Part shown: one piece after another, positions 1-44,365 of the stretch | Layout: the number at the start of each line of letters is the position of its first letter | How positions within the stretch are numbered: the first letter of the stretch is position 1 | Made by a program: the position numbers and the translations under genes | Notes under the pieces: model-generated | Told to the model about the DNA's origin: nothing | Database searches by the model: none | The model's input: the letters and a program-made list of their open reading frames with translations, nothing else | Virus record (IMG/VR): IMGVR_UViG_3300036785_000423 | Location: 1 to 44,365 of that record | Strand: one strand, 5' to 3' | DNA length: 44,365 nt | From: a virus

Positions 1-1
1 G

Positions 2-931
2 ATGACGAACACGGTGCAGGCGCAGAACGCCGCCGCGCTGGCAAATGCTCAGATGGGCACAGCGGTCAGCCAGAGCAACGCTGCAGGGATCAATACCGCC
101 CAACAGACTGCCCAGCAGCTTGCCGGCACGAGGGACGTAACCCTACTGAATATCGCCAGCGCGAAGGATCTGGCTACGGTCAACAACGCATCGCAGCAGT
201 TCATCGCTCAACTGAACTCCAGCACGCAACTGTCGATACAGGACAAACAATCTGCCACGCAGCAATTCGTCGCGCAGCTGAACGCCAACACTCAGTTGTC
301 GATCGAGGATAAAGCGACAGCATCGTCACAGCTGATTGCGCAGTTGAATGCATCCACAAATCTGTCGATCCAGGACAAGCAGGATGCAACATCCATGGCA
401 GTCACTGGCCTCCAAACATCCATGCAAAAGTATCTCGGCGATCTGGGTGCCAACACACAGTTGACGGTGCAGCAGCGTTCGGCTGCCGCGACGGCGGCAC
501 TAGCGGCCGTGAACAACGCATCGGCTCAGCAAATCGCGCAGATCCAGGGGAACACGGCGATGACGGTGGCGCAGCAACAGACGGCAGTGCAGCTTGCCAT
601 CTCACAGATGGATAACACTAACAAGCTCCAGGTCCAGCAGATGCAGAACGATGGAAGCCTCCAGAACATCGCGACGAACGGGGCGATCAATACGGCAATT
701 CAGAACATCACGAACAACAACAAGACGCTGCTCCAGACCTCGCAGGGCGCGGCCGGTCTCTACAACCAGGCGCTCACCAACCTCTCGAACATCATCACCA
801 ATCCGAACCTGTCGCATGATCAGCAGACGGCGGCGCTAAATGATGGCGTTGCAAATCTGAATGCCGGGCTACAGTCGCTGGAGCAGATTGCGTCGAACGT
901 GTATGCAAACACGAACTTGACGTTCTCCTGA
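2..931 (+). CDS. Coiled-coil repeat virion protein (309 aa)
   Basis: The protein is rich in Gln, Ala, Asn and Thr and has no Cys. Its first half carries a 22-residue repeat at about residues 62-127, each unit following the pattern QQFxAQLNxxTQLSIxDK, then more degenerate copies to about residue 220. The pattern predicts an elongated helical or trimeric rod. The C-terminus (NPNLSHDQQTAALNDGV) resembles the ends of podoviral virion proteins of unknown role. It lies just after the portal if the genome is circular, and the next gene starts inside its stop codon (TGATG). If the window is linear, the true start could lie upstream, because ATG is the first full codon available. The function is inferred as structural; the family is not recognised. 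Confidence 0.75.
   Translation: MTNTVQAQNAAALANAQMGTAVSQSNAAGINTAQQTAQQLAGTRDVTLLNIASAKDLATVNNASQQFIAQLNSSTQLSIQDKQSATQQFVAQLNANTQLSIEDKATASSQLIAQLNASTNLSIQDKQDATSMAVTGLQTSMQKYLGDLGANTQLTVQQRSAAATAALAAVNNASAQQIAQIQGNTAMTVAQQQTAVQLAISQMDNTNKLQVQQMQNDGSLQNIATNGAINTAIQNITNNNKTLLQTSQGAAGLYNQALTNLSNIITNPNLSHDQQTAALNDGVANLNAGLQSLEQIASNVYANTNLTFS
185..382 (+). repeat. Three 66-bp in-frame tandem repeats
   Basis: Three consecutive 66-bp units encode 22-residue blocks built on AQLN-x-x-T-x-LSI-x-DK. Protein similarity is higher than DNA similarity, so these are old in-frame duplications that set the length of a helical rod. Confidence 0.8.
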
Positions 932-2016
932 TGGCCGATCGCCCGTTCATCGTGCTGGCGTTGCCTCGGTCACGCACGAAATGGCTGGCCTCGTTCCTAT
1001 CCTACGGTTCCTGGCACTGTGGCCACGACGAGTTGCAGCATTGCAGATCGCTCGAAGACTGCCGCGCGTGGTATCGGCAGCCTTGCGTGGGCACCGTGGA
1101 AACAGCGTGCGCGCCCTTCTGGCGTCTCATTGCGCGCGAGTGGCCGGACATGCGGATCGCCACCATCCGGCGCCCGGTCAATGCCGTGCTCGCCAGCGTG
1201 GTTCGCGTTGTGCCAGGCATCGATCGGGCTGCTGTGAGCGCGGCGCTGCTGGCAGCCGACCGCAAGCTGGACCAGATCGAGGCGCGCATGCCAGGTGTGC
1301 TGCGTGTCGACTATGCCGACCTCGCGAGCGAGCGGACTTGCGTGCAGCTGTTCGAGTTCTGCCTGCCGTACGACCATGATCCTGTCTGGTGGGCGTGGCG
1401 ACATGCCGAGCGGATCAGCGGGGACCTTGCCGCGCAGGTCCGGTACTGTCGGGCCTACCTGCCGCAGCTGGAAAAGCTCGCGCGCGCCGCGAAACACCGC
1501 ATTCTCGCGGATATGGAGCCGATCGAGCGTCCCGAGACGTGGGAGGGCTTCACCTTCCAGGACGAGCAATTCGACCGCTGGTATGCCGATGCCGTGCCGC
1601 TGTTCCGCGAGCACATGGCGGTTACCGGACAGGACATTGAGGACTGGAAGCTCAAGAATACACCGTTGCTGCGGCGTCTCGATGCCGTCGGAGCGTTGCA
1701 GGTCATGACGGCCCGAAGCAACGGCCGACTCTTTGGATATCTCATGACCATGATCGGCCCGAGCCTGGACGCTCAAGACGTTATGGAGGCGCATCACTTG
1801 CCGTTTTTTGCGCGGCCGGATGTTCCGGGGCTGGGCATGAAGCTGCAACGGGCCGCGCACGATGCACTACGCCGTAAGGGCGTGTCGACAGTGATCGGGC
1901 GGGCCGGTACGCGCGGATCTGGGCCGCGGCTTGGCACCATCTACCGCCGGCTCGGTTTCGAGGACGCGGGACACTTGTACCGGCTGGAGTTGAAGGGAAC
2001 ACACGCATGGGCCTAG
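931..2016 (+). CDS. Sulfotransferase-like / GNAT acetyltransferase fusion
   Basis: The N-terminus has a P-loop-like sulfotransferase signature (LPRSRTKWLASFLS, residues 11-24), which in that family binds the 5'-phosphosulfate of PAPS. The domain runs to about residue 230, including an RRPVNAVLAS segment resembling the conserved 3'-phosphate-binding region. The C-terminal 110 residues resemble a GNAT acyltransferase: GLGMKLQRAAHDALRRKG (from about residue 302) looks like an acetyl-CoA pyrophosphate loop, followed by IYRRLGFED near residue 340. GNAT genes are common next to podoviral virion genes, but fusion to a sulfotransferase-like domain is unusual. The substrate is unknown. The start overlaps the previous stop by 1 nt, so expression is late and coupled. 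Confidence 0.7.
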   Translation: MADRPFIVLALPRSRTKWLASFLSYGSWHCGHDELQHCRSLEDCRAWYRQPCVGTVETACAPFWRLIAREWPDMRIATIRRPVNAVLASVVRVVPGIDRAAVSAALLAADRKLDQIEARMPGVLRVDYADLASERTCVQLFEFCLPYDHDPVWWAWRHAERISGDLAAQVRYCRAYLPQLEKLARAAKHRILADMEPIERPETWEGFTFQDEQFDRWYADAVPLFREHMAVTGQDIEDWKLKNTPLLRRLDAVGALQVMTARSNGRLFGYLMTMIGPSLDAQDVMEAHHLPFFARPDVPGLGMKLQRAAHDALRRKGVSTVIGRAGTRGSGPRLGTIYRRLGFEDAGHLYRLELKGTHAWA

Positions 2017-3173
2017 TCGCCGCTGCGGTCGGTGGCATTGCTGCCGCCGTCGCCGCAGTATCCGTTACCACCGTCCTGGAAACTGTCGCGGTCGTCGGCG
2101 CGGTTGTCGGTGTGGTCGGCGCGGTCACGAAAAATCCCGTCTTGTCGAAGATCGGCCTCGCGATGGGCGTTGTCGGCGGCGTTGGCGCGCTCGCGAGCGC
2201 TGCACTCGGCGCCGGGACGCTGGCCGCAGAGGGCGCAGCGGGCGCCGGTGCCGCAGCTGGGGACGCGGGCGCCGCTGCCACGGCGGCGGCCTCGGGAAAC
2301 CTGGAGGCGGCGGGGATAGCGGCTGGTGCAGAGGCCGGTGTCGGTGCCGCTGCGGCAGGTGCGGCGCCTGACGTCTTGGGTGCGCTGTCAGCTGGCGCGT
2401 CTGCCGCGGACCCTGGAGCTGCGCTCGGTGCCGACCTGACCGCGGGCGCATCGGCGAACCTGGAGGCGGCGGGCATTTCCGCCGGCGCGCAGGGGGCGGC
2501 GTCCAGCCTGTCCGGCGTAGCTGCTAATGCTGCCAACCCTGCGACAACGCTTGCGTCGAGCGCCACACCATCAGCGGGCGACCTTAACCTGTTCGGCACG
2601 ACGACCGAGAAGATCGGCGCTGGCACCAATACCGCCACGTGGGACATGGGCGGCATGGGGACGGGGACGGGGACAGGCACTGCGAGTGCCGCGCAGACGG
2701 CGGCGCCGATAACGGGGCCTGGCACGACCGCCGCGAACCCACTGACGGCCACACCCGGCGGGGCACCGCTCGATTGGGCATCATCGACGCAGCTGTCCAA
2801 TGCCGGGTTGGCGCCCAGCAGTGGCAGTGGCAGCAGCATGGGGACAGGATTCGGTGGGGCGCTTGATAGTATGTTGGGCTATGTCAACAAATACCCAATT
2901 GTCGGCCTCGGCGTATTGCAGGCGGCCTCGTCATTCCTGCAAGGCGCCGGCAATCAGCTGACACCGGCGCAAGCAGCTCAGGCGAACACGCAGGCAAGTG
3001 TAAACCAGGCGCAAGCCGACCTGCTCAATCAGCAGAAGGCCAACATGGCGCAGCCCAAGGCGGTTGCCTCGCTGCCGCCGGTGACCGGCACGCCGCAGCC
3101 TATCATCCCGCCATCACAATCAGGGCTGATCAATCGTGTTCCATTCCTGCCAATGACGGGAGCGCCAGCATGA
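2007..3173 (+). CDS. Gly/Ala-rich hydrophobic virion protein, possible ejection protein
   Basis: This 388-residue protein is extremely rich in Ala, Gly and Val. Residues 1-75 hold long apolar stretches broken by KNPVLSKIG, able to form two or three membrane-spanning or amphipathic segments. A low-complexity Ala/Gly region to about residue 240 follows, then a conserved-looking tail (MLGYVNKYPIVGLGVLQAASSFLQGAG). Podoviral internal proteins that insert in the host envelope during DNA ejection have this composition, but no family was recognised. It overlaps the genes on both sides (10 nt upstream, 4 nt ATGA downstream), so it is made with the late virion set. Confidence 0.6.
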   Translation: MGLVAAAVGGIAAAVAAVSVTTVLETVAVVGAVVGVVGAVTKNPVLSKIGLAMGVVGGVGALASAALGAGTLAAEGAAGAGAAAGDAGAAATAAASGNLEAAGIAAGAEAGVGAAAAGAAPDVLGALSAGASAADPGAALGADLTAGASANLEAAGISAGAQGAASSLSGVAANAANPATTLASSATPSAGDLNLFGTTTEKIGAGTNTATWDMGGMGTGTGTGTASAAQTAAPITGPGTTAANPLTATPGGAPLDWASSTQLSNAGLAPSSGSGSSMGTGFGGALDSMLGYVNKYPIVGLGVLQAASSFLQGAGNQLTPAQAAQANTQASVNQAQADLLNQQKANMAQPKAVASLPPVTGTPQPIIPPSQSGLINRVPFLPMTGAPA

Positions 3174-3817
3174 GCGGCATCATCAACGCCCAACCGCAGC
3201 CGGGTGATGCTGGACCGCCCGCGCAGCAGCAAGCATCAGGGGGGCTGAACAATCCGCTGCTGGCCCAGACCGAGGCCCGGCTTGAAGGCAATTTCAGTGA
3301 CCCGCAGGTGCAACAGGATTACAAGAAAATCGTGGTGGCCGGGCTGCACATCGCGCTCGCCAATGGGCCTCGGTCATTCATGGCGAAGCTGCTCCATAGT
3401 CGTGACCCGATCGGCGACTGTGCGCGGAGTGCGGCGGCCCTGGTAATGATCATGCGGCGCCAGTCGCGCGGTGTGATGCCGATCAAGGCGATGGTGCCGG
3501 CGGGGTTGACGCTGATGCTGCACGGCCTCGACTTCATTGATCGCGCCAAGATCATGAAGGTGGCCGAACCGCAACTGGATCAGGCCACGCGGATATACAC
3601 CAACGAGATTTTTCACAAGCTAGGCATCACCACGCAGATGATCGAGCGGCTAGGGACCAGGGTGCATCAGGTGATGCAGGACCCGCAGGCGATGCAGGCG
3701 ATCAACTTGAAGGCGGGGTTGACCCGCGTGGTGCATCAGCCGACGCCGCTGCCGGGCGCGCCGGCACCAACTCCGGCACCGGCGCCGGCGGCTGCGAGAC
3801 CTGGCGGGCGGGGGTGA
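3170..3817 (+). CDS. Probable virion-associated protein (215 aa)
   Basis: The start is coupled to the previous gene by ATGA. The central region (residues 30-175) is predicted mostly helical, with a block rich in Met and basic residues (RRQSRGVMPIKAM). The last 30 residues are a Pro/Ala-rich tail, as in many podoviral structural proteins. It is the last rightward gene before a leftward cassette. No enzymatic motif is visible; a structural or assembly role is inferred only from position. Confidence 0.6.
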   Translation: MSGIINAQPQPGDAGPPAQQQASGGLNNPLLAQTEARLEGNFSDPQVQQDYKKIVVAGLHIALANGPRSFMAKLLHSRDPIGDCARSAAALVMIMRRQSRGVMPIKAMVPAGLTLMLHGLDFIDRAKIMKVAEPQLDQATRIYTNEIFHKLGITTQMIERLGTRVHQVMQDPQAMQAINLKAGLTRVVHQPTPLPGAPAPTPAPAPAAARPGGRG

Positions 3818-3824
3818 CAACGGC

Positions 3825-4073
3825 CTATTCAGGCACCACCGTCAGATCAGCCGCTCGTGGGATGACAATATTGTCACCGACTGCTGTATTCCCGTAGCAG
3901 TAGCCAAGCAGCTTGCCTCCGTGCTCGGCGTCGTACATTTCCCAGCGGATTACCGGGCGGGGGATGTTCTCAAATCGAGCCTCCGAGCCACCTGACATGC
4001 GGCGGTATCCTGGCCAATCGGCTTCCGTGCCGTCCTCGCAGATCAGAGCGTACCATGCGCGACCGTCGGTCAT
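3825..4073 (-). CDS. Hypothetical protein, last gene of leftward cassette
   Basis: This is an 82-residue acidic protein with many aromatics (WYALICEDGTEADWPGYRR). It has no signal peptide and no recognised domain. AGGAGT lies 8 nt before the ATG. It is the distal gene of the 3825-5042 leftward cassette and ends 7 nt from the end of the converging late gene. Role unknown. Confidence 0.6.
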   Translation of the reverse strand: MTDGRAWYALICEDGTEADWPGYRRMSGGSEARFENIPRPVIRWEMYDAEHGGKLLGYCYGNTAVGDNIVIPRAADLTVVPE

Positions 4074-4086
4074 CGCTGGGGTACTC

Positions 4087-4548
4087 CTATCGACCGATAA
4101 CGAGCGGCGACCAACCTGGTGCCGGAAAGCCTGTAACCAGCGGCGACCATCCTGGTGTCGGCGCCGGACTTATCGGTGCGGAATAGGGCGAGGCCTGATA
4201 GACTGGCGAGTAGATTTGAGGTTCGACCACAAGCGGTTGCTGGTAGCGGCTTGCGTTCCAGCCGTTCAGGATTGCCGTGCCGCCGAGCAGCATCATGGTC
4301 GCGGCGTCCTCGCCCTGCTGTTGGGCCAGAAAGCGCTGATGTGCCTGATCAACTTCCTGGATGTGATACTGGTTAATCATGCAGTCGTGATGGGCTTGCA
4401 CTATCACTTCCAACGTCTCGGTCGGCGAGATGGGCAAAGAAGCGCATGCCTGTAAAGCCGCAACCTCGTCCCGTTTGGGTTGCGAAGCGGTCCCGCAGCC
4501 AGCCAGCGCCAGTGAGGCTGCCATAGTCACGGCGAGAATGCGTTTCAT
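4087..4548 (-). CDS. Phage-encoded lipoprotein
   Basis: The N-terminus is a clear lipoprotein signal: basic MKR, an apolar stretch and the lipobox LALAGC with the lipidated Cys at residue 18. The mature protein should be tethered to the inner or outer membrane facing the periplasm. Residues 30-95 look helical. The tail is Pro/Ser-rich with a short repeat (PGWSPLV twice). GGAG lies about 8 nt before the ATG, and the upstream gene ends 1 nt away. Known phage lipoproteins act in superinfection exclusion, lysogenic conversion or as outer-membrane spanins. The antisense position in a late block favours a lysogeny-expressed moron, but that is inference. Confidence 0.75.
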   Translation of the reverse strand: MKRILAVTMAASLALAGCGTASQPKRDEVAALQACASLPISPTETLEVIVQAHHDCMINQYHIQEVDQAHQRFLAQQQGEDAATMMLLGGTAILNGWNASRYQQPLVVEPQIYSPVYQASPYSAPISPAPTPGWSPLVTGFPAPGWSPLVIGR

Positions 4549-4549
4549 G

Positions 4550-4852
4550 TCACGTGCTCCAACGGCGGTTCTCGCGCCGATCGGCTGCGCACCGTGAGCG
4601 ATACTCGCGGCGTATCAAATCAAGCAGGCCGTTAGGGAGGGAACCTATCGTGTATCCACGGGTGCCGAGCCGCGCCGTAACCTGTCGGCCGAGCATGCCG
4701 GGATGATCATCGTCGACCTCGCGGACATATCCGCCGCCGGCAGGAACCCAGAACTGGCGGATGATCTCCTCGCCCATGTCGTCCGTGTCTCGGAGGCATA
4801 CTCTTCTGCCGTCCTGCCAAATGCGGCGGCTGCGGTTTTTGTGATTAGTCAT
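4550..4852 (-). CDS. Hypothetical protein of leftward cassette
   Basis: This is a 100-residue basic protein with several Arg clusters at both ends and a Gly/Asp centre (PAGGGYVREVDDDHPG). No domain is recognised. Its start overlaps the ribbon-helix-helix gene by 8 nt and it ends 1 nt before the lipoprotein start, so the three are one transcription unit. Pairing with the upstream RHH gene recalls toxin-antitoxin order, but no toxin fold is visible. Confidence 0.6.
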   Translation of the reverse strand: MTNHKNRSRRIWQDGRRVCLRDTDDMGEEIIRQFWVPAGGGYVREVDDDHPGMLGRQVTARLGTRGYTIGSLPNGLLDLIRREYRSRCAADRRENRRWST

Positions 4853-5024
4853 CTGATGTCTCCGCCCCTGATCCGCGAGGCGCCGGGGTAAGTGTCGCCA
4901 GCCATTCGGCGATGATCTTGGCGGCCAGCGACGAAACGCTGCGGTGATCCGCTAGGGCTGCAAGTTCCAGGGCTGCCTTCACGGCAGGGTCCAGTCGGAC
5001 CCAGATTTTTTCAGACTTCGTCAT
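4845..5024 (-). CDS. Ribbon-helix-helix DNA-binding protein
   Basis: The sequence fits the Arc/CopG fold: a short N-terminal strand (EKIWVRLDPAVKAALE), a turn, and a second helix (HRSVSSLAAKIIAEWL). Such proteins dimerise and read operators with the N-terminal strands. ATG at 5024 is preferred because the strand then begins a few residues from the N-terminus as is usual; an in-frame ATG at 5042 would add six residues. As first gene of the leftward cassette it probably autoregulates it. Less than 50 bp separates it from the divergent transglycosylase gene, so both promoters must overlap there. Confidence 0.65.
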   Translation of the reverse strand: MTKSEKIWVRLDPAVKAALELAALADHRSVSSLAAKIIAEWLATLTPAPRGSGAETSDD

Positions 5025-5071
5025 AGACCACACATAGGACATCCGCTAGTGAATGTCAAGGGTCGTCTACG

Positions 5072-5914
5072 TTGTCAATCCTGAATGGTCTCCCCGGCGA
5101 GCCTCGGCAGAACCCCGGCGGCCTTCCCGGGCTTGGGCAGTCCCTAGGGGAACTGGCGCGCGCGTGGGCTATGGCCCAGGGGGACTCCGCTGACGCCGCC
5201 ACTCGGGAGCGCCCTGCGGCGACGTCGCTGCTGAACAGCACGCCCGCTACGCCTGCGCCAGAGGCTGCGGCAGCGGCACCGGGGGGCGAGCCGGCACAGA
5301 CGGCGGCCACCACCGTAAAGGGCGTGCCGCCCGACCTGCTGCCGATCTACGCGGCCGCAGCGAAGCGAACCGGCATCCCGGTTGACGTGCTGATCGCCCA
5401 GGCCAAGCAGGAGTCCAACTTCCGCAACGACATCATCGGCAACGCCGGGGAAATCGGGCTGCATCAGATCCTGCCATCGACCGCCCGCAATCCCGGGTTC
5501 GGAATGTCAGGCATCGATCCGGCAACGCTGAAAGACCCTGCCGTCGGCATCAACTTCGCCGCCGACTACCTTAGGGCCAGAGCCGGCCAGGACGCCGATT
5601 TCAGCAATCCCAAGGTGATCGACGCGGCACTGAGGGCATACAACGGCATGGGTCAGGGCGGAGATCCGAACTACGTCGCGAATGTGCGCCGCTATATGCC
5701 GCCCGCGCAGCAGCCGCTCGGTGGGTTGCGCGGGCAGTACGCCTTCAACGACACCGGCATTCTGAATGGCGCCGTCGTCCCGCCGCCGGTCCGTCCACCG
5801 TTGTCACAACTTCCGTCGCCAGCGCAGGAAGCCCCGACAGGCTACACTCTGACGCCTTACGGGCTGGTCCCGACCGCGAGCTGGGATCGCTACATGGCCG
5901 GACGAACCGGATAG
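5072..5914 (+). CDS. SLT-type lytic transglycosylase
   Basis: Residues 85-200 form a soluble-lytic-transglycosylase domain, which cleaves the MurNAc-GlcNAc bond of peptidoglycan. Visible landmarks are the catalytic Glu in QAKQESNF (E114), GEIGLHQILPSTA (126-138, the GLMQ motif) and RAYNGMG (188-194, the AYN motif). The first 80 residues are a low-complexity Pro/Ala/Gly leader without a signal peptide, and about 75 residues follow the domain. The predicted start is TTG at 5072 with AAGGG about 10 nt upstream; no ATG comes earlier in frame. Its place beside internal virion proteins points to a virion-associated enzyme used in DNA entry, although no other endolysin was seen and it could also serve in lysis. 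Confidence 0.85.
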   Translation: MSILNGLPGEPRQNPGGLPGLGQSLGELARAWAMAQGDSADAATRERPAATSLLNSTPATPAPEAAAAAPGGEPAQTAATTVKGVPPDLLPIYAAAAKRTGIPVDVLIAQAKQESNFRNDIIGNAGEIGLHQILPSTARNPGFGMSGIDPATLKDPAVGINFAADYLRARAGQDADFSNPKVIDAALRAYNGMGQGGDPNYVANVRRYMPPAQQPLGGLRGQYAFNDTGILNGAVVPPPVRPPLSQLPSPAQEAPTGYTLTPYGLVPTASWDRYMAGRTG

Positions 5915-5924
5915 GAGCAGCGTG

Positions 5925-7397
5925 ATGGCTGGTTTTAGTTTCCTCAACGGGATCTCCAGCATGGGCGCCGGCATGGCGCAGTTTGCCGGCAACATCGGAT
6001 TGGACATGGAGAAGGCGCAACTGCAACGCCAGAATCTGGCTATGGCCGATCAGCTTTCGCGAGCGCACGAGACGGAAGTGTCGCAGCCGTTCGCGGCCAG
6101 TCAGCTTGCAGCGCAGCAAGCCGGCGCGTTGCAGCGGACACAGATGGAGACCGGCACGCAACAGCAAGTGGCCGGCATACAGGCTGGCTCATCGAAATAC
6201 GCAGCCGATGTTGGGGCCAGAAGTGCCGCTGCGCAGGTTGCTGGCGAGATAGAGCGTACGCGGATGACGCTCGGCGCCGACACGCCGGAAATGAAGATGT
6301 TGCGAGCATTTAACATCCTGCCGGCGACGGGTAATCTGCCGGCTGACACGGCTGCTGCGGGAGGTGGCGGCTCGACGCCCGCCGCGGCCGGCACAGCGAC
6401 CGATGCAGGCGCAGCGCCAGCCGCCGCCGGCACAGCGGCGCCATCCGATATGGACCGCGCACGACAGTCGATTACCAACAAGCTGCTGGGGCTGCCGCAA
6501 CCAGGCTCGGAGGACGCGCTTCGCCGGGGCATTGCCGCAGACGTCGCCGCCGACCCCGCATTCAAGTACAAGACCGCCGGGCAGAAGGGTATCGAGGCCG
6601 AAAAAAGGTTCAATGTAGCCACTGCGAAATCGCTGGCCCCCGAGTCTATAGAGGGGAATGCCTACGCGATTGCAGGTTATCAACAGGCGCCGCTGTCGGG
6701 TTTAGCCAGGAGCAAAGAAGGCGGCAACCAGATTATGTCGCGCGTTATGGAAATCAACCCTGACTATCAGGAATCCCGATACCCGGAAGTCAACAAGGCC
6801 ATGTCTGCATTCGGTGGCGGCGGTAAGGAAGGAGGCATCATCCGATCGCTCAACGTCGGCGTGCAGCACCTGGACGTGCTCGACCAAGCCGCGACTGCAC
6901 TTGGGAACAACGATGTAAGAGCGCTGAATTCCCTGCAAAACATGTTCCAAACTCAGTTCGGCGGTCCTGCCCCGACGACGTTCGACGCCCTGAAGCAGAT
7001 CGTCGGCACCGAGATCGAGAAGGCGATTGCGGGGAACATAGGCTCGGAAGGCGACCGAAAGCGTATAATGGACGGGCTGGATCGCGCGGGCTCGCCCGCC
7101 CAGTTGAAGAGCGTTACGGATGGGTTCCGCGCGCTGATGGTGGGACAACTCGCCGGTCTTAAAACGCAATATGAGGAGGCCACCGACTTCAAGAGCGGCC
7201 CCTTTGCGTTCGAGAACAAGCTGGCCCCGGAGACCAAAGCGAGGCTCCAGGGAAAGCCGCCCCCCGATGGCACTGCCAATGCTCCGCTACCGTTTCCAAA
7301 GTCCGCCGCCGAGGCCGTTGCCGGCAAGTATTACGCGACGCCAGGGCGCGGCACGGCTCGATGGGACGGCGAGAAGTTCATCATGGGGCCGCAGTGA
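5925..7397 (+). CDS. Internal virion protein (490 aa)
   Basis: This is a Gln/Ala-rich helical protein with a Gly/Met start (MAGFSFLNGISSMGAGMAQ), coiled-coil-like residues 25-125, an Ala/Gly linker at about 140-175 and a more ordered C-terminal half. AGGAG lies 7 nt before ATG 5925; a GTG one codon upstream is too close to it. It is followed directly by the 811-residue protein, an arrangement like the ejection-protein pairs of podoviruses. No catalytic motif is seen. Role in the ejection apparatus is inferred. Confidence 0.65.
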   Translation: MAGFSFLNGISSMGAGMAQFAGNIGLDMEKAQLQRQNLAMADQLSRAHETEVSQPFAASQLAAQQAGALQRTQMETGTQQQVAGIQAGSSKYAADVGARSAAAQVAGEIERTRMTLGADTPEMKMLRAFNILPATGNLPADTAAAGGGGSTPAAAGTATDAGAAPAAAGTAAPSDMDRARQSITNKLLGLPQPGSEDALRRGIAADVAADPAFKYKTAGQKGIEAEKRFNVATAKSLAPESIEGNAYAIAGYQQAPLSGLARSKEGGNQIMSRVMEINPDYQESRYPEVNKAMSAFGGGGKEGGIIRSLNVGVQHLDVLDQAATALGNNDVRALNSLQNMFQTQFGGPAPTTFDALKQIVGTEIEKAIAGNIGSEGDRKRIMDGLDRAGSPAQLKSVTDGFRALMVGQLAGLKTQYEEATDFKSGPFAFENKLAPETKARLQGKPPPDGTANAPLPFPKSAAEAVAGKYYATPGRGTARWDGEKFIMGPQ

Positions 7398-9833
7398 ATG
7401 TCCGGTTCATTCTCTTTCGAGGAAGCCGCGAAACCGCCCGCTCCGGTCAGCTTCTCATTTGAGGAAGCCGCGAAAGCGCCGGTGGCGCCGCAGATAAGCT
7501 CGCCGCTGCCATCGTTCCTTGGAGGGGATTTGCCGCCGCAAAAGGCTTTCGGGCTTGCCGATATTCACTCTGGGGAGCCGGCATTCACACCTGACGCCAC
7601 GCCGCCCCCGACCGACACGGCGGCCAAGCCATCCATTTTGAGCGTCGCGGGCATGCGCGAGGCCATGAAGCCCGAGCCGGGGTGGGTGCCCAGCGGCATT
7701 CTTCCGATGGCGACAAAGGAAGTATCGCCGGGTCAGGGAGACCCGTCCGCAGGCATCAAATGGGACATAGGCCCCGTTCGTTCGGTCGTTAATCCGGTCC
7801 TTGATCTGCTGGAGGGCACCGGACAGGCAACCAGCATGGGCGGCCCGAATGCGCCACTGGCAGGCAAAGTCAGCCCGGAGGCGACGGCGCTGATGTTGGG
7901 AATGGCAGCCGGCAACCCAAACCCGTTCGCGTCAGCCGAAAGCATCATGCGGCCACCGTTCACCGGCCCCTCGATTACCGTCAGACCATCTGCCCAGGAT
8001 GCGGTTGCCGCCATCGGGGCAGCGCCCGACGTTGACAGCGCGATTGCCGCGGCAGGCCGAGCGGTATCGGCGCCAATGGCTGCGGCGGACGCCGATCTGC
8101 TCACTCCGCGCGCCGCGCCAGGCGAGGCTGGAGCCGGGTTGGAGGCAGGTCCCGCTAGGGTAGCCGCGGCAGAGCTGGAAAGGCCGCCAGCGGGCGGCCC
8201 GATCACCACTTCTCAAGTGCAGCGGCGCGATGGCGTCGGATACAACGAGGCTGTACGCCGAGCGGCGGCCGAGAATGCTGCCAGCGCTGTGGCCGCCCCT
8301 GAGTCGATCGGCGCCGCTGCATCGCGCGAGGGCACGCCGGCAGCCCAGATCGATCTCTCAACCGCCGACATGAAAGCCAACCGCCGGCGGGCAGAAATGG
8401 ACGATCTCATGCGTCCGCCACAAGCCAACGACGCCAAAATCTACGTCGAGGGCTCCTTCCCGACGCTCGCGGAGCGAAGCGCCGACCCTCTCCTGTCGCA
8501 ATACGAAAACCTGCTGCGCCAGCGCAACCCAGGCGAGTTCGTCGGCGAGGGCAAGCGGCTCACCGAAAACAACAAGGCGCGGGTCAACGAATACGACAAG
8601 AACACGATTCCCGATCCTACCCTAAACACCATGCGGGCGGATCGAACAGCGCGGTGGAACGCCAATGCCGACAATATCCTGCCGACAGCTCAGCCAGCCG
8701 ATTTAACCCCGGCGCTCGATTGGGTGCAGGAGCAGTTGGACAATCCCCGGATTTATGAAAACGACGAGGTGCGCGGTGTGCTGGAGAATTTCCAGGAACG
8801 ACTCCTGGATCAGGATGGCAATCTAAAGACCGATCCTGCCGCCGTATGGGGCATCCACGACAACCTCCAGACTCAGCTCGCCAAGGCAAAAGACCCGTTG
8901 AAGGCGACGAGCGCTGAGAAGTTCGCTGAAGGTCAGTTGCTCACCGCGAAACGGTTGGTCGACGAGGCGATGAATGCCGCGACCGACGGGAGATTCCAGA
9001 AGGCGCTCAACGACTACGCTGAAGACTCAAAGGCGATCAACGCCGGAGTGTTGTTTAACGACTTCCGGCCGAAACTCACCAACATGAGCGGCGAGATCCA
9101 GCCGGCTAACTTCCACCGCTTCGTTGTCAATCTGGCAAAGGAGCGCGGCGACCCAGGCATTGACCCGTCGATGGACATTTCCGATCAGGGAATGCAGTCG
9201 CTCATCAACATCGACGCCGACCTGAAGCGCGCCGGGCTGATCAGGCTTGGCGGCCCTGCCGGCTCGCCGACGAACCTGCTCGGCGCGCTGGCGGAATCTG
9301 CCGGGCTGGACGCCGCACATAAATTGCTCGGATCGGTTCCTGTTGTCGGTAAGGCTTTAAGCGTCGGTCAACAATACTTTGCCCAGCGCAAGATGATCGC
9401 CGACACCGCGAAACACCTTGCCCCGCCCGAGGGTGGCTATATCCCGCCCGATGCCCCGGAACCCCCGCCGGCGCCTATCGTGCGGGCCGCTCCGGCGGCG
9501 GCAGCCGCTGTGCCGCCTGCAGCCGCCCCTGCCTCCATGGCGACGGCCCCGGAGTTGCCGCCAGAGGCTGCTCCCGCCCCAGCTCCGGTCACACGGGACC
9601 GAGCGGCAGTCGCGGCGATGAAGTGGCTGGTGACCTCGCCCCCAGAAGGCACTACGCTCGATCTCCAGGCGGCGCGGCGTATTTTGACCGCAGCTTATGG
9701 GGAACCCTTTGTGGCCAATCTGTCACGGGTGAAGCTGTCGGGGCTTCTGGCGAACTTCGCGGCACAACTGCGGGCCTCCGAATCAGGCGAGATCGGCACT
9801 GATCTGCCTGCCGCAGCTGGGAGAAAGCAATGA
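7398..9833 (+). CDS. Large internal virion protein (811 aa)
   Basis: The protein starts with a duplicated peptide, SFSFEEAAK, at about residues 4-12 and 18-26. A low-complexity Pro/Ala region follows, then a mostly helical body from about 330 to 680 (DDLMRPP..., DWVQEQLDNPRIYENDEVRG..., HDNLQTQLAKAKDP...), then a Pro/Ala-rich linker and a compact 70-residue end. Its size and position after the transglycosylase and the 490-residue protein match the largest ejection protein of T7-like and P22-like phages, but no homologous domain was recognised. The start codon follows the previous stop with no gap, and the end overlaps the next gene by 4 nt. Confidence 0.65.
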   Translation: MSGSFSFEEAAKPPAPVSFSFEEAAKAPVAPQISSPLPSFLGGDLPPQKAFGLADIHSGEPAFTPDATPPPTDTAAKPSILSVAGMREAMKPEPGWVPSGILPMATKEVSPGQGDPSAGIKWDIGPVRSVVNPVLDLLEGTGQATSMGGPNAPLAGKVSPEATALMLGMAAGNPNPFASAESIMRPPFTGPSITVRPSAQDAVAAIGAAPDVDSAIAAAGRAVSAPMAAADADLLTPRAAPGEAGAGLEAGPARVAAAELERPPAGGPITTSQVQRRDGVGYNEAVRRAAAENAASAVAAPESIGAAASREGTPAAQIDLSTADMKANRRRAEMDDLMRPPQANDAKIYVEGSFPTLAERSADPLLSQYENLLRQRNPGEFVGEGKRLTENNKARVNEYDKNTIPDPTLNTMRADRTARWNANADNILPTAQPADLTPALDWVQEQLDNPRIYENDEVRGVLENFQERLLDQDGNLKTDPAAVWGIHDNLQTQLAKAKDPLKATSAEKFAEGQLLTAKRLVDEAMNAATDGRFQKALNDYAEDSKAINAGVLFNDFRPKLTNMSGEIQPANFHRFVVNLAKERGDPGIDPSMDISDQGMQSLINIDADLKRAGLIRLGGPAGSPTNLLGALAESAGLDAAHKLLGSVPVVGKALSVGQQYFAQRKMIADTAKHLAPPEGGYIPPDAPEPPPAPIVRAAPAAAAAVPPAAAPASMATAPELPPEAAPAPAPVTRDRAAVAAMKWLVTSPPEGTTLDLQAARRILTAAYGEPFVANLSRVKLSGLLANFAAQLRASESGEIGTDLPAAAGRKQ

Positions 9834-10033
9834 CCGAGCCGCCGGCAAAGGCGCCCGTCCCAGGGGTGGAATGGTCGCCTGAAGCCCACCGCGCCTGGGG
9901 CCTGGCGCTGATCAAGACCGGCACCGAACACCTGGACCTCGGCATGGTCCGCCTCGGCCGCCAGACGCTGAAGGACGCCGAAGGCGCCACCCCTACCGCG
10001 GGATCATCCAGCAAGCCCACGTCCGGCGCCTGA
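9830..10033 (+). CDS. Small hypothetical late protein
   Basis: This is a 67-residue protein with a helical middle (EAHRAWGLALIKTGTEHLDLGMVRLGRQTL) and a Ser/Thr/Pro tail. It is coupled by ATGA to the large virion gene and is the last gene before the tail spikes. No family was recognised. Confidence 0.6.
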   Translation: MTEPPAKAPVPGVEWSPEAHRAWGLALIKTGTEHLDLGMVRLGRQTLKDAEGATPTAGSSSKPTSGA

Positions 10034-10114
10034 GACCCACCACATCGGCGACGTGACCGACCCGCAACGCGCGGTCGCGACGCCATGCGCAATCGCGCTG
10101 CGGAGCAATTCCCC

Positions 10115-12313
10115 ATGAGCACCATCGCTCCCCTGCCTCCGATCGGTTTGCAAGGTCCATCGACCAATCCATCGGCACCACAAATTTCGCCGTCGGCGCT
10201 ATCGGATGCGATCAATGCCGAAATAACGGCGATGACGAACGCGATCAACGCGGCACTCGGTGGGCTGCAAACCAGCGTCGATGGCGTGCAAAGCAGCGTG
10301 ACCTCGGCTGCCGGGCAAATCGAAAGCAGCCTGACCGCAGCGCAAGCCAGCCTGGCAGCCGACAGCACGGCGCTCACGACCGTACAGACGGGCGTGACGG
10401 CCATTGCAGCGCAGGTGACCGCGATCCAGGCGGCACTTGGCAGCGCTGGGACAAAACCAGCGATCGCCGCGGTGCCTGGCACGAACATCATCAACGTTGT
10501 TGCCGCATATCTGTTCACCAAGACGATCAGCACGCCAGCCACGTTTTCAGTGTCCAATGTCCCGGCCGGCGTGTCGGTTTTCCGGCTAGCGCTGACCAAT
10601 GGCGGCGTGGCTTCCGTGACCTGGTGGAGCGGGCTTGATTGGCCTGGCGGTGTGGTGCCAGGGCTCACTGCCGCGGGCCTCGATCTGCTGGAATTCGCGA
10701 CCTACGACGGCGGCACGACCTGGTTCGGCACTGTGCTCGGCAACGGCATGGCGGCAGTCGGCGGCGGACCGCCGCCACCACCCCCAGGCCTGAGCCCAAG
10801 CCCCGACCCCACGAGCGTGACCACCACCGGCCAAACCATCGTAGACACTGGCCTGAACACCTGGGAGTTGGTTGTCTCTGCCGCCAACGGATTGCAGGTC
10901 GCCGTCAACGGTGTGGTCGACTCAACCACGGCGAACGTTATCCTGCTCTACTGGCACGGCGGCATGATCTACCAGGAGAACAACTGGCCTGCGTGGTGGT
11001 CATGGTCCGGCACGGCCTGGGTTGCCACCTCCGATCCGCGCCCAGCGGCGCCAGCAGGCTCGCACATCTCGGTCTCCCTCACCTCGCCGACGGGCAAGAG
11101 CGTTTCCAAAATGGTGTTCGGCATTTCTTCCGGCGCCAATGCACATGCCAACTTCGACGAACTCATGGGCCGAGCGGGCAGTGGCGAGCACGGCGCCACG
11201 ACTGCAATGCTAACCTCATTGGGTACGATTAAGTTCTCGGTCTGGCGCTGCCACGCATCCGAGGAAGTCGCGCGGCTCTACGCCCAGGGCCAGACCCAGA
11301 TCATGAATGACTGGTGGGGCACGATCGGTCCGGCGATCATGGCGAGCGGATATCGCCTCGTCATGGGGGTTGGGTGGAAAGCGGGCGGGCATTCAGCTGC
11401 CAATGAGGCTGCATGGGCTTCCACATTTGCGCAGGCGATGAAAAACCAGGGGCACGAGATTTTCTACTGGGAGGTCGACAACGAGCCTGGTGGTACTGGC
11501 GCTGACTACGCCGCATGGTTCAATCCCATCGCCGACGCACTGCATAATGTGAATCCTGCTTACAAGGTCGGCGGCACGACTGGTTCATGGTATGGCGCTG
11601 TCGATCTGAGCGGCTTCTTCACGGGTAGCGGATCGCGCGTCGGGTTTGTTTGCTTCCATTCCTATCGGGTTGGTCCGGCGAATTCGAATGATGCTTGCAT
11701 GGCATCGGCTCACGGCTTCGGAGACATCACCAGCGCCAGAAACGCCATGCGGACAGCTGGCTATCCTGACACGATGGAAATCGCGCTTAACGAATACAAC
11801 ATGGACGGCAATCCCGGCGAGGAACCGAGGCAGACCACGCACATCGGCATGCTGTATATCGATCTGTTGCTGACTGCCAGCTACAAGCAAGACCCGATGT
11901 TCACCATGGGCGGTCTGTGGGACATGTATGCAGACGGCAACTACGGTGTCGTTGAAAATAACTTGTTTGGCGGAGATCCCTCCAGAATCACACCGCAAGG
12001 GCAGTTCCTCGGATATGCGGGGAAGAACCTGTATGGTCCAGAGGTGGCTACATCGACGACACTAAGCAACCTGGAACTACTGGCGACCAAGCCCAGCCCG
12101 GGGACGTTCTGCATCAAATTGACGAACTACAGCATGACGACCGACATCACCGACGCGATCACGCTGGTTGGTGGCGCCCCGACTGGCACGATTACCAGAT
12201 GGGAGCTGGGCAATGCCAACCAGCTGAACGCGGCAATCGGGGTGCAGGCCAGCCTTTCCAGCGTCAGCATTCCCAGGGCTTCTACCGTCATGCTCTCTGG
12301 GACTTTCGCGTAG
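10115..12313 (+). CDS. Tail spike with clan GH-A glycoside hydrolase
   Basis: The N-terminal 110 residues are a coiled coil of Ala/Thr/Gln heptads, likely a trimeric stalk. A beta-rich stretch and a Trp/Gly surface module (nt 10793-11046) follow. Residues 325-640 look like a clan GH-A TIM barrel: an acid/base candidate in EVDNEPG (E457) and a nucleophile candidate in ALNEYN (E560), the Asn-Glu-Pro and late Glu arrangement of GH39, GH51 and GH79-type retaining enzymes. A beta-sandwich tail follows. ATG 10115 is preferred over one ten codons upstream because GGAG lies 10 nt before it. It probably cleaves a host surface glycan; the substrate is not readable. Confidence 0.75.
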   Translation: MSTIAPLPPIGLQGPSTNPSAPQISPSALSDAINAEITAMTNAINAALGGLQTSVDGVQSSVTSAAGQIESSLTAAQASLAADSTALTTVQTGVTAIAAQVTAIQAALGSAGTKPAIAAVPGTNIINVVAAYLFTKTISTPATFSVSNVPAGVSVFRLALTNGGVASVTWWSGLDWPGGVVPGLTAAGLDLLEFATYDGGTTWFGTVLGNGMAAVGGGPPPPPPGLSPSPDPTSVTTTGQTIVDTGLNTWELVVSAANGLQVAVNGVVDSTTANVILLYWHGGMIYQENNWPAWWSWSGTAWVATSDPRPAAPAGSHISVSLTSPTGKSVSKMVFGISSGANAHANFDELMGRAGSGEHGATTAMLTSLGTIKFSVWRCHASEEVARLYAQGQTQIMNDWWGTIGPAIMASGYRLVMGVGWKAGGHSAANEAAWASTFAQAMKNQGHEIFYWEVDNEPGGTGADYAAWFNPIADALHNVNPAYKVGGTTGSWYGAVDLSGFFTGSGSRVGFVCFHSYRVGPANSNDACMASAHGFGDITSARNAMRTAGYPDTMEIALNEYNMDGNPGEEPRQTTHIGMLYIDLLLTASYKQDPMFTMGGLWDMYADGNYGVVENNLFGGDPSRITPQGQFLGYAGKNLYGPEVATSTTLSNLELLATKPSPGTFCIKLTNYSMTTDITDAITLVGGAPTGTITRWELGNANQLNAAIGVQASLSSVSIPRASTVMLSGTFA
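10793..11046 (+). repeat. Tail-spike surface module, copy 1
   Basis: This is a roughly 80-residue block with the pattern D-x-G-x-x-x-W-x-[IL]-x3-A, NG, a V-x-L-x-[YW] strand, a G-x-[IL]-Y strand and a W-x3-[DS]DPR end. It is the most diverged of the three DPR-ended copies. Related blocks occur in the two following spike genes. Confidence 0.65.
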
Positions 12314-12351
12314 ATACAATTCCAATTCATCAACAACCAAGTAGGCAGGCC

Positions 12352-12702
12352 GTGACAGACATCAGCTCACAGCTAACTACGGTCGCGGCCAATATCCGCG
12401 ATCTCCAGGCGACCGTCAGGTCGTTACGCGACACTTTCACCAAAAGGATCAATACCATGAGCACAAGCGTAACCGCACAGATCGAAGCCGCCACTGCCCG
12501 CATCCAAAGCGATGTATCAGGACTCTCCAGCGACCTCGATTCAATCAGGACCGAGATTGCTAGCCTCGTCGCCCAGCTCAGTGCCAGCACTCCTCCACCG
12601 CAGGCGACAATCGATGGATTGAATGCACAGGTGGCCGCGCTCGATGCAGTGAAGACAGCGGCCGACGCCGTTGCTACCCCGCCGGCACCAGCGGCAGCGT
12701 AA
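12352..12702 (+). CDS. Small coiled-coil protein between tail spikes
   Basis: This 116-residue protein begins with GTG, preceded by AGGCAGG. It consists almost wholly of Ala/Ser/Thr/Gln heptads (TAQIEAATARIQSDVSGLSSD) ending in a Pro/Ala tail, like the stalk of the preceding spike without its catalytic part. A second plausible start is the ATG at 12457, behind AAAAGGA. It could be an adaptor or trimerisation peptide for a neighbouring spike, or a remnant left when a spike lost its head domain. Function is unproven. Confidence 0.55.
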   Translation: MTDISSQLTTVAANIRDLQATVRSLRDTFTKRINTMSTSVTAQIEAATARIQSDVSGLSSDLDSIRTEIASLVAQLSASTPPPQATIDGLNAQVAALDAVKTAADAVATPPAPAAA

Positions 12703-12725
12703 GACCGTCAGGCGGAGGCGTCGTC

Positions 12726-15700
12726 ATGGCCACACTAGAGACAGACGTGCCGCTGGCTGCAGCGTTCGCCACGTCGGTGGCGACCTACACGGCACAGCGC
12801 ACTGCTCTAAAATCGGCTGTGGCGGCGCTTGTCGCCCAACTGAATTCCACGATCCAGCCACCTCCGCCGGTAACGCACGATCCAAGCCCTGACAAGACTT
12901 CCATCCCTCCCGCGAATACCATTTGGGATGCTGCGGGGCACGCCTGGACCATCGTTGCTGGCGTTGCGACGAGGGACGGCACGCCGGACACTTCCACCTC
13001 GCATGTCAACATGATGCTATGGTGGAGCGGCAGCCTCTATTACATGACCGACACCGGGAGTTGGCGCATTCTGATTGCCTTTGGCAACTGGGCGCCAACG
13101 ACCGATCCAAGGATCGTTCCCCTGTCCCCCGCTCCCGCCGCTGCGGTGGGCTATAATTTGCAGACATTCGGTTCAACCATCGCGTTAGGGACCGACCTGC
13201 GTAAGTTCACTTTCTTCGGCACCGATCCTACTGGCATCACAGCAAACCAGAGCGGCGGCAGTTCAGGGCCGATCGTCATCACCGGCGGCGGCAATAACTA
13301 TGGCGCACAACTTTGCACTGCCAGTTATGACCCGACAGCGAGCGCTGCACATCGGTATATGAGCGGCACGGCCTTTGGTGGGGGCGGCTATTTCGAGGTC
13401 ACGCTGGCAATGCAGACCACGCCGCCATCGACCGCAGGTGCGTCATTCTGGGCAAATGACATCGAGAGCATGGCGGGCGGCTCCTTCGGTGATCAGACGC
13501 TGCGCCAGTGGCCTGGTCAGGCGGCGAATTATGGCGATTGGATCGAGATTGCCGGGACAGAGTTCAACACCGGCACGACCACTAGCTATGGTCTTGGGAT
13601 ACATAACTTTTACGGCTCAGGCACTGCGAGCAATCCTTCAGTTCCGGCGCCGGCTAGCGCAGCTGGTTTCAACACGCAAACCTTCGGGCCGGCAATCACA
13701 CTGGGGTCTGATCCGACGCTGACAACGTTGAATGGAAATGTGCAGAAGTTCAACTTCTTCGGTTGTTCCTGGACCACGATCGGCGTTAACCAGAACGGCG
13801 ATGGCTCCATCTCCATCGTCGGCAACACAGGGAACAACTATGGGGCCGAACTATGTTCAGCGGCCTACCACCCCGGACCATCGCCTTATATAAAAGGCGT
13901 TGCCTTCGGCGGCGGCGGGTATTTCGAGGCCACCATCTCGATGGTAAACCAGCCATCGGCGGCCGGTGCGAGCTTCTGGTTCAATGACATCGAGAGCATG
14001 GCTGGCGGTTCATTCGGCGACCTGACGCTGCGCCAGTGGCCTGGGCAGGCAGTAGGATATGGCAACTGGATCGAGCTGGACGCACCCGAATTCAATACCG
14101 GGAACACGACGCAGTTTGGTCATGGAATACACAACTTCTATGGTGGCGGGACAAACCTCGATACTGGCACGTATCCGGGCTTCGTCTCGCCAGTTACAGC
14201 GCCGGGCGGCACGGACTTTCGCCAGCCCCATCAATATGGGGTGCTTTGGGTGCCGGCTACGGATAGCACGCAGGGTTTTATAACGTGGTATTTCGACCGC
14301 GTGCAGATCGGCCAGACTGTTTTTTGGAATAAGTGGTCTGCCGGGATGACGCCGCCCCCGGTGCAAGGAACGACGGCGTATAGCGTCATCGACACACGCC
14401 ATCTGGCATTCATCCTTGGCAATGGCGATGCGAACAACCTGGTGACGGTCCACTCGGTCGAGGTGTGGCAGGCAACAGCAGCCCACAACATTGGCGCTGC
14501 ATTGGGGACTACCCTAGCCGGTGTTCCAATACCGTCCGGCTGGGAGATGAAGCGTGTCGATACGTTCGGCACGAGTGGCTCGGTGCCTGACCTGACGACA
14601 CTGCACAGTCTTTATGCTGAGGGGCAGTTCTACAACGTAAGCGGCGATCGCGTTTGGATACCGAACACCGTCATCAACAGCGAGCAGCAGACATACTCGC
14701 ATTTCGAAGATGTGATTGCCTTCTCGACAGATCATCTGACCATTCAGGGCAGAGGGCACGTCGGCAACACGATTACCTCTGGCGAGATGGTTAGCAAGTG
14801 GTATGGGCGCAGCTTCATTTTCGAGGTTCGCGCCAAGGCTCCCATATCTTCCGGCTCATGGACTGCGATCTGGGCATATGCACGAGCAGCGGGCGGCGAT
14901 GGGTCCGAGCTGGATGTTGAGATGACGATGGTCATCGGTGACGAGGCGGCGAATAGGCACCGCGTCTATCACTACAATCATCCTGGCCAGAGCAACGTCG
15001 TCATCAGCGACAGCAACTTTACCACCCCGTTCATGATGTATCAAAATGCATCATTCAACGTCGACGCCGCGCATACTTATACAATTGTCTACGACGACGT
15101 GGCGGGGAAAGTCTCGCGATATATCGACGGCACGCTGATCTATAGCGCCGACTTCAAGTGGAACGCCTCGCTAGGCGGCACGGGTCACGGACCGGACGCA
15201 ATCCTGACCATATGCCTTGCAGCCGGCGGCAGCTGGCCGGGGCAGATTGCCACGCCGAGCGCCTATAGCGGTGATCTCGATGTCTACTCGGCAGCCTACT
15301 ATGCACCGACCGCTTGGACGCCACCGCCGCCAGTGGTTACGCCCCAGACATGGGGCGCTCTCAGGGGCTCACACGTTTCGCTGTCGGGAAGTGACCTGAT
15401 CGCCACTGCGGCTGCGGGTGGTGGTGTAGTCTACGGCGCATTGTTCAATACCACCGGCAAGTTCTACTGGGAGGTTATCCTAAACAATAGTGGGAATGTC
15501 GGCGCAGGAATAGGCAGCAACCAGGTACCTGTTGGCGATGCCGAATGGGTTGGCGGTTCAAACAATAGTATAGGATGGTACAACGCCGGGGCTGTTTATA
15601 ACGGCGGGTCACTGAAAGCCACATTCGCATCGTTTGGCAATGGCGCTATTCGCTTGTGTTTTTCTATCGATTTGACTAGCGCGACTAAGAAACTCTGGGG

Positions 15701-15923
15701 ACGTGTAGGTGCCACTGGCAATTGGGACAATGATGTCCTTGCCAATCAAAACCCTGCTACAGGCGCCGGAGGCATCGACCTAAGTACATGCGGCGACACC
15801 CTGTCGTGGCCGGTTACGGCAGGCGCAAGTCTATCGGCTGGTGATACGGCAACGGGCTGCTTCACTTCGGCATCATGGGTTGGCACTGCGCCATCTGGCT
15901 TCACGGCGTTTGTTACATCGTAA
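12726..15923 (+). CDS. Multidomain tail spike with GH16-like folds and SPRY-like domain
   Basis: The domains in order are: a short helical stalk (1-45); a surface module (52-132); a partial jelly roll (140-298); a second, fuller copy (313-590); a third GH16-like domain (about 600-860); and an SPRY-like domain (about 875-1065: GKFYWEV, GNVGAGIGSN, NNSIGWYNAGAVYNGG). GH16 enzymes cleave beta-1,3 or beta-1,4 glucans and galactans using E-x-D-x-E or E-x-D-x-x-E. The third domain has ELDVE (E728, D730, E732). The second copy has ELDAPE. The first copy has EIAGTE, lacking the Asp, so it may be inactive or only bind. GGAGG precedes the ATG. It likely degrades and binds a host exopolysaccharide. Confidence 0.75.
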   Translation: MATLETDVPLAAAFATSVATYTAQRTALKSAVAALVAQLNSTIQPPPPVTHDPSPDKTSIPPANTIWDAAGHAWTIVAGVATRDGTPDTSTSHVNMMLWWSGSLYYMTDTGSWRILIAFGNWAPTTDPRIVPLSPAPAAAVGYNLQTFGSTIALGTDLRKFTFFGTDPTGITANQSGGSSGPIVITGGGNNYGAQLCTASYDPTASAAHRYMSGTAFGGGGYFEVTLAMQTTPPSTAGASFWANDIESMAGGSFGDQTLRQWPGQAANYGDWIEIAGTEFNTGTTTSYGLGIHNFYGSGTASNPSVPAPASAAGFNTQTFGPAITLGSDPTLTTLNGNVQKFNFFGCSWTTIGVNQNGDGSISIVGNTGNNYGAELCSAAYHPGPSPYIKGVAFGGGGYFEATISMVNQPSAAGASFWFNDIESMAGGSFGDLTLRQWPGQAVGYGNWIELDAPEFNTGNTTQFGHGIHNFYGGGTNLDTGTYPGFVSPVTAPGGTDFRQPHQYGVLWVPATDSTQGFITWYFDRVQIGQTVFWNKWSAGMTPPPVQGTTAYSVIDTRHLAFILGNGDANNLVTVHSVEVWQATAAHNIGAALGTTLAGVPIPSGWEMKRVDTFGTSGSVPDLTTLHSLYAEGQFYNVSGDRVWIPNTVINSEQQTYSHFEDVIAFSTDHLTIQGRGHVGNTITSGEMVSKWYGRSFIFEVRAKAPISSGSWTAIWAYARAAGGDGSELDVEMTMVIGDEAANRHRVYHYNHPGQSNVVISDSNFTTPFMMYQNASFNVDAAHTYTIVYDDVAGKVSRYIDGTLIYSADFKWNASLGGTGHGPDAILTICLAAGGSWPGQIATPSAYSGDLDVYSAAYYAPTAWTPPPPVVTPQTWGALRGSHVSLSGSDLIATAAAGGGVVYGALFNTTGKFYWEVILNNSGNVGAGIGSNQVPVGDAEWVGGSNNSIGWYNAGAVYNGGSLKATFASFGNGAIRLCFSIDLTSATKKLWGRVGATGNWDNDVLANQNPATGAGGIDLSTCGDTLSWPVTAGASLSAGDTATGCFTSASWVGTAPSGFTAFVTS
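12879..13122 (+). repeat. Tail-spike surface module, copy 2
   Basis: The block starts DPSPDKTS, has IWDAAGHAWTIVAGVATRDG in its centre and ends TTDPR. It is nearly identical, at DNA level in places, to the copy at 16320-16560. Confidence 0.8.
13147..13620 (+). repeat. Duplicated GH16-like half, copy A
   Basis: This stretch repeats in 13663-14140 with strong nucleotide identity around the segment encoding NDIESMAGGSFGD and LRQWPGQA. The copy stops at HNFYG and lacks the second half of the fold that copy B has. Confidence 0.75.
13663..14500 (+). repeat. Duplicated GH16-like domain, copy B (full)
   Basis: The first part matches 13147-13620. The second part (TDFRQPHQYG through VEVWQATAAHNI) matches the first 350 nt of the next spike gene. 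This is the only copy holding both halves. Confidence 0.75.
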
Positions 15924-15935
15924 GGACGCCTAATC

Positions 15936-18900
15936 ATGGCAGTTCAAGACCTGAACACTGGCGACGCTCTCTGGGCGCCGTTCAGCCCGGTCACCGTGCC
16001 GCCCGGCACGGACTTTCGCCAGCCGCATCAATACGGCTTTCTGTGGGTGCCGGCGACCGCGACGACGCAAGGCTATATGGAGTGGTATTTCGATCGCGTG
16101 AAGATCGGCAAGCGTGTCAGCTGGGATCTCTTCAATCCGGCATTGCCACCCCCTCCTGTAGCGGGCTCATCGGCATTCAGTGTTCTGGATACCAGACACA
16201 TAGCGCTGATCCTCGGTAACGGCGATCCCAACAATCTGGTGACGGTTTCGGCCGTTCAGGTTTGGCAATTGACGGCCGCCAACAATATTACAGACGCGCC
16301 GGTGGTGGTACATGCCCCAAGCCCTGATAACACCACCGTCCAGGCTGGCGGCGGCACCATCTGGGATGCTGGCGGGCACGCATGGACCATTGTGGCCGGC
16401 GTTGCGACGAGGGACGGCGTGGCGGACACTTCCACCTCGAACGTCAACATGCTGCTGTGGTGGGGCGGCGGCCTCTATTACGTCACCAACGCCGCAACAT
16501 GGCGCGTCCTGGTGGCCTTCGGGAACTGGATAGCGACGACCGATCCAAGGGTATTGCCGCCTGCTGCCACGGACATCTCTCTCAGCAACAACACCATCGC
16601 TGCGGGCTCGCCGAGCGGCACAGTTGTCGGCGCTATCGGAGTGACCACGACAGGGACATTCGCCGGGTCCCTGGCGCTATCCGGCACTGATGCCACAAAA
16701 TTCCAAGTCCAGACCAACACCGGCCCCGCACCGTCATTTGACAGCGAGTTTTCTGCTCCACAGCCCTGGATGGCCCATAACGTCTATCAGGCCGGTGATC
16801 CGTGGTCATGGTGCAGTGACGCTTTCCTCCAGGGCGGCCTGGTTCTGCCGGACTTGAAAACGTGGTGGCTGAATCCGACCAATCCCAACACGCAGATGGC
16901 AGGAGTCTATACACTCGCCAACGGCATGCTCAACATGGGCATCCTGCCAAATCCTGGCGGTGCTATCGGTAATTACATCAACAATCAGGCTGGTCAGACG
17001 GTCGACTATGTCGGCGGCATCATCAGCACGCAGCACGCTTTCCGTCCACTATACGGATATTTCGAGTGCTCGGTAGCAATGGACAGGGTTCCTGGGGCTG
17101 GATGCCATGCCGAGATCGAGGATTACCCGGGCCATGACTGGTCGTCGGAGATTGATCTGGAAATCTGGACTGACGGAAGCAACGTCATGCACGCTGCCTT
17201 CGATTATTCCGGATGGGATTCCAATGGTTTCTGGCTCAACAAGGTTTACGAAATCACGACGGCTCAAGGCTTCGACGGGACGGTCCAGCACACCTATGGA
17301 TGGGATTGGCAGTCCGACAAGATCACCTACTATATGGACGACCATCAAGTCGCGCAGGTCAACACGCCGACCGACGGCACATTCAACAACTCGATGTTTT
17401 ACTATTTCCAGACCGCCGCCAGCATGTCCACGGGCGAGAGCGGGTTCGGGGTTTATCCCGACAAGGCTGGCCCTGTTCCCTATGCTCACATCAAGTATCT
17501 GAAATATTGGCCTAGCAAGCCAGCCGCGGGAAGTGGCGGCGGAACAAATCTGATCACCAGTGGTGTGCTCGGGGCCGGCACGGACAATATCAACATCGTG
17601 GCCTCCGCTTCTGGAAAGTCGTCATTCAGCAAGCCGTTTGCCATTACAGTTCAGAGCGCGGCTGCACTGGGGCAGCTCGCATCGTTTGGTGCCAGCGCTT
17701 CGTCTTCGACCTCGATACTGGCCACCTTTGGGTTGCCAACGACTGGCACCATCGACCATGGCGGCGTGCTCGTCCAATACAAGCGCAATGCGGATTCAAC
17801 GTGGCTCGATGGGGTGCGAGGACTTGTCGCCACCATGTCCGGCGGGACCATCACCGATACGCAGGGCAAGACCTGGTCGATCAATGCCGGCGCTCAGATC
17901 GTCTGCAATTCCAATGTAGATATCAACACGGCCAACGCGACCGTCGTTGTTCTCATGCCGGATGGCACCGCATGGCACGTAAACGCCAGCGGGCAGTGGT
18001 ACAGCAAGCCGACGTCGAATGGTTTGTCTTCTGGCGGATGGACAGGTCCGATCGCGTCGCCGTTCACAACGGCCTTTACCATCAGCGGATTGACGGCGAC
18101 CGTGGCTTACAATGTCCGTGGCTACGCCTACAATTCGTCTGGCAATGGTGCGATGTCCAATGTGGTCAATGTTACGACTTCCGCATCGGTGGCCGGCTTT
18201 ACCGTAACGCAAGCCAATGGCATTCGAGACAGCGCCGGCAATCGGTGGGAACTGCGCGGGTATAACTGCTGGTGGGGCGAGTTCAACAACATTAAGGCCA
18301 ACTTGTACTCGAAATTCCCCGGCGCAAATCTCGTGCGTGTGGTGTGCGGTAGGGACACTACCGTAGGCAACATCAGCGGCATGATCAATGAATTGACCGC
18401 GAGGCATGTGATCTGCTTCATCGACTTTCACGATTCGGTCGATGGCAACACGGTCGGGTGGTATCAGACGATGTGCGCCGCGTTCAAGAATAATCCGTAT
18501 TGCTTTATGGAAACGCCAAACGAACCCGGCTCAAATGTTTCTGGAGACCAGATTACAATCATCAACGCGCTGCGTGCTGGAGGGTGGACCAACCCGATCG
18601 GCCTAGAACTACAGTTGGGCTATCAGTTTGACAATATCGGGCCGACCATGGCGTCAATCTCCCAAAATAACCAGATTTTCCTCTGTCCGCATAATTATGG
18701 TGATTGGTGGAACAACAACATGCAGAACAGCGCCAACGCCACTGGTCTATACAGCGTCGTTGACGAGTTCGGCGACGCGATGGATGGTGTCACTATCGAT
18801 GGAAATGGGCCGGATTGCGTGCGGCACATCATTCAGAGCCAACAGAATCACGAATGCGGGGCTGCCGTCTGGTCCGCGACAAACGGCTATCATCAGGGGG

Positions 18901-19760
18901 ACAACCTATTCCTCGACCCGCAGGGGAATACAATCGCCAGCATGGGGCAGATCATGCTCGACATGGGGTGGCTATCCGATGCTGGCGGCATAACGCCGCC
19001 GCCGCCGCCTCCCCCATCAGGTGGATCTGCGCCAGTAGGGTCTGTGTTCTGGGACAATTTCCCCGGCACATCGATCGACACTTCCAAATGGAACCGCGGG
19101 TACTTCTGGCGGCCTGACGGCGGCGGCGGAAGTTCAGGTTGGGACGTCGGCGAGAATCAGATCGGGCCGCACCCTGAATTGGATGTGTTCCCGGTCTCCG
19201 GCAATCAGGTGCAGGTGCAGGTCAAGCCGTCGCCGAACACGTCACTGTCCGGCGGCAATCCGTGGCTCACCGGAAACCTGAATACGCACAAGTCATGCGC
19301 TCGGACGTATGGCTACTGGGAGGTCGACGCCAAGCTCGCGAGAAACCAAGGGCTTCTGAACGCAATCTGGCTGTGGTCTATGGACGAGACCAATTGGCCC
19401 AGCGAGGAAATCGACATTACAGAGACGGCAAGTTCTAGCTGGCCGAATACGATGCGCAGCAATGTGCATGTCCCTGGCGGGGAGAACGTACAGAATCATG
19501 ACAACGGACGGCTAAGCGACGCATTTCATAAGTATGGCGTGGATTGGCAACCCGACACGATCTCATTCTACTTCGATCGAGTGATGTTTAGCTCGGCGCC
19601 GACACCAGCTGCGGTCAAGGGTCCGATGTATCTGATCATTTCGAACTATGTGAATGCCGGTGGCGAGTGGTGGGGAGGCTCCACCGTGCAGGGGGGCGAT
19701 TCCTGGCCTGATGGGATCACCGTTCGGGAAGTCACAGTCTGGCCCACCAGGCCGTTCTGA
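15936..19760 (+). CDS. Giant tail spike with three glycanase domains (GH16, GH5, GH16)
   Basis: The 1274 residues hold, in order: a jelly-roll half homologous to the preceding spike (1-117); a surface module (129-208); a short beta domain; GH16-like domain 1 (about 270-535) with EIDLE (E405, D407, E409); a fibronectin-III-like region (about 575-750) with another surface-module-like insert; a GH5-like TIM barrel (about 755-1015) with TPNEP (acid/base E863) and VVDEFGD (nucleophile E944); a Pro linker; and GH16-like domain 2 (about 1030-1274) with EIDITE (E1158, D1160, E1163). All key residues are present. GH5 enzymes include endo-beta-1,4-glucanases and GH16 includes beta-1,3-glucanases, so a mixed or cellulose-like beta-glucan is a reasonable target. 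AAGGA precedes the ATG. Confidence 0.8.
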   Translation: MAVQDLNTGDALWAPFSPVTVPPGTDFRQPHQYGFLWVPATATTQGYMEWYFDRVKIGKRVSWDLFNPALPPPPVAGSSAFSVLDTRHIALILGNGDPNNLVTVSAVQVWQLTAANNITDAPVVVHAPSPDNTTVQAGGGTIWDAGGHAWTIVAGVATRDGVADTSTSNVNMLLWWGGGLYYVTNAATWRVLVAFGNWIATTDPRVLPPAATDISLSNNTIAAGSPSGTVVGAIGVTTTGTFAGSLALSGTDATKFQVQTNTGPAPSFDSEFSAPQPWMAHNVYQAGDPWSWCSDAFLQGGLVLPDLKTWWLNPTNPNTQMAGVYTLANGMLNMGILPNPGGAIGNYINNQAGQTVDYVGGIISTQHAFRPLYGYFECSVAMDRVPGAGCHAEIEDYPGHDWSSEIDLEIWTDGSNVMHAAFDYSGWDSNGFWLNKVYEITTAQGFDGTVQHTYGWDWQSDKITYYMDDHQVAQVNTPTDGTFNNSMFYYFQTAASMSTGESGFGVYPDKAGPVPYAHIKYLKYWPSKPAAGSGGGTNLITSGVLGAGTDNINIVASASGKSSFSKPFAITVQSAAALGQLASFGASASSSTSILATFGLPTTGTIDHGGVLVQYKRNADSTWLDGVRGLVATMSGGTITDTQGKTWSINAGAQIVCNSNVDINTANATVVVLMPDGTAWHVNASGQWYSKPTSNGLSSGGWTGPIASPFTTAFTISGLTATVAYNVRGYAYNSSGNGAMSNVVNVTTSASVAGFTVTQANGIRDSAGNRWELRGYNCWWGEFNNIKANLYSKFPGANLVRVVCGRDTTVGNISGMINELTARHVICFIDFHDSVDGNTVGWYQTMCAAFKNNPYCFMETPNEPGSNVSGDQITIINALRAGGWTNPIGLELQLGYQFDNIGPTMASISQNNQIFLCPHNYGDWWNNNMQNSANATGLYSVVDEFGDAMDGVTIDGNGPDCVRHIIQSQQNHECGAAVWSATNGYHQGDNLFLDPQGNTIASMGQIMLDMGWLSDAGGITPPPPPPPSGGSAPVGSVFWDNFPGTSIDTSKWNRGYFWRPDGGGGSSGWDVGENQIGPHPELDVFPVSGNQVQVQVKPSPNTSLSGGNPWLTGNLNTHKSCARTYGYWEVDAKLARNQGLLNAIWLWSMDETNWPSEEIDITETASSSWPNTMRSNVHVPGGENVQNHDNGRLSDAFHKYGVDWQPDTISFYFDRVMFSSAPTPAAVKGPMYLIISNYVNAGGEWWGGSTVQGGDSWPDGITVREVTVWPTRPF
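16320..16560 (+). repeat. Tail-spike surface module, copy 3
   Basis: The block encodes SPDNTT..., IWDAGGHAWTIVAGVATRDG and TTDPR. It is closely related in DNA and protein to the copy at 12879-13122. Confidence 0.8.
17853..18045 (+). repeat. Tail-spike surface module, diverged copy 4
   Basis: The spacing of D-x-x-G-x-x-W-x-I-x-A-G, then an NATVVVLMPDG strand and a W-x-V-N-x-S-G-Q-W-Y end, matches the other copies although identity is low. It lies inside the fibronectin-III-like region before the GH5 domain. Confidence 0.5.
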
Positions 19761-19778
19761 TGATCCAGGTGTCCCAGT

Positions 19779-20372
19779 ATGGAGGACCCTGACCCAGCCC
19801 GGTCCGAGCGGTCTTCCGTAACGCTCGAACGGATCGCGATCGGCATTCTGGCCGTGGCACTGGGCGGCATATTCTGGTGGGGCGAGCGCGGCAATCAGAT
19901 CAGCATCAACACCGAGCACCTGGCGGCGCTCGATACAAGCCAGGCGGCGTTGCGCGCTCAGCTTTCCGACATGGTCTCGGTCGACACCTCACTGAAGAGC
20001 GACCTGGCAAACGCCAAGCGGGAACTGGTCGACCTCCGGGCCGCGCATGAAAGCGAGATGGCAAGTCTCGGGAAGGTCGATGCAAACTTGCAGGACAAGT
20101 TGCAGCGAATCATTGACCAGGGCACGCCGGTCACGCGCGTGCTGCGCGGCGACGTGGACAGGCTGGTGCGCGACATCGACGAGCTACATGTGCTGCGGGA
20201 TGTCGGGGTCCGGCAATGGCTGGAGATGGCCCAGCGCCAAGCCAAGCTAGAGGCAGATATGGAGACGACGAAGGACCGCGCGGCCAAGCTGAGGCTAGAC
20301 CTCAACGAGCACACCAAGACCGATCTCGACCTGATGCGCGATCGGATGAACAATATGGAGCGAGCAAAATGA
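19779..20372 (+). CDS. Membrane-anchored coiled-coil protein of lysis region
   Basis: This is a 197-residue protein with one transmembrane segment (about residues 18-36, IAIGILAVALGGIFWWGE). A long charged helical region follows (residues 45-195), with heptads such as RELVDLRAAHESEMASLGK. Topology and shape fit an inner-membrane spanin (Rz-like) or another envelope-spanning late protein; it is longer than many Rz proteins and has no signal peptide. It follows the last spike and overlaps the next small membrane protein by ATGA. Confidence 0.6.
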   Translation: MEDPDPARSERSSVTLERIAIGILAVALGGIFWWGERGNQISINTEHLAALDTSQAALRAQLSDMVSVDTSLKSDLANAKRELVDLRAAHESEMASLGKVDANLQDKLQRIIDQGTPVTRVLRGDVDRLVRDIDELHVLRDVGVRQWLEMAQRQAKLEADMETTKDRAAKLRLDLNEHTKTDLDLMRDRMNNMERAK

Positions 20373-20587
20373 GTGCCACCACGACCAGCCTTCCGACAGC
20401 GCAACAGCCGGCGCTACACGTCGACAACATCCTGGCCCATCCTGGCAGTACCTGGGCCGGCGTCGGGCTGATCGCAATGACGGTCGGCCAAGCGATGGTG
20501 CAGCAGGGCATGCCGACCACGGCCGGCGGCTGGATCGCGTTCCTGCTGCCGATCGCGATGGGCGTCGGGGGGATGTTGGGGAAGTAG
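20369..20587 (+). CDS. Small holin-like membrane protein
   Basis: This is a 72-residue protein with two apolar helices (about residues 28-45, WAGVGLIAMTVGQAMV, and 52-70, GGWIAFLLPIAMGVGGML) separated by a short turn. This is the usual build of class II holins, which form lesions in the inner membrane at lysis. The start is fixed by the ATGA overlap. It ends 4 nt before the end of the converging recT gene, leaving no room for a terminator. The holin role is inferred from topology and position. Confidence 0.6.
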   Translation: MSATTTSLPTAQQPALHVDNILAHPGSTWAGVGLIAMTVGQAMVQQGMPTTAGGWIAFLLPIAMGVGGMLGK

Positions 20588-20591
20588 GCAC

Positions 20592-21806
20592 TCACCCACC
20601 CCCTGCCCGCAGCACTGCCCGTCGTGCATCGGCGGCTTCAACAATCGACCGCGCCAGCTCTGGGCGTTTGGCTCTGTCGGCAGCAACCATGAGGCCCGTG
20701 ACCGTCAAGGAATCCGCGTACTTGTTCAGCGCTTGAAGCGTCCGGGCATCGTCCAACGACCGTATGCACTCCGCCACCTGCTGCGCCAGCGTGTCCGGCG
20801 GCGTGGCGAGTTCGTCCGGGATCACGCCGCCCAATGTGGGGTCGTTCTCGATCGGCGCGTCGGGCGCCCATCCGCTCTCGCCAAACTGCTCGGCCACGTC
20901 GCGCCGGATGTCGGAGAGCCGGGCCGTCACGGCATCGGTGATCTCCTTCTTGGCCCAGTCAGGAGCGTCTGCCTGGACTTTCCGGTAGTCGTCGGTGCGC
21001 GCGAGGCTGTCCAGTTCCTCCTCGGTGTTCGCGTCCTTCACCTCGATCTTGATGGCGTCGAGCACATTTCGTAGAGTCCGTCTATGGCCGTTGCCGTTGG
21101 GCGGCGTGGCGGCAGGTGTGGATGCCGGTGGCGGCGTGGCGATCGGTTTGTCGGTGCCAACTGTCTCCGCAACCTCTGCGTCGTCCGTGCCAGCCTCTCC
21201 GTCAATCGTCTTGCCGTCGAACTTGTCAATCTCCTTATTCACGTCGCGCCCGAACTCCTCTGGGCTGTAGACGCCCAGCATGACGGCAGGTGTCCAGCGT
21301 CGTGCCCATGCGCGGGCACCAGAGTAGACCAACTGCTGATCAGGCTGTTTCTTCCACCATTCATTGCCGGTTCGCACGTCGGCCAGTTTGATGGGGATAA
21401 TGCGTGGCGCGTTCTCGCCTCGACGTTTGGCAGATACCGTAACCGTTCGGTTATCCCCTTCGCCAGTGAACTGATAGTCGAGATGTCCCTCGATCACGCC
21501 GGATGTCTCGACGGCGGCGGCAACCAGTTTGCCCTCGTACATCAGCTTGCCCTTGATACTCGACGTGCATTGCGCGACGGCGAACGGCGACATGCGCCAG
21601 CGCATTGCTTGCTCGACGATCATAAAGCAGGTCCCGATGTCACCCTGAAGGTGCTCAGGAAGCGCCCTTGCCGCAGCCATAAGCTTCGCCAGACGCACAG
21701 CATCGTCCATGTTCTGCGGCATGAGACCAATGCCCATCGGTTCATGTAGACGTGGAGCGATTGTGGTTATTTCATTCATTTGCTTGTCGCGGATGGCTTG
21801 GCTCAT
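20592..21806 (-). CDS. recT: RecT-family single-strand annealing protein
   Basis: Residues 15-210 match the RecT/Bet-type annealing family: EHLQGDIGTCFMIVEQAMRW, SPFAVAQCTSSIKGKLMYEG, AVETSGVIEG, and the WARRWTPAVMLGVYSPEEF segment. The protein anneals complementary single strands in phage recombination. At 404 residues it is longer than typical RecT (about 270-330); the extra C-terminal part after residue 225 starts with a Pro/Ala linker and holds a helical region that may bind partners. The start ATG overlaps the upstream stop. A Gp157-family gene two positions upstream is a common neighbour. No dedicated lambda-Exo or YqaJ exonuclease was seen nearby. Confidence 0.85.
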   Translation of the reverse strand: MSQAIRDKQMNEITTIAPRLHEPMGIGLMPQNMDDAVRLAKLMAAARALPEHLQGDIGTCFMIVEQAMRWRMSPFAVAQCTSSIKGKLMYEGKLVAAAVETSGVIEGHLDYQFTGEGDNRTVTVSAKRRGENAPRIIPIKLADVRTGNEWWKKQPDQQLVYSGARAWARRWTPAVMLGVYSPEEFGRDVNKEIDKFDGKTIDGEAGTDDAEVAETVGTDKPIATPPPASTPAATPPNGNGHRRTLRNVLDAIKIEVKDANTEEELDSLARTDDYRKVQADAPDWAKKEITDAVTARLSDIRRDVAEQFGESGWAPDAPIENDPTLGGVIPDELATPPDTLAQQVAECIRSLDDARTLQALNKYADSLTVTGLMVAADRAKRPELARSIVEAADARRAVLRAGGG

Positions 21807-21976
21807 GGATCGTGGCTTTCAGTTGGTGGTTGGGTGATTGGGTGAGCAGCTGCGCCGCGGCATAGGGAAACGAGGAAATAACCAAACTCGATATCAAGAG
21901 GCGTAGGGCCGTCCCAACCAACGGCACGCAACTCGGCTTCTAGTTTCGCTATAGCCCGCTTGGATGGCCTAGCCAT
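21803..21976 (-). CDS. Small protein between Gp157 and RecT genes
   Basis: This is a 57-residue gene (MARPSKRAIAKLEAELRA...) whose ATG overlaps the Gp157-family stop by 1 nt and whose TGA overlaps the recT ATG. Coupling at both ends supports it despite its size. It has a basic helical N-terminus and a Pro/Thr tail. Function unknown. Confidence 0.65.
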   Translation of the reverse strand: MARPSKRAIAKLEAELRAVGWDGPTPLDIEFGYFLVSLCRGAAAHPITQPPTESHDP

Positions 21977-22512
21977 CAGCGAGTTTTCAAGATGAGGCGC
22001 GGCGCGGGGTTGGAGAGCGTGGCCCCATTGACCTGCTCTCCGGCCTTCAGCGCGTTGCCAATAGCTGAAAGGATCGGCGTTTTCGTGATGCGGACGTATT
22101 GGTCCTGGAGCGCTTCCTCATCCGTGAGGATGACCTTCACCGGACCTTGGCCGATGCTGGCGGTATAGGTCGGTCGCTCGATCGGCCGCTTGATGTCGAG
22201 GGCGGAAATCATGTCGAACACGACCCCACGCAACTGCTCATTGCGCCGCTTGAACCGTGCCTCGCGCTCGGCCAGTTCGGTGGCGCGCACATGGGCGATC
22301 TCCGCCATGTCGGCGGCGTGAATGGCTGCGGCCACCAAGCGGTCGAGCACCGCGAACGGGTCGCCTTCGGCCTCGCCCTCGATTGAATCGAGCAGCAGCC
22401 TTTCGTCTTCCGTGATGTCGGGTGCTTCCGCGAGCAGCCGCGCCTTGGCTTGCAGCAGCGCTGACATCGCCTGCTGCACCGCATAGGCACTCGGGGCGCG
22501 CGTGCCGCTCAT
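21976..22512 (-). CDS. Siphovirus Gp157-family protein
   Basis: The 178 residues match the Gp157 layout: a long helical N-terminal half (ARLLAEAPDITEDERLLLDSI, REARFKRRNEQLRGVVFDMI), then IERPTYTASIGQGPVKVIL and a C-terminal ALKAGEQVNGATLSN segment. The family was described from streptococcal phages and lies in recombination operons next to annealing proteins; its biochemical role is not settled. The start region (CCACACAATGAGCG) is shared with another candidate start at 23251. Confidence 0.75.
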   Translation of the reverse strand: MSGTRAPSAYAVQQAMSALLQAKARLLAEAPDITEDERLLLDSIEGEAEGDPFAVLDRLVAAAIHAADMAEIAHVRATELAEREARFKRRNEQLRGVVFDMISALDIKRPIERPTYTASIGQGPVKVILTDEEALQDQYVRITKTPILSAIGNALKAGEQVNGATLSNPAPRLILKTR

Positions 22513-22787
22513 TGTGTGGGTTCCTGGAGGCTGTGTATATTCCGTATGTCGAGCTCAGGGACCGGACTGGCGCCCGTTTCCTGCTGGGTGCCGCGCCGCT
22601 TCCGCGCCTGGCGCTGGCGGGGCTCGGCTGGTGCCTTGCCGCACAACATCTCCAGCGTGTCCCGGATGATTTCGGCGCGCATCTCCTGAAACGCGATGTC
22701 GCGCTCTGTGTCGGCGAGATCCTGGCGCAGCTTCTCGATCGTCGTCTGTGCGGCGGCCAGCAGAGCGCCGTCGTTCTCGGTCAGCAT
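22509..22787 (-). CDS. Small coiled-coil early protein
   Basis: The protein has a helical coiled-coil middle (TTIEKLRQDLADTERDIAF) and a basic segment (RQRQARKRRG) near the C-terminus. ATG 22787 has GGAG 8 nt upstream and is preferred to the GTG at 22796. It overlaps the Gp157-family gene by ATGA. It could be a chaperone-like partner of the annealing module, but no family was recognised. Confidence 0.6.
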   Translation of the reverse strand: MLTENDGALLAAAQTTIEKLRQDLADTERDIAFQEMRAEIIRDTLEMLCGKAPAEPRQRQARKRRGTQQETGASPVPELDIRNIHSLQEPTQ

Positions 22788-23428
22788 TTCGTCCACTCCG
22801 AAAGTTCGGTTGTCTTCACCAGGTCGAGCGCGTCCCGCACGTCGGCCGCCAACTTGCCCGGCAGATGCGGATACGCCTCGCGCGCCGCTTCATCGAGCCG
22901 GCGGTAGGCCACGACCAGCATCGTAAGTCGCTCGACCTCGCGGCGCTGCTCGCCATTCCGGAGCGCGAGCAGCTTGCATAGCCTGGCATCGTTGCTTTTC
23001 TGCCCATCGAGGTCGGCGAGCGGTCCATAAGGCCGCCGCTTGCGCTCTTCCTTGATCGCCGCCGCGGTCCATACGCGATGTGCCTCCGGGCATCCGCCGG
23101 GGCCATAAGGCGCCAAGCTGGACAGACAGATCGGCGCGCATTGACTGGTTCCGACCGAACGGCATGCTACCAGTTGCTCGACGGTAGCCTTGGGCGTTGC
23201 GTCTTCGGGCTCGCCGTCCAGCGCGGCCAGCGAGATCGGTGTGTCGCTCATTGTGTGGTTTCCCGTGTAGGAGACGCCGAAGTCGTGGGCGCGCGTGTGC
23301 AACCCTGTGGCGCGGGCTGCGCGCATCCGCGCCCGCTGGCACTCGACGCACTGGCCTTGCTTGTAGCGCTCGCGGCAGCCGCATTGGCGACAGCGCCAGA
23401 TGGCGGGGTCAATGCGGGGGCGGCTCAT
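22781..23428 (-). CDS. Zinc-ribbon early protein (215 aa)
   Basis: The N-terminus is a Cys-rich zinc ribbon (CRQCGCRERYKQGQCVECQ, residues 13-31). The remainder includes a Cys-containing loop (ACRSVGTSQCAPICLSSLAP) and a helical C-terminal half. ATG 23428 is supported by an ATGA overlap with the upstream gene. A second start at 23251, lying in a CCACACAATGAGCG context also found at 22512, would give a 156-residue form without the zinc ribbon. Two products from one frame are possible. Function unknown. Confidence 0.55.
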   Translation of the reverse strand: MSRPRIDPAIWRCRQCGCRERYKQGQCVECQRARMRAARATGLHTRAHDFGVSYTGNHTMSDTPISLAALDGEPEDATPKATVEQLVACRSVGTSQCAPICLSSLAPYGPGGCPEAHRVWTAAAIKEERKRRPYGPLADLDGQKSNDARLCKLLALRNGEQRREVERLTMLVVAYRRLDEAAREAYPHLPGKLAADVRDALDLVKTTELSEWTKC

Positions 23429-23652
23429 GGCTGCGTGGCCTTCGCGCCTTCTCTGGGGCAGGCTCTGCATGCCATGCGGCGCGGCCTGTCGAGGAATGTT
23501 GGAGATGGCACGCCAACGCCCAGGTTGATGCTGTGGCCGCACGCTAGGATCGCCCGCGCGACCAAGGGGAATAGGTCTCGGCTCGGCCCGTCGTTTGGTT
23601 GGGTTTCGATGCGGACAACCAGGGGGCGACGCTGACGGATCATGCGGCTCAT
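23425..23652 (-). CDS. Small Cys-containing early protein
   Basis: This is a 75-residue basic protein with two Cys groups (ACGHSINLG and CRACPREG) that could bind one zinc. ATGA overlaps link it to genes on both sides. No family was recognised. Confidence 0.6.
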   Translation of the reverse strand: MSRMIRQRRPLVVRIETQPNDGPSRDLFPLVARAILACGHSINLGVGVPSPTFLDRPRRMACRACPREGAKATQP

Positions 23653-23930
23653 GGCTCCGTGGCCTTTGCGATGGCGGCCCGGGCGGCTGCCAGCCGGTGA
23701 TTCTGTTTGACAGCGCCGCGCTGCGGCTCTGCCAGTGTCGGGATGAGGAGATCCACGAGCCCGACGAGTCCTTGCAGCGCGTCGAGCATATCCGGCCCGG
23801 CGGCCATGAGCAGGGCATTCGCAAGCAACTGACCGTAGGTGGTGGGATGGCTTGCGGTTCCGACTTTGACGCCATCAGCAATGATCCAGCGCCCGACGGA
23901 CTTCCACGGACCAGGTGTATGCTCGCTCAT
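23649..23930 (-). CDS. HTPGPW-type small phage protein
   Basis: The 93-residue product begins MSEHTPGPWKSVGRWIIADG, an opening seen in many small conserved early proteins of Gram-negative phages, and continues with a helical region (LLANALLMAAGPDMLDALQG). The start at 23930 overlaps the upstream stop by ATGA. The family's role is unknown. Confidence 0.7.
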   Translation of the reverse strand: MSEHTPGPWKSVGRWIIADGVKVGTASHPTTYGQLLANALLMAAGPDMLDALQGLVGLVDLLIPTLAEPQRGAVKQNHRLAAARAAIAKATEP

Positions 23931-24145
23931 CCCCGCTGCTCCCGCACCAGCTCGTTGAACCACGCCGTGGCTGCCCAGCGCGCCTGCTTGGCGGCGCGAA
24001 GCTGGGCCCGGGCATAGCGGCGCGCCCAGGCGCGGTCGGGGCCGTGCGCGGCCTGCCAGGCGTCGCGGGCGGTGTCCCACTCGGCCCAGGCCGCCGTGGC
24101 GCGGTCGTTGGCGGACCAGTAGCGGAGCTGCGCGGGGGTGGTCAT
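23927..24145 (-). CDS. Small Ala/Trp/Arg-rich early protein
   Basis: This is a 72-residue helical protein with many Trp (AWAEWDTARDAWQAAHGPDRAW) and Arg. ATGA overlaps occur at both ends. No family was recognised. Confidence 0.6.
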   Translation of the reverse strand: MTTPAQLRYWSANDRATAAWAEWDTARDAWQAAHGPDRAWARRYARAQLRAAKQARWAATAWFNELVREQRG

Positions 24146-24363
24146 GCCGAGCCATCCTGTCGAACCGGCGGATCAGGTGTCGGCATCCAATGCGATGGGT
24201 TTTTGACTTCGCGCCAAATAGGCTCCTGGTCGATGCTTTCGTATGACCAATAGAGCCATTGGCACAGATGGAAGTGGCAATCGGCATAGCGCCGATCGTC
24301 AGCCCATAGGTCCACATCTCGCCCATCATCCGGCGCAGTGTCGATCGGTTGCCAGTCAGTCAT
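24142..24363 (-). CDS. DUF551-like protein
   Basis: The 73 residues show the DUF551 pattern: WQPIDTAPDDGRDVDLW near the start and HWMPTPDPP near the end. This is a widespread small early phage family of unknown function. The gene overlaps its upstream neighbour by 8 nt and the downstream one by ATGA. Confidence 0.8.
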   Translation of the reverse strand: MTDWQPIDTAPDDGRDVDLWADDRRYADCHFHLCQWLYWSYESIDQEPIWREVKNPSHWMPTPDPPVRQDGSA

Positions 24364-24676
24364 CGCACGATAGCTCCCGCGGGCACGAGCCGCGGCCGGC
24401 GCACACGGTCGGGTGGCGGCAGAAGCGCGGGTATGGGCAGTGCACCCGCAGCAGCTTCATCCACTCGTCGATGGCCGCGCCGTGCGCCTCACGGATCTGC
24501 CCGAGCCAGCCGTCGATCGCCTTGGCCCGCAGCTTCTCGGGGGCGTCGTCCGATGTGGTAATCGTGACAGGAGCGTCAATTCCGCCGGGCGCGGGATTTT
24601 GCGTATCGTCAATGCGTCCGTTTGGTGACAGGCTGATAGGTGCCGCACCGAGGGGGGGACGAGAGGGATGTTGCAT
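24356..24676 (-). CDS. First gene of leftward early operon, Cys-rich C-terminus
   Basis: This 106-residue protein has a disordered Pro/Ser N-terminus, a helix (EKLRAKAIDGWLGQIREAHG) and a compact five-Cys tail (CPYPRFCRHPTVCAGRGSC) likely to hold zinc. GGAAG lies about 9 nt before the ATG. The leader begins about 28 nt upstream, from the operator-covered promoter at 24711-24739, so it is the first product derepressed on the leftward side. Confidence 0.65.
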   Translation of the reverse strand: MQHPSRPPLGAAPISLSPNGRIDDTQNPAPGGIDAPVTITTSDDAPEKLRAKAIDGWLGQIREAHGAAIDEWMKLLRVHCPYPRFCRHPTVCAGRGSCPRELSCDD

Positions 24677-24710
24677 TGCAGCAGGCTTCCGGTTGTTGGC
24701 CGTCTGCCGC

Positions 24711-24739
24711 TACTATGCAGGATTACTGCATTAAGTCAA
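24711..24739 (-). promoter_or_regulatory. Leftward early promoter
   Basis: Reading the minus strand, a -35 TTGACT (24739-24734) and a -10 ATAGTA (24716-24711) are separated by 17 nt. The spacer contains a perfect palindrome (24715-24731). Predicted transcription begins near 24704 and reads the ten-gene leftward operon. Confidence 0.65.
24715..24731. promoter_or_regulatory. Repressor operator candidate OL
   Basis: ATGCAG-GATTA-CTGCAT is a perfect 6-bp-arm palindrome with a 5-nt centre lying in the promoter spacer, where bound repressor would block RNA polymerase. The same ATGCAG half-site recurs twice in the repressor/Cro intergenic region. Confidence 0.65.
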
Positions 24740-24782
24740 TCGGGAAATTCAGGAATTCTGGACGGCGCACGGGGCGGGTTTA

Positions 24783-25115
24783 TTACGCCTTTCGTCTGGT
24801 TCGGCGAACCTGCTCGGACAGTTCCTCGCGGCTTTCGGTGGCCGCTACCTGGAAAAAATCTGCGAGCTCGGAAGGCAAGCCGGAAATCGTCCCCTGATAA
24901 ATCCAATCCGAAGTCACGCCCCACCGCCGGCAAAAAAGCCAAAGGACATACTGATTCGGATAGTTGTCGCTTCGTAGGTAATTGCTTAACCGTTGTGGCG
25001 TTATACCTATTTTCCTGGCAATTTCAGCCTGGGTTACTTCGTGCTTGTCCATCATAGCCTCGACGGCCATTCGAAAACGACGTCCGACAGCGATCTTGTA
25101 TTCTTGCGGGGTCAC
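24783..25115 (-). CDS. CI/Cro-type helix-turn-helix repressor
   Basis: The 110-residue product has a lambda-repressor-like HTH: VTQAEIARKIGITPQRLSNYL (helices 2-3), then a conserved continuation (YVLWLFCRRWGVTSDWIYQG) typical of phage XRE proteins. The C-terminal 30 residues are charged and there is no LexA-like cleavage domain. Start GTG 25115 is inferred: no in-frame ATG precedes helix 1, and a later ATG would remove part of the domain. It is transcribed away from the Cro-like gene, with two operator candidates in between, and probably controls both early operons. Confidence 0.75.
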   Translation of the reverse strand: MTPQEYKIAVGRRFRMAVEAMMDKHEVTQAEIARKIGITPQRLSNYLRSDNYPNQYVLWLFCRRWGVTSDWIYQGTISGLPSELADFFQVAATESREELSEQVRRTRRKA

Positions 25116-25129
25116 GGCCTGATCGTGCC

Positions 25130-25146
25130 ATGCAGTTAATCTGCGT
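25130..25146. promoter_or_regulatory. Operator candidate, repressor-proximal
   Basis: ATGCAG-TTAAT-CTGCGT is a palindrome with one mismatch in the outer arms, 14 bp upstream of the repressor start. It shares half-sites with 24715-24731. It may mediate autoregulation. Confidence 0.6.
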
Positions 25147-25162
25147 GCCGTAAAGTTCTGGG

Positions 25163-25192
25163 TTGACGCCTCCCACAGAAATCCTGCATGCT
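25163..25192 (+). promoter_or_regulatory. Possible rightward promoter
   Basis: A good -35 (TTGACG, 25163-25168) is followed 18 nt later by a poor -10 candidate (CATGCT). The operator candidate 25173-25189 sits in the spacer, as in the leftward promoter. The -10 is weak and the start codon is very near, so the assignment is tentative. Confidence 0.3.
25173..25189. promoter_or_regulatory. Operator candidate, Cro-proximal
   Basis: CCACAG-AAATC-CTGCAT carries one perfect ATGCAG half-site (on the minus strand) and one degenerate half. Its centre is 43 bp from that of 25130-25146, close to four helical turns, so dimers on both would lie on the same face of DNA. Confidence 0.55.
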
Positions 25193-25457
25193 TGGAGGCA
25201 TGGCACCCCGAGCGCAGTTGCGCCGCACCCTCTACAGCCGAGAGGCCCGCGCCGTGATCAAGGCGGGCGGCGGCCCGACGCTGCTCGCAGCCAAGCTCGG
25301 CGTGGTGCCGTCTGCCATCACCCAATGGAAGAAGGTCCCGCCGCGTCATTGCCGGCGCTGCTCCGAGGTCACCGGCATCCCGTTGCACGAAATCCGCCCC
25401 GACCTGTGGGACGCGCCCAAGAAGGAACCCTGCGCCACCTGTGAAGCGGCGGTCTAG
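25188..25457 (+). CDS. Cro/YdaS-like helix-turn-helix protein
   Basis: The 89-residue product matches the Cro/YdaS pattern: AGGGPTLLAAKLGVVPSAITQWKK forms the HTH, followed by RCSEVTGIPLHEIRPDLW, the conserved end of that family. It is divergent from the repressor, so it is the likely early antagonist of the switch. ATG 25188 lacks a clear ribosome-binding site; ATG 25200 has GGAGG but only 1 nt away, so the start is uncertain and a near-leaderless transcript is possible. A CxxC ends the protein. Confidence 0.75.
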   Translation: MLGGMAPRAQLRRTLYSREARAVIKAGGGPTLLAAKLGVVPSAITQWKKVPPRHCRRCSEVTGIPLHEIRPDLWDAPKKEPCATCEAAV

Positions 25458-25891
25458 CCATGTGCGCCCCGCCGCATTGCCCGGCCCGGCATCGCGTTAC
25501 GCCATCGCATCGTGAGGCGGTGCCATGACCGCGCACCACAGACATTCAGACGCCCCGCCAGCAGAGAGAGACCTGGGGCTTTTGTCGGCCGGGAGGGGAG
25601 GGGACAGAAGTCGCCCAGCGAACCTCCCGGCTGACCCGGCGGTTCGCTCTGTTTGTGCGCGCATCATTACGCCACAGCACCCACATCCGCGCGCCGTGCG
25701 GTCTCACCGACAGGTGTGTGATCGGCGGCTGGCATCCTCATTCCCATGCGTGCGGCGGCCTCCCCAGCCGCGCTCATCGCGTTCCGCCCGCGTATCGGCG
25801 GCGCTCGTTTTCCTCCCTCTAGGCAACTTTGCTGCCGGTCCTCCATCTGGGGCCGGCAGTCCTTTACCGCCGACTGTAGAGAACTGAACCA
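25458..25891. other. Sparse region between Cro-like gene and rightward operon
   Basis: No confident gene lies here. A 22-codon frame (25460-25528) overlaps by ATGA a 120-residue Pro/Arg/Ser-rich frame (25525-25887) preceded by GAGG; composition is poor and no family fits. There are G-rich runs near 25590 with an imperfect dyad (CCGGGAGG... to ...CCTCCCGG, about 25590-25633) and a TGCCGG/CCGGCA dyad near 25830-25860. The stretch may be a leader with a terminator or antitermination site. Confidence 0.4.
25525..25887 (+). CDS. Doubtful Pro/Arg-rich frame
   Basis: A 120-residue frame starts with a ribosome-binding site (GAGG) and a 4-nt overlap with a 22-codon frame. Low sequence complexity (SHRQVCDRRLASSFPCVRR) and no family match argue against it. 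Listed because the start context is good and no alternative gene covers the region. Confidence 0.25.
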   Translation: MTAHHRHSDAPPAERDLGLLSAGRGGDRSRPANLPADPAVRSVCARIITPQHPHPRAVRSHRQVCDRRLASSFPCVRRPPQPRSSRSARVSAALVFLPLGNFAAGPPSGAGSPLPPTVEN

Positions 25892-26290
25892 ATGGCTGCC
25901 CGGCTGACAAGGAACGATTATTCCACGCCCGAGGACGGCGCCCCCCTCGAGGATGCCGTTGGGATCGTCCGCGAGGCGGTGATCCATCACCGCACCAGGG
26001 TCGGCACGGTCACGGCGCTCGGCCGGGTGGCGGCGGCGCTGGGTCTGTCGCGGGCCGAGGCGCGCCAGCTGTTCTACCGCGAGAAGGACCGCATCCGGCG
26101 CGACCGCTACCTGGCGCTGAAGGCTGCGGCCATCGCGGAACTGGATGCGCGGGCGGACGAGCTGGAGGAGCGCATGCGCGCGGCCCGGCTTCGCCGCCAG
26201 CAGCACGAACTAGAACTCGAAAAAATCGAGGCAGCATGGGGTGTTTCCGCACACTGGCCACGCAATTCGCCTGTCGGGCAGCTCGCATGA
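25892..26290 (+). CDS. First firm gene of rightward early operon
   Basis: This 132-residue protein has a predicted helix-turn-helix-like middle (GRVAAALGLSRAEARQLFYREK) and a long charged helix (ELDARADELEERMRAARLRR). It could be a DNA-binding regulator or a coiled-coil adaptor. Its stop overlaps a 32-codon gene by ATGA. Confidence 0.6.
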   Translation: MAARLTRNDYSTPEDGAPLEDAVGIVREAVIHHRTRVGTVTALGRVAAALGLSRAEARQLFYREKDRIRRDRYLALKAAAIAELDARADELEERMRAARLRRQQHELELEKIEAAWGVSAHWPRNSPVGQLA

Positions 26291-26385
26291 ATTTCGCGCT
26301 CGCCCGGCATTTCGAGCGATCGGCGCAGTGGTGGTCGGAGGCGTCGCGGCGACTGGTGCGGCGATGGTGGGGGAACGGCGCATGA
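26287..26385 (+). CDS. Minigene coupled on both sides (32 aa)
   Basis: The ATG overlaps the previous stop and the TGA overlaps the next ATG, both as ATGA. The product (MNFALARHFERSAQWWSEAS...) is amphipathic, Trp- and Arg-rich. Coupling at both ends is the main support; it might instead be a translational bridge. Confidence 0.5.
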   Translation: MNFALARHFERSAQWWSEASRRLVRRWWGNGA

Positions 26386-26684
26386 TCACCGAGGAACAGG
26401 CCGGCATCGTCAAGGGCCTGCTGGCGCGCGGCGAAAAGCAGCACGACATCGCCGCGTTCTTTGGCGTCAACGGCGGGCGTATTGCCGAGATCGCCAAGGG
26501 CAAGAAGTTCCCCGACGTGTCCCCCGCCGCCAAACGCGAACTGCCCACGCCGGCGGTCATGGTGCAGGGCTACGCAGCGCATGTTGCGTTGCAGGCGCTG
26601 CGGATCATCGAGATAGCCGTGCAATCGGCCATTGCCCGCATCGCCGAGCAAATGGGCGCCCCGGACAAGGGGAGCAAGCACTGA
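26382..26684 (+). CDS. Helix-turn-helix protein (100 aa)
   Basis: Residues 1-42 (EEQAGIVKGLLARGEKQHDIAAFFGVNGGRIAEIAKGKK, read in two helices) fit a small homeodomain-like HTH found in many phage and bacterial regulators, with the recognition helix at GGRIAEIAKG. The rest is a hydrophobic helix likely used for dimerisation. GGGGGAA lies upstream of the ATG. The following methyltransferase starts in the stop codon. Confidence 0.65.
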   Translation: MITEEQAGIVKGLLARGEKQHDIAAFFGVNGGRIAEIAKGKKFPDVSPAAKRELPTPAVMVQGYAAHVALQALRIIEIAVQSAIARIAEQMGAPDKGSKH

Positions 26685-27649
26685 TGGCGGGTTCCGCGAA
26701 AGTCGTGGCATTCGGCGACCACGACCGCTGGGTTTCCGACGGATTAGAGTTGGGCGAGCGCGAGCGGTCGTCACATTCCATCATGTGGGACATCGGCGAC
26801 TGGTGGAACCGCGGCGAACCGTACGGGGACCGGGCGCAGATCGTGACAGCGGCGAGTTGGACCGGCCCGAAGCACCAGACCTGCCGCGATGCGGCGTGGG
26901 TCGCTAAGCGGTGGAGAGCGTCTTTGCGCAAAGACACTCTCAGTTTCGAGCATCACAAGGTAGCGGCCAGGATTAAGGACGACAACGAGGCGATTGCACT
27001 GCTCGAATGGTGTCTCGACGCGCCGGAGCCACGCTCGGCGGAAGAGCTACGCGCGCGGATTAAGCAGGTGAGGCGGGCTGACCGCGAGGTTGATCTCGCA
27101 GAGGCGACGGTGGCTGCGTCTGAGGCGCTCGGGAGCAAGCTCTACGGTGTGATTATGGCCGATCCTCCGTGGCGTTTCGCGCCCTACAGCCGCGACACCG
27201 GCATGGACCGCGCTGCAGACAACCACTACCCGACGATGACGATAGAGCGCATCCGTGCGATGGCGGTGCCAGCAGCGGACGATGCCGTGCTGTTCCTGTG
27301 GGCCACTGTGCCGATGCTGCCAGAGGCGCTGTCGGTCATGGCGGCATGGGGGTTTACCTACAAATCCCATTGCGTGTGGGCAAAGGATCGCGTCGGAACC
27401 GGGTATTGGTTCCGAAACCAGCATGAGCTTCTACTGGTCGGCACGCGCGGAAATGTCCCGGCGCCGGCACATGGTGAGCAATATGCATCGGTGATCTCCG
27501 CGCCACTGGGGCGTCATTCGGCCAAACCGAACGCCTTCGCCGAGATGATCGAGGCGATGTTCCCGACGCTGCCGGCGCTGGAGATGTTCGCGCGCGGTCC
27601 GCGCCTCGGATGGACGGTCTGGGGGAACCAGGCTGAGGAGGCCGCATGA
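26684..27649 (+). CDS. MT-A70 family DNA N6-adenine methyltransferase
   Basis: Residues 150-321 are an MT-A70 methyltransferase: the catalytic DPPW motif at 160-163, YPTMTIERIRAM, AVLFLWATVPMLPEAL, FTYKSHCVWAKDRVGTGYWFRNQHELLLVGTRG, and GRHSAKPNAFAEMIEAMFP. The family transfers a methyl group from S-adenosylmethionine to adenine N6. The first 140 residues (SIMWDIGDWWNRGE, KDTLSFEHHKVAARI) resemble a DNA-binding segment found in some phage proteins and may supply specificity. Phages use such enzymes to avoid restriction or to mark replicated DNA. No cognate endonuclease adjoins it, so it is an orphan methylase. Confidence 0.9.
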   Translation: MAGSAKVVAFGDHDRWVSDGLELGERERSSHSIMWDIGDWWNRGEPYGDRAQIVTAASWTGPKHQTCRDAAWVAKRWRASLRKDTLSFEHHKVAARIKDDNEAIALLEWCLDAPEPRSAEELRARIKQVRRADREVDLAEATVAASEALGSKLYGVIMADPPWRFAPYSRDTGMDRAADNHYPTMTIERIRAMAVPAADDAVLFLWATVPMLPEALSVMAAWGFTYKSHCVWAKDRVGTGYWFRNQHELLLVGTRGNVPAPAHGEQYASVISAPLGRHSAKPNAFAEMIEAMFPTLPALEMFARGPRLGWTVWGNQAEEAA

Positions 27650-27828
27650 CCGCCGTTGACCCTGCCCACCGTGCGGCGCTGATCGCGCAGCTTGGCGACG
27701 CGGCGCGGCGGCTGGACGTGGCGGAGCAGCTCGAGGAGAGCGCGCGGGCGCAGCGGCTCGCGATCGAGCAGCGCATCGCCGAGTTGTGGGCCGAGATCGA
27801 GGCGCTGGGGGCGGTGGTGACGCCATGA
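27646..27828 (+). CDS. Small coiled-coil protein
   Basis: A 60-residue, almost fully helical protein (RLDVAEQLEESARAQRLAI) with ATGA overlaps at both ends. No family was recognised. Confidence 0.6.
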   Translation: MTAVDPAHRAALIAQLGDAARRLDVAEQLEESARAQRLAIEQRIAELWAEIEALGAVVTP

Positions 27829-27905
27829 ACAACGTCTGGCTGGTCTGGGCACTGCTCGCCCTGGCGCTCGATGCCGGCGTGTGGCTCGGGGAGCGGCGGC
27901 GGTGA
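27825..27905 (+). CDS. Single-span membrane minigene (26 aa)
   Basis: The product is one apolar helix (NVWLVWALLALALDAGVWLG) ending in GERRR, which would face the cytoplasm. ATGA upstream and GTGA downstream overlaps support it. Very short phage membrane peptides often modulate host envelope proteins; that is only a possibility here. Confidence 0.5.
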   Translation: MNNVWLVWALLALALDAGVWLGERRR

Positions 27906-28078
27906 CGTGCGACCTCTGCCCCGCCCCTGCCGTCGCGGTGGCGCCCGGGTCCGAGCCGGAGGTAGTGGCGCAGGTCCGGCTGACGCGCGGGGAGCCGCCG
28001 CGGTGCTACTGCCTGGCGCATTGGCCGGCGCTGCACCCGGCGCAGACACAGCGCGCGGACGAGGCGCTAGTGCCGTGA
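27902..28078 (+). CDS. Small Cys-rich protein, GTG start
   Basis: The 58-residue product has CDLCPAP at the N-terminus and CYCLAHW near residue 37, a probable zinc-binding set (CxxC...CxCxxH). GTG is required because no ATG fits, and it overlaps the previous stop (GTGA); the next gene begins the same way. Confidence 0.6.
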   Translation: MTCDLCPAPAVAVAPGSEPEVVAQVRLTRGEPPRCYCLAHWPALHPAQTQRADEALVP

Positions 28079-28263
28079 CAATCAGCAAGGCCGCCATCGA
28101 GGAGCGCACCAGGTTGATCGAGGATGCCATCGATCTGCTGCATGAGCTGCGCGGCTTTCCCGAACTACCAGACATCGAGGGGCGGATCACCGAGCGTGGC
28201 TCCCGCACATTGGATCGGATCGCCGATGGGTTCGACAAACTCATCGGTGCGCTTGAAAAATGA
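28075..28263 (+). CDS. Small helical protein, GTG start
   Basis: This 62-residue protein is predicted as two helices (IEERTRLIEDAIDLLHELRG and RTLDRIADGFDKLIGALEK) with a PELPD turn. GTGA upstream and ATGA downstream overlaps couple it into the operon. No family was recognised. Confidence 0.6.
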   Translation: MTISKAAIEERTRLIEDAIDLLHELRGFPELPDIEGRITERGSRTLDRIADGFDKLIGALEK

Positions 28264-29753
28264 CGGTCAGGTTCTTTCAGGGCGACGCGCTGACAGTTCT
28301 CCGCACCCTGCCGGATGCGTCGGTGCATGCCTGCATTACCAGCCCCCCCTACTACGCGCTCCGCTCGTATCTCGGCGCCGATCACGCCGACAAGCCGCTG
28401 GAGCTTGGCTCCGAGCCAACTCCCGCCGCGTATATCGCCGCCATGGTCGCGGTGTTCAGAGAAGTGCGGAGGGTGTTGCACCCCACTGGCCTGCTGCTGG
28501 TGAATCTTGGCGATGGATACGTGTCCTCGCCTCCCGGCAACAAGACGGTCGGCGTTTCGGCGAAGTCGGGACTGAACGGCGTCAATGGTGCATCGGGCCA
28601 ATACCGCGAAACGCTTGCTGCCGGGACCGCACTGAAGCGCGACACGACCGGCATGGGACTGCCCCCCAAGAACCTACTGATGATGCCGGCGCGCGTGGCG
28701 ATCGCGCTGCAAAGCGACGGGTGGATACTCCGCTCGCAGATGCCGTGGGTGAAGCGGTCGTGTATGCCGGAGAGTTGTTCCGATAGGCCAACGAGTGCGA
28801 TCGATCTCGTCTACATGTTCGCCAAGTCGAGCAGCACCACGTTCTGGGTGCATCGCGATCTACCCGGCTCGCGCACACAACCAGCACCGGATCATCGTTG
28901 GGTGCACGTCAAGAGCGGCGAGGAGCGATCGGCAGCGCCACTCGGCTGGTCTGACGACGAGGCGATCCGGAAGGCGTGGCGGCGCGTCAATCTTTGGGAA
29001 GGCCGCGATTATTTCTGGGACGCCACTGCCGTCCAGCGCGTATCTGCTCGCGAGCCACATGCGCCTTGTAACAAGTTCATCACGCAGCCCTTAGCCAAAG
29101 GCGCGCGCGATCCTGCGTACGATCCTGACCGCGTGTGGGGAAACAGCACCCGCAACTTCCGCAACTCCGATCTCTTCTACCAATCGCTGGAGCCGCCGCA
29201 TGGCCTCATCACCGACACGGACAGCCTGCCGGTCGCGCTCGACGTGAACCCGGCTGCGTTCGCTGAAGCGCACTTCGCAACATTTCCAGCAAAGCTGGTC
29301 GAGCCCCTCGTGCGCGCGGCCACCTCCGAGCGCGGCTGCTGCGCGGCTTGTGGGGCGCAGTGGGTGCGCCAAACCGCTCGGCGCGTGATTCCGCTACAAG
29401 TGACGAACAACGCGCGGTCGTGCGATCAAAACAACCGTGGCGCCATGCCTAGAGCCAATATCGACACCGCCACAACCGGCTGGGCGCCATCCTGCTCCTG
29501 CAATGCAGATGTCGTGCCGTGCACCGTGCTCGATTGCTTCTCGGGCGCGGGTACGACTTGTTTGGTTTCCGAAAGACTTGGCAGGGATTCTATCGGAATT
29601 GAACTTAGTCGGGAGTATATTCGCCTTGCGGAACGTAGGCTGACTGGCGACGCTCCACTCTTTGTTGAAGTGCAGCACGACGCTTCTGCTCAAAGTCCTT
29701 CCTGTGTTCCTTCAGATGCGATGGCCGACCTGTTCTCCCAGGCGGCCGACTGA
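28260..29753 (+). CDS. Beta-class DNA methyltransferase (N4-cytosine or N6-adenine)
   Basis: The catalytic motif SPPY is at residues 28-31 and the S-adenosylmethionine-binding motif (LDCFSGAGTT) at about 424-433, giving the order IV then I that defines the beta class. GIELSREYIRLAERRL follows as usual. SPPY favours cytosine N4, but some N6-adenine enzymes share it. Between the motifs are PKNLLMMPARVAIALQSDGW, HATFPAKLVEPLVRA and a CCAACGAQW zinc-like knuckle. It is longer (497 residues) than minimal enzymes, so an internal target-recognition region is likely. It is the second methylase of the operon and stands directly before the GcrA-like gene. Confidence 0.9.
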   Translation: MTVRFFQGDALTVLRTLPDASVHACITSPPYYALRSYLGADHADKPLELGSEPTPAAYIAAMVAVFREVRRVLHPTGLLLVNLGDGYVSSPPGNKTVGVSAKSGLNGVNGASGQYRETLAAGTALKRDTTGMGLPPKNLLMMPARVAIALQSDGWILRSQMPWVKRSCMPESCSDRPTSAIDLVYMFAKSSSTTFWVHRDLPGSRTQPAPDHRWVHVKSGEERSAAPLGWSDDEAIRKAWRRVNLWEGRDYFWDATAVQRVSAREPHAPCNKFITQPLAKGARDPAYDPDRVWGNSTRNFRNSDLFYQSLEPPHGLITDTDSLPVALDVNPAAFAEAHFATFPAKLVEPLVRAATSERGCCAACGAQWVRQTARRVIPLQVTNNARSCDQNNRGAMPRANIDTATTGWAPSCSCNADVVPCTVLDCFSGAGTTCLVSERLGRDSIGIELSREYIRLAERRLTGDAPLFVEVQHDASAQSPSCVPSDAMADLFSQAAD

Positions 29754-29754
29754 G

Positions 29755-30696
29755 ATGGGCGCCCCGCACGTCAAGCGCACGACCGCACTGGACATGCAAT
29801 TCGCCGCGCTATGGCGCGCTGGTGCGCCATACGACGCAATCCAAGCCACGATGGACATCTCGCGCTGGACGCTGATGAAATGGCGGAAAGAGCTGGACCT
29901 GATGCCGCGGTTTTCTGGGTGGCTCGTCCGTCCGCGGGAAGCTATCGAGCGCGATCGGCAACTCGCGCAGCTCTGGGACGAAGGGCATTCGACCGCCGAG
30001 ATTGGCCGCCGCATGGGCATCAGCAAGAACGCCGTGATCGGTCGGGCGCGCCGGCTCGACCTGCCAGCGCGGCCCTCGCCGATCAAGCGGGATGGCTACT
30101 GCCCGCCGCGGATCAAGCGAGCGCCCAGGGTCACGCTGGCGAATGAATACCACGGTGGGGCAGGGGGGCCGTGCTCGTCCGGGATGATGCCGGACCACCC
30201 GAAGGCCACCCAGGGGGAGCAAGAGGGCCGCTGGCGCCTCCCCCCGACGCAGCCGGGTTCTGCCGCACCGGCTGCACCTACGCCGAATGACCTGCCGGAC
30301 TCCACAGGGGGCCCCTGTGCCAGTGACAGGTATCGCGTTCCAACGTCCGGTCAGACGGAGCGCGCAGAAGCGGAGAGCGGTCAGAATCGCGGTACGGCCA
30401 CGCCAGCAGCTCCGCAGGTGGCCACACAAAGAAAACCGCCGCCGTCCCCATCCGAGGGATCAGCGGCGGCTGTCGGCCAGGGCGCGCTGCCACCCGTGCC
30501 CCAGCGTATAGTCCCATCGCTGCCGCGCGCCAAGTCCTGCATCTGGACGACGGGGAGCCGCGGCGCCTGGGTGTGCTGCGAGGCGCCGGCGCTGCGGGGC
30601 TCGCTGTTCTGCCTCGAGCACCATCAGCGCGGCACGGTCGGCGACGTTGCCGCCTCCCATCGCGCGGCTGCGCATCGGGCGGGGGCGGCAGCATGA
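29755..30696 (+). CDS. GcrA-like cell-cycle regulator with duplicated HTH
   Basis: Residues 66-110 match the GcrA N-terminus: LAQLWDEGHSTAEIGRRMGI followed by SKNAVIGRARRLDLPARPSP. The last 52 residues contain the other conserved GcrA part, CIWTTG...CCEAPALRGSLFCLEHH (about 262-291). GcrA of Caulobacter and relatives binds sigma-70 and promotes transcription at promoters methylated in GANTC by CcrM. Here a second, diverged HTH precedes the first (residues 12-50), and a Pro/Ser/Gly linker of about 150 residues, rich in TGGPC-type motifs, stretches the protein to 313 residues against about 170 in the host family. Confidence 0.75.
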   Translation: MGAPHVKRTTALDMQFAALWRAGAPYDAIQATMDISRWTLMKWRKELDLMPRFSGWLVRPREAIERDRQLAQLWDEGHSTAEIGRRMGISKNAVIGRARRLDLPARPSPIKRDGYCPPRIKRAPRVTLANEYHGGAGGPCSSGMMPDHPKATQGEQEGRWRLPPTQPGSAAPAAPTPNDLPDSTGGPCASDRYRVPTSGQTERAEAESGQNRGTATPAAPQVATQRKPPPSPSEGSAAAVGQGALPPVPQRIVPSLPRAKSCIWTTGSRGAWVCCEAPALRGSLFCLEHHQRGTVGDVAASHRAAAHRAGAAA

Positions 30697-31160
30697 GCGC
30701 TCCGGCCGGCACGGTGCGGCGGCGGGCGGTGGCCTACAGGCTAGTGCGCCCGGTCGTGCCGGAGGACGCGCTGCACCGCTCGGTGGCCGATGCGCTGGCG
30801 AAGCTACTGCTTCCACCCGCCGAATGGTGGGCCTACCCGGCAGGGCAGATCCGTCTCGACGCCCAGCAGAAGGCGAAGCTCTACCGCATGGGACTGCGGG
30901 TCGGCTTGCCAGATTTCATGGTGCTGCACGGCGCGCTGATCGGGATCGAGCTGAAGACCGAGACCGGACGATTGACGCGCACCCGGACGGTGCATCGAAA
31001 GCGCAACGGCGGCCTGCGGACCGTCGAGGGCCAGACGGACGTTTTTCCCAGGCTAACCGCGGCCGGCATGCGCGGACCGCACGTATGCCGCTCGGTCGAT
31101 GACGTACTGGTAGCGCTGCAGGCGGAGGGCGTTCCTATGCGTCCAGTGGTGCTGCTGTGA
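30693..31160 (+). CDS. VRR-NUC domain nuclease
   Basis: The 155-residue protein carries the PD-(D/E)XK core of the VRR-NUC family: GLPDFMVL with D74, then IGIELKTETG with E86 and K88, and a closing VDDVLVAL helix. VRR-NUC proteins cut branched or single-stranded DNA and are frequent in phages as Holliday-junction or flap nucleases. The start is fixed by ATGA overlap with the regulator gene. It may supply the nuclease partner that RecT lacks nearby. Confidence 0.85.
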   Translation: MSAPAGTVRRRAVAYRLVRPVVPEDALHRSVADALAKLLLPPAEWWAYPAGQIRLDAQQKAKLYRMGLRVGLPDFMVLHGALIGIELKTETGRLTRTRTVHRKRNGGLRTVEGQTDVFPRLTAAGMRGPHVCRSVDDVLVALQAEGVPMRPVVLL

Positions 31161-31366
31161 CGATTGTCCTCACGTGTGACTGCCCAGGCTGCGCCCGGAG
31201 CGCGGTGGTGCCGCTGCTCAACCGCGACGGGCGGCTGCCGATGCCGGACGGCTGGTGGTCGGGCACCTCGACCGACCGGACGATCTGCGCGTGCTCTGTC
31301 GCGTGCTTCAACGCTGCGCTGAAGGCTGGCCAGCAGCCGCTGCGGGCGGCGGAGACTGCGCCATGA
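31157..31366 (+). CDS. Small Cys-rich protein, GTG start
   Basis: This 69-residue protein has four to five Cys (CDCPGCARS and CACSVACF), fitting a zinc ribbon with a WWSGTS loop. GTGA and ATGA overlaps fix both ends. The role is probably DNA or protein binding; no family was recognised. Confidence 0.6.
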   Translation: MTIVLTCDCPGCARSAVVPLLNRDGRLPMPDGWWSGTSTDRTICACSVACFNAALKAGQQPLRAAETAP

Positions 31367-31569
31367 CCGAGCGGGCCGCACAAACCGCCGCGCCAGCCGT
31401 TGCCGACTCAGGCCGGATCGTTCACAATGCGAAAACCCGCCCCAACGGATCAGGTTGGGACGGGTCTGTAACTGAACCAAACAGCCCGGAGCGGGGCTGC
31501 GGCTACCAGGAAGTGGATGACCTGGTTCTCGCACACCTCTCGCCGGCTGGCAAGAGAGGTCTGCCATGA
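31363..31569 (+). CDS. Small hypothetical early protein
   Basis: A 68-residue, low-complexity protein (RIVHNAKTRPNGSGWDGS) coupled at both ends by ATGA. No domain was recognised. Confidence 0.5.
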   Translation: MTERAAQTAAPAVADSGRIVHNAKTRPNGSGWDGSVTEPNSPERGCGYQEVDDLVLAHLSPAGKRGLP

Positions 31570-31904
31570 GCATCAAACGAACATCCTGCCCGCAGATCGA
31601 CCGTATCAAGGTGCTGGTGGCGGGTGAATTCCGCACGACCGTGGCGCATCTGATCGGCCCGCAGCGATACCGCCGCTTGGTCCGTGCGCGCCAGGTGGCG
31701 ATGTGGCTGGCCCGGCGGACGACGGCGCACAGCCTGCCGCAGATCGGCTGGGCGTTCGACCGCGATCATACGACCATCATGCACGGCGTTGAAAAGGTGG
31801 ACGAAATCATGGAACGCGACCCGGCTTTCGCGGCGATGGTGTGGCGGCTGCGTCTCGCGGTGCTAGGGCCGGAACGGGGCGATGCGGGGCGGAGGGCGGC
31901 GTGA
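31566..31904 (+). CDS. Stand-alone DnaA domain IV protein
   Basis: The 112 residues contain only the DNA-binding domain of DnaA: RARQVAMWLARRTTAHSLPQI, then GWAFDRDHTTIMHGVEKV, where RDHTT (R66-T70) matches the DnaA-box-reading signature. Domains I-III, including the AAA+ ATPase, are missing. Such proteins can occupy DnaA boxes and help or hinder host initiation, or guide a phage origin. It stands immediately before two replication-type genes and about 1.3 kb from an iteron cluster. Confidence 0.85.
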   Translation: MSIKRTSCPQIDRIKVLVAGEFRTTVAHLIGPQRYRRLVRARQVAMWLARRTTAHSLPQIGWAFDRDHTTIMHGVEKVDEIMERDPAFAAMVWRLRLAVLGPERGDAGRRAA

Positions 31905-32491
31905 TGAGCGAGATGCTTCCTGCTCCCTTGACACCGGCTGACATGCACGGTCGCGATCTCGGCCCGATGCCATTCGACAAGGATCTGTTTGCAGACACCA
32001 AAAATATCGATCTGCTGATGTCGCCAGACAGAGCAAAGCTTATTGCCATCGCCCTCATGGAAAGGGCGTGGAATGTGCGGCCGGTTGCCAGCATTCCTGC
32101 GAAACTCAATACGGCATGGTGCTACGGAAGTCCTGTCACCAAAGCTTTCTGGAAGAAGCATAAGGACGTTATTTTCGGCGATAGATGGACGCTTTGCTCT
32201 GACGGCAGGCTGTACAACATCTGGCTGGCCAAGCAGGCAAACAAGGCGATCTCCAGGCGCCGAAACTTGGCTGTCCCTCCAGGCAGATGGCAGGAAATAC
32301 GGCAGATTGTCTTTGAGCGCGACAAGTTCACCTGCCAGCATTGCGGCGCGATCGATGTGCCTCTCGTGGTGGATCACGTCCATCCGGTGATTGCTGGCGG
32401 GTCGTCGGATCTCTCCAATCTTGTTGCGTCATGTTCGACCTGCAACCAGACCAAGGCAGCCAAGATTGACTGGGGGAGGCCCGTCCAATGA
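31904..32491 (+). CDS. DUF1376-like N-domain fused to HNH endonuclease
   Basis: The first 120 residues (MPFDKDLFADTKNIDLLMS ... TLCSDGRLYNIWLAKQAN) align in pattern with the start of the following gene. The C-terminus is an HNH nuclease: FTCQHCGA, VVDHVHPVIAGGSSDLSNLV and CSTCNQTK, with Cys pairs for zinc and catalytic His in DHVHP. ATG 31904 overlaps the DnaA-like stop by 1 nt; GTG 31901 is an alternative. The domain mix suggests a duplication of the replication protein that acquired a nuclease. Confidence 0.75.
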   Translation: MSEMLPAPLTPADMHGRDLGPMPFDKDLFADTKNIDLLMSPDRAKLIAIALMERAWNVRPVASIPAKLNTAWCYGSPVTKAFWKKHKDVIFGDRWTLCSDGRLYNIWLAKQANKAISRRRNLAVPPGRWQEIRQIVFERDKFTCQHCGAIDVPLVVDHVHPVIAGGSSDLSNLVASCSTCNQTKAAKIDWGRPVQ

Positions 32492-33378
32492 CAGATGCTC
32501 CACCCCCTTTGACGTCGCCCGACTGCGACCTGCGCGGGTATGACTTCATGCCGCTGTTCGGCAAGCGGCTGTTCGAAAGCTGGTTCGAGGAGAAGGCGTC
32601 TGACCTGGAATTTCGGGTCGGGATCAGGCTGTGGTGGGAAGCCTGGACGCAATGCCCGGCGGCCAGCCTGCCGGACGATGATGCCAAACTCACGAGGCTA
32701 GCGGGGCTCGGACGTGACATGAAGACGTGGACCAGGATCAAGGCAGTGGTACTGCATGGGTTTGTGCGGTGCAACGACGGGCGTTTGTATCACAAGCTGC
32801 TCGCTGCTCTGGCGATCGAAGCATACCAGCGCAGGTTGAAGGACCGTGCTCGCCAGCGCAACCATAGGGCGGCAAGCAAGGGTGATGGAGACCACCCTAG
32901 CGGCGCGCATGTCACGCGGACAAACGGCCCTGTCACGCGTGACAACCCCCCTGTGTCACGCGGACAGACCCCCCATGTCACGCGGACAAACGGCCCTGTC
33001 ACGCGGACTCTGACCGAAAATCCGCGTGACCTCGCGCGGAGAGTAGAGACAGAAGAATCTTATATCTTACTTGAAGAAGGGGTACCAAACCCCGCGCGCG
33101 AGGGGAAAACCGACCCAATTCCGCCTGTCGCCGATGCCGTCGGGGAAACCGCGGCAGGCGGCATCGTGGTCAATCTGGTCACAAATCTCCGATCCACGGC
33201 GACCCGAGCAGCCGCAGCACGGCCGGAGCGGACCACCGAGCAGCAGGTCAAGGCCGTCGCCACCCAGCCGCCGACCAAGCGCCCGATCAAGGCCATCTAC
33301 GCCCCGGACGAACACCTGCGCGCCGCTCGCGAGCAACTTGCACGTCGGGCCGAGAGGATGGGCCGCGACGTCGCATGA
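32488..33378 (+). CDS. DUF1376-family replication protein hosting the iterons
   Basis: Residues 5-120 carry the DUF1376 pattern (FMPLFGKRLFESWFEEKASD, LWWEAWTQCPAASLPDDDAK, MKTWTRIKAVVLHGFVRCNDGRLY), a family commonly found in phage replication modules. The middle contains a repeated VTRTNGPVTR-like peptide that results from DNA repeats (32911-33030). The C-terminus is rich in charged residues and Ala (RAAREQLARRAERMGRD). It may act as an initiator or helicase loader acting on the repeats in its own gene. Confidence 0.75.
   Translation: MTDAPPPLTSPDCDLRGYDFMPLFGKRLFESWFEEKASDLEFRVGIRLWWEAWTQCPAASLPDDDAKLTRLAGLGRDMKTWTRIKAVVLHGFVRCNDGRLYHKLLAALAIEAYQRRLKDRARQRNHRAASKGDGDHPSGAHVTRTNGPVTRDNPPVSRGQTPHVTRTNGPVTRTLTENPRDLARRVETEESYILLEEGVPNPAREGKTDPIPPVADAVGETAAGGIVVNLVTNLRSTATRAAAARPERTTEQQVKAVATQPPTKRPIKAIYAPDEHLRAAREQLARRAERMGRDVA
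32911..33030 (+). repeat. Iteron-like cluster, candidate origin
   Basis: Five direct copies of GTCACGCG (four continuing GGAC, one GTGAC) start at 32911, 32932, 32955, 32977 and 32998, spaced 21, 23, 22 and 21 bp. An inverted copy (TCCGCGTGAC) lies at 33021-33030. The copy at 32932-32943 is a perfect palindrome, GTCACGCGTGAC. Spacing near two helical turns is typical of initiator-binding iterons. Confidence 0.65.
33051..33078. other. AT-rich stretch beside iterons
   Basis: About 28 bp are strongly A+T-rich (for example AATCTTATATCTTAC), unlike the GC-rich surroundings, and lie 20 bp after the last iteron. This matches a DNA unwinding element next to an origin. It is coding (ESYILLEEG), so coding chance cannot be excluded. 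Confidence 0.45.
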
Positions 33379-33602
33379 CCCCCACCGAGACCCGGGCCCG
33401 CAACGCCACCGAGCAGGAGGCAGCCGAAGCCTCCTGGCGGGCCCTCACGCCAGCCCAGCTCCGCGCCAAGGTCAGCGAGATCGAGCGCCTGCCGCGCGGC
33501 CTCAAGGCGATCTACGCCAGCATTCTCGCCACCGCCGTCGCCCGCCACGCCCCGCACCTCGCCGGACACCTCCCGCCAGCCTGGAGCGAGACAGCGCCAT
33601 GA
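33375..33602 (+). CDS. Small helical early protein
   Basis: A 75-residue Ala-rich helical protein (LTPAQLRAKVSEIERLPRGL) coupled by ATGA on both sides. No family was recognised. Confidence 0.55.
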   Translation: MTPTETRARNATEQEAAEASWRALTPAQLRAKVSEIERLPRGLKAIYASILATAVARHAPHLAGHLPPAWSETAP

Positions 33603-33745
33603 TCGACCCCTACCGCGCCGACGACCCGGTCGGCATCTCGCCCGAGCTCCGCATCCTGCTCGCGGGTATCGTCCTCGGCGCCGCCAGCGACGAGACATTC
33701 CGCCTCATCGCCAAAGTCTTCGCCTGGCTCGCGGGGGGCATGTGA
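33599..33745 (+). CDS. Small hypothetical protein with hydrophobic helix (48 aa)
   Basis: The product (MIDPYRADDPVGISPELR...) has one hydrophobic segment (ILLAGIVLGAASD) and a second apolar end (FAWLAGGM), so membrane association is possible. It is coupled upstream by ATGA, and the next ATG follows its stop with no gap. Confidence 0.5.
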   Translation: MIDPYRADDPVGISPELRILLAGIVLGAASDETFRLIAKVFAWLAGGM

Positions 33746-34183
33746 ATGGCTCGTGAGCACGGCCGCGTGTGCATCAACTGCCGCTACTGGAAACCAACCG
33801 CTCCACCAGGATGGACGTCGGACGAAACAACCGAGTTCAGCCTCTTCGAGCTCAGCCAGCACCTACACAAACTCGGTAACTACAGGATCGGTGAGCGCGG
33901 ATGGCCGGGAAACTGTGGCCTCCAGCCAACCCATATCCCCACATCGTCCGGCCACTCATGCGCCCAGTTCGACGCCGCCGTCCGCATGGTCAACACCCAT
34001 TGGGACATTTGGGCCGAAAGGCGCCAGCGATACGCCCAGACCGACAGACTCCGCGCCGAGATCAAGCGCCTCAAAGCCCTCGCCGCATCGCGCCTCGCCC
34101 AACTGCGCAAAAGACCAGCCAAACCCAAACGCGCCAAGACCATACAGCCCGAACCCAACGGGACAGCCGATCATGCCCCTTGA
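33746..34183 (+). CDS. Cys-containing protein with basic C-terminal helix
   Basis: The N-terminus has CINCRYWK and later GNCGLQ and HSCAQF, four Cys likely to hold one metal ion. The C-terminal 45 residues are a basic helix and Lys/Pro tail (RLKALAASRLAQLRKRPAK). It overlaps the NusG-like gene by 11 nt. Similar small proteins of unknown role accompany phage early genes. Confidence 0.6.
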   Translation: MAREHGRVCINCRYWKPTAPPGWTSDETTEFSLFELSQHLHKLGNYRIGERGWPGNCGLQPTHIPTSSGHSCAQFDAAVRMVNTHWDIWAERRQRYAQTDRLRAEIKRLKALAASRLAQLRKRPAKPKRAKTIQPEPNGTADHAP

Positions 34184-34802
34184 CCAATCAGCCACACACG
34201 CTGTATCCCAGCAGCCACACAGGCTATGCGGCCAGCCTCGCGAGGCTGCTACGCCTAGCGGATGCCGTCCACCCATCGGCATCCGATGGTTCGCCGTCAG
34301 CACCTACCCCCAGGCCGAACGACGCGCCATTCAGAACCTCGCCCAGGCCGGTTATGCTACCTACCTGCCCCTGGTCGCCGTCAGGCGCCGCGATCGCGTC
34401 CTGCGGTCCCTCGTCCATCTCGTCGAGATCCCGCTGTTCGCAAGCTACGCCTTCGTACGCTTCGACCGAGCCAAAGATCCCTGGTGGCCCATCATCCGAA
34501 CCCCGGGCGTCTATGCGCTCCTGATGGACGAAGCGGCCCAGAAGCCCATCCCCGTCACAGAGGGCGCTGTCGAGGTGCTGCAGGCGACGGAAGCCCAGCG
34601 CGCACTCATCCCCCCGCCAACCGCCACACTGGCACCAGGGACCGCCGTAAAGGTTCTGGCGGGTTTCTTTAAGGGGTGCCAGGCTGTAGTGAAGGCGGCA
34701 TTCCATCCGAAGGTGAGGGTGACCCTGATGGTCCTCGGAGGATTGAGGGACGTGACGCTTGACCTAGGAGACGTGTCTTCGATCCAAAGTCCGCCGGGGT
34801 GA
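34173..34802 (+). CDS. NusG/RfaH-like transcription factor
   Basis: After a disordered N-terminal 36 residues, residues 37-120 match the NGN domain (RWFAVSTYPQAERRAIQNL, YATYLPLVAVRRRDRV, LFASYAFVRFD, WWPIIRTPGVYALL), which binds RNA polymerase beta'. Residues 152-205 fit a KOW domain (LAPGTAVKVLAGFFKGCQAVV). NusG family proteins control pausing and termination. As the last gene of the rightward early operon and the nearest upstream of the late block, it may act as an antiterminator for late transcription. ATG 34173 is used; the family core needs no earlier start. Confidence 0.8.
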   Translation: MPLDQSATHAVSQQPHRLCGQPREAATPSGCRPPIGIRWFAVSTYPQAERRAIQNLAQAGYATYLPLVAVRRRDRVLRSLVHLVEIPLFASYAFVRFDRAKDPWWPIIRTPGVYALLMDEAAQKPIPVTEGAVEVLQATEAQRALIPPPTATLAPGTAVKVLAGFFKGCQAVVKAAFHPKVRVTLMVLGGLRDVTLDLGDVSSIQSPPG

Positions 34803-35268
34803 ACGAAACCGTGCGAGTATCGCGTTCAACATAAAGGATTTTCACCCCAGCGGCTTGCTGAGCTTTGCTTGGCCTCGTGAGATATCTCCCACTCTTCGAG
34901 CCCTTCGCCACCGACTTAACGTCAATCACCACGGGACTTTCCCCATGCTTCCAGGCAATGAAATCCGCAATCCCGGCTTGGCTAATGTTGCGGAATACGT
35001 CGTAGCCCTGTCGGATTAGCCACTCGCAGGCCATTATCTCAGCGAGCGCCCCGAGATGCTTGGAATCAACGCCAGGGACCTGGGGATTGCGTTTGAACTT
35101 GCCAATCTTGAAGCCAGTAATGCCCTTGTCAGCCTCATGAAATGCCTTGCGAGAACAAATGGTTGAGCAGTATTTGCCCTGCCCACGCGCAATTCGCGAA
35201 GGCAAGAGCAGCATTACCTTGCCGCATTCGAAGCATTCTCTCGTGACGCGCTGTATGTGAATTGACAT
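34669..35268 (-). CDS. PD-(D/E)XK endonuclease-like protein with zinc finger
   Basis: The N-terminus is a zinc-finger-like set (C12, C15, C34, C38: CFECGK and CSTICSRK). Residues 70-120 fit a restriction-endonuclease-like core: LGALAEIMACEWLIRQGY with E77, AGIADFIAW with D102 and VVIDVKS with D116 and K118. The last 134 bp lie antisense to the end of the NusG-like gene. Leftward orientation apart from its neighbours suggests an independent or acquired gene with a defence or homing role, although repair of branched DNA is also possible. Confidence 0.75.
   Translation of the reverse strand: MSIHIQRVTRECFECGKVMLLLPSRIARGQGKYCSTICSRKAFHEADKGITGFKIGKFKRNPQVPGVDSKHLGALAEIMACEWLIRQGYDVFRNISQAGIADFIAWKHGESPVVIDVKSVAKGSKSGRYLTRPSKAQQAAGVKILYVERDTRTVSFTPADFGSKTRLLGQASRPSILRGPSGSPSPSDGMPPSLQPGTP
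34796..34848 (+). terminator. Possible structured end after NusG-like gene
   Basis: GGGGTGAA (34796-34803, containing the stop) is mirrored by TTCACCCC (34841-34848), and inside it GAACG (34801-34805) pairs with CGTTC (34823-34827). The nested dyad could fold in RNA, but there is no following U-run and it lies in the opposing coding sequence. Confidence 0.25.
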
Positions 35269-35296
35269 CAGATGGGTCTCGCTAGGTCCAGTCCAT

Positions 35297-35309
35297 TGAT
35301 AAAGTATCA
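35297..35309. promoter_or_regulatory. Palindrome TGATA-AAG-TATCA
   Basis: A perfect 5-bp-arm palindrome lies in the divergent region and overlaps the -10 of the leftward nuclease promoter candidate. It could be an operator for that gene. Confidence 0.35.
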
Positions 35310-35331
35310 CAAAAAACCACTGCGGAGTGAA
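35303..35331 (-). promoter_or_regulatory. Promoter candidate for leftward nuclease
   Basis: On the minus strand TTCACT (35331-35326) and GATACT (35308-35303) are 17 nt apart, with an A/T-run in the spacer. Transcription would begin near 35296, 28 nt before the ATG. Confidence 0.35.
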
Positions 35332-35391
35332 CTCGTCGCCGCCCACGACCTCACCCCAGCCGCAGACCTCGCCGCGTAACCGGAGATCACC

Positions 35392-35871
35392 ATGGCACTC
35401 GCCCCAGCTGCCCCACCACCCGATCCAACCGCCGGCGCTGGCATGGCTGGCGGTATGGCAGGCCCGGGCATGGCTGCCGGGCCCGAGCCAGACGCCGACA
35501 CCGACGACAATGTGCTGGTCACTATCTGCCAGGCGCCAGGCGGCGGTTACACCGTCTACGCAGGCGACGAACCCGAAGGCGACCAGGGCGAGCCGCCCGA
35601 GACCGGCGACATGAGCGAGGCCGACACCGACGCCATGGGACCGGCCGGAGCGCAGCCAGCAGGCGGGGGCAATGGCGGTGCTGAAGCCGCTGAACCGCAG
35701 CCACAAGGCCAGCCGGCAGCCTCCATCGGCGAGGCGCTCAAGCTCGCCATGGACATCATGCGACAGAGCGAGAACAGCGCAGCCGGTGGCCCCAACGACC
35801 AGTTCGCCGCAGGCTTCAACGCCCCCAAGGCGCCAACGCCCGCCGCAGGCTCGCCAGCCCAGAAGTACTGA
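35392..35871 (+). CDS. Acidic Gly/Ala/Pro-rich protein at start of late block
   Basis: This 159-residue acidic protein is low complexity except for a short folded-looking segment (NVLVTICQAPGGGYTVYAGDE) and a helix near the end (SIGEALKLAMDIMRQSEN). GGAG lies 8 nt before the ATG. As first gene of the late operon before the terminase it could be a packaging or head accessory protein; no family was recognised. Confidence 0.6.
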   Translation: MALAPAAPPPDPTAGAGMAGGMAGPGMAAGPEPDADTDDNVLVTICQAPGGGYTVYAGDEPEGDQGEPPETGDMSEADTDAMGPAGAQPAGGGNGGAEAAEPQPQGQPAASIGEALKLAMDIMRQSENSAAGGPNDQFAAGFNAPKAPTPAAGSPAQKY

Positions 35872-35875
35872 CGCG

Positions 35876-36124
35876 ATGCCGCTGTCACGGCATAGCAGCA
35901 TGAGCGAGCAGCTAATCCTCGAAGCACTTGGCGTCTATCGCGATCGATCTGCGGCGCAACTTGTCGAACTGACCGGACTTGGTGCTGGGTCGCTGTATCC
36001 AGCATTGCTGTCACTGGAGGCGAGCGGCGCGATCGAAAGCCGATGGTTCAATGAGGAGGGCGCCTGGCCGCGACGCCGCGTGTATCGTCTACCCGAGGCG
36101 GCGTCTCAAAAACATGACGCGTGA
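35876..36124 (+). CDS. PadR-like winged-helix protein
   Basis: The 82 residues resemble a minimal winged helix: LILEALGVYRDRSAAQLVEL, then GLGAGSLYPALLSLEASGAI (recognition helix region) and a wing (RRRVYRLPE). PadR-type folds bind DNA as dimers. A second ATG at 35900 would remove eight residues. In the late operon it might regulate late genes or serve as a DNA-binding packaging factor. Confidence 0.65.
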   Translation: MPLSRHSSMSEQLILEALGVYRDRSAAQLVELTGLGAGSLYPALLSLEASGAIESRWFNEEGAWPRRRVYRLPEAASQKHDA

Positions 36125-36158
36125 TAATCCCAGTTATCGCGAGTAGCGCAATTCAATC

Positions 36159-36365
36159 ATGGCAGCCACCGTTCCACCCACGCTTGACGAAGCCATAACC
36201 AGAGCGCGGTCGCGGACCCTAATGGCCGCGAAGATCTTTAGCCGTCTCATGGCTGAGTTCGATGGCAATCTGGAATACTGCCACGAAGCCATGGAGGAAG
36301 TGCTGGATGCCGCCGATCAGCTGGCCACGTTGGAAAATCTGCAACACGAGAACGCCAGACGCTGA
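36159..36365 (+). CDS. Small helical protein
   Basis: A 68-residue, mostly helical protein (AITRARSRTLMAAKIFSRLM) with acidic second half. The following start region overlaps its stop (TGATG). No family was recognised. Confidence 0.6.
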   Translation: MAATVPPTLDEAITRARSRTLMAAKIFSRLMAEFDGNLEYCHEAMEEVLDAADQLATLENLQHENARR

Positions 36366-36418
36366 TGCCGCCTCCCGTTCCAGCCCCCCGCATCGGAAAA
36401 ACCACAGGAAACCGGCCC

Positions 36419-36595
36419 ATGCCGTCCAAGTCCGCATCCCAGCAGCGCCTCATGCGCGCCGCAGCCCACACCAAGGGCGGCTACGGTGGCGTGCCCATGG
36501 CCGTCGGCAAGGACTTCGTCGCAGCCGACAAGAAGGCCGGCAAGCGCAAGCTGCCCAACCGCATCGGCCGCGGCCTGATCAATCGCGGCGCATGA
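36419..36595 (+). CDS. Small basic phage protein of SKSxxQQRLM type
   Basis: The 58-residue product begins MPSKSASQQRLMRAAAH, followed by GYGGVPMAVGKDFVAADKK, a motif set seen in a small family of unknown role near phage structural genes. ATG 36419 is preferred because AGGAAA lies 8 nt upstream and the family begins there; an in-frame ATG at 36365 would add 18 Pro-rich residues. Confidence 0.7.
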   Translation: MPSKSASQQRLMRAAAHTKGGYGGVPMAVGKDFVAADKKAGKRKLPNRIGRGLINRGA

Positions 36596-36753
36596 GCATG
36601 AACGCCCTCGAACGCATTGCCGAGCTGTTCCGCACCGCCCGCATGGCCGGCTGGACCGACGAAGGCGTCGCCGCCCTCGTGCTCGCCGAACTCGGGCTGG
36701 ACGAGAACGGCAGCCCGATAGAGCGCGAGCCACAACCGGCGCGCGAAGCGTGA
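36592..36753 (+). CDS. Small helical protein (53 aa)
   Basis: The product (MSMNALERIAELFRTARMAG...) is two helices with a TDEGVAALVLAELGLDENG end. ATGA links it to the upstream gene, and it ends 20 nt before the terminase small-subunit candidate. Confidence 0.55.
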   Translation: MSMNALERIAELFRTARMAGWTDEGVAALVLAELGLDENGSPIEREPQPAREA

Positions 36754-36773
36754 AGCGCACTGTGTGCTAATCT

Positions 36774-37136
36774 ATGCCAATTTCCAGAACATCGGGACAG
36801 GGTCGTAGAAAAGGAATACCAAACAAGGCGACCGCCGAGATCAAAGAGCTTGCCCAAAGATGGGGGCCTGCCGCAATCGCCAAACTCGCGATGATGGCCG
36901 GCCTTAATGGCGCCGGCATCGCCAAGCAGGAAGCAACCCGCGTCGCTGCAATCAAGGAACTGCTCGACCGTGGCTACGGCAAAGCACGTCAGCCAATTAC
37001 CGGGGGCGATGATGACGATCCGCCAGTTACCATCTCATTCCGCTGGGCGGATGCAGTAGTACCAGTCGATGGCCCGTCACTTGGAGATATCACTACCGTT
37101 CTGTCCGAGGCCGTGGCAAAGACCACTGATCGATGA
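36774..37136 (+). CDS. Terminase small subunit candidate
   Basis: The 120-residue protein opens with the basic GQGRRKGIPNKAT motif shared by a group of phage DNA-packaging small subunits and related DNA-binding proteins, then a helical part (EIKELAQRWGPAAIAKLAMM). It directly precedes and overlaps TerL by 68 nt, which is the usual position. TerS proteins recognise the packaging site. No direct proof is visible. Confidence 0.65.
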   Translation: MPISRTSGQGRRKGIPNKATAEIKELAQRWGPAAIAKLAMMAGLNGAGIAKQEATRVAAIKELLDRGYGKARQPITGGDDDDPPVTISFRWADAVVPVDGPSLGDITTVLSEAVAKTTDR

Positions 37137-38370
37137 CCCGGCACCGCGCATTGTCGCTGTCGTGCATCGCCGAGCTGGCAAATCGTCCGCGCTCCTTTGG
37201 CGCGGCTTCAAGCGCTGTCTGATCGAACGCAAGACACTACCGCGCGTCATCCACATTCTGCCGTATGGCGTCATGTGGCAGCGCACTGGACTTTGGGACC
37301 AGGCAATCCGAGCGGCAGATGCAATCCCAGGCGCAGTGCCGTGGCGGTCGCGGCTGGCAATCGACCTGCCGAACGGCGGCACATGGCAGGCCGGTGGTGC
37401 CGATAACCCGGATAGCTGGCGCGGCGGCTATGCCGACGAGGCAATCATTGACGAGTTCGACGATACCCCACAAACGCTGGTGCCTTTGGTCATCGAGCCA
37501 ATGCTTGCCGACCGCGGCGGAACTCTGGTGCGTAGCGGCACACCCAAAGGGCGCGGTCTGTTGCAGGCGGCATTCGAGCGGGCAAGAACCGCCCCAGGCT
37601 ACAACTCGTACTTGCTCGATTGCACGATGACCAACACGCTGACGACGGCAGCTATCGAACGGTTGAGGCAGGAAATGAGCGGGGAAGAGTTCGCCCAGGA
37701 GATGATGTGCAGCTTCGTGGCGCCGAACTCCGGCAGCTACTACGGCAAGCTGATGCAGGAGGCCGAGACCGAGGGCCGCATTACGACGGTTCCATATGAC
37801 CCGCGGTTGCCCGTCACGACAGGATGGGATTTGGGCATGGACAACGCCACGTCCGTCTGGTTCGCGCAGATCACACGCTCTGGCCAGTGGCGCATCTTCG
37901 ACCACTTCTCCGATATACGCTCCGGCCTCGCCGATACCGTGCGCGTGCTGGCGCAGAAGCCTTACACATACGCCCGGCATCTGCTGCCGCATGACGTGGA
38001 GGTCGACGAGCTCGGCACTGGCCGCAGCCGTCGCGCGACATTGCAGAGCCTCGGGATGCGCAATATCGTCACCGTGCCGTCAGGCCCGGGTGCGGTGAAG
38101 GACGGCATTAACGCGGTCATGGTTGTGCTGCCAATGTGCTGGTTTGACGCCGAGCGCTGCGCCGCAGGGCTGAAAAGCCTGCGCTCCTATCGCCGCGAAT
38201 GGAACGAGGCGCGGCAGGTATGGTCCGCTGCGCCACTTCATGACTGGGCGTCCGATGATGCCGATGCCTTCCGCACATTGGCCATGGGCGCGCGCGAGAT
38301 CGACGATCAGCCGATGCCGAAGGTGCCGGCATTCCGCGAGAGCATCCGCGGTATCGGGATGTTGGGGTGA
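37069..38370 (+). CDS. terL: Terminase large subunit
   Basis: The protein packages phage DNA using ATP and cuts it. The ATPase half has Walker A HRRAGKSS (33-40), Walker B AIIDEF (125-130, D128 and E129) and a coupling segment (RSGTPKGRG, 155-163). The nuclease half has GWDLGMDNAT with D254 and an acidic DWASDDADAFR near residue 400. The length, 433 residues, is normal. The start lies inside the small-subunit candidate; ATG 37069 places the adenine-binding FCPRPWQRP at its usual distance from Walker A. Confidence 0.9.
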   Translation: MARHLEISLPFCPRPWQRPLIDDPAPRIVAVVHRRAGKSSALLWRGFKRCLIERKTLPRVIHILPYGVMWQRTGLWDQAIRAADAIPGAVPWRSRLAIDLPNGGTWQAGGADNPDSWRGGYADEAIIDEFDDTPQTLVPLVIEPMLADRGGTLVRSGTPKGRGLLQAAFERARTAPGYNSYLLDCTMTNTLTTAAIERLRQEMSGEEFAQEMMCSFVAPNSGSYYGKLMQEAETEGRITTVPYDPRLPVTTGWDLGMDNATSVWFAQITRSGQWRIFDHFSDIRSGLADTVRVLAQKPYTYARHLLPHDVEVDELGTGRSRRATLQSLGMRNIVTVPSGPGAVKDGINAVMVVLPMCWFDAERCAAGLKSLRSYRREWNEARQVWSAAPLHDWASDDADAFRTLAMGAREIDDQPMPKVPAFRESIRGIGMLG

Positions 38371-38374
38371 AGCC

Positions 38375-38587
38375 ATGAGCGGGCGGACCTCCCTTTGGCT
38401 GCGCACTGAGGATGGCTGGCAGGAACATTGGGCATCAGCTCATGATGTCGAGGGCGCTAAGCAGCCGACGGCGTGGGCAGTTTCCACATGCATGCTGTGC
38501 CATCGCCCATTCAATTACATTATGGTCGACCGCGCACCGCAACCGCTAACATGCAGATTGTGCGATGACGCCAAAGGTGCCGGTTAG
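38375..38587 (+). CDS. Zinc-ribbon protein after TerL
   Basis: This 70-residue protein has two CxxC pairs (CMLCHRPF and CRLCDD) spaced 27 residues apart, a zinc ribbon. It follows terL by 4 nt. Small zinc proteins near terminases may aid packaging, but this is not shown. Confidence 0.6.
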   Translation: MSGRTSLWLRTEDGWQEHWASAHDVEGAKQPTAWAVSTCMLCHRPFNYIMVDRAPQPLTCRLCDDAKGAG

Positions 38588-38591
38588 GTGA

Positions 38592-38753
38592 ATGGCATCG
38601 CTGATCAATAACGCGGCGCGCGCCATCCGTGCCTGGCTAGCGCGCCAGTCTGGCATAACAAACGGCCAGGCGTTGCTGTTCATGTTCGTGTTCATCGTGA
38701 CGTGGGACGGGCTCTATCTGGTTTACAGTACGACCAGGGCATTCTGCAGGTAA
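38592..38753 (+). CDS. Single-span membrane protein (53 aa)
   Basis: The product starts MASLINNAARAIRAWLAR and has one apolar span (ALLFMFVFIVTWDGLYLVY). AGGTG precedes the ATG. Its opening resembles the opening of the next gene (MPSLINDAQRP), suggesting a partial duplication of the start region. Function unknown. Confidence 0.55.
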   Translation: MASLINNAARAIRAWLARQSGITNGQALLFMFVFIVTWDGLYLVYSTTRAFCR

Positions 38754-38760
38754 ATGATCG

Positions 38761-40209
38761 ATGCCGTCGCTGATCAATGACGCACAGCGCCCGGCGAACG
38801 ATCCGACTCGCCTGAGCGGTGACACGTCGCTGCTCAACGGCGATCCGCTACGCAGTGGCGCCCCGACGCTGGCCGATGCATACTCATACAACGCGCATGC
38901 GCTGGCCGATTGGGTGGCAGCGCAGCGGGCGGTATCGGCTGAGCGCGGATTGTGGGACGAGGCGAAGGGGGCGCCGACTGCGGCAGGTGCGCGCGATGCC
39001 GCGATGCAGGTCGCGCAGGGTGTAGCGCTGGCGAGCACCGCTCCGGGCGAGGTGCCGAAGCCATCGCCCTTCAAGATTGGCGAACCTGAGATGCTGAACT
39101 ATCAGCATGGACAGAAAGATTTGATTGTTCGAGCGCACGACTCTGCCGGCAATCAGATCGGCAGTTTGAATTACTCCGAGTATGGGGGCGTGCCGCAGAT
39201 CGATTACATTAACGTCGATCCGAGTATGCAGCGGCATGGCGTAGGAAGCGCGCTGGTCAATCGCGTGGCCGAAGACTACGGCGGATATCACGGCATCGAA
39301 TGGAGCAATCAGACCGACGAAGGAGCTGCGCTCAAGGCCGCACTGGATTCGCAGCATGCCATCCGCGCATTCCACGGCAGCCCGGCCGAGTTCCCACCAA
39401 CACCGAATAACCCGCTTGGGGAATTCGACAACGCGCGCATTGGCAGCGGGGAGGGCGCGCAGGCGTTCGGTTATGGGCATTACGTGGCGGGGAATGAGGG
39501 GGTCGCTAAGGGCTATCGTGATGCGCTGCGCCGCACGGATTACCCGACGTCTACGGGAGGCTACATTCCTGATTGGGTGGGGAATAGTATTGATCGTGTG
39601 AAAGATGATCCGAATTTGGTTAAGGGTGTAATAAACGGCCATCTGCAAGACTTTGAAGGGCGGTTGGCAGATGCCCAGTCTGAGATGAAAACTAGTCACC
39701 AGCCATGGCTTGCGCAGGATAGAGCAGTCGGACTCCAGAGGATTATTGATGACCTCAAGGGTATACGATCTGGTGATGTTACGATGTTACCGCGTGGCCA
39801 CATGTATGAGGTAGAGATAGCGGCCGACCCGCAGCACTTCCTCGACTGGGACAAGCCGCTGTCAGAACAGAGCAAGCAGGTGCAGCAGGCTATGGGGAAG
39901 GTGTTGACACCTAGCAACCTGCAAGAGTTCACGGCAGGGCAAGGCAAGTACATGACCGGCGGCGAAATGCACGACTTTATCGGTGGTCGTATTAACTCTC
40001 AGCAAATCGCTGGCCAGATGCAGCAAGCCGGCATCCCCGGCATCAAATACCTCGACGCAGGCTCGCGCGGCGCTGGCGAGGGCACGAGCAACTACGTCGT
40101 GTTCGACCCGTCCATCATGCGCATCGTCCGCAAGTACGCCGTGCCGGCGTTCGCGACCGGCAGCGCCATCCCCGCCGCAATGGGCGGCTCGGCACAGGAC
40201 AGCCAGTAG
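38761..40209 (+). CDS. GNAT / ADP-ribosyltransferase polyvalent protein
   Basis: Residues 110-195 look like a GNAT acyltransferase (INVDPSMQRHGVGSALVNRV, with RHGVGSA as acetyl-CoA loop). Residues 200-455 match a phage ADP-ribosyltransferase of the polyvalent-protein type: AFHGSPAEF (His 205 region), IGSGEGAQAFGYGHYVAG (227-244) and a closing GIPGIKYLDAGSR...NYVVFDP. ADP-ribosyltransferases use NAD+ to modify host proteins. Proteins of this kind are often packaged and injected with phage DNA. The N-terminal 100 residues may be a packaging signal. It lies between terminase and portal. Confidence 0.75.
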   Translation: MPSLINDAQRPANDPTRLSGDTSLLNGDPLRSGAPTLADAYSYNAHALADWVAAQRAVSAERGLWDEAKGAPTAAGARDAAMQVAQGVALASTAPGEVPKPSPFKIGEPEMLNYQHGQKDLIVRAHDSAGNQIGSLNYSEYGGVPQIDYINVDPSMQRHGVGSALVNRVAEDYGGYHGIEWSNQTDEGAALKAALDSQHAIRAFHGSPAEFPPTPNNPLGEFDNARIGSGEGAQAFGYGHYVAGNEGVAKGYRDALRRTDYPTSTGGYIPDWVGNSIDRVKDDPNLVKGVINGHLQDFEGRLADAQSEMKTSHQPWLAQDRAVGLQRIIDDLKGIRSGDVTMLPRGHMYEVEIAADPQHFLDWDKPLSEQSKQVQQAMGKVLTPSNLQEFTAGQGKYMTGGEMHDFIGGRINSQQIAGQMQQAGIPGIKYLDAGSRGAGEGTSNYVVFDPSIMRIVRKYAVPAFATGSAIPAAMGGSAQDSQ

Positions 40210-40215
40210 CGCCAC

Positions 40216-40452
40216 ATGAGCGACCACACGCATCGCATCGCTCATTGGCTTCGGCTCAACTACGTTGGGTCGGTAGTCGCGGCGACTGACCGTAATGGCT
40301 TTGTCTGGATTGGTTTCAAGTGCGCTAAGTGCGGAGAGGTTCGAGGCATTCATGTCTCGCCTCTTGCAACGACGGCGGGCTTGACGCGCTCCGCCGCGAT
40401 GCGCCTGGAGCAATGCAAGCCATCACAACCACCACTAGAGAATTTTCAGTAA
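40216..40452 (+). CDS. Small zinc-binding-like protein
   Basis: This 78-residue protein contains FKCAKCGEVRGIHVSP, one CxxC knuckle, preceded by an antiparallel-looking pair of strands (VGSVVAATDRNGFVWIG). It overlaps the next gene by 40 nt. No family was recognised. Confidence 0.55.
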   Translation: MSDHTHRIAHWLRLNYVGSVVAATDRNGFVWIGFKCAKCGEVRGIHVSPLATTAGLTRSAAMRLEQCKPSQPPLENFQ

Positions 40453-40781
40453 GTGAGCGAGAGGAGATTGTCATAGAGATCATGAGCGAAGATCCAGAAG
40501 AGTGGGCTGAGTTTACTCCCGAGGTTCGGGCCTATCTGCGCGCGACTAAGCCTCTGTTTCCTGTCTCCGCCGTCGATCTGATCAAGCCGTTTGTAGAAGC
40601 GACCACAGATGATCAGCATTCTATCAAGACCCAAGTCAGCTACCGAGATGCCGATGATCTAGCAGAGCAGATAGCCAAGTTCATATTCCCAAGCACTTTG
40701 AATCCCCAACGGCGTGAAGCACTTGAGTGGCTGCTGAAAGCGTTCGCTGCTGAGATCAAGCGCAGTGCCATAGAACCATGA
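40413..40781 (+). CDS. Hypothetical protein (122 aa)
   Basis: A helical, acidic protein (SEREEIVIEIMSEDPEEWAE; RREALEWLLKAFAAEIKRS). ATG 40413 has GGAG 3 nt upstream, a tight spacing; an in-frame ATG further upstream would add a region overlapping the previous gene. Codon use here is less GC-rich than around it. Function unknown. Confidence 0.5.
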   Translation: MQAITTTTREFSVSEREEIVIEIMSEDPEEWAEFTPEVRAYLRATKPLFPVSAVDLIKPFVEATTDDQHSIKTQVSYRDADDLAEQIAKFIFPSTLNPQRREALEWLLKAFAAEIKRSAIEP

Positions 40782-40793
40782 GTGGAGATTGTC

Positions 40794-41141
40794 ATGCCGT
40801 TTGATTGTCTGCCCGAGCACCTGTTGACCGACCTCGTCAAGCTGAAGCTGGCGCGGGACGGGATTGCCGGTGACAGTGGCTGGGCTCAGAGCGAGCTTGG
40901 CCTGGCCGATGAGCCGCAGCATTGTGTCATTGGCTGGCTGCTGGTCGCCGCCGATTGGGATGCGCGCGAGGCCACGCGGCTGCTCGTGAACTATGTCTAT
41001 CCGGTGTTGCCGGAGAGCGCGCGGAACGGGTTCAAAGGACGTGCTTCCGCGGTGTATCATTACAACGATGAGGAATGCCGGACGCAGCAGCGCGTCGTGC
41101 GTCTGTTCGACGATGCGATCCGGCTTGCGGAAGTTGCGTGA
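40794..41141 (+). CDS. Hypothetical protein (115 aa)
   Basis: The protein begins MPFDCLPEHLLTDLVKLKL and has a mixed helical body with an aromatic stretch (VIGWLLVAADWDAREATRL). GGAG lies 7 nt before ATG 40794, favoured over GTG 40782. The sigma-like gene starts within its stop codon (GTGA). Confidence 0.55.
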   Translation: MPFDCLPEHLLTDLVKLKLARDGIAGDSGWAQSELGLADEPQHCVIGWLLVAADWDAREATRLLVNYVYPVLPESARNGFKGRASAVYHYNDEECRTQQRVVRLFDDAIRLAEVA

Positions 41142-41905
41142 ACCCTGTCGAAGATGACCTTATTCTGCGCCTCGACGTCAACCGGGCGATAGCAACCAGG
41201 CTACGGCCGCGCGAGCGGGAGATCGTCCGGGATTATTGCCGGTATGGCCGGACGTTTCTGGAAACTGGTGCGTTGCACGGTCTTAGCATCGAGCGCACCC
41301 GCCAGCTTTATGCCAGGGCAGAGCGGCGGCTGCGGGTGGCGTTGGCGGAGCCTCAACAGGTCTCGCGCAATAGCAGACTGCCAATCGGGTTCGATCGCGC
41401 AGCATTTCTCCGCCACATGCGCGGCCTCATTGCGCTGCGCGAGGAGCGTCGCAGCAGGGAGTTCGAGGACGATTACGCGCTCGTGGCTGGGCTACTGCAG
41501 CACGAGCGGGAGAAGAAGCGGCCTGCGGCACCACCGCCACCGCCACCGCCACCGCCACTGCCGCAGCCGCTGAATGCTCATTCCGAGGCTGCTCTGACCA
41601 GAGTTGCCTCTACTGCGCTCGATGCGTTCATGGCGCTGCTGAACCCAACCGAGGAAGGCAGCGAGACACTCGGGGCGATGTTCACCACTTACACCTTCGA
41701 CTGCTTCGACTCCGCTTCGGTACGGAATGCCGTTCGAATTATGCGGGCGGCGATGCCGGCTTCGGTCCGGCTGTCCAGATGGATAATGCCGATCCCGCCT
41801 GGAATGTGTGGCGCCGTGGTCGCCAATGAATATGCCTGCGTCCGGGCGCTTTCTGTCGGGGCAGCGCTGCAAACGCGCCTCGATATAACCTGGGACCCGA
41901 TATGA
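41138..41905 (+). CDS. Sigma-70 region 4-like protein with poly-Pro linker
   Basis: Residues 20-72 have the sigma region 4 pattern: RLRPREREIVRDYCRYG, TFLETGALHGLSIERTRQLYARAERRLR, in which the HTH (LHGLSIERTRQLYARA) would read the -35 element. No region 2 (-10 binding) is present. A run of about nine Pro (about 133-141) and a separate 100-residue C-terminal domain with Cys and hydrophobic segments follow. GTG 41138 is the only suitable start and is coupled by GTGA; the portal starts in its stop codon. It may steer host polymerase to late promoters or act as an anti-sigma decoy. Confidence 0.65.
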   Translation: MNPVEDDLILRLDVNRAIATRLRPREREIVRDYCRYGRTFLETGALHGLSIERTRQLYARAERRLRVALAEPQQVSRNSRLPIGFDRAAFLRHMRGLIALREERRSREFEDDYALVAGLLQHEREKKRPAAPPPPPPPPPLPQPLNAHSEAALTRVASTALDAFMALLNPTEEGSETLGAMFTTYTFDCFDSASVRNAVRIMRAAMPASVRLSRWIMPIPPGMCGAVVANEYACVRALSVGAALQTRLDITWDPI

Positions 41906-44365
41906 GCAGTTCCACCTCCGACAGTTTGCTCGGTCTGCCGCCCGACGTGCGCGCGGCGCTGCGCCCGCATGTGCCGGCCCCGCCGGAGGTGCTGTCCGCC
42001 ATCGGCGTGCAGATCGCGGCGCGGCGCGAGGAGGCGAAGGGCGCCCGCTCGTCGTCCGGCATCGAGGATGTCTGGCGCGAGGCGGAGGAGGCATACCTGG
42101 GCGTAGACGCGCTCAACCGCCACGAGTTCGCCAACGCCCGCTGGAGCAAGCCGATGAGCTCCGACGGACCAGTTGATACCGGCCGCGGCCCGCGCGAGAC
42201 CGACCACAAATCCACCGTCTATCTGCGGTTGACGTCGCGCTACGTGGACGCTGGCGTGGCGAAATTGACCGAGATCCTCCTGCCGGCCGACGACAAGGCG
42301 TTCAGCTTCAGCGAAATGCCGGTGCCGGCGCTGCTGAAGGCCAGCGAGGATGAGAGCCAGGTCGTCCACAGTGACCTGGGAGCCCCGCTGACGCGCCCGC
42401 TGGCGCAGGGCGAGCCAATGCCCGCACAGCCGCCGCAAGCCGCCCCAGCGCCTCCCACGCCCCCGCAGGCCGGCATTGGCCTTGCTCCACCACTGGGGCA
42501 GCCGGCCATGCCGGGCGCCGCATCGGTTCCCTCACCCGCCGGTGCGGCGCCTGCTCCAGCAGCAGAACCGCCGCGCGTGCCCCTCACCGTCAAGGACCTG
42601 GCGGTTGAGGCGATCGAACTCGCACGCAAGAAGGCCAAAGCGGCGGAACAGCGCATCTACGACTGGATGGAGCAGACGCAGTATCGCGCCGAGATCCGCA
42701 AGGTGATCGCGGACGCGGCCCGCATCGGCGTCGGCGTGCTCAAGGCGCCAGTGCCCAAAAGCAGGAAGGTGATGGCGATCACCGAGGCCAAGGGTGGCGG
42801 CATCAACCTGGAGATCCGGGAGAACATCGTCCCCGCGGCGGTCTGGGTTGATCCATGGAACATCTTCCCGGACCCCGCTTGTGGGGAGAACATCCACGAC
42901 GGCGACTATGTGTTCGAGCGCGACCACATGAGCGCGCGACAGGTCCGCGAGTTGCGGAAGCTCGACGGCTATATCGGCGATGCGATCGACAAGGTGCTGG
43001 AGGAGGGGCCGAACAAGATCAACAGCGAGGCCGACGGGCGTCGCAGCGACGCCAAGGCCACCAAGGGCCGGTTCGAGGTCTGGTACTTCTACGGCACACT
43101 GACGCGGGACGAAATGGCGGCCATCGACCAGGCATCAGGCAAGCCGCCGGCGCAGTCCGACGATGGGCCGGACCCGATGCACGCCATCGTCACGCTGATC
43201 AACGACAGCGTGGTGCGCGCGGCGATCAACCCGCTCGACAGTGGGAACTTCCCCTATCACTCGATGCCCTGGCAGCGCCGGGCGCAGCACTGGGCCGGCG
43301 TCGGTGTCGCCGAGCAGATGCGGACGCCGCAAAAGGTCACCAACGCGGCGCTGCGGGCGCTGCTCAACAATGCAGGCAAGTCGGCTGGCAGCCAGTTGGT
43401 CATTGACCAGGGCGCCATTCGCCCGGCGGATGATTCATGGACCATCACGCCGGACAAAATCTGGTTCAAGACCAACGACGGGCCCCAGGATGTGCGCCAG
43501 GCCATGATGGCCATCCAGATCCCGAACGTCACCGAGCAGCTGATGCAGATCATCCAGCTGGGCGAGCGGTTCGCGGAGGAGACTACCTCCATTCCGCTGA
43601 TCACGCAGGGGCAGTCGGGCGCCACGACGCCGGACACCTTCGGGGCCGCGCAGCTGCAGAACAACAACGCCAACCAGCTTCTGCGCTCGATCGGCTATGC
43701 ATTCGACGACTACATTACCGAGCCGGTGGTGCGGCAGTATTACGAATGGCTGCTGCTCGATACCGACGTGCCGAACGAGGAAAAGGGTGAGTTTCAGATC
43801 GATGCGCACGGGAGCATTGCGCTGGTCGAGCGCGCCATCCAGGATCAGAGCATTGCCCAGATGGCAGGCGTGGTGGCCAATCCGCTGTATGGCCTGGACC
43901 CGAAGCGCTGGGCCAAGCTGTTCCTGAAGTCGAAGCGGCTGGACCCGGACGACATCGCGTATTCCAAAGAGGAGCAGGAGAAGCTGGACGCCGCTCCACC
44001 GCCCGAGGCGCCCCAAGTTGCCGCTGCTAAGATCAATGCCGACACGCAGTTGAAGCTCGGGGTGATGAAGCAGACGGCCGAACAGCAGACCTCGCAGGCA
44101 GAGGCGCAGGTTGCCGCGGCAGCGCAGCAGCTCGAAGGCGGCAAGATCGCTGCCGACCAGCAACAGGCGCACGTCGACGCCACGATCCGGCTGCATGAAC
44201 TCCAGACGCGCCACGATCTCGCATTGCTCGACTACGCCAACAAGCACCGCATGTCGCTCGATCAGGCCAAGACGGCGCTGGCCAAGACCGCGATGCAGCT
44301 GAACACCGAGCGGGAGCTGAACGCGGTCAACAACCAGGCTGCCGACCGCAAGCATCGGCGTGAAA
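41902..44365 (+). CDS. Portal protein (runs off right edge)
   Basis: At least 821 residues. The portal forms the dodecameric gate at the head vertex. Typical podoviral portal features are present: an N-terminal helical start, a Pro-rich insert (about residues 170-225), AARIGVGVLKAP, VWVDPWNIFPDPACGENIHDGDYVFERDHM, FPYHSMPWQRRAQ, GVGVAEQMRTPQKVTNAALRALLNN and a long helical barrel at the end (residues 700-821). The ATG overlaps the preceding stop. The frame is open at the last base; if base 1 follows, it ends one residue later at a TGA at positions 3-5, giving 822 residues and an ATGA overlap with the first gene. Confidence 0.85.
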   Translation, partial: MSSSTSDSLLGLPPDVRAALRPHVPAPPEVLSAIGVQIAARREEAKGARSSSGIEDVWREAEEAYLGVDALNRHEFANARWSKPMSSDGPVDTGRGPRETDHKSTVYLRLTSRYVDAGVAKLTEILLPADDKAFSFSEMPVPALLKASEDESQVVHSDLGAPLTRPLAQGEPMPAQPPQAAPAPPTPPQAGIGLAPPLGQPAMPGAASVPSPAGAAPAPAAEPPRVPLTVKDLAVEAIELARKKAKAAEQRIYDWMEQTQYRAEIRKVIADAARIGVGVLKAPVPKSRKVMAITEAKGGGINLEIRENIVPAAVWVDPWNIFPDPACGENIHDGDYVFERDHMSARQVRELRKLDGYIGDAIDKVLEEGPNKINSEADGRRSDAKATKGRFEVWYFYGTLTRDEMAAIDQASGKPPAQSDDGPDPMHAIVTLINDSVVRAAINPLDSGNFPYHSMPWQRRAQHWAGVGVAEQMRTPQKVTNAALRALLNNAGKSAGSQLVIDQGAIRPADDSWTITPDKIWFKTNDGPQDVRQAMMAIQIPNVTEQLMQIIQLGERFAEETTSIPLITQGQSGATTPDTFGAAQLQNNNANQLLRSIGYAFDDYITEPVVRQYYEWLLLDTDVPNEEKGEFQIDAHGSIALVERAIQDQSIAQMAGVVANPLYGLDPKRWAKLFLKSKRLDPDDIAYSKEEQEKLDAAPPPEAPQVAAAKINADTQLKLGVMKQTAEQQTSQAEAQVAAAAQQLEGGKIAADQQQAHVDATIRLHELQTRHDLALLDYANKHRMSLDQAKTALAKTAMQLNTERELNAVNNQAADRKHRRE

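Follow-up and report, generated by a model that had tools for sequence, protein, structure and literature searches.

Gene content of the window

The DNA analysed here is a stretch of 44,365 nt (the window). Its late genes lie in two blocks, one at each end and both on the plus strand, with a predicted antiterminator gene just upstream of the right-hand block.

1–931, plus strand: g1, cut by the window's left edge, with about 157 codons likely missing upstream
1–20587, plus strand: second late block, g1 to g13, including an SLT transglycosylase gene and long fibre-like genes
5072–5914, plus strand: SLT transglycosylase, second late block
33753–34802 (domain about 34281–34802), plus strand: predicted antiterminator of the NusG/RfaH type, directly ahead of the first late block
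35392–44365, plus strand: first late block, with TerL, GNAT-like, sigma-70 region 4 protein and portal genes
37069–38370, plus strand: terminase large subunit (TerL), first late block
38761–40209, plus strand: GNAT-like, first late block
41075–41905, plus strand: sigma-70 region 4 protein, first late block
41902–44365, plus strand: portal protein gene, cut by the window's right edge, with 821 of about 849 codons present

The portal frame (41902–44364) is open at the window edge. Its product matched PHROG 332 (E = 3.1e-44), PHROG 1216 portal (E = 6.7e-17) and Pfam SU10_portal, the last above cut-off. As a guide to packaging mode, TerL was compared with solved terminase structures, but the matches were weak (best E = 0.013). 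The protein encoded at 41075–41905, between TerL and the portal, carries a sigma-70 region 4 domain above the Pfam cut-off, and such a protein also adjoins the portal at three other loci (L001, L002 and L013). The single frame at 38761–40209 matches a GNAT acetyltransferase and an endolysin family at its end; these pieces are arranged otherwise in relatives, in some cases past the portal.

Outside the late blocks, we note recombination genes on the minus strand (20592–24329), comprising a RecT-like annealing protein, a Mu Gam-like end protection protein and a weak match to endonuclease VII. A gene for a replication protein (32488–33378) contains direct repeats at 32908–33005, in 32-nt units (CATGTCACGCGGACAAACGGCCCTGTCACGCG), near the peak of cumulative GC skew. 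The repeats may mark a replication origin whose iterons sit within the gene for the initiator, as they do in phage lambda.

The window ends and a contig that bridges them

Both end genes are truncated in the window. At the right edge, we compared the portal with its relatives in a scan of IMG/VR that used the portal protein as query and returned 52 portal loci, of which 8 did not reach the portal end and 1 ended before its stop. The 43 loci with the stop in view include near-copies and are not independent cases, but in all of them the portal extends past the window's last residue (range 12–111 residues), and 41 of the 43 extensions carry a PG[RK][AS] motif. The initial annotation had taken the portal to end naturally at the window edge, which is contradicted by these extensions of at least 12 residues and by the 28 further codons that precede the stop in the nearest relative, contig G001. 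The window's first gene follows the portal directly in none of the 43 relatives. Instead, a capsid gene lies 1.0–4.6 kb downstream of the portal in 36 of them, and the other seven contigs end no more than 2.3 kb past the portal stop.

At the left edge, the ATG at 2–4 had been read as a gene start. Comparison with related contigs shows it to be an internal methionine of the longer gene g1, whose true start likely lies 157 codons upstream, the position of the MSGS start ahead of this ATG in G001. Of six contigs compared, five have the frame open upstream as far as the conserved MSGS start, while G009 yielded no result; g1 homologues in G002, G003, G005, G008 and G009 occupy stop-to-stop frames of 456–503 codons. 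Base 1 is G in the window versus C in G001, which fits the third base of a preceding alanine codon. Judged from G001, the window's end genes are neither whole nor do they join into whole genes.

G001 is a 20,805-bp IMG/VR contig (IMGVR_UViG_3300036785_000724) that overlaps both ends of the window.

2–412, no strand assigned: stretch overlapping one end of G001, 411 nt ungapped, 92.2% DNA identity and 98.5% protein identity
44239–44365, no strand assigned: stretch shared with the other end of G001, blastn 127/127 without gaps, terminal in both contigs

The left overlap contains 28 synonymous and two non-synonymous codon differences. Across the two overlaps, G001 carries portal residues 780–821 at 100% identity and g1 residues 1–137 (window numbering) at 99%. 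Among IMG/VR viral contigs, the window's last 35 nt were found only in G001. No other contig in IMG/VR shared the window's first 50 nt (the window's own record was possibly excluded from that search), and none but G001 itself overlapped G001's far end. A final k-mer of 127 is usual in assembly, and we infer that the exact 127-nt overlap is the trace left by a short-read assembler at a shared k-mer. No publication was found that supports the k-mer settings used in assembling metagenomes. The CheckV paper describes end repeats found at k-mer lengths (PMC8116208).

G001 also supplies the head gene that the window lacks. Of the essential head set, the window has TerL and the portal and no major capsid protein, so the set is incomplete. 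The G001 major capsid protein matched PHROG 1357 (E = 9.7e-55) and belongs to the N4-gp56 family, scoring 186 bits against TIGR04387 versus a curated cut-off of 60. With the capsid protein of contig G002 as query, 6 of the 10 records searched were matched; the window was among the 10 and gave no match. The initial annotation had named a capsid gene located after the portal and ahead of the first gene as evidence that would speak against its reading, and such a gene was found.

The remaining genes of the bridging segment are less clearly assigned. A scaffold-position gene is so named by place and size and had no family match, and three genes of about 166 codons were likewise without family matches. 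They are accompanied by proteins of 237 codons (weak tail match), 740 codons (amidase-type match) and 605 codons (fibre-like). In the window, the fibre-like genes at 12726–15923 and 15936–19760 have repeated modules in common (76%–82% DNA repeats). The end of the second (18186–18977) shows 74% protein identity to a 409-codon gene at 4928–6157 of G001 (L083), in a tblastx listing with many chance-level rows on both strands.

Extent of the genome

Taken together, the sequence comparisons indicate that the window is almost certainly a metagenomic contig that covers only part of a tailed-phage genome, the assembly having stopped within the portal gene on the right and within g1 on the left. Counting each overlap once (20,805 − 127 − 411) places about 20.3 kb between the window ends and gives a total of about 64.6 kb, of which the window would be an estimated 69%. 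We infer that the break was caused by strain variation at a k = 127 branch of the assembly graph. As seen in G001, the missing piece begins with the last 28 codons of the portal and finishes with the first 157 of g1; in between are the scaffold-position gene, the N4-gp56-family major capsid gene, the three genes of about 166 codons, and genes for tail and fibre-like proteins. The ATGA that the false join creates is a coincidence.

The length missing from the window's own virus appears to be about 20.3 kb, as measured in a very close strain. Because the left overlap is not exact, G001 could come from a sister strain and the length is an estimate. It is a serious possibility, at somewhat less than an even chance, that the window is indeed a fragment while G001 comes from another strain, so that the middle segment of the window's virus has a different length or different genes. 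Besides the 92.2% identity of the left overlap, the relatives lend weight to this reading. The distance between the points that correspond to the window ends is 20.3 kb in G001, 19.3 kb in G002, about 14.1 kb in G008, 10.8 kb in G005 and 10.2 kb in G009, so the segment varies in length, and the region between the 165-codon and 740-codon genes varies among relatives. However, the right overlap is exact over 127 nt, and G002, whose portal is 95% identical to the window's, has a similar distance to that of G001.

The initial annotation had proposed that the ends join directly, making the window a complete, circularly permuted genome of 44.4 kb. Its reading of the letters is correct: base 44365 (A) and bases 1–2 (GA) form AGA, and the TGA at 3–5 overlaps the ATG at 2–4. 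The join is thus frame-compatible, and circular maps are known within this phage group. The signature had been called rare, and it is uncommon, but it is not telling. When cut points were placed inside 16 plus-strand genes of the window (n = 2,000,000 random joins), 1.4% of joins gave an exact ATGA/GTGA-type overlap, and 2.3% had a start and a stop codon overlapping in any way close to the join. The ATGA signature is therefore mildly unusual and cannot by itself carry a conclusion of closure. Short-read contigs that are closed usually carry an end repeat. In the window, neither direct nor inverted repeats of 8–299 nt match exactly between the termini, and no end-to-end match rose above chance. 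The junction 19-mer (44365 joined to 1) was absent from IMG/VR viral contigs, a search from which the window's own record may have been excluded. We rejected direct joining on the missing capsid gene, the roughly 20.3 kb by which G001 connects the two ends, the lack of an end repeat, and the truncation of both end genes relative to all relatives examined; it is extremely improbable.

Equally remote is a genuine deletion, in the form of a derivative or a defective phage dependent on a helper, from which the 20-kb capsid segment is gone and whose remaining DNA has circularised: the window alone would have such a gene content and the join happens to preserve a stop and a start, but the right edge is the exact end of another contig (127 nt), as fits an assembly break, and the end repeat expected from a closed deletion circle is lacking.

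For an incomplete contig, absences from the window, such as that of a capsid gene, are the wrong basis for conclusions about this virus, and compatible frames with an overlapping start and stop where contig ends meet do not count as evidence that a genome closes. The missing third of the genome would be held in the public record IMGVR_UViG_3300036785_000724.

Circular map, late gene stretch and related phages

Although closure at 44.4 kb was not upheld, the circular map that had been proposed with it was retained in altered form: G001 overlaps both window ends, and G009 (62,855 bp), a close relative with the same gene order, closes on itself. The first 127 bp of G009 recur exactly at its end, which gives a closed length of 62,728 bp; G002 and G008 have no end repeats. 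From these sequences, the gene map of the phage group is circular. Such a map is as compatible with a collapsed terminal repeat as with headful-packaged, permuted virion DNA.

Gene order was compared using 44 query proteins (32 from the window and 12 from the bridge, E threshold 1e-6). G002, G008 and G009 all keep, on a single strand, the succession TerL, portal, scaffold, capsid, 166, 167, 165, 237, 740, g1, g2, g3, g4, SLT, g7 (numbers are codons). The examined part of G005 agrees with it from the portal onwards; G002 and G005 are partial contigs. The first late block has the same order and strand in G002, with the order from TerL to portal also in G008 and G009, and g1-g2-g3-g4-SLT-g7 lies downstream of the portal and capsid genes in G002, G005, G008 and G009. 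Per contig, between 21 and 28 of the 44 queries went unmatched in these four, mostly early genes and fibres.

The two late blocks had been proposed to form one transcription unit from 35392 round to 20587. Their genes do form a single co-directional stretch, which is however interrupted in the window by the absence of about 20.3 kb and with it spans about 50 kb. The antiterminator-like domain upstream of it matched an RfaH model at E = 6.2e-19, below that model's cut-off, and PHROG 6386, transcription antiterminator, at E = 3.2e-16. The true start of this gene is probably nearer 34281, because the first 176 residues of the annotated frame (33753–34802) resemble low-complexity, non-coding read-through. 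The phage may drive an unusually long late transcript via its own RfaH-type processivity factor, a tentative suggestion that we consider rather unlikely. Searching with an ops consensus, we found no exact ops-like RfaH site; one-mismatch matches numbered 17 versus 9.2 expected, a count reached in 2 of 100 shuffles, and on the late block's own strand none was located immediately ahead of it. A scan for promoters and terminators across 33000–44365 gave nothing above shuffles.

The nearest known systems are three metagenomic contigs and one annotated record. G001 overlaps the window at both ends and, unlike the window, contains the capsid region; it is itself partial (20,805 bp). G002 (IMGVR_UViG_3300036828_000180) has the same gene order, with portal and g1 proteins 95% and 84% identical to the window's, and also differs in containing the capsid region; it is a partial contig of 38,640 bp. 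G009 (IMGVR_UViG_3300046543_000285) is more distant (portal 70% and g1 55% identical) and keeps the same late order, but is closed by its exact end repeat, and most of the window's early genes and long fibre genes were not found in it at E 1e-6. One TAA falls within the portal match of this contig (42092–44533). The nearest annotated phage record is MW202426.1 (Caudoviricetes sp. isolate ctsTn925, circular, 49,511 bp), the only one of 32 matching phage records to cover at least 80% of the portal, with 42.6% identity over 87%. Its genes run TerL, portal, two small genes and capsid, the same TerL-portal-capsid order as in the window's group. Unlike the window's phage, it has a smaller genome and its TerL directly abuts the portal.

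Follow-up and report, generated by a model that had tools for sequence, protein, structure and literature searches.

Three consecutive late genes of a podovirus-like contig encode putative adsorption spikes with layered glycanase domains

Capsule depolymerases of the Klebsiella type are mostly beta-helix lyases or hydrolases, and the spikes of phage CBA120 are also of the beta-helix type. In Erwinia phage S6, cellulose is the first receptor and the GH5 enzyme gp095 degrades a carboxymethylcellulose-type model substrate (PMC9544554). In Sinorhizobium, ExoK and ExsH cut the producer's own succinoglycan (PMC4916376). Each CBA120 particle bears several spikes (TSP1-4) of differing specificity, mutually docked via their N-terminal regions (PMC8825819). 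GH16 is mentioned only in the reference list of one depolymerase review (PMC11652154). Here we describe S1, S2, and S3, three consecutive late genes of a podovirus-like contig that lie downstream of ejection-protein-like genes. Judging from sequence, we consider it probable (roughly 0.75) that their products are the spikes with which a short-tailed phage adsorbs to an alphaproteobacterium, probably one of the Acetobacteraceae, and that the three jointly make up a multi-enzyme depolymerase of exopolysaccharide, assembled from glycanases of host type.

Organization of the spike block

The window (the whole 44,365-nucleotide stretch analysed) is an incomplete linear virus record, and the spike block of approximately 9.6 kb makes up 21.7% of it. 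A preliminary description had assigned more than a fifth of the window to tail depolymerase; the share of the full genome is smaller, given that the record is incomplete, the portal gene is truncated, and no capsid gene was found in the window. Each spike gene is preceded by a purine-rich ribosome-binding-like site. For S1, the start at 10115 chosen in the preliminary description is a better fit than 10085, where the mechanical ORF begins; S1 residues are numbered here from the methionine at 10115, while family scans counted from the ATG at 10085 and thus run 10 higher. Family scans (Pfam, PHROG) gave no match for the two large proteins upstream, which from gene order would be ejection proteins, nor did the family scan for the 81-residue coil protein between S1 and S2, a possible adaptor.

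Table 1. Features of the spike block and its surroundings
Feature	Residues	Nucleotides (strand)	Motifs, matches, and remarks
Transglycosylase SLT protein		5072-5914 (+)	Pfam SLT 8e-13; PHROG internal virion/lytic tail proteins
Large protein		5922-7397 (+)	Position of ejection (internal virion) protein
Large protein		7398-9833 (+)	Position of ejection (internal virion) protein
S1	732 aa	10115-12313 (+)	Coil, tail-fibre-like region, spacer module, clan GH-A (GH39-like) domain
S1 tail-fibre-like region	about 80-212		phrog_7760 3e-6; phrog_9017 1e-6
S1 spacer module	about 220-320	about 10772-11074
S1 GH-A	about 325-732	11087-12313 (+)
Small coil protein	81 aa	12457-12702 (+)	AAGGA-type site
S2	1065 aa	12726-15923 (+)	Short helix, spacer module, GH16 half A, GH16-B, GH16-C, SPRY-like domain
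S2 spacer module	47-139	12864-13142 (+)
S2 half A (orphan GH16 N-terminal half)	142-300	13149-13625 (+)	EIAGTE
S2 GH16-B	about 306-591	13641-14498 (+)	ELDAPE (E450, E455)
S2 GH16-C	about 600-868	14508-15335 (+)	ELDVE (E728, E732); Pfam 1.1e-6, above cut-off
S2 SPRY-like C-terminal domain	872-1063	15327-15923 (+)	phrog_10080 3e-6; Burkholderia phage FLC9 match
S3	1274 aa	15936-19760 (+)	Half A', spacer module, GH16-D, fn3-like region, degenerate module, GH5, GH16-E
S3 half A' (orphan GH16 C-terminal half)	17-118	15936-16289 (+)	Extreme N-terminus of S3
S3 spacer module	122-211	16299-16568
S3 GH16-D	about 255-545	16698-17570 (+)	EIDLE (E405, E409); Pfam 3e-7; NCBIfam EglC 5e-13
S3 fn3-like region			Between GH16-D and degenerate module
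S3 degenerate spacer module	about 625-710	about 17808-18065
S3 GH5	about 750-1015	18183-18980 (+)	Pfam Cellulase (PF00150) 4.8e-9, 36.5 bits (cut-off 23.5)
S3 GH16-E	1040-1274	19053-19760 (+)	EIDITE (E1158, E1163); Pfam 2e-18; NCBIfam EglC 8e-25
GcrA homologue		29662-30696 (+)	Pfam GcrA 9e-13, above cut-off

When tailspikes are recognized by location among late structural genes together with tail-type domains, S1 qualifies on both counts and S2 and S3 by position only. The tail-spike setting suggested in the preliminary description is supported by the ejection-type genes upstream and the tail-fibre-like region of S1. Only S1 bears a recognisable tail-fibre domain, no anchor could be recognised in S3 itself, and incorporation of the proteins into virions is presumed. 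Neither a secretion signal nor a beta-roll was seen by eye in S1-S3, in contrast to their bacterial relatives.

Catalytic domains and spacer modules

The preliminary description had proposed three spike genes with layered glycan-degrading domains: one GH-A domain, one GH5 domain, up to five GH16 folds with one split, and an SPRY-like domain. Open reading frames, family profiles, and catalytic pairs confirm this, with four complete GH16 domains and one split one, one GH5, one divergent clan GH-A domain (GH39-like), and one weak SPRY-like domain; the GH39 and SPRY assignments are sub-threshold, and that of GH16-B to GH16 is a probable one. Both catalytic glutamates are intact in all six full enzyme domains (the four GH16, GH5, and GH-A). 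Fold assignments rest on sequence profiles, since AlphaFold models of S1 residues 215-732 (single sequence) and of GH16-B (four rows) reached a mean pLDDT of only 36 and 31, respectively.

The S1 GH-A domain scores 14.1 bits against Pfam GH39 (E 0.02-0.05; cut-off 26). Despite this sub-threshold profile it has the two-glutamate pattern of clan GH-A, with acid/base E457 (WEVDNEP, nt 11483-11485), H515, and nucleophile E560 (LNEYN, nt 11792-11794). Its Acetobacteraceae homologue (G490:C87; 31% identity, E 1e-35) keeps both glutamates and likewise falls under the GH39 cut-off of 26 (1.3e-4, 21.4 bits). The SPRY-like domain is also below its Pfam cut-off (0.0043, 17.6 bits vs. 26.3). Isolated GH16-C, GH16-D, and GH16-E score 27.3-66.8 bits against Pfam GH16 (PF00722; cut-off 22), each with an ExD(x)xE motif. 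GH16-B has no Pfam match; when a four-sequence GH16-B profile was compared with one of GH16-E, the ExDxxE motifs lined up and the match had a probability of 95% (E 3.8e-8), compared to under 1% for GH5 and GH-A control profiles, and the E-D-E residues are invariant across the GH16-B family. In GH5, all eight canonical residues (R801, H832, N862, E863, H919, Y921, E944, and W979) are invariant among three viral proteins.

The beta-1,3/1,4 specificity put forward earlier is reasonable as a prediction from sequence, because the nearest NCBIfam models of GH16-D and GH16-E are the endo-1,3-1,4-beta-glycanases EglC, BglS, and ExoK, but scores are far under the equivalog cut-offs (for GH16-E, 87.7 of 700 bits for EglC and 21.5 of 350 for ExoK).

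Each spike carries a copy of a spacer module of roughly 80 residues, and S3 has an additional degenerate copy. No convincing match to the module was found in Pfam or NCBIfam. One uncultured Rhodopila genome has 17 copies, and in Acetobacteraceae the module is repeated alongside GH5 and CBM60 domains, with single proteins combining GH5 with two or three modules. It may represent a new carbohydrate-associated module.

Bacterial relatives and the probable host

A phage-encoded GcrA supports an alphaproteobacterial host, as the preliminary description had proposed. The Acetobacteraceae, chosen for search after one module match led there, are probably the host family, given that relatives of the module, GH-A, GH16-B, and GH16-E occur in genomes of that family; GH5 relatives are present there as well. 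S3 had matches in 22 of 150 Acetobacteraceae genomes, mostly to the GH16-E region. A GH16-B alignment found nothing in the genome contig set, while the Acetobacteraceae search gave two copies (40-41% identity) lying beside epimerase, Wzz/Wzc-like, and glycosyltransferase genes. In an even class-wide sample containing few Acetobacteraceae (n = 385; queries were the module, S1, and S2), the module was found in one genome (G001, which is among the toolkit genomes named below), S1 in four, none of them matching the GH-A domain more strongly than 1e-9, and S2 weakly in one; matches to the module and of the S2 type are rare in this sample. Rhizobial plasmids likewise carry GH16 relatives of S3, and the enzyme relatives are 31-41% identical to the phage domains, so the phage host may differ from the Acetobacteraceae.

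Those relatives whose neighbours are informative sit beside genes of the Wzz/Wzc type, for glycosyltransferases, or resembling polymerases/ligases. This favours an exopolysaccharide of the heteropolysaccharide kind as the predicted target. The cellulose-forming host suggested previously was not supported. Cellulose synthase CelA was above cut-off in 50 of the 150 Acetobacteraceae genomes, and among the six genomes with module or GH-A relatives (the toolkit genomes) it was found in one (G402) and gave no match in G001, G411, G435, G481, and G490, a small sample in which assemblies may be incomplete.

The similarity of most domains to Acetobacteraceae enzymes, some of them encoded beside slime-making genes, suggests that the virus penetrates the slime coat with enzymes of the kind that its host makes itself. 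In this reading the coil and the tail-fibre-like region would attach S1 to the virion, while the spacer modules would hold glycan and might also bind it. The GH-A, GH16, and GH5 domains, retaining-type glycosidases with two catalytic glutamates, would cut several beta-linkages of the extracellular polysaccharide, letting the particle reach the outer membrane. The spike enzymes are relatives of glycanases that these bacteria produce, comparable to the ExoK and ExsH with which rhizobia trim succinoglycan.

Alternative readings and known systems

The enzymes could instead be auxiliary metabolic genes acting on plant or soil carbon rather than virion parts, a reading already applied to glycoside hydrolases of soil viruses, among them an active GH5 endomannanase (PMC6786970), and plant glucans are also substrates of such families. 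We regard this as improbable for S1-S3, considering their place in a late structural region behind ejection-type genes, the tail-fibre-like domain of S1, and the exopolysaccharide loci in which several bacterial relatives sit. Furthermore, in an unrelated contig, L012, a baseplate wedge gene is followed by one for a multi-GH protein in which this module, GH5, and GH16-D recur. (The GH-A-like end of L012 showed no relation to the S1 GH-A domain by hhalign.) Only slightly less improbable is that the spikes are mainly lectin-like, with some GH16 domains binding without cutting and one or two enzymes doing the work. The L012 relative of GH16-D has arginine for the second glutamate (EIDLR), and half A lost the aspartate between its glutamates (A276), leaving the split domain A/A' without a complete catalytic motif; the retention of both glutamates in every full enzyme domain argues against this reading.

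The split GH16 raises a side question compatible with the adsorption-spike explanation. A and A' are exactly complementary and equally conserved, so S3 may dock onto S2 by complementation. Across 102 aa, A' and the C-half of GH16-B share 68% identity. The fuller scenario, that an inserted GH16-B/GH16-C/SPRY cassette broke an ancestral GH16 whose halves co-fold between proteins into a reconstituted, possibly inactive domain attaching S3 to S2, is unlikely. There is a little less than an even chance that the split is a functionless genomic or assembly accident, as might be expected in a metagenomic assembly containing repeated modules and with a catalytic-motif residue missing from A. Misassembly is an unlikely origin, given that exact repeats within the block reach no more than 21 nt and that copies share 74-82% identity. 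S3 is also equipped with a separate start and ribosome-binding-like site, and the halves are equally diverged from GH16-B with dN/dS of 0.18 and 0.14, though some of this divergence may predate the split. The split domain thus offers a case in which protein docking through domain complementation, a possibility here, is open to direct test.

If the adsorption-spike reading is correct, the virus carries an enzyme battery resembling those of its probable host family, and the chemistry of an uncharacterised exopolysaccharide is reflected in its spike enzymes. There is also a warning here for soil virology, in which viral contigs with GH5 and GH16 genes are at times taken to carry auxiliary genes of the carbon cycle; in the present case the setting is that of adsorption spikes.

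Single-sequence searches of the viral contig set with S1, S2, and S3 found no full-length relatives, and an S1+G490 alignment found no viral relative. Among phage records S3 had no match and S1 and S2 had short matches only; similarity to Acetobacter phage phiAX1 and Ochrobactrum phage OH was limited to the terminase. Among the closest described systems, Erwinia amylovora phage S6 (Schitoviridae), with its gp094/gp095 cellulases, shares the use of a phage GH5-family enzyme on a beta-glucan exopolysaccharide (PMC9544554), but it has a gammaproteobacterial host, a cellulose target, and two enzymes, in contrast to the four GH16, one GH5, and one GH-A described here and a probable host family whose toolkit genomes mostly gave no match to cellulose synthase. 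Sinorhizobium ExoK, ExsH, and EglC resemble GH16-D and GH16-E through the nearest models, with scores far under cut-off, and are bacterial, non-virion enzymes. CBA120 TSP1-4 likewise form a multi-spike set, but with different anchors, while the set described here, in which docking is hypothetical, has GH16, GH5, and GH-A domains on modular linkers. Klebsiella and other capsule depolymerases share the principle of spike-borne enzymes stripping surface polysaccharide.

Spike genes and their catalytic domains

Upstream of the three consecutive spike genes, S1, S2 and S3, lies a transglycosylase gene followed by two large genes, which by their position would encode ejection proteins. The portal gene runs past the end of the window, a linear virus record, and no capsid gene was found within the window, which is therefore incomplete. 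Between the terminase and portal genes, positions 38761-40209 encode a GNAT acetyltransferase domain joined to a C-terminal half without an assignment, and near the contig start the product of 931-2016 combines a PHROG hydrolase-like N-terminus, which by eye is sulfotransferase-like, with an acetyltransferase-like C-terminus. A DnaA C-terminal DNA-binding domain stands alone at 31566-31904 (Pfam Bac_DnaA_C, 2e-22), and a 349-aa phage ORF at 33753-34802 has a NusG-like domain (Pfam NusG, 1e-15).

Spike genes, the small gene among them, and catalytic residues numbered within each protein
Feature	Position in window	Strand	Product	Catalytic residues
S1	10115-12313	+	732 aa	E457/E560
Small coil gene between S1 and S2	12457-12702			
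S2	12726-15923	+	1065 aa	E450/E455 and E728/E732
S3	15936-19760	+	1274 aa	E405/E409, E863/E944, E1158/E1163

Scanned as isolated domains, GH16-C of S2 and GH16-D and GH16-E of S3 scored above the Pfam GH16 cut-off, and the GH5 domain of S3 scored above the Pfam Cellulase cut-off. GH16-B of S2 had no Pfam match; a profile built from four GH16-B sequences matched a GH16 profile with 95% probability (E 3.8e-8) and with the catalytic motifs aligned, while its probabilities against GH5 and GH-A profiles were <1%. The C-terminal domain of S1 showed a weak likeness to GH39 (0.02), and a homologue of this domain in an Acetobacteraceae genome (E 1e-35) keeps both Glu residues. The SPRY-like domain of S2 fell under the SPRY cut-off.

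GH16 halves in S2 and S3

S2 carries the N-terminal half of a GH16 domain and S3 a C-terminal half. The viral contig L010 has a relative of GH16-B that is unbroken; in the alignment to it, S2 residues 135-303 extended up to nt 7559 and S3 aligned from its residue 5, at nt 7560. Compared with GH16-B, the N-terminal half (S2 142-300) had 66% identity, a dS of 1.58 and a dN/dS of 0.18, and the C-terminal half (S3 17-118) had 68% identity, a dS of 1.85 and a dN/dS of 0.14. The longest exact repeat in the spike block is 21 nt. The simplest reading is that these are the halves of one GH16 domain, now parted by a cassette comprising GH16-B, GH16-C, the SPRY-like domain, a stop and a new start. Part of the divergence of the halves may be older than the split. 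Because S3 has no recognisable anchor besides its GH16 half, it is an attractive possibility that S3 may dock on S2 via the two halves.

Relatives in other viral contigs and in Acetobacteraceae

L010, which is the same stretch as L011, encodes a single 1619-aa protein that combines a full GH16-B and GH5 with an esterase-like region and two copies of the spacer module (the ~80-aa repeat joining domains in S1, S2 and S3). In another contig, L012, a 1598-aa protein preceded by a baseplate wedge gene contains the module, GH5, fn3, GH16-D and an esterase-like region. Where compared, the genes neighbouring these two proteins are unrelated to those of the window, so the toolkit turns up repeatedly in viral contigs that are not otherwise related. 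The GH16-D relative in L012 (5904-6710) has EIDLR instead of EIDxE in an otherwise similar protein, and owing to this replacement it is probably inactive. A further contig, L016, has the appearance of a conjugative element or plasmid, not of a phage.

Alignment of the module led to a single genome locus, that of an uncultured Rhodopila (Acetobacteraceae) whose genome holds 17 copies. An even class-wide sample of 385 genomes was searched with the module, S1 and S2; the module was found in the same Rhodopila genome only, S1 matches in four genomes and S2 matches in one. Among the module-bearing Acetobacteraceae proteins that were fetched, four carry GH5 and another CBM60, and by eye their C-termini have the look of type I secretion beta-rolls. 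No convincing Pfam or NCBIfam match was found for the module of the Acetobacteraceae loci L061-L064 and L066-L068, which lies beside GH5 or CBM60 and is a candidate for a new carbohydrate-associated module.

A search of 150 Acetobacteraceae genomes gave matches to S1 in 6, to S2 in 2 and to S3 in 22. Several of the S1 matches cover the module only, while the S3 matches lie mostly in the GH16-E region and otherwise in the module, the GH5 domain or the C-terminal GH16 half. Polysaccharide-biosynthesis genes adjoin the bacterial relatives of GH16-B. GH5 genes are close to the relatives of GH16-E, as are polymerase/ligase-like genes, named by eye and without a Pfam match. A cellulose synthase match above the cut-off was obtained for 50 of the 150 Acetobacteraceae genomes, but the six that carry module or GH-A relatives include just one of these. 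The phage itself encodes GcrA. Two DNA methyltransferase genes (26684-27649 and 28260-29753) are found close to the GcrA gene; in alphaproteobacteria, GcrA and methylation are linked.

Proposed role of the spikes

Most likely, the spikes would bind the host exopolysaccharide and cut several of its linkages. The domains, catalytic residues, genomic context and relatives on which this proposal builds are what the analysis shows. Virion assembly, substrate, activity and host are steps that we infer. Among known systems, Erwinia phage S6 provides a case in which a phage GH5 cellulase is able to serve adsorption (PMC9544554), and ExoK and ExsH are bacterial glycanases directed at the producer's own exopolysaccharide (PMC4916376).

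Follow-up and report, generated by a model that had tools for sequence, protein, structure and literature searches.

Phage depolymerases described so far mostly have a single catalytic activity on each chain. The endo-1,3-1,4-beta-glycanases EglC and ExoK of the Rhizobiales, which belong to GH16, are bacterial stand-alone enzymes, unlike the C-terminal GH16 domain of the protein described here (GH16b), which matches both of their profiles from within a much longer chain. In phages, GH16-like domains occur in or close to genes with a tail annotation, namely the GH16 gene of Sinorhizobium phage phiM9 and the Curtobacterium phage minor tail proteins, and these matches are weak (E 1e-3 to ~1). In addition, it has been reported that a soil virus encodes an active GH5 endomannanase, which was treated as metabolic and not as a tail protein (PMC6786970); activity of a viral GH5 is therefore realistic. 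No description of a multi-glycosidase array of the kind presented below was found in the open literature searched, which leaves most subscription papers outside.

The window, i.e., the whole stretch of DNA that was analysed, is a viral fragment of 44,365 bases (IMG/VR record IMGVR_UViG_3300036785_000423). Protein p, encoded at 15936–19760 on the plus strand like all other features of p and its two upstream neighbours described below, has an ATG start and 1274 aa, and its frame is open throughout. The chain combines two GH families and three intact sites, and it adjoins two more glycosidase-bearing tail genes. Its probable role is that of a multi-catalytic depolymerase that acts on polysaccharide from the virion, and its gene is one of three neighbouring tail genes built from common parts. 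The sequences show the reading frame, the homologies of the domains, their catalytic residues, the sharing of the module and the recurrence of such parts in other viral contigs; virion location, activity, substrate and cooperation of the domains are each what we infer from them.

Domain architecture of protein p

The order of parts in p is half-GH16 / module A / Ig(GH16a) / FN3(module B) / GH5 / GH16b, with nested domains in brackets. The chain begins with the orphan C-terminal half of a GH16-type domain (15984–16289, aa 17–118), which lacks the catalytic motif. It is followed by copy A of a module of about 90 aa (16317–16571, aa 128–212), which shares 79% DNA identity with the stretch encoding aa 53–129 of the preceding protein, q. 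The first part of an Ig/cadherin-like domain then lies at 16572–16721 (aa 213–262), GH16a at 16737–17522 (aa 268–529), and the second part of the Ig domain at 17550–17654 (aa 539–573), the boundaries of the last being approximate, as they were set by the uninterrupted Ig domain of another viral protein, L088. The first part is 45% identical to that domain over 47 aa, and by comparison with L088, where the homologous Ig domain is uninterrupted, GH16a appears to be nested within the Ig domain of p.

An FN3-like domain with the inserted module copy B comes next (17664–18188, aa 577–751); the fn3 match in Pfam is 15.8 bits, below the cut-off. Residues 535–752 of p are 38–39% identical to the viral contigs G045 and G040, and a 778-aa ORF of G045 (L116) holds two FN3 units with an inserted module, a recurrence that supports the nesting of module B in p. 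The C-terminal part is occupied by GH5 (18195–18971, aa 754–1012) and GH16b (19041–19757, aa 1036–1274).

That is to say, p holds more than three domains, since the half GH16, the two modules, the Ig domain and the FN3-like domain stand beside the three hydrolases. The first-pass annotation had called p a spike protein and assumed a trimer, a description that finds no footing here: p has no recognisable beta-helix, coiled coil or anchor, its N-terminus is half a GH16 domain, and neither Pfam nor PHROG gave a match to a tailspike, beta-helix or head-binding domain.

The three glycosidase domains

The Pfam scores of GH16a, GH5 and GH16b are all well beyond chance, that of GH16b being strong and those of GH16a and GH5 modest. 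When p was scanned entire, Pfam returned two PF00722 stretches (E 2.4e-22), and GH5 was absent from the listing. As isolated domains, GH16a and GH16b reach 30.5 and 66.6 bits, respectively, against PF00722 (cut-off 22), and GH5 reaches 31.2 bits against PF00150 (cut-off 23.5), with 36.1 bits in a six-frame Pfam search of the record. The eight catalytic residues that had been listed for p are all present with the letters given: E405, D407 and E409 in GH16a, E863 (acid/base) and E944 (nucleophile) in GH5, and E1158, D1160 and E1163 in GH16b. Three hydrolase modules with intact catalytic residues are thus carried by one chain, as had been claimed, but they are not "three different" ones, because two are GH16 and only two families are represented.

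GH16b has the catalytic strand EIDITE at 1158–1163, which is of the beta-bulge type, and its direct sequence matches in the PDB are GH16 laminarinases and lichenases. It matches the NCBIfam EglC profile with E 3.5e-33 and 115.2 bits, below the 700-bit equivalog cut-off, and the ExoK profile with 31.4 bits, below the equivalog cut-off of 350 bits. GH16b is ~30–38% identical to plasmid-borne homologues and resembles glycanases of Rhizobiales and Methylobacterium; its likeness to these proteins and to EglC/ExoK hints at an alphaproteobacterial host.

In GH5, alignment with a Dietzia cellulase-family enzyme showed that the hallmark residues are kept (R801, H832, N862-E863, H919/Y921, E944 and W979). 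The p GH5 alone gave no match in the PDB, and a profile built from it together with the Dietzia enzyme matched GH5 beta-mannanases best (PDB 4fk9, 3wsu and 1bqc). A GH5-based scan of viral contigs produced 202 pattern matches, none of which was confirmed. The AF2 model of GH5 and GH16b has a pLDDT of 37, so that the folds and grooves of both rest on sequence.

The catalytic strand of GH16a is EIDLE at 405–409, in the flat form without a bulge. Loss of the substrate groove in any domain had been named beforehand as the finding that would overturn the three-enzyme reading. For GH16a, where this was checked, the modelled core has the GH16 fold: the model of the Ig/GH16a segment has a mean pLDDT of 54, with the core mostly at 55–84 (low confidence), and the best 50 Foldseek matches of that core are all GH16 enzymes (E 1.5e-10 to ~3e-8). 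The model counts as support and not as independent proof, because its alignment included other GH16 domains.

Adjacent tail genes and a divided GH16 domain

The gene at 10085–12313 encodes a 742-aa tail-fibre protein composed of a coil, a tail-fibre domain (aa 112–222), the module and a GH39-like TIM barrel. It is assigned to tail fibre by PHROG and matches the tail fibre of phage CRP-603. Its barrel has NEP and NEY motifs, gives a Pfam GH39 match below the cut-off and shares homology with the domain at the C-terminus of L088. Between this gene and p lies q (12726–15923, 1065 aa), whose order is coil / module / half GH16 d1 / d2 / GH16c / SPRY-like. The half domain d1 reads EIAGTE, in which the Asp is lost; the whole domain d2 reads ELDAPE, has no Pfam match and is assigned to GH16 by alignment and motif; GH16c has ELDVE and 28.6 bits in Pfam; and the C-terminal end is a weak SPRY-like stretch. 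Six candidate active sites are therefore spread over three adjacent genes, one in the tail-fibre protein, two in q (d2 and GH16c) and three in p. The earlier description of p as a tail protein with three modules holds insofar as the gene for p sits in the tail region, and one that encodes a tail-fibre domain lies upstream of it.

The module of about 90 aa is common to the three genes (10793–11050, 12876–13133, 16317–16571 and 17838–18062). It has no Pfam match, and the PDB gives designed propellers only, at E 0.013 and weaker, which is unconvincing. A search of viral contigs, carried out with a narrowed alignment as the wider one had no usable conserved stretch, found homologues of the module in ten viral contigs, L088 included, with many tandem copies in L097.

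The boundary between q and p cuts a GH16 domain in two. Residues 135–297 of q (13128–13616, ending in HNFYGSGT) align to the N-terminal part of d2, and residues 17–118 of p (15984–16289) align to its C-terminal part (aa 488–589 of q, 68% aa identity). The two halves have complementary ends, and the whole paralogue d2 lies between them. Their distances to d2 are alike, with 66% aa identity and dN 0.27 for the q half versus 68% and dN 0.25 for the p half; dS is ~2.1 for both, which is close to saturation. Read most simply, this means that a single d1 domain diverged from d2 and was then split by insertion or recombination, through which d2, GH16c and the SPRY-like part would have come to lie between the halves. 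It is also conceivable, though we think it unlikely, that the q half and the p half still fold together and that p docks on q through the completed split jelly roll; docking of this kind would join the proteins in a single tail complex, in which as many as six glycosidase sites could be active. A frameshift that would make p the continuation of q was rejected, as q has its own SPRY-like end and stop codon, and p has a start with AAGGA upstream.

Related arrays, competing readings and proposed role

Searched as a whole against phage records, viral contigs and genome contigs, p yielded no relative that could be used. Its combination of domains had been called rare. This agrees with the lack of any whole-length relative among 50,697 phage records and in IMG/VR, but similar chains with at least two glycosidase-type domains do occur in other viral contigs. 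L088 (3300045142_000053, 1613 aa) starts with six FN3 domains and also contains three modules, GH16, Ig and a GH39-like domain. Like p, it has the module as well as GH16 and Ig domains homologous to those of p; unlike p, its Ig is uninterrupted, and it has one GH16, no GH5 and two catalytic domains, whose motif sets are both intact. The proteins of L091, L092 and L098 (1876–1880 aa) resemble the cluster of p in uniting modules, Ig, a d-type GH16 and a GH39-like domain on one chain, but they have no GH5, and the NE pair with the acid/base of the GH39-like domain is lost. Their d-type GH16 keeps its acids, and their N-terminal region, which Pfam does not support, is TIM-like by eye only. L096 (1273 aa) shares with p the modules, FN3 and a GH16 with a second glycosidase on one chain; this glycosidase is GH26 and not GH5, there is no second GH16, and both its GH26 and its GH16 are above the Pfam cut-off. 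Judged by such shared parts, p is a member of a broader group of modular, putatively polysaccharide-cutting tail proteins of uncultured phages, about which little has been described. Since decay of catalytic sites is common in these arrays, the intact trio in p is an uncommon feature, within a small sample.

The same decay bears on the most serious competing reading, namely that only one or two of the three domains of p are catalytic, and that GH16a (perhaps also GH5) binds carbohydrate and has kept its acids through recent ancestry. We regard this as a real possibility, if not the one we favour. In G045 and G040, the homologues of GH16a read SAICPVR where GH16a has SEIDLE and have thereby lost the triad; this version, found at 14407–15444 of L117 and 13099–14142 of L116, is apparently binding-only, so that the GH16a fold can serve as a binding domain in phages. 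The lost acid/base in the GH39-like domains of L091, L092 and L098 and the EIAGTE of d1 in q point in the same direction, and GH16a itself, which is 29% identical to the GH16 of L088, lacks the Trp that its relatives keep ahead of the triad. What speaks for catalysis is that none of the eight listed residues has been lost, nor any of six further hallmark residues of GH5, and that the triad spacing of GH16a is that of flat-strand lichenases in an alignment with 3wvj. By comparing p with its decayed homologues, one can test under which conditions phages retain catalysis and under which the fold is turned to binding.

It would be a different matter if p were an auxiliary metabolic enzyme, secreted or carried by the phage to break down plant polymers for the host; the soil-virus endomannanase was described in just that role (PMC6786970). 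Such an enzyme is distinctly improbable here, as p lies downstream of a tail-fibre gene with one gene between, shares the module with both, and shows no signal peptide when judged by eye, while the similarly built array of L088 adjoins a gene read by eye as baseplate-like. Very improbable, finally, is an assembly chimera of strain variants behind the q/p junction and the domain order. The contig is metagenomic, the region is found in one assembly, and the close relative L004 ends just short of it; but the repeated parts are 68–79% identical in DNA, which is low for assembly confusion and makes such an error unlikely, and the junction has a stop, the ribosome-binding-like AAGGA and a start between open reading frames.

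In the preferred reading of p as a multi-catalytic depolymerase of the virion, the three proteins encoded at 10085–12313, 12726–15923 and 15936–19760 are assembled from a common stock, namely the module, spacers of the Ig and FN3 types, and glycosidase domains of the retaining kind (GH16, GH5 and GH39-like TIM). Their place would be at or close to the tip of the tail, where they would open a path through the host exopolysaccharide during adsorption; p has no recognised tail-anchor domain, which counts against this reading. GH16b would cut backbones of the beta-1,3/1,4-glucan type, as its EglC/ExoK/laminarinase-like character suggests; GH16a, with its lichenase-like flat strand, may attack a related backbone that is also beta-linked; and GH5, whose closest counterparts are bacterial beta-mannanases, may cleave a gluco- or mannosidic beta-1,4 link. 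Carbohydrate binding or domain spacing is the probable task of the modules. The most likely target is a host exopolysaccharide of the beta-glucan/mannan type, and the sequential cutting of a mixed polymer, proposed when the sequence was first read, is a plausible candidate mode. If this is true, there are environmental phages equipped with a full set of enzymes that cut exopolysaccharide. The module can also serve as a marker in the search for such arrays in viral metagenomes, in which a lone GH5 or GH16 match may otherwise read as metabolic.

In the rest of the record, the relative G001 (terminase 86% identical) matches both ends of the window and stops just short of the tail-fibre genes, and the tail cluster comes after genes that are conserved in the related phage identified through the terminase. 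The protein encoded at 931–2016, conserved across most related contigs in the comparison, has no Pfam match; its N-terminal part is assigned to "hydrolase" by PHROG, and a weak acetyltransferase match lies at its C-terminus. Directly 3′ of p, a short protein (19779–20372) is hydrophobic over a stretch close to its N-terminus and resembles a coiled coil over a long part, and is possibly a lysis or membrane protein. Two DNA methyltransferase genes lie at 26684–27649 (MT-A70) and 28260–29753 (N6_N4_Mtase, the match being spread over aa 22–359). Further downstream, a 349-aa NusG-domain protein is encoded at 33753–34802 (PF02357; transcription antiterminator in PHROG), and a protein with a Sigma-70 region 4 domain at 41075–41905.

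Follow-up and report, generated by a model that had tools for sequence, protein, structure and literature searches.

Palindromic iterons in the linker-coding part of a DUF1376 gene mark a probable phage replication origin

Introduction

Imperfect inverted-repeat iterons lie in the middle of gene O in lambda and Stx phages, where they are followed by an AT-rich tract (PMC7466680). A comparable arrangement has been described for pSK41, where the winged-helix N-terminal domain of Rep binds four boxes placed centrally in the rep gene, the origin encodes the linker, and the C-terminal domain is separate (PMC5703833). The Rac prophage of E. coli K-12 carries the origin oriJ (PMC3945230), and phage ICP1 encodes Odn, an origin-directed nuclease in which an initiator-type DNA-binding domain is fused to a nuclease (PMC8263062). 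DUF1376 is rarely named: five papers in the non-subscription literature searched mention it, and none of them shares this term with the phrase ‘origin of replication’.

The DNA analysed here (‘the window’) is a virus record of 44,365 bases, in which a preliminary description had proposed an origin within a DUF1376 gene. Within an initiator-like gene, palindromic iterons spaced by two helical turns precede a purine tract and an AT-rich element, and this arrangement is kept as DNA and not as peptide, which argues for an intragenic origin; positions 32910–33075 are probably a phage replication origin lying where its own initiator gene encodes the linker. Judged from sequence comparison, the same plan, with different repeat sequences, appears across many phages.

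As in the lambda type, inverted-repeat iterons lie inside an initiator gene of the window and an AT-rich tract (33053–33075) adjoins them. Unlike lambda, the proposed initiator matches DUF1376 and phrog_22470, with no match of the protein to lambda O or O-like families at E≤0.1 (Pfam, PHROGs); the iterons are 13–14 bp long at steps of 21–23 bp; relatives place a tract of purine hexamers before the AT-rich element; and the window ORFs tested yielded no helicase or loader gene, nor a P or DnaC-like gene next to the initiator gene. As in the RepA_N replicon pSK41, the iterons occupy the linker-coding part of a predicted winged-helix-like initiator, although the window protein lacks a PF06970 (RepA_N) match at E≤0.1 in the Pfam scan, its structural match is weak, and the carriers of the two arrangements differ (phages versus Firmicutes plasmids). 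YdaU of the Rac prophage in E. coli K-12 (L268, 6120–6977) is annotated as a DUF1376 protein; by eye, its linker-coding region holds an inverted repeat of C/G, AAAGATACAGATAAAGAT, AAAGAT repeats and repeats of the TGTTCAAACA/TGTTTGAACA type, an iteron sequence that differs from that of the window.

The initiator gene and its predicted protein

The DUF1376 gene (32488..33378, + strand) encodes 296 amino acids matching PF07120 (E=8.5e-8; 32.9 bits, against a Pfam gathering score of 30.1) and the replication protein family phrog_22470 (E=3.8e-27). AlphaFold2 models residues 1–130 with pLDDT mostly >90 and an element order of H-H-H-E-H-H-E-E-H, and together with Foldseek this predicts an N-terminal winged-helix-like DNA-binding domain over codons 1–135 (32488..32892, + strand). 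The best PDB match in Foldseek, 4pta, is weak (E=0.055, rmsd 8.8), with the further initiator structures 5kbj, 4pql and 4pt7 lower in the list; all four are structures that we take to be RepA_N initiators. Residues 150–248 have pLDDT mostly <50 and form a linker of low predicted order, followed by a C-terminal helix at codons 274–290 (33307..33357, + strand; pLDDT 72–91 by block) that may contact the replisome.

In the proposed mechanism, iteron binding along one face of the DNA would fall to the N-terminal domain, and chiefly to its long helix at residues 113–131; the iteron-bound complex would then melt the AT-rich element, and the C-terminal part of the protein would recruit the replicative helicase of the host or the loader of that helicase.

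Organisation of the iteron array

Five forward copies of GTCACGCG start at 32911, 32932, 32955, 32977 and 32998, in steps of 21, 23, 22 and 21 bp, in agreement with the five copies at 21–23 bp of the preliminary description. They mark iteron 1 (TGTCACGCGGACA, 32910..32922), iteron 2 (TGTCACGCGTGACA, 32931..32944), iteron 3 (TGTCACGCGGACA, 32954..32966), iteron 4 (TGTCACGCGGACA, 32976..32988) and iteron 5 (TGTCACGCGGACT, 32997..33009), all on the + strand. In place of the single inverted copy originally reported, two reverse-strand matches are present: 32936–32943, which supplies the opposite arm of copy 2 and makes iteron 2 a perfect palindrome, and 33023–33030, within an inverted copy (GTCACGCGGA on the − strand, 33021..33030). 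Iterons 1–4 are each a 13–14 bp inverted repeat of the form TGTCACGCG(T)GACA, and of the seven TGTC-N4-7-GACA palindromes in 44 kb, four are these iterons.

As an 8-mer, GTCACGCG is not rare (4.1 copies expected in the window by shuffling), whereas its clustering is: none of 30 first-order Markov sequences as long as the window has any 8-mer more than three times within 130 bp, and the window holds no other cluster of the motif, only a single extra copy at 20130. Synonymous-codon shuffling of the DUF1376 gene gave a mean of 0.83 matches and a maximum of 5, against 7 observed (0/20,000). The earlier observation of a frame shift at the third copy also holds, with copies 1, 2, 4 and 5 in codon phase 0 and copy 3, 467 nt from the gene start, in phase 2.

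The array is followed by a purine-rich tract, GGAGAGTAGAGACAGAAGAA (33038..33057, + strand), at a position where relatives carry (GGGACA)n or (GGGAGA)n; taken by itself, the window gene shows no significant purine enrichment (p=0.11). The AT-rich stretch previously noted after the repeats is real but short (33053..33075, + strand; 16/20 A/T, local GC 45%), and is one of only two places in 44 kb with 20-nt stretches of ≥16 A/T; it is the proposed unwinding site. Iterons, purine tract and AT-rich element all fall within the part of the gene that encodes the low-confidence linker.

Two further features have been kept apart from these elements. A hairpin, GGGGTACCAAACCCC (33079..33093, + strand), is weak in the window (fold z = −0.32, not significant), and post-AT hairpins are for that reason left outside the origin claim; among the matches listed, 20 of 62 genes have a stem of ≥7 bp after the AT-rich element, against 2.9 expected, with stem sequences that vary. 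Several relatives (L178, L180, L214, L215, L222, L238, L248 and others) have a hairpin with a 7-bp stem, mostly with a 4-nt loop and in constant reading frame, its sequence differing while pairing is kept. GC skew, which the preliminary description had suggested as a check, passes from positive to negative at ∼33 kb within 31000–37000, with the cumulative maximum there, before the iterons. The turn is not general, since just 12 of 41 loci have the higher skew on the upstream side, and it is not taken as evidence because the relatives do not share the switch.

Phased palindromic sites in a phage early region, with a NusG-like gene nearby, could also be transcription operators for the initiator or another regulator, with no part in replication, and initiators often autoregulate. 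The sites, however, begin ∼420 nt into the DUF1376 gene, the region upstream has no cluster of copies, and in relatives the repeats are followed by the purine tract and AT-rich element, which makes a purely regulatory role unlikely; origin and operator functions could nonetheless coexist at one site.

Conservation of the repeats as DNA in relatives

At the DNA level the window had no match in the phages collection, and the DUF1376 protein alone, as the query of a first search, returned no relatives; a back-translated pattern search recovered at least 80 viral relatives, of which 66 were analysed, one per visible near-identical group. In two of the phages encountered, vB_PaeS-D14L and Solano (L003, L006), the deposited DUF1376 gene starts late or is covered by other ORFs. 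Linker sequences were inspected in 30 genes, the window included, with nine GenBank phage loci, one of which ends at a record edge. Most of the inspected relatives carry palindromic repeats of differing sequence, then a purine-rich tract, then an AT-rich element, and some do not; in aligned relatives the purine tract precedes the AT peak. The preliminary description had held that absence of the repeats from close relatives would count against an origin; relatives keep either a GTCACGCG-type or another palindromic motif, with exceptions.

Of 54 phage DUF1376 genes left after removal of redundancy from the matches listed, the window included, 20 have repeats beyond the codon-shuffle null at p<0.05 and 16 at p<0.01 (15 on rerun); of 159 control ORFs taken elsewhere in these loci, the corresponding numbers are 3 and 0; the remaining 34 of the 54 genes among the matches listed failed this exact 7-mer test. 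Successive copies of the commonest 7-mer are often 21–24, 33–36 or 44–46 bp apart (clusters near 22, 34 and 45), and spacings of 16–60 bp have a best period of 11.5 bp (R=0.74, against null maxima of 0.48–0.50, the 7-mer being picked within each gene and the null run without re-picking). Spacings <16 bp, mostly 12-bp steps of purine repeats, were excluded from the period fit. Codon phases of the spacings are even (20/20/18); one relative has 22-bp steps in phases 2, 0, 1 and 2 (L017) and another has 23-bp steps (L024).

Tandem similarity in this region might instead be a by-product of slippage or of a repetitive, flexible protein linker, given the low predicted order of the linker and the similar peptides (VTRT, VTRD) encoded by four of the copies. 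Peptide-preserving codon shuffles, however, destroy the repeats, copies occur in all three frames, and spacings lack a codon preference, so that this explanation is very improbable. The codon-shuffle tests, the all-three-frame copies in relatives and the non-codon spacing of ∼11.5 bp strongly support the earlier proposal that it is the DNA motif, and not the peptide, that is kept.

Coupling of the DNA-binding domain to iteron type

An iteron type, defined by eye, could be assigned in 40 of 50 relatives among the matches listed and in none of the other 10 by motif counts. The nearest neighbour by domain identity shares the iteron type in 28 of 37 typed genes, against a shuffled mean of 8.5, a comparison uncorrected for kinship. 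Columns most tied to iteron type include, within the long helix, 113, 116, 119, 120, 123, 126 and 130, and three close pairs with unlike iterons (L182/L177, 0.85 domain identity; L180/L178; L194/L188, 0.78) differ at scattered positions too, but with a concentration at residues 117–131. This association and the close-pair comparison single out codons 113–131 (32824..32880, + strand) as the proposed setter of iteron specificity. On these alignments, iteron sequence follows the DNA-binding domain, mostly residues 113–131, which fits either a specificity role or joint exchange with the iterons; swapping of the distal part of the gene could carry helix and iterons together without any role in specificity.

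Spaced motif copies in viral and wider sequence

Three spaced copies of GTCACGCG were found in 47 stretches of viral contigs, in 22 protein clusters, of which 17 were represented by one ORF each in a PHROGs scan (L019, L031, L034, L049 and L055 being left out). Nine cluster representatives (L016, L017, L013, L015, L018, L024, L035, L039 and L051) match replication-initiation, replication or primosomal PHROGs; their clusters comprise 28 loci and, with the frame of L014 cut short, account for 27–28 of the 47 stretches, the remaining scanned clusters having no PHROGs match or tail-like matches. With a first permuted control motif, 12 stretches were found and one or two ORFs scanned in each; one of these stretches (L261) matches O-like initiator families, so that spaced repeats with a different sequence may likewise point to an initiator. 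A second control motif gave a single stretch, outside the ORF scan. In a genome-wide three-copy scan, no locus among the matches listed matched the DUF1376-domain HMM, and those inspected were mainly tandem repeats.

The recurrence of such arrays in several distinct phage initiator families ties them to initiation and leaves little probability that the site serves partition, packaging or recombination, even though iteron arrays are also found at centromere-like sites (PMC6669507) and the distal part of the gene has seemingly been exchanged as a block.

Neighbouring genes

Upstream of the iterons by ∼1 kb lies a gene encoding DnaA domain IV only (31566..31904, + strand; PF08299, E=2.2e-22), which the preliminary description had cited in support of an origin. 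DnaA domain IV binds DNA, and this protein, or host DnaA, could in principle read the site. The sole match to the DnaA box TTWTNCACA in the window, however, is at 3609, far from the iterons, the repeats are unlike that box, and the gene is present in only 5 of 46 phage records, counting that of the window; recognition by DnaA is thus hardly to be expected. The argument from the DnaA-like gene fails because no DnaA box is nearby and few relatives carry the gene, whereas the anatomy of the locus and its relatives support the reading as a putative origin well. A DnaA/oriC-type origin was also considered and rejected, the site having no DnaA-box cluster. Synechococcus phage Ssp-JY42 (L002) carries a trio of HNH, DUF1376-like and DnaA C-terminal genes in another order, and its HNH protein has no match to the DUF1376-domain HMM.

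Between the DnaA domain IV gene and the initiator gene lies an HNH gene (31904..32491, + strand; PF01844, E=7.3e-11), the N-terminal half of which is paralogous to the DUF1376 domain (E=3.5e-14 against our own DUF1376-domain HMM; 34% identity over 122 aa with the DUF1376 protein). The likeness stops at residue 116 of the latter and so leaves out most of the residues proposed to set specificity. AlphaFold2 gives a similar N-terminal element order, with the HNH part poorly modelled from an alignment that held no other HNH protein, and no HNH relative spanning both domains was found in the phages collection. As in Odn, an initiator-type DNA-binding domain is fused to a nuclease domain, making this gene a candidate origin-directed nuclease by analogy; the nuclease is HNH and not T5orf172, and the DNA-binding domain is of DUF1376 and not RepA_N type. 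A tentative extension, which we consider possible but doubtful, is that a single origin-recognition module occurs twice at the locus, once in an initiator that has an internal origin and once in an HNH nuclease cutting the origins of competitor phages or satellites, with residues 113–131 setting initiator specificity and helix and iteron exchanged as a cassette.

Implications for DUF1376 phages

An intragenic origin of this kind would give the unnamed family DUF1376 a concrete proposed function, and it predicts the position of the origin in many temperate phages, in some of which the DUF1376 gene has been missed or shortened in the deposited annotation. The pairing of residues 113–131 with iteron sequence offers a recognition map open to test, and may provide a route towards defining phage replicons and incompatibility groups, while the adjoining HNH gene indicates a possible origin-targeting nuclease.
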